Below are positions 1 to 64,000 of a stretch of DNA of 64,000 nt, one piece after another. The position numbers and the translations under genes are program-made. The stretch comes from Apostichopus japonicus (taxonomy: Eukaryota > Echinodermata > Holothuroidea > Aspidochirotida > Stichopodidae). The DNA lies in the NCBI RefSeq assembly GCF_037975245.1, contig NC_092582.1:4938001-5002000 (forward strand), read 5' to 3'. Numbering within the stretch: the stretch's first letter is position 1; every line of letters begins with the position of its first letter. The notes under the pieces are model-generated. The model saw only the letters and a program-made list of their open reading frames with translations, was not told where the DNA came from and did not search any database.

Positions 1-842
1 GCTGCAGAGATATCGGTTCCCATGGTGATTATACCATCTATTCTTCACACTTGCAGTACAAATTCGGTGCTACGTTTAATATGTATATTTTGACAGTAGA
101 TATGGAAATGATTTCAATTGGATTTCTAATGACAATGTGTGTGCTTTAAAGCAATTAACATATATAACGCAAGCGGGAAAAAACCTGCCTTAATTTTGCT
201 TGATTCGTTTTTATCTTTTTATACTCTTGCTTCTTACAAATAATTTTGCTTTCATTAGCACCTTTTGCATGGAGCCTCATTTTGCCCACCCTACCAACTG
301 TAGGGGAGGGTGGTGTGCCATTTTGTAAGAGAGAGTGAATCAACTGAATTGAGGGCGCTATTCTACAATATCATTAAACTGCAGTGCCTGCAACACAGTT
401 TTAGGTGAACAGATAGATGAAGGAGGAGGAGGGAGTGGGTGGAAACCCAGACGTTGGTCACAATGAGGAGCAAAAATGCTAAAATGGTGCCAACGGCCTA
501 GGGTAGGCAGATGGGAAAAGTGCTTGTGTTGATGGAAAATAAACATCCAAATCAGATGTGGTCTTGAAATTGCAGTTTCTTGTTCAAATGTCAATGTTCA
601 AACGAAAGAAATATGTATAAGTTTAGTCAAAATTCTAGCTACCTAATTTGCTTTATCTTTCCAGTTTATACTACAGTACACTTTCAATCAAACATTTTTT
701 TAGTGAATTAATGCATCTTGCTAATGAAATTGTAAGATTTAATTGTGATCTCTATATCTTGAAAAGCTTTCCTATTACCTATTAATGTGAAAAGAAACAA
801 GAAAATCCATATTTTGCAGAATATGTTTAACTTTGTCCATAG

Positions 843-12341
<11,499 letters not shown>

Positions 12342-15300
12342 ATTTTATTCTCATTTTAGTTCAGTGATGTCACAATTCCATAGATTTAAGATGGCAAATT
12401 AAATTGGGAATCAGTGTTCCAACATTGTCGCAAGACATCACTCAAAGATGCCAAACACAACAAGTTTTGTAATATCAAACAGGAGTATAAATTCTTCTTT
12501 TCTTATTTGGGAGATTTTCCTGCATTAGTGGAAAATTTCTAGACCAGTCTGAGGAGGCATTTACAGTATGTCTCTCTATTATGTTACTTTTTAATTTTAT
12601 TTGCCTACTCAAACTTTGGCTTTTTGTCTTAAGGCCCGGTCACACTACAGCGATATTTTATCGGAATACGGTCCGATTTTTCCGATTTTAGGCCGAAGAT
12701 TGAGGTTTGTGGTAGTGAATGTAATGAATGCAGTGGAATATTCGAATACCTACTCCAAATCTGAGGAGTTCTGGAACTGACTACATTCTGAAGTGACGTC
12801 ACATCGAAAAACGATAAAAATCGGAAGAGAAATCGGATAGCTATCCGATAAAAGGAAACGGAGTCAATATCAAAAGTTAGCAGAGGGCTATTCCACATCG
12901 GAATGGCTCAATAGATAGCAATTCAGGTCCTTTATCACTGTGGCTAGAAGACCCGAACAAAAAACTGGCTGTTTCGATTCCTCCGGGAAAATCGGATAGT
13001 ATTCCGATAAAAAATCGGTATAGTGTGACCGGGCCTTTAAACTATCTGTCAAAAAGGACAAGGGAAATCAACAGAGTGAATGTTAGTTGTTACATTAAGT
13101 ATTACAAATAGTTCTGGAATACTGCCCTCTGATAAGAAAATTCGGAATCAAAGTAGGATCCTGCTTTGAACGGAATCCAGTAATGTTAAGAGACGAAAAT
13201 ATTTAACAAGAAAACGACGTAAGTTAAAGCAAAAGAAAAAGAAATGTCTGAATTGGATGGGATTTGAATATTCAAAGCAATATTTGAAAGCAAATATTAT
13301 TTCATTCATGATTATTTAGTAAGCAATCTTTTGTTTTAATTAAATAAGGGATGTCATATCTCATTTGCATAGCATCAAAAGACGTTCACTTGGTAACCGA
13401 TGGAAGTCAAATCTCTGTGTCTGCATCTGTATTGTATGATCTAATGGTGGTAACAGATGGCCGTGGGGGTGGGGGTGGGGGAGGGGGTGGGAACAGTAGT
13501 CCCCACCCCACCTCCTAGCCTGGTTATGAGCCTGAATAGCTTTGCTTTTAACTGGATCAGGTCTGAACCTTGTAAAAAAAACAAATATGTCAGAGTAATT
13601 TTATCTACGCATCAGGAAGCTTCCAATCACCGTTTTAAAAGATGTGATATCAAACATTACCTCAAAGCATTTAGGATGAACATGAAGCTGTTTAATAGTT
13701 TCTTGTGTTATGCTTTCTATGATAGAAACTGGAATATGCCAAAATGTGCCAACTTAAAGAACATTCTAGTACAGAGAGGTTTATGATTGCTGTCTCTTCC
13801 AAAATTTTAAACATTTTTATACAATACTCAGAAAGCTTTCTAAAAACATTTTTTAGTCAATTTCTGGTTTTGTTTTTAAAGAAAAAAAGAAGAAGTTAGA
13901 AGCAAGAGTAATTGAATAGTAACAGAGTAGAAGTAACTGTAGAAAGTTGAAATATTTTAAGAATGGTAGGGGGAGGGGGGTGACAATGATGGGGTGGTGA
14001 AAGGGTGCGGGTGCCGTTATTAGTATAATAAGTCATCAAATTGTCTTTCATCAAGACCATTTTTTGTATCATCATAACTTGTGGGGGGCTAAAACAAAAT
14101 AAATACAAATATCTGTAAATATCATCTCGTATTTTTTTTTTTACTTTCTTTGGAGTAATCTTTTGTTTTGACTTAGTCGAGCATGGTTTGATGATCAAAG
14201 AAGTCATATAGCAAAGTATATTTTTAACCTGGGAAAAGAAAAGAAAATCCCCCCAAAAAAATCCCCAAAGATGATTTGGAGAATAGTGTTAAAATCTGGC
14301 AGATATCATACAAATTTTGTATGTTTACTGTTGCCCCGAGTAACTTTATGTGCGGTTTCATCTACAAGACAAACTGAGAAGTCTGTGAGGAGAGGGGTAA
14401 CTGACAGAAGAATAACGTTATAATTCTGGCCATAATAAGGCTTTGGCTTACCTTTGGAATTTACCTGTTCCATTCTTTGATGTTAATTCAACACAATATT
14501 TCGCCAAAGCTCAAAGAGCATACATGTCAAGTTTTTCTGTGTGATAGGTATCATTGTTTAGTATGTTTTACTGAATGTTGTTTGTCCGTCAGGTGTAGGC
14601 TTTTGTTGAACTACCGAATCAAAACTCCATCCTGTTGCTCTCACAGAGGACTTTGCATGCAGTAATATCTATACATGTCTACAGCTCAAAAATTCATACG
14701 AATCTTGCCAAGAGGTTATATCCAAGACTATTACAGGGAGAGCAATGGAAATGTAAGTTTGATTGGTCATAGTGAACTAATGGCATTACAGCTGTTGTCC
14801 ATATACAACACATGCAGTCTACCCCTTAGCTGCTACCAAATGTGGTATCCATACACAGAAAAAATATCGTACCCATTGATTATATTAAAGTGGTGCAAAT
14901 ACAACACAAGCAGGAGTGGACTGGTACAGTGGCCTGTGTGAAGGGGGGAGGGGGGGGAGCATGTTCCTTCATCGCCATTTGAGAGGAAAATGTTCTGTAA
15001 GGGATTTTGTCAAAACTCAGTATAAAAGTATTTATTAGCACAACCTTGTTTTTAGACCTAATTTTTATTGACGAATTATGCCTCAGAATAAACCATTTGA
15101 ACTGTACACTGTGATTTTTATTTTGGTGGGGGTTGGGGGGGGGGTTCAGTGTAATGAGTTTGAAGGGGGGAGACTTCTCCTCTGGTAACATTGTTGACTT
15201 AGCTTTGATCTGACCCTGGATAAAGTAAAACCTCAGAAACATGACGAGCGAGACATGACAAATCAAAGAATAATGTCCAATCGGGAAATTCAATATTTAT

Positions 15301-15957
15301 TTGATTAGCACTGTAAGTAGTGTTGACATGTACACAATTAATGCAATTCCTTTCTCAGAATTTACACAAATAGTTAATAGTTAGTTACCCTGTAACCCAA
15401 ATGAAATTTTGAAAGTTTTCAACTTTAATATTTTGATAAAATAGACAATGAAATTGTTTAGGAAAAAGAAAAGAAAAATTCTACACCCTTTATTTTGTGT
15501 TGGCCTCTCAGTATTAATGTGACAAAAAAATAATAATTACAGAAATAATAAAAAGTGTATTTCTGAGTACTTAACAGGAAATATTATATTTCATTGAAGT
15601 ATTTCAGCATATTTGGTTCATTTGCACATTATTTCATTGTAGATAAATTGACAAATTGTCAAAGCAAACTAACTTGAATAAAACATCTCTATTTATAATA
15701 ATTTAAATACAATGATGTATGAGTTGAATAATCAGATCAAAGACATTCTGGGAAGTAGCAAGCTGTGAATAAAATATTTCTTTGCACCATATGGGGAAGT
15801 GGTAACCTAGTTCCCCAATTATAATCCACTGTTAACCAACAGTTACAAAAAAAAAACTTGTTGATGCTTTCTTACTAAGTACTTTATACAACTTTTAGCT
15901 CAGCTGCAAGAATATAACCTGTCTGCCACCCTCTGTGCTCAGCTGAAGTTTGATGTA
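12342..15957. other. Intergenic region between convergent helicase and crotonase genes
   Basis: The two genes converge here, so this stretch should hold both 3' UTRs. Apart from the MITE at 12633-13036 and G-rich runs at about 13464-13494, 13969-13980 and 15123-15143, I see only AT-rich sequence. No open frame shows a recognisable domain. Confidence 0.6.
12633..13036. mobile_element. TTAA-flanked MITE with GGCCCGGTCACACTA terminal inverted repeats
   Basis: The left end reads GGCCCGGTCACACTA and the right end is its inverse complement (TAGTGTGACCGGGCC), each followed inward by cgat-rich sequence with TTTATCGGAAT in both arms. TTAA lies on both sides (12629-12632 and 13037-13040). About 404 bp with no transposase: a non-autonomous element. 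TTAA duplications are made by piggyBac and Kolobok transposases. Different in sequence from the five-copy TTAA family elsewhere in the window. Confidence 0.75.
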
Positions 15958-18900
15958 TCATTCGCGGCCATGCTTATCTGCTTCTTCTGTCCAGTCCATT
16001 TCCTGACGAAACATAACATGAAAGATAGGAAGAAAAGATTGCTTGTTACAAAGTTATTTACTCCAAATATAAGTGTGCAATTTTCATTCAAGATAAAAAA
16101 GAGTTCACAGATATTTCAGTCGCAGCAGACAATCAACCTAACAGTCATAGGAAGGTGAAAATAATCCCAAAATGTTATCTTCTCCTAAACTTGAGGAATG
16201 ATTTATTTAATGTTTATGACCTTATTTTTGGCCTGATTAAAACCTTCCCTTACTACAGGAGCTGGATCACAGCGGGTGGTCTGTGATGCCATCATGGCAC
16301 ATGATAAAAGTCACTTTAGTCCTTTTTTAGCATGTCAATATCATGTATGAATGAAAACTCCCCATTTTATCAGATTCATTGGAAGAAGATGAAACATGCA
16401 TACCTGGGCAACTCTATCTCCATGACTTAATAATACACCATAGGCCTAACAAAACTACAGCTAACATATATATTCATCTTACTAAAATGTACAAATTCTT
16501 AAAGGGTGTGAAGACTCGCGCAAAAAGAAACGTTTAATGCCGGTAATTTGACCTAGTTTCGAATGAGGTGTAACAGAAGTGTTAGACACCACCATCGATC
16601 CCAGAAAATACACACACACAGCTTGCTACCGTTGTTAATTAGACACTAGTGTACAGTCAGTACATACAGCTGCGGTCAATACCCACAGCACAGTATACAA
16701 ATGATACAGCGATGGACATCTCAGGTCCAGCTAAAGATAACAATTAAGGTATCACGTTTCATTACTGTCTGCAGTTTGTAGCGACACAAACAAAACGTCA
16801 GCTTGCAAGCAACAGAAAGTTAACTTTTTCGGATGGCCGCACACGGTTTGGGCGAGTCTTCAATGCCTTTAAATGTAGCTCTCTGCCTTTAACCATCAGA
16901 CAACTCACCCCAGAGTCCCTGAGTTTGACAGCTTTCTTGAAGCCATGTTCCATGGCATATTTTTGGAAGGCGACACCCTCTGGTGAATGTCTCGTCATAC
17001 CATCTAATAAAGTTGCAAGCCTTTGAGCTTGGAACAAACCCATCTGTTCTGCAACCTTTCCGAAAGGCACACACAGAAAAACAAAACAACAACCACAATA
17101 AACAAAGTGTAAACAATTTGCACAGGGATAATGTTTTTCGACATAAATTTTTTTGAGAATCAATGAGGGGGTGACAAATAAGTGACACTGGTGTAAGAAA
17201 TGCAAACAACGGAAAGCTGCAGATGTTGTTCTAAATACGCTATTTCTTGGAAGAGATGTTGTAATGTGCAATGTCACTTTAAGTGTGGAGTGTTGTTGAG
17301 TGTGTTGTGGAGTGTGTTGTGGAGTGTTAGCTCAGTGGTTAACGCCGGTGCCTTCCAATCATAAGGTCCCCGGTTCGAGTCACTAAAAGATGAATGTATG
17401 TCGTCCAGTTACAGAGTTGTTGACAATTCATAATCATGGACATTTAATATGAATGTAAGAGACTGACTTCGGTCAGCTTGCGGCTTTGATAAGCCAATGA
17501 TGGCTTCTTCGCGAGTTCCTGCTTGCAGGAGGATCTAAAATACATTCAAATGCATACAATACAAGTGTATGAATGAAGTAGCTACTACAACAATACTTGA
17601 TGCTCACAACCATACGTTAGTAATTTTCGACAAAAATAAACAGGACATTAATACACTAAAAGCCACAAAAATTCAAAAAATGTTAATAAACATCAATATT
17701 TTCCTTCATCAAAGGAACTAAATATTTGTGTTTGATTAAAGTCTTGCACAATACAAACATTTTTCAAAACTGGAAATATTCCACAACACAACAATACATG
17801 CTACAGATTTTTTTCAATGAAAATTTAAAATACAAAAGAATTTTTTCATATGATTACTTTTTACCGACAGCAAAAGTGAACCATAACTCACTTGATTTAT
17901 TACTTGTTTCTGAAAAAAGAGTTGGTTAGCTGGAACAGTTTTTATTCGATCGGCTAACTTCTGGACGGTCTCATCAAGTTTGTCTTCTGGAACTGCCTAT
18001 TGCGAACCATTCCAAAGAGTAGGAAAAACAAAAAAATGTAAACATAGAAAATAATTATATTATATTCCCATAATGCCTCTCCGTCGAATTTGTATGTTCC
18101 TCAATACGTACTCTATTTGTGCCATGAATAATGTAGAGATTAGATCAAATTAACTTTCAAAAAGCAACTCAAATGTTGGAGACAACTAAATTTAAGATTG
18201 GGGTGGACCACTTCGTGACTGTCCTTTTGAGGGGCAGAAATGAAAGATTTATCTGTCGATAAGATCACAGCTAGTTGATGAACTTTTATCATTGTTAAGC
18301 TCTATAACCTTTGGTTTCTCATAGGGTACCTGAGTTTAATATAAAGAATATATATAACAGACAAGCTACGTCCCTCCCCCCCCCCCACCCGTCTTCATCC
18401 ACCTGTTGGATTCCCCATTAAACGAGTTCAGACACTGGGAATTGCCCCGCAGTATGAGAAGAATTATGAACACAAAGGACCACTCGATGTCCAATCTTAC
18501 TGACATTTATGACCATATCTACACACACAAAATTCTTTTCCTACAGTGATACTGTGGCTGTGACATGAAGACATAACTTGCTTTGGAATCAAAGCTTTGG
18601 GAATTTAAAAGCAAGTAACACAATACAGATAAAAAACACAGACTTGTTTGTTACCAAGAAGCAAACTAGTTTATCATGATGTTATAAAAAAGTTCTTCAA
18701 GTGTGTTAGTTGAAGCCTCTATTTAGCTTCATAACCAATATCCAGCTAAGTTACCAATATGCTTTGTAACTGTATCTGACTGTTGCCCCCTTCTGCTTCA
18801 TAATACTTACCTCTAATACAAGCCCCATTTCTGCTGCCTCTTTCCCTGTAATTAGGTCTCCAGTTAACATCATTCTCTTGGCTTTCTCTGGGCCCACTCT

Positions 18901-21900
18901 AAAAGTCCACATAGCTGTGGTTGGACAACCCCAGACCCTGAATGATACACAAACTAATAATACTCATTGAAGATGAATACACATTAAAAGCCATTAAGGT
19001 ATGTTGGATCATTGCACAGAATGGAAAGAACACTCTGAAAGTCCACATAGCTGCAGTTGGACATCCCCAGACCCTGAATGATAAACAAACAGATAGTAAT
19101 ACACTATTGAAGATGAATACACATTAAAGGCATTGAAGACTCGCCCCAAACCGCATGCCGGCCTGTGAAATAGTTAACTTTCCGTGTCATGCAAGTGAAT
19201 TTTCTTTCTTATTGCTACAAAATGCAGACAGTAATGAAATGTGATACCTTGTTTTCTTTTATCTGGACCTGAGATCTGGGAGTTCCATAACAACTCCCTG
19301 CTGAGATGTCCATTGCTGCTATATACACTGTGTTATGGGTATTGACCGTAGCTGCATGTAGTGACTGTACACTATAGTGTCTAATTACCTACAGTAGCAA
19401 GCTGTGTGTGTATTTTCTGGGATCAATGGTGGTGTCTAACACTTCTGTTACACCTCAGTTGAAACTAAGTCAGATTACCGGCATGAGACGTTTCTTTGTG
19501 CGCAAGTCTTCACACCCTTTAAAAGCCATTAAGGTCTGATTGATCATCGCACAGAATATGGATAGAACACTCCGGCTGATTGTCCACATAGCTGTGACAA
19601 TTTTGCACAATGCAAAAGACAAAATTACGACAACAACTAAGACCTTCAATATTCATGAAGTAATGTTCATATCTTAATTTTTTGTCACTTCAGTACTGGG
19701 AAATAACAAAATTGATAAGAGCAATTCTGGGAAGATTGATATACTCAATAAAAAAAGGATTAGAAAAAGACAAGAAGAGTAAAAATAAAATAGTAATAAT
19801 TTCATCCAGTTAACAAACCTTGCTGGTGGGTAACCTATTTTAGCATTTTCCGCCATTATGACCATATCTGCACACAGAGCGATGTCGCTGCCTCCAGCAA
19901 TGCCGTAACCATGGACCTTGGCGATAGTGGGCTTGTAGCTGTGCCACAAGGACATAAATGCTTTCGTGCAATAATCAAGAGCTCTAAAGTCTTCAAGTGG
20001 ATCCCAAGGCATCTTCTGATTACCTAATAACAATTTGAAAGAAATTTTATTGACAGCAGGAAAAGTTGGGGGTACTTTGGTGAAGTCGAGAGAGGAATTA
20101 GAATCCAGATACAACACATGACATGTATCTCAGAAACTACTTCAAAATATCAACCTTTATATAAATGTTTCCATGTTGCATTTTCAAACTATGTCAATCT
20201 TGTTCATTCCTGGGAGTACAGTGTTTGTTGAACTAAACTAACAGGTTTATGTTTCCAAGGATCTTATCTTTGCAATAACAGGGAAGCATGCATTGTATCC
20301 ACAAAAGTAAGACGAACAAAACAATGATATTGTGGCAAATCACCTCACCAATATTAATCTCTCCACGTTCATTTTCTGCGGACATTTTCAAGTCATAGCC
20401 AGCGCAGAATGCTCTCCCACTTCCTCCCAGAATAATAACTTTGACGTTATCATCAACATTAGCTCTCTTGACAGCTGACTGAATCTCTCCTGGCATTTGT
20501 GAATTAATCGCTGCAAAGAGAGAGAGAGAGCTAGAGGTCAAAAGGCACTTCTTACCTGAGTCATATAGTATCTATGTCCATAGCTTTGCCAGTCTTGTAA
20601 ACAAGACAAATGTGTAGTATACTTTTGTAAGTCCCTTCAGGCAATCATCTCGTTTTTAAACCAGTCCAGAAATTACTAACATCGTAAAGTCTCTTTTTTC
20701 TACTTGAATTTTGCTGTGATAGCTTATTTCAAACATCCATATGACCTTACGTTCATTTTTCGATTTTAATCATGCTGACTGACAACTTGATTTATATCAT
20801 ATCCATGATTAATAATTCTGCAAACAAAACATATATCTATAGCAGGGACCATGAAGGTTCCCATGGGAACACTCTCTTCCGTCTGAAAAAATAAAACAAA
20901 CAGACAGTTAGTTAGTTTTGCTGGTAATTAACAGGACTACATTTTGCAAAATGATTACAGACAGATTAGAGTACCAAGAACCGAATACAAATTTCATCTA
21001 CACAATGTTTCAAATGAAAGTTTTGTGTTAATAATATTCTTCTCTCAGTTATAACTCCATGCAAACAGAAACTCAGTTTCACAGCTTGTTTAATTACTGG
21101 CATACAAAGCAGGGAAACATAGTCAAATGAGCTTTATGACACAGGTATCCAAACCTAGCCATTATTTACCATTCAGGTGCTCTGGTCTGTTAAGTGTAAT
21201 GTAAGCTACTTTATCTTTCACATGATATAGCAGAGTCTCATATGATGGTGCATCCTCGTTGCTGTGACAATTGTATGTTCTTACTTTGGTGACATCTGCT
21301 GCTGCTCGATGCAGACCTTGTAGATGCTTGGACGCACCTGTGTAATGCAACTGCCGGTTCTACATGATTTAAATTAAAACAACAGACAAAAATTATTCTC
21401 ATGAAAAGAATGATATTGGAATATACTTCAAAATGGATTGAGGTAGCCTACATCATATAAATGTATACTTTTCTCAAGAATGTCATTTATGAGGTAAAAA
21501 ATCATAAAAATGTCCATTATATTTACTGAGTAACCATCTGTGAAGAAATTTACAGTACATTATTCAGTAAATACAGTGACGTGTAAATTCTACCACCAGT
21601 AGAATAGCCTAATTTATCTGCATGTTAGACCAAACTCACTTGATAAAAATATGAAGCATTAAACACCTACTACTGTAGTGCTATAGGCCTCGGCTATAAT
21701 TTCATTATTAAATACTCTTATTTGCCGCAGAAAGACCTAGGATAGGCCTTATTTAATATCACATGACAATTTCAAGCTTTTCAAGCGTTGTTCAGTTCGC
21801 ACCTAAGAATGGCAAATGTTACTCATGGTGAATAAATTTCACTAACTCAGCCCCTGGACAAGTACCGACGGCTCTCTATAGTATAGGTTACAGGCCTATA

Positions 21901-22082
21901 TTACAGTAGCCTACATAGTAACATAGTTCCGCGAATTTCTAATTTCCGTGCTTTAAGTTAACTGAGGCAAGTTATAATTTTACTGCATAATAAAGTGAAA
22001 GCTGACATTTCCAGACCGAATTCTCTAACTTATTTCAGTCTTATTTTCTCACCAGGATGGTCAAAATTCGCATGGAAGTCAT
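15958..22082 (-). CDS. Crotonase-fold (enoyl-CoA hydratase/isomerase family) protein, probably mitochondrial
   Basis: Eight exons in transcript order: 22053-22082, 21170-21359, 20349-20510, 19819-20023, 18811-18937, 17892-17996, 16909-17055, 15958-16002. All phases join, giving 336 residues. The start MTSMRILTILNRQL is basic, without acidic residues for about 40 positions, and looks like a mitochondrial presequence. Family marks: ITLNRPEHLNAIN, oxyanion-hole segment AFCAGYDLK, second oxyanion segment GYGIAGGSDIALCAD, then GYPPARVWG and the C-terminal trimerisation helices MGLFQAQRLATLLDG and RHSPEGVAFQKYAMEHGF. Where ECHS1 has its two catalytic glutamates this protein has Asp (GGSDIAL) and a Pro/Ala stretch (YPPAR), so the CoA-thioester fold is clear but the reaction is not. 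The closest remembered pattern is the actinobacterial-type crotonase with PPARVWG. The last exon (EMDWTEEADKHGRE, stop) was chosen because it continues in phase 0 after the donor at 16908; reading through that donor would end inside a transposon. The gene points away from the helicase. Confidence 0.88.
16503..16868. mobile_element. TTAA MITE family, copy 1 (last intron of crotonase gene)
   Basis: A 366-bp element flanked by TTAA on both sides (16499-16502, 16869-16872). Its ends AGGGTGTGAAGACTCGCGC and, inverted, AGGCATTGAAGACTCGCCC form imperfect terminal inverted repeats. It has no coding capacity. It lies about 40 bases past the exon 7 donor. Reading through that donor would run into the element and stop at 16798, but the downstream exon at 15958-16002 restores a family-like ending. 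Confidence 0.9.
17321..17557 (+). mobile_element. tRNA-derived SINE, family 1, copy 2 (crotonase intron 6)
   Basis: Same head (TTAGCTCAGTGGTTAACGC, then GGTTCGAGTCACT), body and short AT-rich tail as the other copies. Preceded by several gtgttgtggagt repeats that duplicate the first bases of the SINE. Antisense to the crotonase transcript. Confidence 0.85.
18905..19620. repeat. Tandem duplication of crotonase exon 5 start plus intron
   Basis: Unit 1 (18905-19040, 136 bp) begins inside exon 5 and runs into intron 4. Unit 2 starts at 19041 and, with the MITE removed, matches it; a third truncated unit starts at 19582. Unit 2 carries a ghost of the exon 5 start (VWGCPTAAMWT on the minus strand) with an intact cag acceptor at about 19073, upstream of the real one in the transcript. 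Confidence 0.85.
19128..19518. mobile_element. TTAA MITE family, copy 2 (crotonase intron 4, with paralogous empty site)
   Basis: A 391-bp copy in the opposite orientation to copy 1, with TTAA at 19124-19127 and 19519-19522. It sits in the second unit of a local 136-bp tandem duplication. The first unit keeps the undisturbed site cacattaaaagccattaagg (18980-18999), so comparison shows one TTAA became two on insertion. Confidence 0.95.
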
Positions 22083-22714
22083 TTTTTAGTTTCAGCGTCC
22101 GACTGTGCAAATAACTATAGCTTGCGAACTATAATCCCCGGAAACGTTACAATGTCTGCTGCCACTATTTTAGGCCGTGGGACACAGCCAAAAACCTGCT
22201 CCGAGGATGTGGTTTTGATGCAAAATGCCGATAATCTTAGCAATTGTAGCCACAGGTATATCCCTTAAATTGAAATCGCGCATAAATGAGAAACTGTGTT
22301 AACGAGCATCGCAAGATAACTTTTTTAGTTGTCCATTTACAGGTTTTTTTTTTTTCTGGCGTAGCGATGCTAAAGGTCGTTGATAAGGTTAGAAGAAACT
22401 TTCGTAGTAGGTCGGTAGCCCCATGTGGGCTTTTGTAGTGACCATATTATACTGGTCAACTTTGTTTGTTTACTTACCCCCTCTAATATGCCTCTGGCTA
22501 GAGTAATCCAGATTGCATTGATGGATTTTTTCATCAGTAGCACTTTGCATAGTGTCTATACACATGCTAATTAGGTTACCATTGAAAGTACCTAATCTGG
22601 TATATAAGGGACACACATGTGGCCACTCAACCTCTTCTCCTCATGGTCTGCAGACAGTTAACAGTCGGTATAAACTTTGTCCACTTTAACTGCAAGAGCA
22701 ATTGCCCCAGTAAA

Positions 22715-23132
22715 CATTTTGACGTCGGATCGACGTTGGGTCGCGTCAAATGGTCGGACCGATCGACGTCTCCCACGTTTCCGTTTGCAAAGTGGCGCAA
22801 CGTCGATTCGACGTCGATTCAGACGTCCAATATTCGTTGGTCCGACGTTTGGCCGACTATGTGGTATACCGTTCAAACGACGTTAATTGGACGTCTTTCC
22901 AACATTTAATGTGGACGTCGATTCGATGTCGATGAAACCGTCAAATAATCGTTGGTCCGACGTTTTGCCGACTATGTGGTATACCGTTCAAACGACGTTA
23001 AATTGACGTCTTTCCAACATTTATGTGGACGTCGATTTGACGTCGATGAAACCGTCCATTATTCGTTGGTCCGACGTTTGGCCGGCTCTTCGATATACCA
23101 TTCAAACGATGTTAAGTGGACGTCTGTGTAAT
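22715..23132. repeat. CpG-rich ACGTC tandem repeat, left part
   Basis: Three units of about 115 bp starting at 22837, 22952 and 23066 (ttggtccgacg...), with many gacgtcgattcgacgtc-type subrepeats, plus a diverged leading unit. CpG is very dense compared with the surrounding AT-rich, CpG-poor DNA. The array resumes at 25102 beyond the inserted transposon. Confidence 0.85.
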
Positions 23133-25093
23133 CAGTGGCGGAGATTTCTTGTCAGAAGTGGGGGGGGGGGGGGGTTGCAGGCCATTGATGAAATAAAAAG
23201 TCATAACTGCTGGCTCACTATCTAAGTGGAGCGCCACCATAAGTTGGCGCGAAGTGCACAAGAATCTTTTGGCAAATATTGCCTCCCAGATTGCAGTAAA
23301 TGGCACTGCCCAGGCCTTGAAAAGCTGCATTTAACCAGGGGCGTATGCAGGATTTTCTAACCCGGGGGCGCGCATTACTATCTAAGCGGACCGCCACCAT
23401 TGGTTGGCGCGCAGCGTACAAGCAAATTTCTGGTTTTGGTACCCCCAGATCACCGGAAATGGCACTTCTCGGGCTTGAAACTGACCAACCATATGTACAC
23501 TTTTGCCTGAGAACCAAGTATTTCCCAAATACATTTTTCTCATCTATAACCTTTTTGAAGATTGTCACCAGTCACACATCATGTTCGACTTCATTACATA
23601 TCCTGTGGATCATTGCTTTTGTAGGTGATTCTTCATCGCGGCCCACAGTATCCGTCAGCCCCACTGTTCACAATTTGAAAATTCACAATTCTCGTGAATA
23701 AATTTACTTCAAAACATACCCATAATGTTGCACAAAATATCATCTATGGACAACCGATATAGAAAAACCTCCTTCAAACCCTAACAGACGGGTCAAAATT
23801 GCACGAGTATGATGAAGTATGATGAAGAATGTTGGTTAGGGAATTTGCGAAAATTCAGACGGCAATTAAAAAATTTCGTTGAAGGAAATAAAAATATACC
23901 AGATATTTCCAAAACCGAACACTACACACATCGACAGTTTTGAGCATGGGCGCAGATCAGTCTTGGATAATGGAGGGGACGCGTGTATGCTCTCTGATAC
24001 TATCTAAGCGGAGCGCAACCATGGGTTCGCGCGTAGCGTGCGATTTTTTTGGGCAAATATACCTTCTAGATCGCCGGAAATAACACTTCCCAGACCTAAT
24101 GATGCTCCTAAACCTCCTTAAGTTTTAGATCTCATGGCTTAGAAATTTAGTTTGGAGAAATACATGGGCGTCTGCAGAAAGAAAATCAGGGGACAAATAA
24201 TCCAAGTAGACTTTTGTATATACGATGGGTCTGGGGTCCTCTCACAGAAAACAAATATAGACTGCCGCAAATGCGATTTCCGTCCTATATTTAACAACTG
24301 TGGATAAAATACAATAAAATGAGAACTGCTGCATGTCATTTGCACAATGCTGGATCAAACTGCGCCAAAATTCAATACAGGGGAACTTGAAATGCAGCTA
24401 TTGGTCAAGACAAATTGGTGGGGACACGGTATATCATGTCCCCACTACTGAAAAAGTTGGTGGGGACGCGTCCCGCTGTCTTCACCAGGATCTGCGCCCA
24501 TGGTTTGGAGGCTGTTTATCGTGGAACGCCATTTTCATGCTCACTGATATGATGTGATATCTGCTGTTTGCTTTACAAATTCGAATAATTTTGTCACTGT
24601 TCCTCTTTCTCTTCCCGTTTTCTTGCCGTATTTTCTACTCCATCCTTTTCTCCTTTTCTCTCTTTCTTCTTTTTCTTTTCCTTCCTTCACCTCGTTGAGG
24701 TTGGCAAGTGTATACAGTTCCAAAGCTATTCAACAGCAACAAAACGTTATTTTGTGTATGTCTGTTGTGGGGTGAAGTTAGCGCTATGAGCTACAAGTTC
24801 CAGTGCGCAAGGTGGGGAAAGGGGCTAGAAATAATGTGTGGGTCAATTCTAACTCGGTTTTCGGTCGTTAATTGTTGATGTAGCCTACCAGGTAAAAGGT
24901 TGAAATGACTTTAACAATTTCAAATTCAATAATTTGATTTATTATGCCATTTGGAGCACATAACATAAGGCTATAACAGAACATTACTGGCTAAAACTAG
25001 GGGGGGGGGGGGGTTGATTGTGTAGGCCAACCCCCCCTCTTCAAAAAGTGGGGGGGTTAAAACCCCCCAACCCCCCCTGTTTCTCCGCCACTG
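23133..25093. mobile_element. hAT-type DNA transposon, non-autonomous, with nested insertions
   Basis: Terminal inverted repeats CAGTGGCGGAGA at the left and TCTCCGCCACTG at the right, both followed inward by G/C-homopolymer tracts. An exact 8-bp duplication tgtgtaat flanks it (23125-23132, 25094-25101), the size made by hAT transposases. The 1,961 bp contain no intact transposase frame. Internal blocks with ctatctaagcggagcgccac recur at about 23219, 23380 and 24000, and related sequence occurs in the element at 31682, suggesting one family of nested hAT derivatives. Confidence 0.9.
23945..24502. mobile_element. Nested hAT-like element inside the 23133-25093 element
   Basis: Ends CATGGGCGCAGATC and, inverted, GATCTGCGCCCATG. 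Flanks gttttgag (23937-23944) and gtttggag (24503-24510) match at seven of eight bases, consistent with an older 8-bp duplication. 558 bp, no coding capacity. Confidence 0.75.
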
Positions 25094-25101
25094 TGTGTAA
25101 T

Positions 25102-25545
25102 ACATCATTTTTAACGTCGGATAGACTCTGGGTTTGGGTCGGGGTAAAAAGTCGGTCAGACGTCTCCAAGGTGACTATTTGCAAAGAGGCGCGACGTTGA
25201 TTCGCGTTGGTCCGACGTTTTTTCGACTCATTGATTGACCATTGAAACGACATTCATTGGACGTCTTTTCAACATAATATTGTAACGTCGTATCGACGAT
25301 AGGTTTGGGTCGGAGGGAATATTCGGTTCGACTTTTACCGACTAATCGATAGACTGTTGCAAATCCGCGCGACGTTGATTCCACGTCGATAAAGACGTCC
25401 ATATCGCGCCGGTTAGACGTTTATCCGACTCTATTGAAACGACGTTAATTGGACTTCTTTCCAATATAAATTATTGACGTCGAGTTTTGGTCGTAGAAAA
25501 GTCGTACTGACGTCTCCCAACGGATAGTCCGACGCAAAGCTTACT
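25102..25545. repeat. CpG-rich ACGTC tandem repeat, right part
   Basis: Continues the 22715-23132 array after the transposon, with more diverged units (gttggtccgacgttttttcgac, ttggacgtcttttcaac). Rejoining at the 8-bp duplication restores a continuous repeat, which shows the transposon is younger. Confidence 0.75.
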
Positions 25546-27670
25546 CTCACAGTACAACTCTGACCTTATTATTGATTGTTATAGCGAGTGCGTTATAGTT
25601 TACTAACAAAATACACAACGTATGGTAAGTTTGTGTTGAATCGAAAAATAAAAAACATGAGTTGACTGAAATATTTCGTTTTAGAAGAAAACGGCCCTTC
25701 TTATATTTGATGACAATAATATGAGAAAGTCACAAGAAATGTCTATTTTAAAGAGTCAACCGATATAAAAGGCGCTACATAGCATAGACTATGGTGCCAC
25801 CCATTCCGAACATTCAATTAACTCGATAATACCTCGTCTCTTTGAAGTCTTCACTCCTAACGCCATTATTTCTATGGCCATTTCAAACGTATAATTAAGC
25901 TTTGAGTGTGCCATCAAATCTCGTCTCGATACAATGATCATTGATACTACAAACCAGTCTACAACGAAGCATTGTACTAAAGTTTTGCCTTAATTACAAT
26001 ATTCGGGTAAAGCTCTTCATTCTGTCACAAAGAACGAAAACTGACTCAATTTGCTTTGCTGAAACGACTGTCAAATTTGCAGCGTCGAACGATTTCGGAT
26101 TGGTGGAGGGTTTGTTGTATCCCTATAATCTTGAAACACTTAGCCTATAAGTGTTTTATCCCCCGGCATAAATTTTGAATTTCGGAATCGCAAAAACGCC
26201 CCCTATATGAAGGGGAAATTTTAAGGGACCAGGGAACAAGTCCTACCCACCCCATCCCACACTCCATCAGTGAACTATATATTTATAGTTTATGAATATT
26301 TGAATTTTTACATGAAATTCAAAATTGTGATAAATATCTAATGTCATATAACCAGTGTCCCACACTCACATTATTTTTAAGAGGGATGATTATGGATTTG
26401 GAGATCGACTTGCATTGACTAGCTGAGCGACGTTTCGTAACACAAACCAAGAAAGGCTGAAACGTTGCTTTATAATTACAACTTTACACTGTTATTGACT
26501 GGGAGTGCAACGCCCCCAGTAATCTTGTATGAACAGCCTATAGTGTACAGCCTATAGTGAACCTTTCTTTTTCACATAGCTATTTTACCGTATCTATTTG
26601 CTGTACTGCCCAGATAAACCCAAGCGGCAACGCTTTCGATTGATACTAGGTTTGTATCAGACAGATCCTCGGGCATATAAAATACAGTGTGCAAGCACAT
26701 TCGTGGTAGGCAGGAACGGACTCTGAGGCATGTACAGTTTGCACACGAGAAAAAGAGTATTACAAACGACTTGGCCAAGACTACGCCCCCAGAGACTGCA
26801 GCACGTTTAGATAGTACAAAAAGACAGAACAATTACACATAATTGTTTTTGGAATGTATCTCAGTGCCCTAGTGAAAGTCGAGAGGGACCTAGTGGGGCT
26901 TCGACCCCGGATGTTCAAGCGTTTCCAGAAATTCCTTGTTCTCCCGTCTAGCGAAATTAATGCACAAATTACATGTGATAGACTGAGAAATTCAATATTT
27001 CTCATGGCATGAAAGTTAAAAAAAAAATTGTTTACATATATCGTCGGCATACATGAATAAACACAAGATAACGATGACAGCAGATTCACATGCTGGTATA
27101 CAAGACTATTATACTGTAATGTTAAACAAAATAACAATCTAATTGTTGGCATAATATAGGCTATCATTAATTATATATCGTTATATAACATCATTGAAAA
27201 GCATTATAACAAAACTGGCAGTTAAAGGAATGACTAAAATATACAGAAGGTGTATTCATATACCATGCACAGTAATGATGGGAACGCTCTTGTTAATATT
27301 GTTAAAGGTTAAAAATGCTTTAAGCAAAACAGTTGTAAATGTTTTATTTTACAATATCATTATAACATATAGTCTGTGGAGATGTATATGTCGCTTGCAT
27401 TGTTCTTAATCGACTTATCGATTTATAAATACGCTCCTGAAATAAACAGATTATTCTGTTATATTTATATATTGACAGTTTTGATACAAACAGCTGTCGT
27501 TTTGTACTCCATTAAATTGTTACGATTCCCTGATGTTATTCTCAAAGTGAATTTCCGGTATAGGTTGTCATATACTAATTCATTACCAAGTATTGTTGTC
27601 AAAATAAAAATAAAAATAAAATAAAAATGTTAGCAAACTGCTTATCCACTAGAGAGCCTGTGTAATAGAA

Positions 27671-27766
27671 TGTGTAAAAGTAAGTTGGCCTGACGTTTCG
27701 ATCCTAGCAGTATCTTCTGTATTCACCTGCTAGGATCGAAACGACAGGCCAACTTACTTTTACACA
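27671..27766. repeat. Near-perfect hairpin, about 40-bp arms
   Basis: tgtgtaaaagtaagttggcc ... cgtttcgatcctagcag is followed after about 15 bases by its inverse complement, ending ggccaacttacttttacaca. Arms differ by only a base or two. Likely a small foldback element; extruded or transcribed it would form one long stem. Confidence 0.9.
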
Positions 27767-28264
27767 AGTATTATTGTATTATAATTGTCATGCCCTTTAA
27801 TATATTTATAGTATTGCACCTTCTAGTAATTCAGTGTCCTTCATCCTGAGATGTTAAGGGGGTCTGGGTATATTGTCTCTTTCTGTCCGTACTCGTAAAA
27901 GGCTTCTAAGGTCAGATTTGGGATTTTACTCCCTCAGCTGTTACAGCAATTTTCTTAGTACTTACTTCAGTTGTTTGTGACAGTATGTTTTAGCAGGTTG
28001 TATACTGGTGAATACAGTTTTTGTGTGTATTGGTGGCAACACTGTATTATAGCACCTACCATATCTCTTTTGCGTTTACAGTTGTTGTCCTGTTTCATCT
28101 ACAAACGCTTATACCTCAATTGACGGTGCTTCTAAATGCGCCTGTGATAATCTCTATTTCGATATGATTCTTTTATTAGGAAATGCAACAATTATATAAC
28201 TCTCCATTAAGTGAACAACACCGTGAACAGTACCGCACAATGAAACGTACAATACCACAAAATA

Positions 28265-28440
28265 CAAATAGAAAATACAAACACAAAATACAAACAACCA
28301 AAATACAAACACAAAATACAACCAACCAAAATACAAACAACCAAAATACAAACAACCAAAATACAAACAACCAAAATACAAACAACCAAAATACAAACAA
28401 CCAAAATACAAACAACCAAAATACAAACACAAAATACAAA
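28265..28440. repeat. 15-bp minisatellite (aaccaaaatacaaac)n
   Basis: About ten units, near-identical in the middle and degenerate at the edges. Because the unit is a multiple of three, several frames stay open on both strands and give repetitive peptides; these are not genes. Confidence 0.95.
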
Positions 28441-28449
28441 AATATCACA

Positions 28450-28740
28450 ATTAGAGTAGTGTTTCTCGAAAGGTTACCCGGAAATCGAAGAAAGAAGAGG
28501 GCTAAAATGACCTAACGTACGTAATGCTGGTATTACCATATTATCAGTTACCATCATTGCTTTTTCTGCCTTGATCTGAAAGAGCATAAAATTAAAGTAC
28601 AGATGATGTGGAAATAAGGAAGATTGCAGGTAATATAAACCAATTTAAGAAAAAATTATTGGTTAAATGTTGATATTACTTCGAGCAACCAGACCTAAGG
28701 GTTAGGGCTCAGTAAGTGAAACTTGCTCCTGTTCTATAGC
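28450..28740. repeat. Dispersed 290-bp repeat, copy 1 (upstream of transporter A)
   Basis: Shares a co-linear block with 37893-38195 and 45500-45790: cccggaaatcg, atcagttaccatcattg, agagcataa, aagtacagatgatgtg, aaccaatttaagaa, ggttaaatgttgatattact and acttgctcct in order. No terminal repeats or coding sequence seen. 1.9 kb before the start codon of A. Confidence 0.8.
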
Positions 28741-30034
28741 TCAAAATCTAACCTAGGTGATAAACAAAACAAAACAGAACACATAAGAACAAAATGGTTG
28801 TCCTTGTGTTACATCACAAGTGTAACTTTCTTTTCGCTTATACAATATCATCCACAGAAAGTTTCAACAAGTGGGAAATTTTTAACAAAGAGGGACTCCC
28901 TGTGTAAGTCCCCATTGAAAATCATAGTCATGATTTTTGATCAATTGCTGTGTTTCCATTCTGAGGTCATCAAGATGAACAGTGTATCCGATAATTGGCC
29001 GAAGAGATATGTAGCCATACATCACTGCACGTGCGTGATGCCGTCTAGCTGTGTACATAGCAACAAAAAAAAAAAAAAAGAAGCGCAAAACAAGTATTAT
29101 ATAGCACTGTATAGAAGCACGGCTCACATTTTCTCAGAATACTGAAACAATAACTTCTATAGAAGAGGCTTACATGGCAATTCATCACCGTTTATTAGGA
29201 AGGGCCGATTATTCTATATAATTTGCTGACTAATGTTTCAAGGTTCAAGTACGTATAGCCTATGTTCTCACCAGACTTCGTAAACTATTTATTGATTCAT
29301 GAATACAACATAGTTCATTGTACTTCACCATATGCACCTGGATCAGTACAGTGATTTGGTTTTCGTGCCCAGGGTATTTCTCGGGAAACTTTTTTTGCAG
29401 ATAGTATGTTATTATATTCACCTGAAACTCAGCAGGTATGTTCGTGAGTGAGTTTTCTTGTGTTGTTTTTTGTAGCTTTTACATCAAATAAACTTTACAC
29501 ACAATAAAGGCGCCCTGTGCTTGATAAAATTAATCCTTCGGTATCGCATAATTAACACTGCTATATGTTAGGTAATCAATAATTGGGCAAGGCGAGTCCT
29601 CCCGGGATTGAGTTGAAAAGAGCTTAAAAATCAGTTTAACGTTATAGGAACGGTAGGATCAATAACATGATGGTGAAGGGGGATTCTTTCCAATCACTTT
29701 ATTTTTTAGTCATAATGTCATTTATCATTGGTACACCTTATGTCGAAATCCTTCTATACAGGAACGTGTACTGTCTTGCACGTTGTTGCAATGAGAATCG
29801 CTCTTCTATACAACATTTATTTACGCAGCGTTTGGCAAATTAATCTTCGATGCAACAGAGCTACTAACTTCCCATCAAAATGAAAGTGATAAAGTTGACT
29901 AGGCATATTGGACTTAATGTAATGATGACAATTTAGCTGCTTTTCAGCATGAATAACCTCTTTTCATGCTTTTGATATAATGTATGACAGTGTCGCTGGG
30001 CGATTCATCAGTTCACGTAGTAAGCGCAGTAACT

Positions 30035-30250
30035 GTGATATATTAGTTATTATGTAATCGACCATCCATTATTACCAATGTGATATATTAGTTATTATCT
30101 AATCGACCATCCATTATTACCAATGTGATATATTAGTTATTATTTAATCGACCATTATTACTCACTATATAATATCACCTGTCATATGCCTGCGATGACC
30201 ATTTTTACTCACTGTATAATATCACCTGTCATATGCCTGCGACCAGCGAC
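30035..30250. repeat. 45-bp tandem repeat upstream of transporter A
   Basis: Units at 30035, 30080 and 30125 (gtgatatattagttattat...), followed by two 47-bp units of a second repeat (tactcactatataatatcac...) at about 30159 and 30206. Located 400-600 bases before the start codon of A. Confidence 0.9.
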
Positions 30251-30654
30251 CTACATGACAATAGGGTCAGCTTAATTGTGACCCTTCCGGACTCCTGCTG
30301 AGTCTGCCTTATTTATGTTATTATATAATATAAGATATGAATGAGAACAGTTGTTATATGGGTACTCACCAAGGAAGACATGGAATAAATATTTAACGTA
30401 TTCGTTTCCTGTGTACTTATTTATTCAGGTTAATTACATTCATTCTACTATACTTACAATATACGCGTGCGACATAACAGTAACGCAGTATTTTTTTTTT
30501 TAAATCTCAAATGTCTTGTAATCACCAGTAAGTCTCATCGGACATTGTTGACTTGCTAACTTTGCTATGCAACAACTATAGTGTTCTCGGTTTTTTTTGT
30601 TTGCTATTCTTTACAGGCAGTGTAATTCGTTATTACTTACAGAGTCACGAGAAC

Positions 30655-33600
30655 ATGGACAGTACAGAAGCGATCGAAGAAGAAGAACGTGGAACTCTTT
30701 CCTTGAAAGATAAGCCAAGTGAATCTGATCAATTCCACCAGACTGCTAGCAATGGTCATGACGAGGTAGCTATTATTTATGGCATAGAGGATAGGCCTCC
30801 GTGGCCTACCGTCATATTGGGTGGCCTTCAGGTAAGACATGTAGGTCCTAAATGGTAGGAAACGTATATACTCGTCATTTTTTCTTCAACCAGCCATACC
30901 GTTATAATAACATTATAACTGTACTGCGTGACGTAGAGTCGCGCTCTGAAAGTATATAGTAGTACATTGCGTCTGTATAAAGCAGGGTTTCCCTACCCCC
31001 CCCCCCCACGAGCCCCCTGTGGATGCCAGAGCTGTCCACGAACTCCCAACTTTTCGAGACACGATCTGAGTCATAATACGCATAACAGTGCTTCGTTAAA
31101 GATCAAGTTCGTAGTGTAATATTGTAGAGTTTGTCGATAGGTACGACAAGTTTGTACATTACTAAATTATATGTTATATCAGATTTTAGTTCAACAACGA
31201 GTACTCTAGTTTTGATTTTCAGAAACGTCTCACAAAGCCCCTGAGATGTACTCACGCACCCCCTGGGGGTTCATGCACCCCAGCTAGGGAACCTGATATA
31301 AAGAGTGTTTACAAGGGCGGCGGAAGCACTTTTAATCTGGGGGGGGGGGCACCGACGTCAAAGGGCACTTTGGAGAAATTTGATTGGACTGATGCAGCCT
31401 GATATTAAGTCCCCTTTATAACTCTTATTGTATTATCTTATTTGCGTTTACACATCACTCCATCAACGCCCCCCCCCCCCCCTCAACGAAAAAATGCATA
31501 CTAGCACTGCAATATCCAATGTGCAAATTGGGAAACAAGGAACAAGTTTTCTTTCGAGTCAAAATGATGTGAAATCATGCTAATTGCTGAAGTAGGAATC
31601 TGCCGAATTAGAGTTTATTTCTTGTTAAGAGCTTAACAATTTTTTTCCATTCGAAACAGCTTTGAGAAATTCATTCATAGTCAGGGGCGTAGCCAGGATT
31701 TGCAAAGTTGTAGGCACGACTATACCTGAGCGGAGCGCCACCATCGGCTGGCGCGGAGCGTACAAGAAAAGTTTTTGGTTTTACAAACCCCCCAGATGGC
31801 AGGAAACGGCCCTTCCCGAGTGTTCATTCTGGTTCCCTGGCCTCTTGCTAACTTGAGACACCTCATTCAATATCACTTTTAAACCCCCAAAACCCAACTT
31901 CTGATACTTGTAGATACAAAGATAGGCCAGAAATGTCTTTGATACAACTATAGCCAGTAATTGTCTTTGATACAACTGTAGCTAGTAAACGTTTATCGAA
32001 AAGGCTGTTTTGGAACTTGGAACGCCGATCGTTAAACAACAGGCAACAAAGTGCTGCAGCTCTATACATATAAAGTCTGTTAATCAACGATAGGCTTATT
32101 TGACTGTGGAATGTTTCTCAACTTAAATTTTATCTGCGTAAACGGGTTCTTAACTAGATGTTAAAAAACTAACAAGATCGGATCCTAGTCTTTTTCGGCG
32201 GGTAGAGTGTTGAATGAAACGGCACGCGATAGAAATGACAGCCTAGATGACAGAAGAATAGGTCACCTAATTTAGCCATATTCTTGCTACGTTCATTTCA
32301 ATAGTTTTTCCTGTCTAGACCCTTAAACTCGTCCAGCAAGCTTATGGATTTGAATTATGGGTGTTTTTATAAAAAAGATAACTTGGCCAATGCTACAAAC
32401 TGGCTACGCCCCTGATAGTTCTAAATAAGGATTAGATCTCTTACTGAAATATCGCTGACCTAATAAGGTGATCAAGAATACAATTTTTATGTCGAAAAAG
32501 GGCACATTTTTAACCCTAGGAAAAGTGGGGGGGGCACGTGCCCCCTGTGCCCCCCAGGTTCCGCCGCCCTTGAGTGTTTACCAAAACAAAACAACATCTC
32601 AAGATTCAGAAAATGTCTGGCAAGAGATCGCGTCTGACAAGGATGTTTTGACCTTAACGACTTTTCACAGGAGTTATGAAGCTATAGGCTATATTCATAT
32701 GAGTAGAAAAAAATCCATTGGCTGTGTTGCATATGAGAACAATTGACTTCTATTTCCCTCCCTTTTTCAATCAGCACTTTTCGGCTTCCTTCAGTGGTTG
32801 TCTTATAATGCCATTGGTAATAGCGATCCCTCTGTGTTTCGACAGAGATAGGGATCTAACTAACCAACTGATCGGAACGTCGTTCTTCATGTGTGGAGTC
32901 ACCACGTTTCTACAGACATTCATTGGAACAAGGTAATCAATTACACAATCTTCATCCCCTCCCCCACCCCCCGCGATTCACCTCCCATCCACTCTAATGG
33001 CCGCGCTAATTCTATCCCCGCCTTTACACTAAGTATTACATTAACTCTCGCCTTGCTTTCTATGAAACGCTATACAATGATCACCAGAAATGAAGATGTA
33101 TAGCCTTAAAGGGTGTGAAGACTCGCGCAAAGAAACGTATAATGCCGGTAATCTGATCTAGTTTCGAATGAGGTGTAACAGAAGTGTTAGACACCACCAT
33201 CGATCCCAGAAAATACACACACAGCTTGCTACCGTCGGTAATAAGACACTAGTGTACAGTCAGTACATACAGCTGCGGTCATTGCCCACAGCACAGTGTA
33301 CAAACGATACAGCGATGGACATCTCAGGTCCAGCTAAAGATAACAAGGTATCACGTTTCATGAGTGTCTGCATTTTGTAGCGACACGAACAAAACCTCAC
33401 TTGCAAGCAACGGAAAGTTAACTTTTTCAGATGGCCGCACGCAGTTTGGGGCGAGTCTTCAATGCCTTTAAGACTAAAGGATATGTCGATGTAGACATAT
33501 TATATACTGATATATGTTACACAAGTATACTGATCGATATCTATATACATATACACTCATCCCTAAATATTCTCATTATGCAGCGACTAACCATATTTTT

Positions 33601-36600
33601 GCCTGGAATATTATTTTACATGTGAGACCGTTTGATCCATCTCTTCTTTGAATGTATCCGTCCTTGCAATTCGTCAAGTTATAACAGTACCTATTTCACA
33701 TTATATTTTGTAGACTACCGATAATACAGGGTTCCAGTTCGGCTTTTGTCATTCCAGCATATGTCCTTTTTAGTCTGTCAGGGCCCTGTCCACCTCCTGT
33801 AACAGGTGAATAATTTTTTGGTACATAAGGTTGTCGGTCTAGAACCATCGTTGTCAAGTTTCCTTCAATTGCAGAAGAACACCCGATCTATAAGCGTGTA
33901 ACCATGAAAACCATGGAGTACGTCACTCTTACCGACCTTGCAAAATTAAGAGGGGGGGGGGGGCTGCAGATTGCAAAGTCGGCAATGGCTCTACAACGTG
34001 GATCGCAAAGTCGGTAACTACTATCACGATTAGATTCGTCAAACACAGCAGCATACAGAAACGTTGTACTCAAAGCCGGAGCCAAAGTGAAGTAATCCGT
34101 ACTCAATGCATGCTAAGTTCTTCGATACTCCCCTCGTTACCATCTGGGAAACATTTCGTCCTTTAGTTTCGATTACCATCATTTTCGCTCGAAGGCATCT
34201 CACTGAAGAATTTTGTGGGTTACTTGGCATTCGATTTCTTCAGAAAATTATTTGAATGAGGCTTAACGGTGGTATACAGGAAGGGGTTAGGAGGTAATCA
34301 ACGTGGGTTGGGGTGGGGGTTAAGGGGTGAGGTTTGGGAGAGAACTGAAACATTATAAATTGCAACCAGATCAGTGCTACAAATGACTGTGCATGGCCTT
34401 GAAAAAAGTGGAGTAGCTTTCGCCTCGGTTGAAATTAACATCTTTCACGACGAAGAACATCTCGGCGTCTGCGGTAGCTCAACCTGACGGCGCCGTCGAA
34501 ACCAACGCCCCTGGAGGAGGGGATTATTTCCACAACTCATATCAACACATTGCACAGAGATATATGATTTAAAAATGGTACCTTCACGAAATCATTTGCT
34601 TAATATACCTTCCGTCCCTCCCCATTATCTGAAAAAAAGACAAAACTGAATCTTCAGCGCCAATTATGTATCACTTCGTGGACATTTTTTATATTAGGAA
34701 CTTCAAAAATAAGTTGAGAGACAGTTACAGTTAATAATTTTCATAATTCAATTAATTTTCATTTAATCCAGCGAACTCGACGGCAGAAGCTTCTCAAGTC
34801 CTTAGAGATGTCGCTTTTGATAGAATGCAAGAGGTCAGTACTTATGTAAACAACAAAATTTGTAATGATCTTTAAAGGGACATGAAATTAAAGGCTGCAT
34901 AGTAGCTAGGCTACTGCATCGTTGGGGGGGGGGGGGGGGCTTACTCACTGTTGTTGCACTGCGCTTCGAGCGTATTTTTTAACGGATACCAGCGCAACAC
35001 AAAATGTGTATTATTATTATAATTATTGCTAGTTGCTCAGTTTGTTTTGTCGGGATATTATCTTATGTGCTGTGTGTGTCTTGTTCATCATTTTCAGCCT
35101 TGGACTTAATTCTTACCTACCATGACAATGGATACATGTAATGTAGGCCTATACTCCAAATGCGTCATTAACGTTTACAGTAGCGTTGCAGGATTTGTTG
35201 TGCCTATACATGTATATGTAGGCCTATACTCTAAATGCGTCATTTACGTTTACAGTTGCAGGGTTCGTTGTGCCTAGCGACAGTAGTACAGTTTCTGCTT
35301 GGTTTCACTGGAGTGGTGGGGTTGTTACTCCAATTTGTCCGACCTCTAACGATCGCAACAACTCTCTTTCTTATCGGTATTCCGTTAATTCCAATTACGT
35401 CAGACGCTTGTGGAACGCACTGGGGAATTGCTAGTTTGTAAGTATAAACAACAGTTAAGATATAGCAGACATCACCCTGGTGGAAGAATATTTACCTGTA
35501 TGCTTCCTTCAAAGTATAGTCCTATGGTATGGCTTTTACCATTTTATTCGGAACATTACTTTTTATCTTATAGGAGAGTGTAAAAGTGTTGGTAAGATAC
35601 GGCGTACAATTCAATCGTCATTATATGCAAATTCAGAAATAGTTAGACATTTTGCATACAAGAATACGAACTGATTTGGTTACACATATGCACTTACAAT
35701 AAAAAAAATATACACACAGCATATTGTTCGCGTGATAAGGTTAGAAAAGGATCTTCAGATAGTCACCGTATATATGCATGTAGGTATAGTTTGCCGTCAT
35801 CAGCCGTGTCGATATTGACCTATACCTTCTCTGCATAGTTCAACCGAATCACACGGAGATTACAGTAACTACTGTAAATCTTTAAAGCTTTGTACCACAG
35901 TCAAAACTGGATCGTGCTGATAAATATATACCGGTAGCATGTGTTATTATAGGTTTACAGTAACAACTGACGATATGCGTAATCCCAACAAATGCATCAA
36001 ACTGGATTTGTTGTGGTTACATATATCCTCAGTTCTTACTGTAATCCGAATACACATGCTACCAATTTATAGCACGATCCAGTTTTCACTCTGGTACAGA
36101 ACTTTAAGATTTACAGTATAGTTACTGTGTTTTCTGTGACTATCGGGTGCATATTGTTGAATAGTTCAACAGTTGAATATTTCCATAGTCCCTTGATATC
36201 CTATAAAATACAATAAAGATAACCAGGGCCAAAAGAAATATCATTATATAAGATAACTCTATATTCCATCAGGCATGCAGTAAAATAAAATAAATATACA
36301 AATAAAATTTAAGCCTATTTGCATAAGCCAGCCATATTCGTTTCTAGTTTGCATGAAATTGGAGGTTAACATAAGCGGCTCCCAAAATTAACAGTGCCAA
36401 ATAAATTTGCTGTAAAACGTTTCAACAAGTGCAACAATAAAACTGATAAGCATTCTGTCTATCCAAGATACAGTGAAGTACCATCGTCCGTCGCCATGGA
36501 AATTTCTGATAAAAACAAGTCCGAGGTATTTTACCGGTAAAACCAAAAACACCAACCCCGTTTATCTCACCATCTGTGAATGCTAAAGATCATTTTCGTT

Positions 36601-39600
36601 TCGAAAAGTGACCATCTATATTTCTCAAGATTTACACTATTCAAAGTCACATGTGGACGTGAATGCAACTATGTACACCATTTTGTTCGTGCCGTATATT
36701 TAATGACCACAGAAGCGCTAACAGAATAAATCTTCACACCTTCATCATGGTTTTTTTGTTGATGGTAATTAATAATTCATATAATTACATATTGAATAAA
36801 GACAAAACTTTGTTATCTCTATTTAGGACCATCTTCCTGATTACACTATTTTCTCAGTTCTTGGACAAATATCCGATTCCTTTACCAAACGGAAAAAAGA
36901 TCAAAATATTCACCTTTTTCCCGGTAAGTGATTTTGGCATTGAAATTCCATACGTTTGTAATGACTGCCTATAGTTGCCAATATTCTCCGCATCTAGAAA
37001 TTTATCAATATGTATCTTGTTGGTATAGGAATATTGTTATTTTGTTCAGTGGAAAAATGATGTCCATACAAACAAATGCTAATAATATGTGGATTTGACC
37101 TTAAAAGATGCAGAAAGAAAACTGAACTCCAGCCAATGAAAAATATCCCTTTGATGCATCTTCGCTCCTCATAATATAGATATTACTAGCTATTGCGGTA
37201 TCCTGGACTTTTTGCATCATACTAACAGCGGCGGGAGCATTTCCCGACGACCCTACAGCTTACGGCTACAAGGCGAGAACAGATGTTTACAGTGACGTCA
37301 TACGTGATACTCCATGGTTGCGGGTACCTTATCCAGGTTACTTCTATGCACTTTTCTTACAATACATAAAACAAAATATCAATAATATATTAATACACAT
37401 GAATATGGATTAGATTACTTAGAGATGGAAAAAATGTCATACCAACCAAAAATTACCCTTAATTTGTATCTTTTGGGGACCGGAAAAGGGACAATATGAT
37501 TGTGGGCAAGATCTAACATCTGTGTCTCCGAATTCCTCCTCGGATTAACAAGTGATGAAGGTTGGGAGGATGGGGTGGGGAGGGGGGGTGGTGGTACGTG
37601 AGCGATTTGCTAAGCGAGGTTTCACTATGGCGACTTCCATTGCTTTGCTGAGATCATGTACATTTACTCAGCTGTAATCAAGGTCTTATCTTTGTATGTC
37701 GACAATGATAACGTCTCTGTCCTTACATGCAAAGTAATGCTATACAGGCTGAAAATTCATCTGTAAGTTTTATTATAGAGTTAATTCCTAGGCTTATTAA
37801 AGATAACTCCTTAAAATAAGTAGGGAATAAGAAATGACATTAGCTCTCTATACGTGAACAGCAACACCCTCCATGTACACTGCCACCATTACAGTATAGT
37901 GTACATCCGCTTGAAAGTTTATACCCGGAAATCGAAAGAGTTAAAATAACCTAATGTAATGCTTATTAAATGATTATTATCAGTTACCATCATTGTTTTT
38001 CTGCATTTGTGTGATAGAGCATAATTAAAAGTACAAATGATGTGAAAATAAGGAGGATTGAATGTGATATAAACCATTTTTAGAAATTATTTGGTTAATT
38101 GTTGACATTACTCCTAGCAAACAGACAAAAGGGTTGGTGTTCAGTATGATAAAACTTGTTCCTCTTCTCGCTCTAAAGCTAATCGAGGGGATGTAATTCC
38201 ATTTTGGTAAGTAGCTTCATCCACAAAACCGATATCAAAGGTGAAAAAGTCCCAATTATATATTATATATTTTGTACTTCCGGTTGAAACCATACCTCTT
38301 CAAATAATTCTCTAACACACTTTTTTTTTTTTAATTAGGTCAGTTTGGGAGACCTCGTGTAAATGTAGCCGGTTTTCTAGGGATGATCTCCGGTGTGTTC
38401 GCCAGCATCGTTGAATCAGTGGGCGATTATCATGGATGTGCACTTATAAGCGGGGTACCGCCACCGACGGTTGCTGCTATTAATCGGGGAATCGCGATGG
38501 AAGGTATCGGCTGTGCATTAGGAGGATTGTGGGGAGCAGCTACAGGATACACGTCTTACAGTAACAATGTATCTATTATCAGTATATCAAAGGTGAGTCA
38601 TGAAGTATTAGAGGGGATAGTCTGGCGGAGTAAGGTTAAAGGCATTGAAGACTCGCCCAAACCGCGAAAAAGTTAACTTTCTGTGCTTGCAAGTGACGTT
38701 TTGTTCGTGTCGCTACAAAATGCAGACAGTAATGAAACTTGATACCTTGTTATCTTTAGCTGGACCTGAGATGTCCATCGCTGTATCGTTTATACACTGT
38801 GCTGTGGGTATTGACCGCAGCTGTATGTGTGACTGTACACTAGTGTCTTATTACCGACGTAGCAAGTTGTGTGTGCATTTTCTGGGATCTATGGTGGTGT
38901 CTAACATTTCTGTTACACCTCATTCGTCAGATTACCGGCATTAGACGTTTCCTTTTGCGCGAGTCTTCACACCCTTTAAGGAGGAGTTGTAGATGAGGTA
39001 ACTTTACACTTTCGAATACCAGGGAAAGACTAAGTGTTTGGATTTGTCCACAAACTCAGAGTATTTTATGTGATATTTTATGGGATCAGATATTTTTATG
39101 GGAACGAACTGCAAAATGCACCTGTCTGATTTTCTACCTTTATCTTTTATCATAACAGATCGCAAGTCGCTCGGCCGCTTACTTTGCCGCAGGTTTCTAT
39201 ATTGTGTGTGGAATGCTAACCAAAGTTAACGCCCTGTGGGCATCAATGCCAGAAGCAATTTACGGGGCTGTCCTTGCCTGTACTATAGGTACCATATAAC
39301 ATCTATTCTTCTTTTAAGTTATTCACTTAACAATCCATATATAAATATATATAAAACTAAATATATATTATGATTAATATTATGATTAATATTATGATTA
39401 TGATTTTTCTTTTTTCTCTCCATTTATTCTGCTTTCTGTTACAGAATGAAAATAGAACATAACGTAATACTAATATAATAATATTACATCTCACAATCAC
39501 CAATGAATCAGGAAGAGGCACAGCCAAATGCTTGAATGGACATGCAAATACAAATCACTACAAACACGATGTAACAACAGCTAACGAAATAAGTCAACAC

Positions 39601-41030
39601 AACTAGAGAAAGCATTTTGAATTTGCATAAAATTAGCTTTGTTCTTTTTCTTCTTTGTTGTCTTGAAATAAATATACTTTTCAACTTTTATTGCAAACTT
39701 AAATTGATAAAAGAATTCCTCGATACAAGGATTGTTGTTTTTACGACTAGTTTGGTAAATATAATTTTTCACATGGAGAAATGGGTGGATTTATCCGTTC
39801 CCAAAGCCAAAAAAGATATCTTTTTTTTTGTGTGAAGGAAAATTGCTTTTCTTCAATAAAATAAAATTAGATGTGAACTGACAATCCCAAAACAAGTGCT
39901 CAAGACTTTCAACATGTGTTGTATAGCAGGTACGCTGGCTATTCTTAGTTTTACCCATACTAAACAAAAGTTTTTTAGTCGCAATTATTCCATGTAAAAT
40001 ACGGAATTGAAAATAACGCAGTTTTACATATGAAACAGTATAACTAGGCACTTAAAAAAAAAACTTGCCAGTCCTTCTCCGTAAAAACATTAAAATCTTT
40101 ATTCCATTTTACTATATAGGCTGTAGGTTTCTTGGTTATACGAGAAAGTATCTTAAAATAAGAGAAAGCATCTTAGAATAAATCTATTGAGAAATTGAAA
40201 TAGCATTCATGACCGTGTTAAACTAATAACAGTTGTGATTAATAGAGTGCAGGTTTTTTTTACAGCCAGCTCTTCTCCAATCCAGGGGAATACAATCAGT
40301 TAAACCAAAGTATAAAGAAAATGGGAATCAATTAATCTGAAACAGGCGCATGAACCTATTATAGGCCATTGGATTACCATTCTGATAAAAAAAGTCGCTG
40401 ACATATAAGACATTCCTCTTAAACAGGTGGTTATACATAACCACCGCATCATCTACACGAATAAAGGAATTATTCCAGATGAATTGGTTAAAAAAATTCT
40501 CAGTTGGACTGTTAAAGGAAATGTCACACCAAGCATATGCAACTTGATTAACAAACGCGTTATTAATATTGTGAATATCTTCCTTAGCACAATTTTTGCC
40601 AAATGGACCTAACGCAATGTCGAAAAAAATTCAGGGACCATGCATATCATTACAGTAACGTTTAACCCAGGTACCCTTTAAACTCTTAATAAAACTTTCC
40701 ATATGTGTTACTTGAAATCCACCCTCACTAATAGGACTGAGACTTGTTGACCGTTTAATTTTTGTTCCTGTTTGCCAGACCAAATAAAAAAAAAATACTT
40801 TCCAGATCCTTAATAAACTTACTCTGAGGACTAGGCAACACAAGAAATGAAAAACAAGCTGTGGAAGGGCAAACGTTTTAACAATATGGTTGCGGCCAAA
40901 AAGTATTAAAACACTGGACGCCCATGTTCTAAGGCACTTTTTCAATCTAGAAAGTTTAGTAAGAAAATGTATTATTATTATTGTTATTATTATTATTATT
41001 ATGATATATATATATATATATATATCGTCA

Positions 41031-41062
<32 letters not shown>

Positions 41063-43404
41063 ATTCTTATTCATATCATTAGATAAAAGCAGAGAAATTA
41101 GAAAATAACACATGACTTATAATTGAGAAATAATGAGTATACTGTATTAGAAAATATATCGGAATTTTCGGTCCCCCTGGGTTACCAGGTGGTTACAATG
41201 TTTCCCACTTTTTGTGTAGGAATAACTATCAGGAGGTTCCATGTTAAGTCAATGTCCTGACATATGGGTTGTGTATGTGTGTGTGTGTGGGGGGGGGGTG
41301 AGGGGTCGAAATGGGGCTAGGAACGGGATTAGGGAATATTGTACCTGATTATTTCCCTCTTTCGTAACTATGCTCTTTACCCCAACTTATGTTTTCAGGT
41401 AGGCAGATAGTGACCAGTTGTAACTATATAAATGAATCAATATGTACCGGTCCTTCGTCCAGGTGAAACTTTCCAAGGATGATCCATTATTCGATACCAT
41501 ATTTTTCCCCTTTGTTTTTGGTTTCTCTTTTACAGGCATGATAGCCTCAATTGGTTTTGCTAATCTGAGTTTTGTTAAAGTGGACACGTCGAGGAATCTC
41601 TTCATTCTTGGCTTCGGCCTCTTCATTGGCTTGGGAGTGCCGGATTATCTCGCGAAAAATCCAGGAGCAATTCAAACAGGTAATCATCATACAATGGGTA
41701 AATATTAAATGATACGTCATTGAAACGGATTGAAATTAGTCAAAATTCCATGCAACTTCAACCCTAACTGAAGTCCTAGCTATATACAACTCAAACTCTT
41801 ATCTCTTCGTCCCTAGGACTTGTAATCGTGACTCTAAATGAATTTAATATTTAAAGTTTGTGTCATCATTAAAACAACAGTATTCACTTTGCCTCGTTAT
41901 TACCAAGCGACGTACTATCCACGCGAACGACCTTCCAATCTCACTCATTTATTTGATTAGTTAACAAAAACCATGGCAGCAGTAATACCCGTTTCTTTCA
42001 ACCTATTCAACATCAAAATTGTTGTAATTTGCTGTAATATTGTTATTTTATGATTTGCAAATCTTTTAATTGTTTGTCCTAATTTGATTGTGGTTACTGC
42101 AATGGTTGTTTTATTATCGTTATCGGTGAAATTATATATACTACCACAAGACCGTGCCTTTATCGATTCAATGACATCATTACTAACTTACGGTTAATTT
42201 GTTCATTGGGTAGCTTGAGTGTGTCATTTGAGGCTATGAAAAGTTATATAGACAGATTCCTGTTTTCATTTTTTTCAATTTTACATTAGTTCTAGTATGC
42301 TTCATTGATTATTATTATTTACTATTTCAGTCTGTCTTATTTTACTTCAAGTCACTCTGTTACTGCCGTATTAATCTAAGCCTCCCCAAAATATAAAGTT
42401 TTAATCACATGAATTTCTTTTCTTTCTGTATTAGGTTCAGGAGTCATTGATCAGATTTTCACTGTGGTACTCGGGAGTAATATGTTTATTGGTGGCATTA
42501 CTGTTTGCATCCTTGACAACCTCGTTAGAGGTAATATGTGACAGAGTACCCCACCCCTCTCCTCCCCTGAAATAAGGGACCGCACACATTTTCACCTAAC
42601 TTGTCGGAGAATTGCATTGGCACCAGCCCAAACACAGAGAACCAGTGTGTGGGTATGAAAAGCTAGCGCGTGGATACGGAGAGGGTCGCAGTTTAACGAA
42701 GAGGGAGTGTGTGATAGGGGAGTGGGTGTTGGTACGGGGAGTGGGTGATGTTGTGGGTGTGGGCATGGTACGGATGCGGATAATATATGGGTACAGAGCT
42801 TGTGTGTATATATTGAGAAGAGATGGGTACAAAAATGGTGGAAGAATGGAGAGGGATTGGTTAAGAAGGTGTATGCATGTTCAGGATTTTGATCGTAATG
42901 TTGGCTAATTTTGATTCACCAGCTTTCCTTAACTTCATCAAACCACTTTCCAATTTTGACCACAAAGTGTAAAGAAAAAAGAAAGAAATCCTTACTTCCC
43001 AGTGGAACGTACTCAAAATAAATTCACTAAAAAGCCTATGATCATATACTGTGGTAGGTCTTCAAAAACACTAGTAGTAAAAGACGACAAGAGGAGGGAG
43101 GAGGCCTGGGGACGTTGGCCAAATTTTTACTCCCTTTTCGATTACAATGATGCATGCTCATGTTGGCATCTCTGCTTGTTATCATCCAGGTACAGACGAA
43201 GAGAAGGGGGTTAACTGGAGGCAACAGATGGCCAACCAATGCAAGGAAGACGGCGAGGGTGAACATTCTTGTTATGATCTACCGTTTGGTATGGACTGGA
43301 TACGAAGAACGCTGTGGACGCAGTACTTTCCTTTTAGTCCAACGTTTAAAGGTTTCACACCTCTGATCCGCCGTCGATATCGAAGTGCATCGTCTGGTTT
43401 TTAA
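30655..43404 (+). CDS. SLC23A-like: SVCT-like nucleobase-ascorbate family transporter A
   Basis: Twelve coding exons: 30655-30831, 32775-32932, 33714-33805, 34772-34833, 35256-35437, 36827-36923, 37180-37336, 38339-38592, 39159-39288, 41536-41679, 42435-42530, 43190-43404 (stop), 587 residues, the usual length for SLC23 carriers. A soluble acidic N-terminus leads to YGIEDRPPWP, the family entry motif, then many hydrophobic segments with RLPIIQGSSSAF, FVRPLTIATT, ESVGDYHGC (334-342), PPPTVAAINRG, and the C-terminal YDLPFGMDWIRR and FSPTF. Known SLC23A1/2 proteins carry ascorbate with sodium across the plasma membrane. The family signature, P-N-x-G-x4-T-K in SVCTs, reads NNVSIISISK here (384-393), so the conserved Gly is Ser and the substrate is uncertain. 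The start is the first in-frame Met after an acceptor-like tttacag at 30610-30616, suggesting a 5' UTR exon further upstream. An AATAAA lies at 43770-43775. Introns hold hAT elements, two TTAA MITEs, a foldback and a LINE remnant. First of three tandem copies. Confidence 0.93.
30983..31295. mobile_element. Small hAT-like MITE (transporter A intron 1)
   Basis: Ends CAGGGTTTCCCTA and, inverted, CAGGTTCCCTA; flanks gtataaag (30975-30982) and atataaag (31296-31303) match at seven of eight bases. C/G tracts lie just inside the ends. Confidence 0.75.
31312..32572. mobile_element. hAT-type element with perfect 8-bp duplication (transporter A intron 1)
   Basis: Left end CAAGGGCGGCGGAA and right end TTCCGCCGCCCTTG; exact duplication agtgttta at 31304-31311 and 32573-32580. 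Its left duplication directly abuts the duplication of the preceding element. No transposase frame; contains another element at 31682-32414. Confidence 0.9.
31682..32414. mobile_element. hAT-like element nested in 31312-32572
   Basis: Ends CAGGGGCGTAGCCAG and, inverted, the same; flanking atagt on both sides is a 5-bp match, shorter than the hAT norm. Internal ctgagcggagcgccaccat block matches the element at 23133-25093. Confidence 0.8.
33110..33467. mobile_element. TTAA MITE family, copy 3 (transporter A intron 2)
   Basis: A 358-bp copy in the same orientation as copy 1, flanked by TTAA (33106-33109, 33468-33471). Both inverted ends and the central stretch with gatggacatctcaggtccag are shared with the other copies. 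Confidence 0.92.
35143..35277. repeat. Tandem duplication of the exon 5 acceptor region, transporter A
   Basis: gtaggcctatactc...gcgtcatt...acgtttacag followed by gttgcagg-ttgttgtgcct appears at 35143-35207 and again at 35218-35277. The second copy contains the true exon 5 start (35256); the first keeps the cag acceptor and a mutated copy of the first about 20 exon bases. Confidence 0.85.
35840..36150. repeat. Foldback element with about 100-bp inverted arms (transporter A intron 5)
   Basis: The left arm from acagtaact (35862) through aaactggatcgtgct and ggtagcatgtgt is repeated in inverse complement up to gttactgt (36128). Weaker pairing (tcaca) extends outward. About 55 bases separate the arms. 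Confidence 0.85.
37893..38195. repeat. Dispersed 290-bp repeat, copy 2 (transporter A intron 7)
   Basis: Same order of blocks as copy 1, preceded by gtgtacatccgcttgaa, which is also found before copy 3 (gtgtacatccgctcgaa). Same orientation as the other two copies. Confidence 0.8.
38640..38975. mobile_element. TTAA MITE family, copy 4 (transporter A intron 8)
   Basis: A 336-bp copy, TTAA at 38636-38639 and 38976-38979, beginning only 47 bases after the exon 8 donor. Orientation as in copy 2. Confidence 0.92.
39560..40985 (-). mobile_element. 5'-truncated L1/Tx1-like LINE remnant (transporter A intron 9)
   Basis: Minus-strand translation with several frameshifts and stops gives typical LINE ORF2 C-terminal sequence in order: RNHIVKTFALPQLVFHFLC, SPISEGGFQVTHMESFIKSL, WCDISFNSPTENFF, YIVKWNKDFNVFTEKDW, and a reverse-transcriptase-associated zinc-binding end with LRYFQFRILHGI and ESLEHLFWDC. 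The reverse transcriptase core itself is missing at the 5' side, where the sequence gives way to TTA/TA/CGTCCT microsatellites. Dead copy, antisense to the host gene. Confidence 0.85.
40970..41065. repeat. Compound microsatellite (TTA)n (TA)n (TCCTCG)n
   Basis: Three adjoining simple arrays at the 5' limit of the LINE remnant. Translates to poly-Asp/Glu or poly-Ser, not a gene. Confidence 0.95.
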
Positions 43405-44344
43405 ACGATTACAAAAGCTAGTCTGAACGAGGCTTGAACTAGCGTTTGCTCACTTGTTTAGTTACTGTTTCATAATCTTCTCATTTGAAAAATGAGTCAC
43501 TGATTTGTAAAGTCACTGATTTGCAAATGCTTTTTTGGACTTCAACTGATATCAATGAATTTTCCTGTTAATGACTTTATAGTGGCTCAACGGTTTACAA
43601 TGCGTTCTGTGAAATCAATTACTGAACAGATGTAATGACAAAATATAACCCCCCCCCCCTCATATCATCAATATGTTACGTCAAAAACGGTCACACAAAC
43701 ATCAGCAAGTAAGTGACCAGTTACTTGGTTGTTTCGTTATACATGTTTATATACAGGTGGGAAATTAGGAATAAAGGAAATTTTCCTAAAAAAGAGAATT
43801 ACAAAATAATTATAATAGAAACAATCAAATTTGGACGGCAAACAATGAAAATAATTAAGCATAGCTATCATGAGTAGCGATAGCAGATATCAGATAAATC
43901 ACTTTAAGCAAAGACCATTATGTCATTTTAACTGCATAACAAGGACTATACTGCTTTAAGGTTCTAGCATCCACAGTGCTGACAACAATGAGTCAAAACC
44001 AGCCAAGGTGCGAAAGGAATACTAACACGTAACCACTTGCACTATTTAATTCAAGAGGGAATATAAATATGGGTAGAAAATACAATTAAACTATCAACTG
44101 TGTTGACAAATCTGAATGATTGATTACAACATGTATTATCTTAATGGTACAACAGTTAAGAAGAGACTTGTGCCAAAATTGAATATCCTTAGAAAATTAC
44201 AAATGCACTCACAAAGTGTATGGACATGGAAAACGAAACACGCTCTGAAGTAAACACCTTCTTAGGAATCAAGAAGAATGAATCGCTATCAGAGACGGAA
44301 CACATGGCGAACTAAATCATTTGTTCTGTATAGCCTAACAAGTT

Positions 44345-44384
44345 ACTACTACTACTGCTACTAGTACTACTGTTACAACTACTC

Positions 44385-44436
<52 letters not shown>

Positions 44437-44890
44437 ATATACTGGGAGTGTTAGCTCAGTGGTTAACGCCGGTGCCTTTCAATCATAAGGTCCCGAGTTC
44501 GAGTCACTCCAAGATTAATGTTTGTCGTCCAGTTACAGAGTTGTTGACAATTGACAATTCATAATCATGGACGTTAAACTATGAATCTAAGAGACTGACT
44601 TCGGTCAGCTTGCGGCTTTGATAAGCCAATGATGGCTTCTTCGCGAGTTCCTGCTTACAGGTAGACCTACAATAAATACATACATACATACATACTAATA
44701 CCACCACTACTACTAATACCACCACTACTACTACTACTTCTACTACTACTACTACTGCTACCACAACTACCACTATAACTACCACTACTACTAATACCAC
44801 CACTACTACTACTGCTATACTACTACTACTACTACTATACTACTACTATTACTACTTATATACTACAACTACTATCACTACCACTACTTT
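44345..44890. repeat. (ACT)n microsatellite interrupted by SINE copy 3
   Basis: Runs of tac/tact units before the SINE (44345-44437) and degenerate cac/tac units after it (44695-44890). One frame reads as a poly-valine peptide on the minus strand, an artefact. Confidence 0.95.
44445..44695 (+). mobile_element. tRNA-derived SINE, family 1, copy 3 (inside an ACT microsatellite)
   Basis: Best-preserved copy: the first bases GGAGTG pair with CACTCC after the B box, as in a tRNA acceptor stem. It ends in a (tacata)n tail. It is inserted in, or has seeded, a trinucleotide array that continues on both sides. Confidence 0.88.
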
Positions 44891-45499
44891 TACTTCTTCT
44901 ACTTGGATAATGGTATCTCAAAACCTAAAATAAGAAGACAATTTTGCTTCCCTTTTCAAAAGTCTTTTGACTTGTCCATATTATTACTTTGGCATTAAGC
45001 CTAACGAAACATTGTTTATTAATGTTTGTGAAGGATTTAAAATAAAGTTAGCATTGAATATACACGTAAAGATGAAACTTGTCCTTCTTTCCCGTCACTT
45101 GTAGGCATGCTAAGTGTTACTATGCATAATTTCTATATCGACAGCTCCAATGCAAACAGTCAATTTGTCGTCAAATGTTAACGACTCTTTTTGATATTTA
45201 GAAGTTGAATGTCAGGTAAGTTGTCATTTATTTCATTACAAAATATTGTGTCGTTTACAAAAGTTTACGCATCATTTAATCATTTTGATGGTGCGTGCCT
45301 TTAAGAGGCATTGATGTTATCTTTCAAGTATATGTATCGTGTTTTACCTGGTTTTTGGTTTAAGAATTAATTCTTTGCTCTTCATTGGGGGGGGGGGGGG
45401 GGACAAACCTAACAAAGTTAGCCCGTACTAAGATTATCCAGACTTGCTTCAATACAGGTCTCAAAATGGTGGATTTATCTAAGGTACCGCTCCGCAATC

Positions 45500-45790
45500 A
45501 GAGTAGTGTACATCCGCTCGAACGGTTAACCATTGTCGGAGAAAAGAGGTAAAAGTACCTAAGGTACCTAAGGTAATTGTTTAAGCATGTTATCAGTTAC
45601 CATCATTGTTGTTCTGCCTTTTTATGAGAGAGCATAATTTAAAGTACAGATGGTGTGAAAATAGAGAGGATCGAAGGTGATTTAAACCATTTTAGATAAT
45701 CTTTGGTTAAATGTTGATATTACTCCGAGCGAGCAGATGGAAGGGTGGGGGTTCAATATTCTAAACTTGCTCCTCTTTTAGCTCAATTTG
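45500..45790. repeat. Dispersed 290-bp repeat, copy 3 (upstream of transporter B)
   Basis: Third copy, about 1.75 kb before the start codon of B, much as copy 1 lies before A. Contains a local (ctaaggta)n expansion at about 45558-45578. I saw no copy before C. Confidence 0.8.
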
Positions 45791-47535
45791 CTTTTTTCTG
45801 TTTACCGTGCTTACCAGTGTTTCTAATTATGTGGCTTGTCTGGGTTCCTTCATTGTCAAGCTACGCCATGTTGATCACCAATGTGCGGTAACGGTCGGCT
45901 GGACTTAAGTCATCCTTATATAACGGACAGTTCCACGTGGCTCTAGTTCTCTTTCCCGTGACGCAGCCTCTCTGATCCTCGGGTGCTGCTGTCTCAAACA
46001 TTCATTCTTGCCTTAACATGTGAACCTGCCTGCAATTTTTATCTTGTAACAACGCTTTTCCGTTCCCTGTAACTCTGCCCAACACCAACGTCTCTATCGT
46101 TATTCATCAGAATTCTTTAACCTGCTTACCTGCACTTTTAGAACTATTTACCTATGAAAAACGACTTAACAGCACCAGTCTCGTAACTAACAGCCCGACC
46201 AACCCCTACACCACCGGACCCTACCAAAAGGAGGTACCTCTGCGCGCGTTTACTTAAGCCCTAAGTTTGTAAGTACCGGTATGTTGTGTTTGTTTTTTTG
46301 TTGTATAATTTCAGGTAATTACAAGGAAAGTTCTACTATATTTCATTGTACATATAACTGCCCTTTCTTCTACTTTCTCGCCTGCCGATTCCTTTGCCAC
46401 TCCGACCACAAAACCCCCCAAAAAAACTGCAACCTGTTTCTGACTTCGTAACACATGATAGGCCAAGTTCTCAGCTATCGTGTTGAGGATAGGACATACC
46501 AGTTGAAAACTTCTATCTATATATGCTTTGACAGGTCTTGAAAGTGACGAGTTTAGTGTGTAAGTCAATGGAACAATTAATTGTGGTGCGAGACCCTAAG
46601 TATCGTTCAGCTTTAAAGGTGACCAGTTTTCAGCGTTTGCTTAGAATTAATTACCATGACAAACTCTCGTATGGCTATCGTTTATTAAAATAAGATAAGA
46701 TATTCGTATATGGATGACTTCTTCAGGAACGGTGGTGTTTACGTGAAATTTGTCAGCTCATATGTTACGATCCTTTATGGAGAGACGATTTGGAGGCATC
46801 CATACCATTACATATATGTTTTAGCTCATCATTTTATCTTTGACGAATCCTTACCCATTTGTCGGTCGTTAAAGGAATAAAAAAAAAATTGCACGATTTA
46901 AGTGAGTACCCAACCAATTGATTATGAATACAATTTTCCATCATTCCCTCTCCCAAGGCTTAACCCTGCCCTCAATTTACTAGAATATTATTTTCAAGCT
47001 GTTTCTTAGTCCACCTGTTCCTATCATTTATCTCCCACATGTAACCTTACCGTACGTATTAGCCAGTCTATGTGTGCTTTTAAGGGGATGTCATGTTGCG
47101 AATATCACACAATGCAGACATCATTTGCACAATGTATACGGTCGTCGCTCATAGATAACGGCAATAACTATTTGGACTGCAGTATTGTTTTAACAGTCAA
47201 ATTACAATGACTTTAGACTACAAAGTTCGATAGCGGTATATATAGTAAACTGACTAAAGCCAGTCGGTTTTTTCCTTTACGCTAGCGTAAACGTCGTATT
47301 CAAAAAAAAAAACATTTTTATGATTGTTTACCGTACAGAGATATAAAACGGCTTCGTTTTGTCAATATATTCTCACTGATCCATCAAACCAGTGCGTATT
47401 ATTTATAGACATTAGTATGACTTGACTTGCTGATACAGTGATGTGTGCCTGGTCAGATCTGTACTAGCCAAACACGTCAGATTGCTAACTAAACGTTGAA
47501 TTCTGTCATCAATATATACATGTAAAACTTTAAAA

Positions 47536-49559
47536 ATGGCGGACATGAAAGAAACAGCCGTGGATGAAACAGGAGATCTGTCTGTAGAAGACATTCCGAA
47601 TGGTGGCGAGTCCCACCCAGCTGGAGATGGTGCAAGGCCAATTCTCAAAGGTACTGTCATGTATGGAGTCAACGACAGGCCTCCCTGGCCATCGGCAATA
47701 CTAATGGGTATCCAGGTATGTATACCGATGGACAGAGTGAGATACAAATTGCACTCAACTAGTAATATGTTCGAAGATTAGTGGTCGTTTCATATTCTTA
47801 GTTATTCCAGTTACATAAAACTAGTCATTGTAACATATCATCTGCAAAAGTAGAAAACAAAACTAGGATCTTTCAAGTCACTAATGAAAACTCTTCATTG
47901 TGAGATCTTTGAAAAGACAAAATTGCGAATAATTAACCTTTTTATTTGATTTCACTTCCCCCTTTTTGTTCTATGGACAAAAAGCACTTCTCTTTAGCCG
48001 CGACCAGTTGCTTCTTGATGCCTCTAATTTTGGCCCCCTCTTTGTGTTTCGATCAAGACCGTGAATTACTTAACATGGCGATAGGTTCTTCTTTCTTTAT
48101 CTGTGGTTTGACGACGTTTCTTCAATGCTTCATTGGGTCCAGGTAAAACAGTTAACTTATTTGATTGGATGCAGGCAAACTTTTATTGCTGATCTTACAA
48201 CTATTTTAAAAGTACATATATATATATATATACCAATGTACTGAGATTACAAAGCAGTGCAAACTGTGTTCTTTGATATGTCTGTTGCTCTTTAGCACTT
48301 CATCTTAACCGTTACATGTTATGTGGGAATGGGAATGAGGATGGAGGGGGGTCGGGGGGGGAGGGTTAGGGTGTGGGAGTGTTTCCGTCCCGCTTTGCGA
48401 TTTACCTTTGCATGATACAACTACTTACTTGTTCAGTGTTTTATCAGGGAAGACAAAAATACAAGTAATAATAAAAGAAAGGGTGGGGTAAATGAGCTCG
48501 TGAAATGCTTATCAGGTAGATTTTCGTTTTGTCATGAATAACATAATGTAACAGTATTCTTCCTATTGCAAATATTTATTCAATCTCTATTGAAGCTTAT
48601 ATTCATACTTTCTACTAAGCGAACTTTCCTTATTGAATTATTACTTAGACTTTGTCTCAAAAACTCTGACTAGCCTTCTCCTGAGCACGTGTATGCGCAG
48701 GAGCATTGCCCATCTTTGGTCAGGTATAGTACCTGCACGTGACATAGAACGGAAAGGCAAACATGGTCCGATGATATCCTACAGGTAGTACGACCAATAT
48801 GTGGCCATATTGAGTCACCCATTTTTAGTATATTTTGGGGCATTTTAATATAATTAATATCTTACCATTTATACAACTCTCTTATATCTCTCTGTTATTA
48901 TTGATGTGTTTTGTAAAGTTTGCTTTTTTTCTATTATTGATTATGTTTCCTTCGCCAGGTTACCTATCATCCAGGGTCCAAGTGCGGCCTTCGTCATTCC
49001 AGCTTTTGTTCTCCTTGGTATGAATGGACCTTGTCCGGCACCTTTAAACGGTTGGTACACAGTCAGTGAAATATTAACATGCATGGGTCTTTTCAAACTC
49101 ACCGTGCAGTTGGAAACGTAGTGTTCCATTTGTGGTTTTCTTTTTGGAAGGGGATCAAATGGGGGGGGGGGGGTGATCAAAGCAATTATGCAGTACTGCT
49201 GGAGCTAACCTCTGTTTGAAATAACAATTTATGTTAAGACTCAATATTCTATAATCGCCAAAATGACACCCTAAATATAGCAGTGCTTGAGTGGATCAAA
49301 ACTTTGATTGTATGTGTGTATGTATGTATTTTAGATCCACCTGCAAGCAGGAACTCGCGAAGATGCCATCATTGGCTTATCAAAGCCGCAAGCTGACTTA
49401 GATTCATATTTAACCTCCATGATTATGAATTGTCAATTGTCAACAACTCTGTAACTGGACGACAAACATTAATCTTGGAGTGACTCGAACTCTGGACCTT
49501 TTGATCGAAAGGCACCGGCATTAACCACTGAGCTAACACTCCTTGTGAAGTTGCATGTG

Positions 49560-49607
<48 letters not shown>

Positions 49608-49888
49608 GAAAATCGTAATGAGTTGGAAAATCAAGAACAGTGAAAAAACTTTCAGCCTCCACCGGGATTCGAACCACGGGCCTCCCGCTCTGTACGCGGA
49701 CACCCTAACCACTAGGCTATGGACGCTGATTGTATGTCCAGAGGTTCGAAACCGGTAAGGAAGATCGTAATTCCACTGTAGGCGTTTGTCACCTGTATCG
49801 AACAATACTAGTTCTGTTTTTGGTGACATATTTTGCCTTACTCTAGAGATCAAACATGATGCTAACCAACTCGAAAATCATTTGTGAT

Positions 49889-49986
<98 letters not shown>

Positions 49987-52900
49987 GGGTGGGTAAAGGT
50001 ACAAACTATGAAAGAAGTCGAGAATTAAAGCAAGCATTTTAGTGAACTGTACTGAACAATTAGAACAAGTGAACAACTGATATGGAAATGAACTTAATGT
50101 ATAAGAACAAAGAAACATGACTCGAGATGAATCATTTCTAGGAACTGTGGAACAGAACCACAATACTTAGCATCAAGTTGAACAACGCTTTAAAGTGATT
50201 CTCTTCAATATACTACAGCATGAAAGAATTATATATTGTTTCCTTTAACTTGTTATGCATTATCATTCCATCATTAACTTCACAGCGAATTCAACGGCCA
50301 CAGAACGCCAAGGACTAAGAAATATTGCACAAGAAAGAATGCAACAGGTATAAAATGGTCCAGCACTGAATTTACTTAATGGCTGTATGAATACGTCCTA
50401 ATCGCTGTTTTTTTTTTTTTTGGCATTTGTTACTGTTGTGTTTTTCGGATGATTAAAGCGACCATTGCCATGTATCTACTGAATGTGGCTACTTATAAAA
50501 AACTTATAGGGAAAAAATCAGTTGAAAGTATTCATCCTATAATTCTGTATCAAAATTGGATGAATAATAACTGAGAACAATTACCTAAGACGAAGGATGG
50601 AAATGAAAATCAAACCACGTTCTTTGCACAGCTATATACTCTAAGCTCGAGTCTGATTACATTGGGTCTGTGACTGTATTGTTGTAAATTGACTAATATT
50701 TAGGCTAATGAAGTAATAAACTACTTAGTTCTACCTGAAAAGTACCAGGTTATCTTAATCTACGTAATGTTATGTGAACACATCAAGTACACTTTGGACC
50801 GTATGTACTTTGTGCTTGTAAGAGGTCAATTTTGAAGTTAGGCCTATCTCAACCCTCGGAGATATAATTGATGAAGTTACTTTGATCATTGCGGTCCTGT
50901 GACCAGTCCGAACAGTACCCTGATTCCTTTTAATAGAACAAGGAAGTCATGGAACACAATACCTGAGTATAAAAAATTAACACAACTTCCTTGACTTATA
51001 ACCTTTGCTATTTTTAAAGTTGATATAAGTTATACTTTTGATTCTAGTGGCATGTTGGTGAACAGGTTTCTACGTCTCACTCAGCACGACTTTCGAACCC
51101 TATTTTGTTCAGTTTCAGGGTTCACTCGCCTTAGCAGCGTTGGTGCAGTTTCTGATTGGCTGCACAGGGCTTGTGGGCGTACTGTTACGATTCGTTCGTC
51201 CAATCACAATTGCTACAACCCTTCTACTGATTAGTTTACCATTAGTACCGGTAGCGTCCGATGCCTGCGGAAGACATTGGCTCATATCTTCCTTGTAAGT
51301 AGAAAGTTTGTCAAAACACATGAGCCGTTAACTTGTTCTTTGATGACTTGACTGAATGCTTTATACTCATTTACATGTAACATTGTAGTATTTGTTTTCA
51401 ATTCATTAAGTTAATCATCAGTTGAATGCTCTATTTTTACTAAGGGCACATCATTTTGTAGATTGACAGTGCATGGTTGTGAGGAATAATACACTTCTAT
51501 CTCGATGGAAGACTGGAGTGGGAAATGCTCTAACTAGCCTATAGAACAATAACACATGCACTTTCGGACCACACACTATAGGACTACACACCAATGCCAC
51601 GCAATGCAATGAAATGAACAATGCAGTACCAGGCCATACATATGAAGAGCTTCAATCTCGCTTTAGGCTTAGATCACTTCGGGTACAACCGACAATTGCT
51701 TAGCAGAGATAGGTCTAGGCCCCAGTTTAAAGGTTAACAGTATTGGCACTATAGTCTTGGTCAAGACGTTCGTACTATATATAAATATCGTCGAATTATA
51801 AAGCCATCCCAGGGAGCCCTTCCACAAATCTGCTTGCCAGGCGGGTGAATTAGCCATAAAAGAACATACGATCTCCACATAAGTATAACGTTGTACATTC
51901 GTACATATGGCTGGAGCACTGATCTAACTTTAGATCTATATGAGCTGGATTCGTAAGCATCAAATGTCAAGTGTCATGTAACTCATGAATATGCATATAT
52001 AAGAGGATGTGTCACGCAAACAGCGATTTCAATGGTTTCATCATATTTCCGATGATTTTTTTGGCCAAAAAAAAACCCCCAAAGAAAAGTAAACAACGCT
52101 CTGCAGAAATGTACAAGACCCTGGGATTGAAAGATGTTCGAAAGAGGATGTTAGGACGCACTCATATTAATTGCAACAGGCAGAGTAACAGTAGAATGCC
52201 AGGGTCTTGAACAAGACTATATTGGCACCAGAATTAAGCGCGCGAACAGTTATTGCTAGACGTTCTCAAAAGTATTGTTCCCTTGAAGCTATGATCCTAC
52301 ATATCAGTCACAGTCTTTGAGAATTTTTAAGACTGACATTTTAGTATTTCAGTGTGGATAACGTTGAAATGTGATCACCGTTGACCATTGTCCGACCTTG
52401 TAGCATATTTGTGGGCAAAGTATTTGTGACGTGTAATTATACACTGTTTGATTGTTGAGGACTTTGGAGCTTGACAATAGCCCACAGAACTATAGCAAAG
52501 TGACTGAATTTATGTTGAGTTTATTGCAATGTAAAGTGTTTTGCACTGTAAAGTTTATTGCACTGTTTAAGTGTATTGCACTGTTAAAGGCATTGAAGAC
52601 TCGCCCCAAACCGCGTGCGGCCATCTGAAAAAGTTAACTTTCCGTTGCTTGCAAGTGACGTTTTGTTCGTGTCGCTACAAAATGCAGACAGTACAGTAAT
52701 GAAACGTGATACCTTGTTATCTTTAGCTGGACCTGAGATGTCCATCGCTGTATCGTTTGTACACTGTGCTGTGGGTATTGACCGCAGCTGTATGTACTGA
52801 CTGTACACTAGTGTCTAATTACCGATGGTATAGCAAGCTGTGTGTGTATTTTCTCGGATCGATGGCGGTGTCTAACACTTCTGTTACACGTCATTCGAAA

Positions 52901-54351
52901 CTAGGTCAGATTACCGGCATTAGACGTTTCTTTTTGCGCGAGTCTTCAAACCCTTTAAGTGTAGTGTACTGTTAAGTGTATTGCACTGTAAAGTTATAAA
53001 ATGTACGTCACGATCATTAAGCGTTCAGGGTTTGTTTATTAACAGTTAGTATAAATTGATTGAGTCATTACGATATTGGCCTACGCACTGCCCAACACTG
53101 GCAAAATGGTAGCCTATTACAACCAGAAAACAGTAAAGGACATTAGAAGGGCTGCACGGAACTCAAACGAATGATAAACTTATCGTAGTAGTCCACGGTG
53201 CCCGGGTTGCGATATTTTTCCCCAAACAGGTTTGCAATTGTGTGTAAATAGTCGCTCATGATTGGTCGGAAAAGTAACCTCATCACCAAAGAAACCTTCA
53301 CTTCGAGGTTACCAAAATGTCTGCATCCATTCGTTGCAACGAAGATATACCCGCTCAAAATAACCCGAGGCTTTTCGTATCTTTGTAATCGGTTCTGACA
53401 TATTGAGCACACTAGTTTTTAATGATTTGTATCATCTATTATCGATGTTTGATCGAAGCTTCCTGTGAAGGCATTCATCTAAAACATCGCACAGTGAAAG
53501 TTTCGTACAGGGTGCATCACACTTGTGCTGTATGCCTATATGTATTATAACTATGTAAACAGTGCAGTAACGGAAATATATCATACTGTAGACTATACTG
53601 TTTTGCGTATATTCATTCAAGACTCGTGAAACTCGCGTCATGAAGTTAATTTTAGTGTACCCATTCCACGAAACGAATTCTGATTTCAATAGAACGGCTC
53701 ACGATTTTACTGCTGTGTTGTGAAATACTGGTTCTTCAAATGTGCACATAAATCAGTTGAGTTCTAGATTGAAGGATTAACCAACGTGATCTGAGTTCAT
53801 GGATCGTCACGTCGTTACTCTTGCTATAGATGGTTTCAATGGGTCCTTTTAATCATAGACCTCCTACCAATGGTAATGTCTGCTGCACCTATTTATTTTT
53901 CTTATAACCTTATCATTTGCTATAACTTTCATTGTTTCAGTTGTATCTTGCAGATGATCTTATACTCACAATTCCTGAATAGGTACAGCATTCCCCTGCC
54001 AAAAGGCAAGCGACTGGCTATTTTCGCATTTTTCCCGGTGAGTACAAAGAACTAACATGCCATTATCTTCGACTTGAACCATAAGTTAGTTCAGACTTAC
54101 CTTCGTAAGACTTCTTTCTTTCAAACGGGAGTGGGCTACTTAATGGATCTTGCGGGCTACACGAAATTTGAAAAAAAGGGGAATCTACATGGTAACGTCA
54201 AAAACAAACAAAAACAAATCATAATATTTTCATATTTCGAAGCCTATATATATAATACATATATAGCCTATATATACATAGCCTATTTGAAGCCTATTTA
54301 TCCGATACATATAGTCTATATATTCTATATGTCTGTCTGTCTGACTGTCTA

Positions 54352-54384
<33 letters not shown>

Positions 54385-57300
54385 AATTGAAATTGTAGTG
54401 AGTTGGAAAAACTAAAACAGTGAAAGAACTTCCAGCCTTCACCTGGATTCGAACCCGGGCCTCCCGCTTTATATACGGACACCCATACCACTAGGCTATG
54501 GACGCTGATTGTATACGTCCAGCGGTTCGAAACGGTAAGGAAGGTCGTAATTCCACTGTAGGCGTTTCCATATGTATCGAACAATGCTAGTTGTGTTATG
54601 GTAACATATTTTGACTTACTCTAGAGATCAAACGTGATGCAAACCAACTCGAAGTCATTTGTGATTCCTAAAGCCTATATATAGGCTATATATATACATA
54701 TTGTCAACACCGTATTGATATTTCTGTACAGGCTCTGCTGGCTTTAACTATAACCTGGATTCTTTGTCTCATCCTGACATCGGTGGGGGCTTTCCCTGAC
54801 GACCCGGCACAGTATGGTTACTTTGCACGAACTGATATTTACAATGATGCTATCAGAAATGCGGTGTGGTTTAGAATTCCGTACCCAGGTATGCACTGTG
54901 GTAAATAGGTTACCTGAGAGTTACTAGAATTTTTGTTGTTCGAGGGTGATGGAAAACGAGTTGGCACAGTAAGGACACGCAACTATTATACAATGGAATA
55001 TCAGAAATGCTCAGTTGTTTAAAATTCCGTCCCAAGCATGTATTGGACAGACATGTGAATCGGTTAGGACAAGCAGGGACGTAGTATGTTCATCTATGTG
55101 CTAATTAACTGGTTATTGAATTCAAATTATTGTAATCTTGTGGAGTGTCGGCTAAAATAATACGAAATGTAAGTATGTATGTATTTTAGATCCTCCTGCA
55201 AGCAGGAACTGCCATCATTGGCTTATCAAAGCCGCAAGCTGACCGAAGTCAGTCTCTTAGATTCATTTTTAACGTCCAGGATTATGAATTGTCAATTGTC
55301 AACAACTCTGTAACTGGACGACATACATTAATCTTGGAGTGACTCGAACTCGGGACCTTTCGATTGAAAGGCCTTGGCGTTAACCACTGAGCTAAAACTC
55401 CTTGGAAATTGATAAAACAAACATAGAAAATCCTCTATAGTAAACACGTATAAATGTCAAGTACTATTTGATAACTGTAAGTGTTATAACTTATATCTGT
55501 ATAGGTCAGTTCGGTGTACCGGCAATAAGCGTGGCTGGATTCATCGGCATGACAGCCGGTGCTGTCGCAAGTATCGTGGAATCTGTTGGCGATTATCATG
55601 CATGTGCACTCATCACTGGAGAACCTCCACCACCGGTACATGCGATTAATCGCGGTGTGATGATGGAGGGATTGGGCTGTATAGCTGCTGGACTTTGGGG
55701 AGCACCTTCTGGTTACACGTCGTACAGTACAAACATCTCTATAATTAGCTTAACGAAGGTAAAAAATACAATCACACCACTTTAGTATGTCGTGGCGTTC
55801 CGGATTCCTGTATGTACCCATATACGGCAATGTTGACATCATTGTTATATTGCTAAATATTACTAATAGATTCAGACGTCTGATATTTGATAAAATGTTT
55901 GGAATCTGACTACAGATGTCTGGAAATTTACAGAATAAAAAGTTAAAAGGAAATGCTTCGAATGATAAAGACTTGTCGGAATAACAATGATCAGTGTGTG
56001 GTGGTGGTGTTGAGATTGGAGACTGGGAGAGGAGGGGGGGGGGGATGGGGCTGGGAGAATATATAATATTTACTACTTGATATGATACTAAGTAATATTG
56101 TCAAGTCTCAAAATGATTACTTCAATTTCTACTAAAATGAACACATGTCAATGAAATAATTGGGATTCATTCTTCAATACTTTACAATTTAGGTGTGAGG
56201 ATTATTAACTTAAATGTTATTAGTTTCTAAAATCAATTCATAAATGTTTAAGTTTTTGTTTCACAGATCGGTAGTCGTGTAACTTCTTATATTGCAGCGG
56301 GACTATTCTGTTTCTGCGGAGTGATATTTAAGTTCAGTGCCTTGTGTTCTTCAATACCAGCTCCAGTGTACGGCGGAATATTTGCAAGTACAATAGGTAG
56401 GACTACAATGATACATTCATTACAAGAAGTTTTAAACCCCTCTCTCCTCGCTCTCTACCAACGTTTGTCCCTTTTTTATGATAAAATACATGTTTATGCA
56501 TAATACGGTCTTAAAATCGCTGGTCTCGTTTTCGATATAGAACATTCCAAAGTTTGTTGCGTTTCTTATTACATGAGAAATGAGAAATAAGACTAATTTA
56601 TAAAAGAAATATAAGGGGCGGAAAATATTATGCCTAAAAGAGAAAGTGGTTATAGAAGTACACTTTGCTGTTTGCTGTTTTTTAGCAGATTTTTATACCC
56701 TTAGGTCCACAGAATATAGCGGACAATAATGAAAAATTCACACTACACACCAAGTTTTCAAAATTTTGCTAAAGGTATCAAGGGCAAATTTATTTGCACG
56801 AATAAATATGCCATCGAAAAGATCTTGTGATTTTGTTATATACCCTTGAGTAAAATAATGAAGACCGAAAAAGATAGATTTTCCATATAAATACTGTCAG
56901 ATATTTGGCGATGTACATTATCTAAAATGCGGCATACCTGAAAACTATAGTTCATTTTCCTCATTTTCAAAGGAATGGTTGCTTCCATCGGTTTCGCTAA
57001 TCTGAGCTTCGTCAAAGTGGACACGTCCAGAAATCTCTTCATCATTGGGATTGGTATATTTATGGGAGTTGGAGTACCGGACTATCTCGACAAACATCCA
57101 GATTGCATCCAAACAGGTCTGTTTGTCTGTTTGTCTGCCCTGTCTCTGTAGCACCTGTTCTTTTCCCGCCCAAACTTGTTTCAGTCTACCATATATGTCC
57201 ACACAAGAAGCCTATGTGTTAGTGAGATGAATATGCTATGAATTCACTATCATGATAAGTTTACGCTTATTGATAAAAAATAAATAAATAATGAACCGCT

Positions 57301-60300
57301 AATCCTTTTCAATTTCAAACGTTCGATTGACAGGTGTTGATGTTCAGGACTTAATGTTGTTTTGTTTCCCTCTAAATCATGAATTTCTTCTTTATAATAT
57401 GAACAACAGCTGGCATTAACACACTAACACATTCCTGATGTTTATAAGGTGCAGCGGTTTAAACCCGACCAGCTGCCACATTCTCTGTTCTGTGTAGTAT
57501 GCAAATTTGCTGATCTGAAGAGGCGTTGAGCGGATTCTTCCTTGCTATTGGTTAGAGATGATTGTTTCTCATCATCATTAGACAGCAAATACAAACTCTC
57601 AGAAATCGGAAGATGATCGTTATAACAGATTCAAACCAGTCTTTTAAGACTGGGATGACAAATCATTTGTATTATTACGAACGACTAAGTCGCTCTTTGC
57701 TATTCAAATTACCTAATGTCTGGGGAGCTAGGCGAGAGTAGCATCTAAAAATAGTAAAACTTACATTTGTGCAGCTGTACTATACTTGCAAATGGCAACA
57801 GCCAATGGAGAGTAAGCGCGATATTGGAAGTTGACCAATCGGCGCCACACACGTGTCAGTAGCTGAGCGATGTAGTCTTTAAGCTTGCAATGGGGGAGGC
57901 ATGACCAGTGGCGTCGCCATTCATTTCAAACTGGGGGCACAGGGAGCGCACAGCACTTAATTAGGAGGGGCATAGTGTGTATTTGTAAATGCCGTCCTGG
58001 GAGGAGTCTAAGGGGAGGGTGTGTGAAAGTTTTGATTAATTAAGGGTTAAGATTTTTTATTATTTTTTATTATTGTCATCTTTAATGAGGGTAGTCCTGC
58101 TTTCTAGAGGAGCACTGCTTTCCAGAGGAGCCCTCAAAGATGCAATCTGGTGCTATATTTAGCAACTTGAATGAACTTTTATGTTCCAGAATTTTCGGGC
58201 TTAGTCTGTCCGAAAGTTATGTTTTTTATGAGGCGGATAAAAAAGGTATACACATAATGGAAATAAATGCATTTGCTTTGATAAAGTTTTTTAAATAAGG
58301 GCGTTGAAATATAAATTTAAATTCATGCAGGGTAGTAGTGAAGTTTAAGTACTAGCGGTTTACGCCTGAGCCTCTGTGACCTAGTTAGTGAGAAAACAAC
58401 TGGTTATTGTGATGGTCGATGGAAATAAGTTTTACTGAATAGAAAAACATAATACATTTCTTCCTTTGAAAACAAAAGTTTTCGTTTGAGTATTTTTTTT
58501 TAAACTACAAATCGCATCTTGCGGGTACCGGAGGGGGGGGGGGCACGATAATTTTGGGTGGGCACGTAACATAACTGCTGAAAAAAATATTTCAAGAATA
58601 CTTTTTCATTAAGCGTGAATGTTAAAGCTCTAGGGGTGTTTCTAACTACAGACATGTTTGATCTTCTTTGTGGCTTTACATGTGACACTAATTACTATTT
58701 AATCCCGTCTTTTCCCCCGTTCCGTCTCTTTATTTCAAAGGTTCCGTAGTTGTCGATCAAATTTTGAACGTTGTATTGGGAAGTAACATGTTCATTGGTG
58801 GAGTTACAACTTGTATTCTCGATAACTTAGTACGAGGTGAGTACGACAAATTAAAACATAAATGACATTGAAGTTTGACGTTGAATAATTCTATAGTTTA
58901 GGTTTTGAATTTTGAATTTGTTCTTCTCGTCTGGTAAACCGCCATGTGTAGGCAACTATTGGTGACACCTGCCTTCAAGCCAGAGTTTATACTTACACAA
59001 TCACCAGAAGATGTCTGACATTTATAAAATAATGACTTTTTTTATGGAAGAAGAACTTACACTTAGAGAGAATGGACGACAGAACAACTTAAATTGGTCT
59101 GACACAGAGAGTTATGATAATAGACTTCCTGCTTATACTCACGTACAAAAATAGGTAAACAGTTAATACCCGATAGGAAAGCCTTTGTTAAAAGATATTC
59201 GAAATTTTTGGTAAAGAAGAAAGTTTTATAATTATATTTATGTTCAAAGATCAAAACCTCATTACCAATATACGAACGTGTTACACCCGTGGTATAACGA
59301 CTTTACTGATGGATGAATGATTTAAACTTACTGAGTATAAACCTTTACTCAGAGATGAATGATTGAAACTTAATGAGTAACAACCTTTACTCACAGATGA
59401 ATGGCTTTAACTTAATGTCTAGCAACCTTTATTCACAGTTGAAGATGTAAACTGACTGAGTAGCAACCTTTACTCAGAGATGAATGATGTAAACTTAATG
59501 ACTAACAACCTTTACTCACATATGAATGACTTAAACTTACTGAGTAGCAATCTTTACTCACAGTTGAATCATGTAAACTTATACTGCGTAGCAACCTCTA
59601 CTCAGAGATGAATGATTTAAACTTACTTACCGAGTAGCAACTTCTACTCAGATATGAATGACTTAAACTTACTAGGTAGAAAAGGGTTTCTCACTCATGA
59701 ATGACACACACTTTGGGAGTAATGGCAGGTAACCCCGGAATAACAAAATTCTCTAAGAATAACTAGCATTAGAAATGCTTTGCATGAGTGACTCTAATAT
59801 GGTCTCCACATTTTGCTACAGTTTGATCTTTCCTGCATATCACTCTCGATCGAGTGTCTTTCCATTTATTAAACACTAAGTAGTCAGCCGATTCTCATGG
59901 CTTTATCTGAGTTAAAACTGGTAAAGGTGAGTACCCGCTAATCAGTTAAAACGGATGTATGTTATAATTTCTTAACGTATGTGATATTTGTGACCAGTTG
60001 CTATTGAGAAGGACATACCTACAGAAAATACTATACACACAATCCTATGCATAAGGATTGACTGGTCTAACCAGACTACACTAAAGGTTTCGCCAATAAT
60101 TTCTTCCAAACTATAACAGAATGTAGCTGCGCGTTAGTGCAAAACGTTTAAAATCTGCAATTGGAGCCATCTTTACAAGGTATACTTACTAGTCAAAATA
60201 AGTACTGTTTTTTAGACTCCTAATCAGTCATTAGTTGAAAAAGCCTTTGAGTAATGAATTCGTCTTAGCAACTTTTCCACAGTACAACATCCGCGGACAG

Positions 60301-60733
60301 GTCTAATATGTGTTACGGTGTTATAACACAGTTCAGTTTATACTGATTAATGTTTGCCTCCTATTCACAGTATAATCTGACCAAGTCATGTACATTGAGT
60401 GAAGTAGTAAACCATATTATTTTTAAGTTGAATATCTCTTCTGTTTTAATAAACTTATGCTACAAGTTTAAATTTTATACCTAAATTTACTTCTTATCAG
60501 GATCACCAGAGGAGAAGGGAACCAACTGGAGGCAGCAGATGGCTGATATTTGCTTTGATGAAGATAAATACATCGAAGAATCAACCTGCTACGATTTACC
60601 GTTTGGTATGGATTGGATAAGAAGAACATATTGGACTAAATATTTCCCTTTCAGCCCAACCTTTACTGGTATCAGGCTTAGACATCGACGACTTCAGTCA
60701 GAGACGAAAGATGTTATAGCGATGAGATTGTGA
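47536..60733 (+). CDS. SLC23A-like: SVCT-like nucleobase-ascorbate family transporter B
   Basis: Twelve coding exons: 47536-47715, 47985-48142, 48959-49050, 50286-50347, 51113-51294, 53941-54037, 54732-54888, 55505-55758, 56267-56396, 56973-57116, 58741-58836, 60501-60733 (stop), 594 residues. Exons 2-11 have exactly the lengths of those in transporter A (158, 92, 62, 182, 97, 157, 254, 130, 144, 96) and the same phases, so the two arose by duplication. Motifs: MYGVNDRPPWP, RLPIIQGPSAAF, RFVRPITIATT, ESVGDYHAC (335-343), PPPPVHAINRG, then signature TNISIISLTK (385-394), which keeps the T-K end but has Thr for Pro and Ser for Gly. C-terminus has YDLPFGMDWIRR. Expected to be a polytopic plasma-membrane sodium-coupled carrier, by family. 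Translation starts at ATGGCGGAC. The exon 2 acceptor is preceded by aaaaag, with the pyrimidine tract about 15-30 bases further up; the identical exon length in A supports it. Introns carry two SINEs of one family, two of another, a TTAA MITE and long TA arrays. Confidence 0.93.
49311..49542 (-). mobile_element. tRNA-derived SINE, family 1, copy 4 (transporter B intron 3)
   Basis: Minus-strand copy with a gtatgtatgtattttag tail at its left and the tRNA-like head ending at 49542. It sits immediately beside the family 2 element and TA array. Confidence 0.85.
49562..49604. repeat. (TA)n microsatellite, left of family 2 element
   Basis: About 21 TA units ending exactly where the family 2 element begins. 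Confidence 0.95.
49605..49890 (-). mobile_element. tRNA-derived repeat, family 2, copy 1, embedded in (TA)n
   Basis: The minus strand contains a tRNA-like core at about 49657-49727: A-box TAGCCTAGTGGTTAGGGTG, a CCGC/GCGG anticodon stem with a 7-base loop, and B-box GGTTCGAATCCC; acceptor arms pair at six of seven positions. About 285 bp is shared with copy 2, including sequence on both sides of the core, so it is a SINE-like element, not a free tRNA gene. Both ends abut long TA arrays. Confidence 0.8.
49890..49987. repeat. (TA)n microsatellite, right of family 2 element
   Basis: Nearly 50 TA units, able to extrude as a cruciform. It begins exactly where the family 2 element ends. Confidence 0.95.
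52588..52954. mobile_element. TTAA MITE family, copy 5 (transporter B intron 5)
   Basis: A 367-bp copy, TTAA at 52584-52587 and 52955-52958, inserted in a short repeated stretch of gtgtattgcactgtt units (about 52515-52580 and 52960-52992). Orientation as in copies 2 and 4. Confidence 0.92.
54327..54382. repeat. (CTGT)n microsatellite in transporter B intron 6
   Basis: tctgtctgtctgac...ctgtctgtctat array directly left of family 2 copy 2. Confidence 0.9.
54385..54668 (-). mobile_element. tRNA-derived repeat, family 2, copy 2 (transporter B intron 6)
   Basis: Co-linear with copy 1 over its whole length, including the tRNA-like core (about 54434-54512) and flanking gttcgaaacggtaagg and actctagagatcaaac blocks. 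It is flanked by a CTGT array on the left and TA-rich sequence on the right, as copy 1 is by simple sequence. Confidence 0.8.
55171..55401 (-). mobile_element. tRNA-derived SINE, family 1, copy 5 (transporter B intron 7)
   Basis: Minus-strand copy with a gtatgtatgtattttag tail. A short stretch around ctcgcgaagatg present in other copies is missing here. Confidence 0.85.
59311..59690. repeat. Minisatellite of about 42 bp x 9 in transporter B intron 11
   Basis: Units at 59312, 59354, 59396, 59438, 59479, 59522, 59565, 59608 and 59653 follow gatgaatgatttaaacttac then tgagtagcaacctttactca. They differ by several substitutions, so the array is old. Confidence 0.88.
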
Positions 60734-62210
60734 GGAAATGGAGAGGGAAGTGGAGTAGAAGAAAAGTGAATGGTTCCCCTTGAGTCCTAGCTTTACTAAT
60801 GTTAGGCTGAAACAGCGATGCACATCTTTACTACTGCAGTAAGACATAATGGTAGTAAGGAATGGAGAATAAGGCAACTTCCATATATGAATAATCCTCA
60901 TGTGATACCCATTATATATGTATCACGGTAAAGGAAGCCTACCGGATACCCAGACTATAAGTGACACAGATATCTATAGTTAAAGAGCAACGACGGGGTG
61001 TCAACTGTCGTACGAGTATGTACGGTGCGACACATGTGTGCGCCAGTGTGCATACACTTACAGAAGTTTTAGGGTACTTGTTGACTATTTTATCCGTGTC
61101 ATACTCTTCAAACACTTCTTTTTTTCTTATCCATCCACTTCAAGTTGTCCTACTGTAACATTATTATTTTGAGAAAATATACCCTTTTTATAACCTGCAC
61201 ATACTACACAAAGGAAGCTTTCTGATTGTTAACTAACTCAAATTACATTTCTCACGCTGAACTGCTTTTCTCGAATCTAGAAATACTGAAATTTTTCTTG
61301 TATTTAAAAATGTCTACTCTCTTTGTTTCTACATAAGTGTATCCACATAGACTTTGATCTGGCAACGTCTGTTTAACTTTAAATATTTTCTCTTTGTTTT
61401 TCTCTTCTTGTTGTTCTATCTTTATTATTATTTTGTTAATAGGTACTGCTCGTCGAAACTTTTGTATTTCACACCTTCTTCCATCTAATTGTTTTCATGA
61501 ATTTATGCCCATGTACCATTTTATATTGTATGCAAATGAACACAAAGTCTTATAACTATTAAAAGTATATACCACCAGCAGATGTTCCCTTCGATATCTC
61601 TGTATGAATGTTATGGAGTATGTATGTTATGTAGAGTTATAGAGTGATAGACAGTTCTCACGCTGGAACGGATTATATTGGTAACAACATACGGATTTGA
61701 AAAAGAAATAAGTTTTCATCGACTTTATAACTTGCTGTTATACCTTCTGACTGACTTTCAAAGCAGGTATTATTTTGTTATCGATGTTACGGACATATCG
61801 CTCGGTTCTTCCGTTAAACGTCATTATTTTAAACCTGTACAGTTAGTAATTATAGAGACAATGGCGATAACGCAATCGCATAATTACCTGCGAACTCTAC
61901 ACCGATTAGGTAGCGTAGCAAACACATCGTGTCTCCTGAAACTAAGCTAGGTGTTGACTGAAACACATTGGTTTTTATTTCAAAGCAAGAAACAAGTTGT
62001 ACTAGATTATTAGTTTGATTGGTAAGTTACAGTGTAGTACGAAGTTTCTCACGAGACATATGGTAATTTACCGCTTATATTTAAGTGATTAGTAATTATA
62101 GGAGCCCACGCGCGCATTGCATACACGATAACGTTTTACGAGGCTGTAATAACAGAATATAGAAGCAATACTCAAAATTGGCAAATCAATATCTACATGT
62201 TGGGTGCAAT
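60734..62210. other. Intergenic region between transporters B and C
   Basis: Only 1.48 kb separates the B stop from the C start. It must hold the B 3' UTR (ATTAAA at 61558-61563 is one candidate signal) and the C promoter. I see no repeat family or coding domain here. Confidence 0.6.
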
Positions 62211-64000
62211 ATGAAGAGCTGTCAAGAAAAAACTGTGGAAAAATCCAAAACTTTGTCTTTAGAAGACAATCCGAATAATGTCGAACCCCACCCAGCTGGA
62301 GATGATACATGGCCAACTGGGAAACGCACTGTCATGTATGGAGTCAACGACAGGCCTCCCTGGCTATCGGCAATACTAATGGGAATCCAGGTACGTATCA
62401 CGATAAAAGACAGGAAGACAGAAATTGCACACAAGAAAAAATATTTAAATGTTAGTCTCAGTTCTAATTCTAAGTTTCAACCTTAACTTTAATACAATTT
62501 GTAATGTGATGTAATGAATAGAATTTGTCTTGCAAATTACTAAAGATGTCATTGCTGTAACATAAATGCCTTTAATCGCCGAACACTGACCATGTCTTTA
62601 GTTTCTCACATATTGTGTTGAAGAGGCTTGCCATTGGAATATATATATGGTTTTGTTTCAAATGGCGTCGCTTTAATACTATGTGTAATGTGATGTAATG
62701 AATAGGATTTGTCTTGCAAATTACTACAGAGGTCATTGCTGTAACATAAATGCCTTTAATCGCCGAACACTGACCAGGTCTTTAGTTGCTCACATAGAGA
62801 GGCTTGCCATTGGAATATATTATGTGTTTTGTTTCAAAATGGCGTCGCTGTCTATGCTTTGTAGAAGGATTTAGGAAGCGATATTGCTGCACGTAGAGTT
62901 GTTTAGCTTAAAAGAGCTGCACGGAATGCTTTCCTGAATAAGTCAACACGTGTGTTGTTGTATCGATTCTGACTACACAAAGCGAATGTTTTAAGCTTTT
63001 GCTAAAAGAATTAGTAGGAATATCTAATTTCAGGATGTCGTCCTATATGAAGTCATAATGGATGAACGTATATTCGGGCTAGGAATCAAGTTCTCGTTAA
63101 AGTTCCAAGTTTTAAGATGATCATTTCCTTTGTTGACACACATTTCTTCTGAAGAATCGTGAATCTTTTTTTTGCTTTTTATTTAATAGGACTTGATAAA
63201 TTAATCAAATAGATTACAGATTAATCAGTGTCGCAAAGTTACATAAAACTATTTTTAATTCTGGTTACTAAACGAAACCTTAAATTATAGAAGCAGACAT
63301 GTTAACCTATAACCGCTAATCAATTTTAAGCTTTTTTTTTGCTAGTCAATGTTATGTCTTCGATGAGTTTATTAAAAATGTTTTGGTTTCGTTTGGAAGT
63401 CATCAAGAAACACTTAAAACGTGAGTTGACTGGTTACGTAGCTTTATCCCACATCCTGCCCGCAACAAAATCTCTTGCAAAAACAAAATCACAAATGCAG
63501 TATCTGCATGATCGTCTGTAAACCCAGAGGACTACTGAGATAAAGGTTGTCATCGAGGAAGAGCAATTTGGGTTGTAAGTCAAGAAAACGTCTGCGCACT
63601 CTTAATGTTATCATCACGTTATGGAATACAATGTTGCATGGACGCATGCATACACACACACACATGTGATTTCGTTATTTCAGTGCAACCGTTTCTTATA
63701 ACGTTCTACAGCGCTCTCAAAATGCAATCTTGTTAGTTGGGGTGTGCATTTCTTTTCATATTGACACTAAAGATTCCGAAAAGAGGATATAGCACATTTA
63801 TGTTTACACCCCTCCCCCCCCCCAAAAAAAAAAACAAAAAAACTCTAGTTCCAATTTTGGATATGAAACCTTTTATTGTTCTCTTCTTTGCGTTTTATTT
63901 CACCTATGGCAGCATTTCTCCTTATCCGCGACCTTTTGCTTCTTGGTGCCCTTAATCTTGGCCCCCTACGTGTGCTTTGATCAAGACCGTGAATTACTAA
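62211..64000 (+). CDS. SLC23A-like: SVCT-like transporter C, 5' end only (runs off window)
   Basis: Exon 1 is 62211-62390 (60 codons, MKSCQEKTVEK...), the same length as exon 1 of B, ending ILMGIQ before a gtacgt donor. Its second half (HPAGD, then RTVMYGVNDRPPW) is nearly the same as in B and clearly different from A, so C is the closer sister of B. Exon 2 starts at 63913 after a cag acceptor (HFSLSATFCFLVPLILAP, then FDQDREL) and is cut by the window end after 88 of an expected 158 bases. No frameshift or stop is seen in what is visible. The remaining ten exons, and any further copies, would lie to the right. It is the third head-to-tail member of the array, 1.48 kb after the stop of B. Confidence 0.88.
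62488..62855. repeat. Tandem duplication of about 180 bp in transporter C intron 1
   Basis: gtaatgtgatgtaatgaata ... atgcctttaatcgccgaaca ... gaggcttgccattggaatat ... aatggcgtcg is present at about 62488-62672 and again at about 62673-62855, with a 10-bp gap in copy 2 near cacata. High identity suggests a recent event. Confidence 0.88.

Follow-up and report, generated by a model that had tools for sequence, protein, structure and literature searches.

The 64-kb window (the whole stretch of DNA analysed) holds at least three tandem SLC23/NAT genes, all on the forward (+) strand, two of which are complete. Copy A (30655-43404, 587 aa) and copy B (47536-60733, 594 aa) are intact 12-exon genes; a third gene, copy C, begins at 62211 and reaches the window edge within its second exon. 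The models for A and B were built by hand from homologous open reading frames and splice sites, without transcripts. Exon 1 of A (30655..30831) contains the start codon, ends in GGLQ and shows tblastn homology to exon 1 of B, while exon 2 (32775..32932) opens with the His of the Gln-His motif. Exon 3 (33714..33805) encodes TM3, where the Ser121 codon (33739-33741) occupies the position of mouse Phe119, and the 62-nt exon 4 (34772..34833) encodes the loop after TM3. The spliced model continues through exons 5 (35256..35437), 6 (36827..36923) and 7 (37180..37336) to exon 8 (38339..38592), which spans TM8-TM10 and carries both ESVGDY (38413-38430) and the signature NNVSIISISK (38563-38592); it closes with exons 9 (39159..39288), 10 (41536..41679), 11 (42435..42530) and 12 (43190..43404), the last encoding YDLPFGM and the stop codon. 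The spliced model of B begins with exons 1 (47536..47715) and 2 (47985..48142), the latter again opening with the His of Gln-His, followed by exon 3 (48959..49050), which encodes TM3 with the Ala122 codon (48984-48986) at the mouse Phe119 position and has a weak donor (GTTGG). Exons 4 (50286..50347), 5 (51113..51294), 6 (53941..54037) and 7 (54732..54888) lead to exon 8 (55505..55758), with ESVGDY at 55579-55596 and the signature TNISIISLTK at 55729-55758, and exons 9 (56267..56396), 10 (56973..57116) and 11 (58741..58836) precede exon 12 (60501..60733), with YDLPFGM and the stop. Copy C, nearest to B, is represented by exon 1 (62211..62390) and a part of exon 2 (63913..64000) that ends at the window end, upstream of the signature motif.

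In both complete copies, 11 of 11 introns are GT-AG, intron phases agree between the two, internal stops are absent, and exons 2-11 are equal in length in all ten cases. The products share 62% identity over 581 aligned positions and have diverged under purifying selection (pN 0.228, pS 0.770); as dS was saturated and yielded no NG86 value, pN/pS and codon-position counts were used instead. For B versus C, NG86 gave dN 0.20 and dS 0.33 over 89 codons, many of them in the N-terminal tail, a comparison too small and skewed to serve as a measure of selection on C. A six-frame search of the window placed ESVGDY at 38413 and 55579, and YDLPFG at 43273 (A) and 60590 (B), both on the + strand. An earlier sequence-only reading of this DNA had described a tandem SVCT-like array with two complete, maintained copies in which the ESVGDY and YDLPFGM motifs are intact; this description held throughout, with the window-truncated C lying alongside and maintenance supported by open frames, correct splicing and the low pN relative to pS. 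A pseudogene reading was rejected.

The PF00860 (Xan_ur_permease) profile matched A with E 4e-74 (profile positions 3-385 of 389) and B with E 5e-78 (3-386 of 389). Mouse SVCT1 was the top PDB match for each (E 3e-144 for A, 1e-136 for B), at 42.5% identity over 534 positions for A and 41.1% over 533 for B, an alignment strong enough for residue mapping. The TM1 Gln-His is kept as LQH (A), IQH (B) and IQH (C), and the E-x-x-G-D/H/G motif of TM8 that marks NAT/NCS2 proteins is present as ESVGD in A and B.

The canonical NAT motif of TM10 is given as [Q/E/P]-N-x-G-x4-T-[R/K/G] (PMC5972032). Here, A reads TSYS-NNVSIISISK and B reads TSYS-TNISIISLTK, a reading confirmed by the six-frame search (SNNVSIISISK at 38560 (+), NISIISLTK at 55732 (+)). 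On alignment to mouse SVCT1, both copies depart from the canonical motif at the selector, i.e., position 4 (mouse P391, Asn in A and Thr in B), and at Gly7 (mouse G394, Ser in both), with A departing at Thr12 as well (mouse T399, Ser in A and Thr in B); Ser at this last position, seen in 4 of the 13 prokaryotic relatives, is widespread and thus uninformative. The departure from [Q/E/P]-N-x-G, as the sequence-only reading had claimed, is genuine, with Gly7 present in all 13 prokaryotic relatives of our control alignment and in mouse SVCT1 (14 of 14). The selector change that the same reading had pointed out is real, but it is not the strongest sign, as P391A in mouse SVCT1 lowers uptake while leaving Km and Vmax near wild type, whereas S389A is almost inactive (PMC10011568). 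The S389 equivalent, two residues before the selector, is Tyr in both copies, which by its sequence is of the nucleobase/SVCT4 type, unlike the Ser of SVCT1/2. In place of the SSSP ascorbate motif of SVCT1/SVCT2, A and B thus carry SYSN and SYST, respectively; relative to the SYSE of SVCT4/SNBT1, SYS is kept and Glu is replaced.

SSSP is absent from every basal deuterostome, protostome and non-bilaterian SVCT in the set of PMC9233358, in which most basal deuterostome SVCTs read SYSE, so a pocket that is not of the vertebrate type is to be expected in A and B. The Tyr at position 2, together with the published SYSE of relatives, also argues that A and B are not departures from an ascorbate-type ancestor, and descent from such an ancestor through loss of Pro was rejected on these grounds. 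The unusual part of A and B is instead N/T-N-x-S combined with loss of the TM3 Phe. The main text of PMC9233358 contains neither SYSN nor SYST; literature searches for SYSN with SVCT, or for SYST with SVCT and nucleobase-ascorbate, returned no match, and transport by an echinoderm SVCT was not reported in the titles or abstract openings among the literature matches listed.

Judged from the alignment, the substrate pocket of A and B is altered at several key positions. Among the 11 contact and ion residues of mouse SVCT1 named in PMC10011568, A keeps six (S117, E341, D345, T387, S388, S390) and changes five (C62S, T66C, F119S, S389Y, P391N); B keeps five and changes six (C62A, T66C, S117P, F119A, S389Y, P391T). 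The substrate-contacting Phe of TM3 is among those lost in both; this change and the Tyr two residues ahead of the selector had gone unremarked in the sequence-only reading. All three side-chain ligands of the Na1 site are kept (E334, D338 and S383 in A; E335, D339 and S384 in B), as are the disulfide cysteines C78/C136, and mouse R213 is Ala in both copies. In mouse SVCT1, F119A is described as substantially reducing activity, with R213 needed there too; A and B, lacking the TM3 Phe, may thus work less well.

The control alignment comprised 13 prokaryotic relatives and mouse SVCT1. Twelve of the 13 were chosen from 29 relative records in the plasmid collection, all archaeal or bacterial; the 17 unused records were from Halorussus (six), Listeria (two), Neisseria (two) and, singly, Natrinema, Haloarcula, Enterococcus, Prevotella, Shewanella, Aeromonas and Citrobacter. 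The genome contig collection gave 99 pattern matches, among them one bacterial relative, and the 109 matches in the viral contig collection included no true relative; no animal relative was found in the viral, genome-contig or plasmid collections scanned. The TM3 Phe is present in 12 of the 13 prokaryotic relatives and in mouse SVCT1, position 2 is aromatic in 12 of 13, and the selector is Glu in eight, Gln in four and Asn in one. This single Asn-selector protein (L008), which also lacks the TM8 Gly-Asp, hints that the selector position can drift.

We consider it fairly probable that A and B are Na+-coupled carriers of the SVCT4/SNBT1 type with a remodelled pocket. This subfamily placement follows motif type, not a tree, and the animal proteins compared are SVCT1 chains from mammals in the PDB. 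Each complete product would be a 14-helix elevator-type membrane carrier, as suggested by the 41-42% identity to mouse SVCT1, in which Na+ at the Na1 site (Glu and Asp of TM8, Ser of TM10) would drive uptake of a small polar solute across the plasma membrane. The scaffold is of the nucleobase/SVCT4 kind (TSYS, aromatic second position). The pocket would probably be larger, owing to the Asn/Thr selector, the helix Gly-to-Ser change and the TM3 Phe-to-Ser/Ala change, and would lack both the nucleobase-gripping Glu/Gln and the Ser/Pro combination typical of carriers for ascorbate, consistent with an altered specificity.

The cargo is probably not vitamin C taken up in the mammalian manner, and a substrate other than ascorbate, as the sequence-only reading had proposed, is likely. 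We give about even chances to a purine-like or urate-like solute handled with changed specificity, a guess weakened by absence of the Gln/Glu with which UapA and SNBT1 bind purines (PMC3405029). A quite different solute is conceivable, ascorbate would be somewhat surprising, and loss of transport is improbable; these odds overlap with those attached to the rival readings. It is also possible, as a tentative proposal, that the cluster forms a separate animal NAT subfamily derived from the SYSE nucleobase type, with four joint pocket changes (selector, helix Gly, TM3 Phe, TM1 contacts), a cargo new to the family, and a single Na+, bound at Na1, because A and B have lost the aromatic by which human SVCT1 binds its second Na+.

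Were A and B canonical SNBT1-like carriers of nucleobases or urate, with Asn/Thr replacing the selector Glu and the cargo little altered, this would account for TSYS with an SVCT4-like Tyr at the second position; SNBT1 is itself Na+-coupled (PMC5974720), and L008 provides another Asn selector. We regard this as doubtful, as the corresponding Gln of UapA is required for purine binding, with even conservative changes cutting transport (PMC3405029), and Gly7 and the TM3 Phe are changed as well. Unlikely, too, is that they are ordinary invertebrate ascorbate carriers for which N/T-N-x-S is one of several working pockets. Echinoderms have been argued to require vitamin C transport even though SSSP occurs in no echinoderm SVCT of the PMC9233358 set, and the substrate of human SVCT1 makes no direct contact with Ser382/Pro384, yet mutants there are less active (PMC11219872); the kinetics of mouse P391A and the retained Na1 residues would also suit such carriers. 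The near-inactive S389A, at the very site where A and B have Tyr, speaks against them, as do the accompanying changes in the TM3 Phe and the TM1 contacts.

Transport might alternatively have been lost, with A and B serving as decoys or regulators or becoming pseudogenes, like the divergent SVCT3 group, which is reported to carry neither ascorbate nor nucleobases (PMC5972032). The non-conservative changes at F119 and R213, two of the four interface-I residues at which Ala mutants lower mouse SVCT1 activity, would fit such a loss; nonetheless, frames and splice sites are intact in both copies, silent change is in strong excess, Na1 and Gln-His are retained, and the TM8 motif lacking in SVCT3 is kept, making this reading improbable. 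Finally, a gene-model or assembly artefact, for which the weak donor of B exon 3 and the hand-built models might be invoked, is hardly credible and was rejected: each copy carries the motif inside a single unbroken exon, with Ser at position 7 both times although the two products are now 62% identical, and the internal exon lengths match.

These genes bear on the common practice of inferring the substrate in this family from a few TM10 residues, and on the question of how animals derived vitamin C carriers from nucleobase carriers. Maintained natural carriers whose residues match neither the nucleobase set nor the ascorbate set would offer a test of which positions set cargo and Na+ number. 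They also caution against naming invertebrate SLC23 genes vitamin C transporters by default.

Compared with known systems, the nearest prokaryotic relatives found are haloarchaeal proteins named "solute carrier family 23" (L002-L007), which align with 75-90% of B at 28.8-31.0% identity, have the signature TSY-x-E and, unlike A and B, retain the selector Glu, Gly7 and the TM3 Phe in six of six cases. UapA of Aspergillus nidulans, of the same family (PDB matches at E 9e-7 to 1e-5 for A and 3e-8 to 1e-7 for B), differs at the Q408 and G411 positions and presumably at F155; substitutions of G411 alter or block movement in UapA (PMC3405029). SVCT3/SLC23A3 and fungal UapD-like non-canonical NATs resemble A and B, by description, as family members off the functional motifs; however, in SVCT3 the TM8 motif is missing and that of TM10 is closer to the ascorbate type (PMC5972032), whereas A and B keep ESVGDY and a nucleobase-like TM10 start. 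SVCT1/SLC23A1 (mouse 7YTW, human 8JEW) shares with them the family, ES-x-GDY in TM8, the Na1 ligands, Gln-His, the disulfide cysteines and a YDLPFGM-type C-terminal motif, but differs by S389Y, P391N/T, G394S, F119S/A, C62S/A and T66C, and by SSSP. Similar in motif type are SVCT4/SNBT1 (rat Slc23a4), in rat a Na+-coupled carrier of nucleobases and urate (PMC5974720), and the SYSE-type basal animal SVCTs: S-Y-S ahead of the selector is shared and Na+ coupling is expected to be, while Glu has given way to Asn/Thr, Gly7 to Ser, and the TM3 Phe to Ser/Ala, rat F124 being presumably the same position as mouse F119.

Copies A (30655-43404; 587 residues) and B (47536-60733; 594 residues) are complete 12-exon SLC23/NAT genes in tandem on the forward strand, each with one terminal stop, and are followed on that strand by copy C, placed by tblastn, which starts at 62211 and continues past the window end. 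Models for A and B were assembled from ORF pairs common to the copies and splice sites chosen by eye. All introns are GT-AG (11/11 in each gene), with the same phases between copies, and exons 2-11 have the same lengths (10/10). At 62 nt, exon 4 fell below the E-value cut-off of the initial ORF-pair comparison and was recovered by pairing ANSTAE...RMQ (A) with ANSTAT...RMQ (B); the donor of B exon 3 is the sole weak one in the two models. Whole-window tblastn with A and B as queries (E up to 10) found no extra copy upstream of A, the top match elsewhere than in A, B, or C exons (E 0.027) lying directly after the B stop.

Across 581 codons, A and B differ at 179, 99, and 345 first, second, and third positions, respectively (pN 0.228; pS 0.770); they are thus old copies evolving under purifying selection, and these values, along with open frames and intact introns, bear out the sequence-only reading of maintained genes. 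Copy C resembles B more (89 codons at 68.5% amino-acid identity; 87% DNA identity over 145 bases of the exon 1 region) than it does A (86 codons at 40.7%). Both A and B cover the PF00860 profile almost entirely. Among solved structures, mouse SVCT1 matches them best (A, E 3e-144; B, E 1e-136), with human SVCT1 second, followed by UapA and UraA (A, E 9e-7 to 8e-3; B, E 3e-8 to 5e-7); six NCBIfam nucleobase permease models match each protein, all below model cut-offs. Identity is 62% between A and B, and 42.5% (A) and 41.1% (B) to mouse SVCT1. Intron-rich genes and animal-type SLC23 sequence point to an animal origin.

Upstream of the array, three forward-strand ORFs (8464-9042, 9540-9854, and 11880-12338) match successive parts of AAA_12 (PF13087) weakly and below cut-off (E 8e-3 to 8e-5) and are probably exons of one helicase-like gene; a PDB search with the last gave nothing at E up to 0.01. 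The reverse-strand segment 19677-20129 matches PF00378 (E 4e-10) and, below cut-off, NCBIfam PRK08272 (E 8e-30), and is an exon of a gene in the crotonase/enoyl-CoA hydratase family. Introns of B hold an 85%-identical repeat pair (49597-49922 and 54378-54701) containing reverse-strand tRNA-like sequences (49653-49727 and 54433-54506), probably tRNA-derived short interspersed elements. A dispersed repeat of ~370 bp occurs in five copies in both orientations (16498-16872, 19121-19522, 33105-33471, 38665-38980, and 52584-52959), three of them inside A and B introns, and a second family of ~250 bp lies at 10587-10851, 17319-17563, 44445-44701, 49308-49542, and 55168-55401. Minisatellite-like local direct repeats occupy 59295-59673 (last B intron) and 62487-62849 (first C intron).

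In the TM10 signature (T387-K400, mouse SVCT1 numbering), mouse reads TSSSPNIGVLGITK, A reads TSYSNNVSIISISK, and B reads TSYSTNISIISLTK. Relative to mouse, both copies carry Tyr for S389 (position 2), Asn (A) or Thr (B) for the selector P391 (position 4), and Ser, encoded by TCT in each, for G394 (position 7); A also has Ser for T399 (position 12). A six-frame search confirmed the letters reported from sequence alone, so the selector and Gly changes are real; the Tyr had been overlooked. According to the accessible text of PMC5972032, Phe/Tyr at the S389-equivalent position distinguishes nucleobase NATs from ascorbate NATs, which have Ser there; Gly7 and Thr12 act on kinetics and not on cargo choice.

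A, B, and mouse SVCT1 were aligned with 13 prokaryotic relatives (one bacterial, from genome contigs, and 12 of 29 plasmid records), a small set including 6/13 haloarchaea that bears on distant relatives and not on animals. Gly7, previously termed invariant, is indeed present in all 13 and in mouse SVCT1; 13/13 have Asn5 and TM8 Glu, 12/13 an aromatic at position 2, 12/13 the TM3 Phe, and 10/13 the TM8 Gly-Asp. QH is seen in 12/13, the thirteenth model beginning too late to show it. Ser7 and loss of the TM3 Phe thus appear unusual across very distant relatives. By sequence comparison, selector Asn is rare though precedented (Glu 8, Gln 4, Asn 1) and Ser12 is unremarkable (Thr 9, Ser 4). The Rhodococcus NCS2 protein (L008) combines selector Asn (ANNVG) with a TM8 lacking Gly-Asp (ESTASI), a further natural motif departure. 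Three haloarchaeal plasmid SLC23 genes with a TSY-x-E signature (L002, L003, and L006), among the nearest prokaryotic relatives found, lie near a MoeA (molybdopterin molybdotransferase) gene and, in L006, also an amidohydrolase gene, a neighbourhood that would fit purine breakdown.

PMC10011568, in its accessible part, lists the mouse SVCT1 residues surrounding vitamin C and sodium. At 11 such positions (62, 66, 117, 119, 341, 345, 387, 388, 389, 390, and 391), A retains 6/11 and B 5/11, including all three Na1 side-chain ligands (E341, D345, and S390), each of which abolishes transport when replaced by Ala (PMC10011568). At the Phe119 position in TM3, A has Ser and B has Ala. Its human equivalent by a 7-residue shift (as Glu334/Glu341), Phe112, is described in the accessible text of PMC11219872 as an outer gate that also holds the second sodium, and mouse F119A is reported to reduce activity. 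UapA F155, rat SNBT1 F124, and SVCT2 F170 are treated as one binding-site position (PMC3405029, in part), which would correspond to mouse F119, although the HMMER alignment pairs UapA otherwise in that loop. Uptake by mouse SVCT1 is lowered by C62A, S117A, T387A, S389A, and P391A; C62A and P391A keep Km and Vmax near wild type, whereas S117A, T387A, and S389A are almost dead (PMC10011568). The selector change, earlier counted among the signs of a possibly non-ascorbate cargo, would therefore carry little weight alone; Ser to Tyr would tell more. In human SVCT1, Ser382 and Pro384 make no direct substrate contact and mutants at both are weaker, per the available portion of PMC11219872.

By homology, A and B would encode dimeric elevator carriers that hold solute between TM3 and TM10, with uptake driven by Na1 sodium. 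Loss of the TM3 Phe would predict a single-sodium cycle; the accessible text of PMC10011568 places the second sodium of mouse SVCT1 elsewhere. In the parts available, SNBT1 is the only characterised SVCT4 member (PMC5972032) and transports nucleobases and urate coupled to Na+ (PMC5974720), and human SVCT1 also moves urate at low affinity (PMC10011331). Our tentative guess at the cargo would be a purine- or urate-like solute, as the closest candidate.

Earlier papers (PMC9233358 and PMC5972032, as far as their accessible text goes) already report invertebrate SLC23 expansions, as well as invertebrate SVCTs lacking the ascorbate motif. Within the searchable main text of open-access papers, we found no description of N/T-N-x-S combined with the TM3 change, and no paper using SYSN or SYST as SVCT/NAT motif words. 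In the set of PMC9233358, as available, the ascorbate-type SSSP is absent from the SVCTs of basal deuterostomes, protostomes, and non-bilaterians, and the nucleobase/SVCT4-type SYSE occurs in most basal deuterostome SVCTs. Given this and their Tyr at the S389 position, A and B look like SYSE-type carriers whose Glu has turned into Asn (A) or Thr (B); their predicted pocket would match neither published type, since position 2 is Tyr, position 4 is none of Glu, Gln, and Pro, and a small residue replaces the TM3 Phe.
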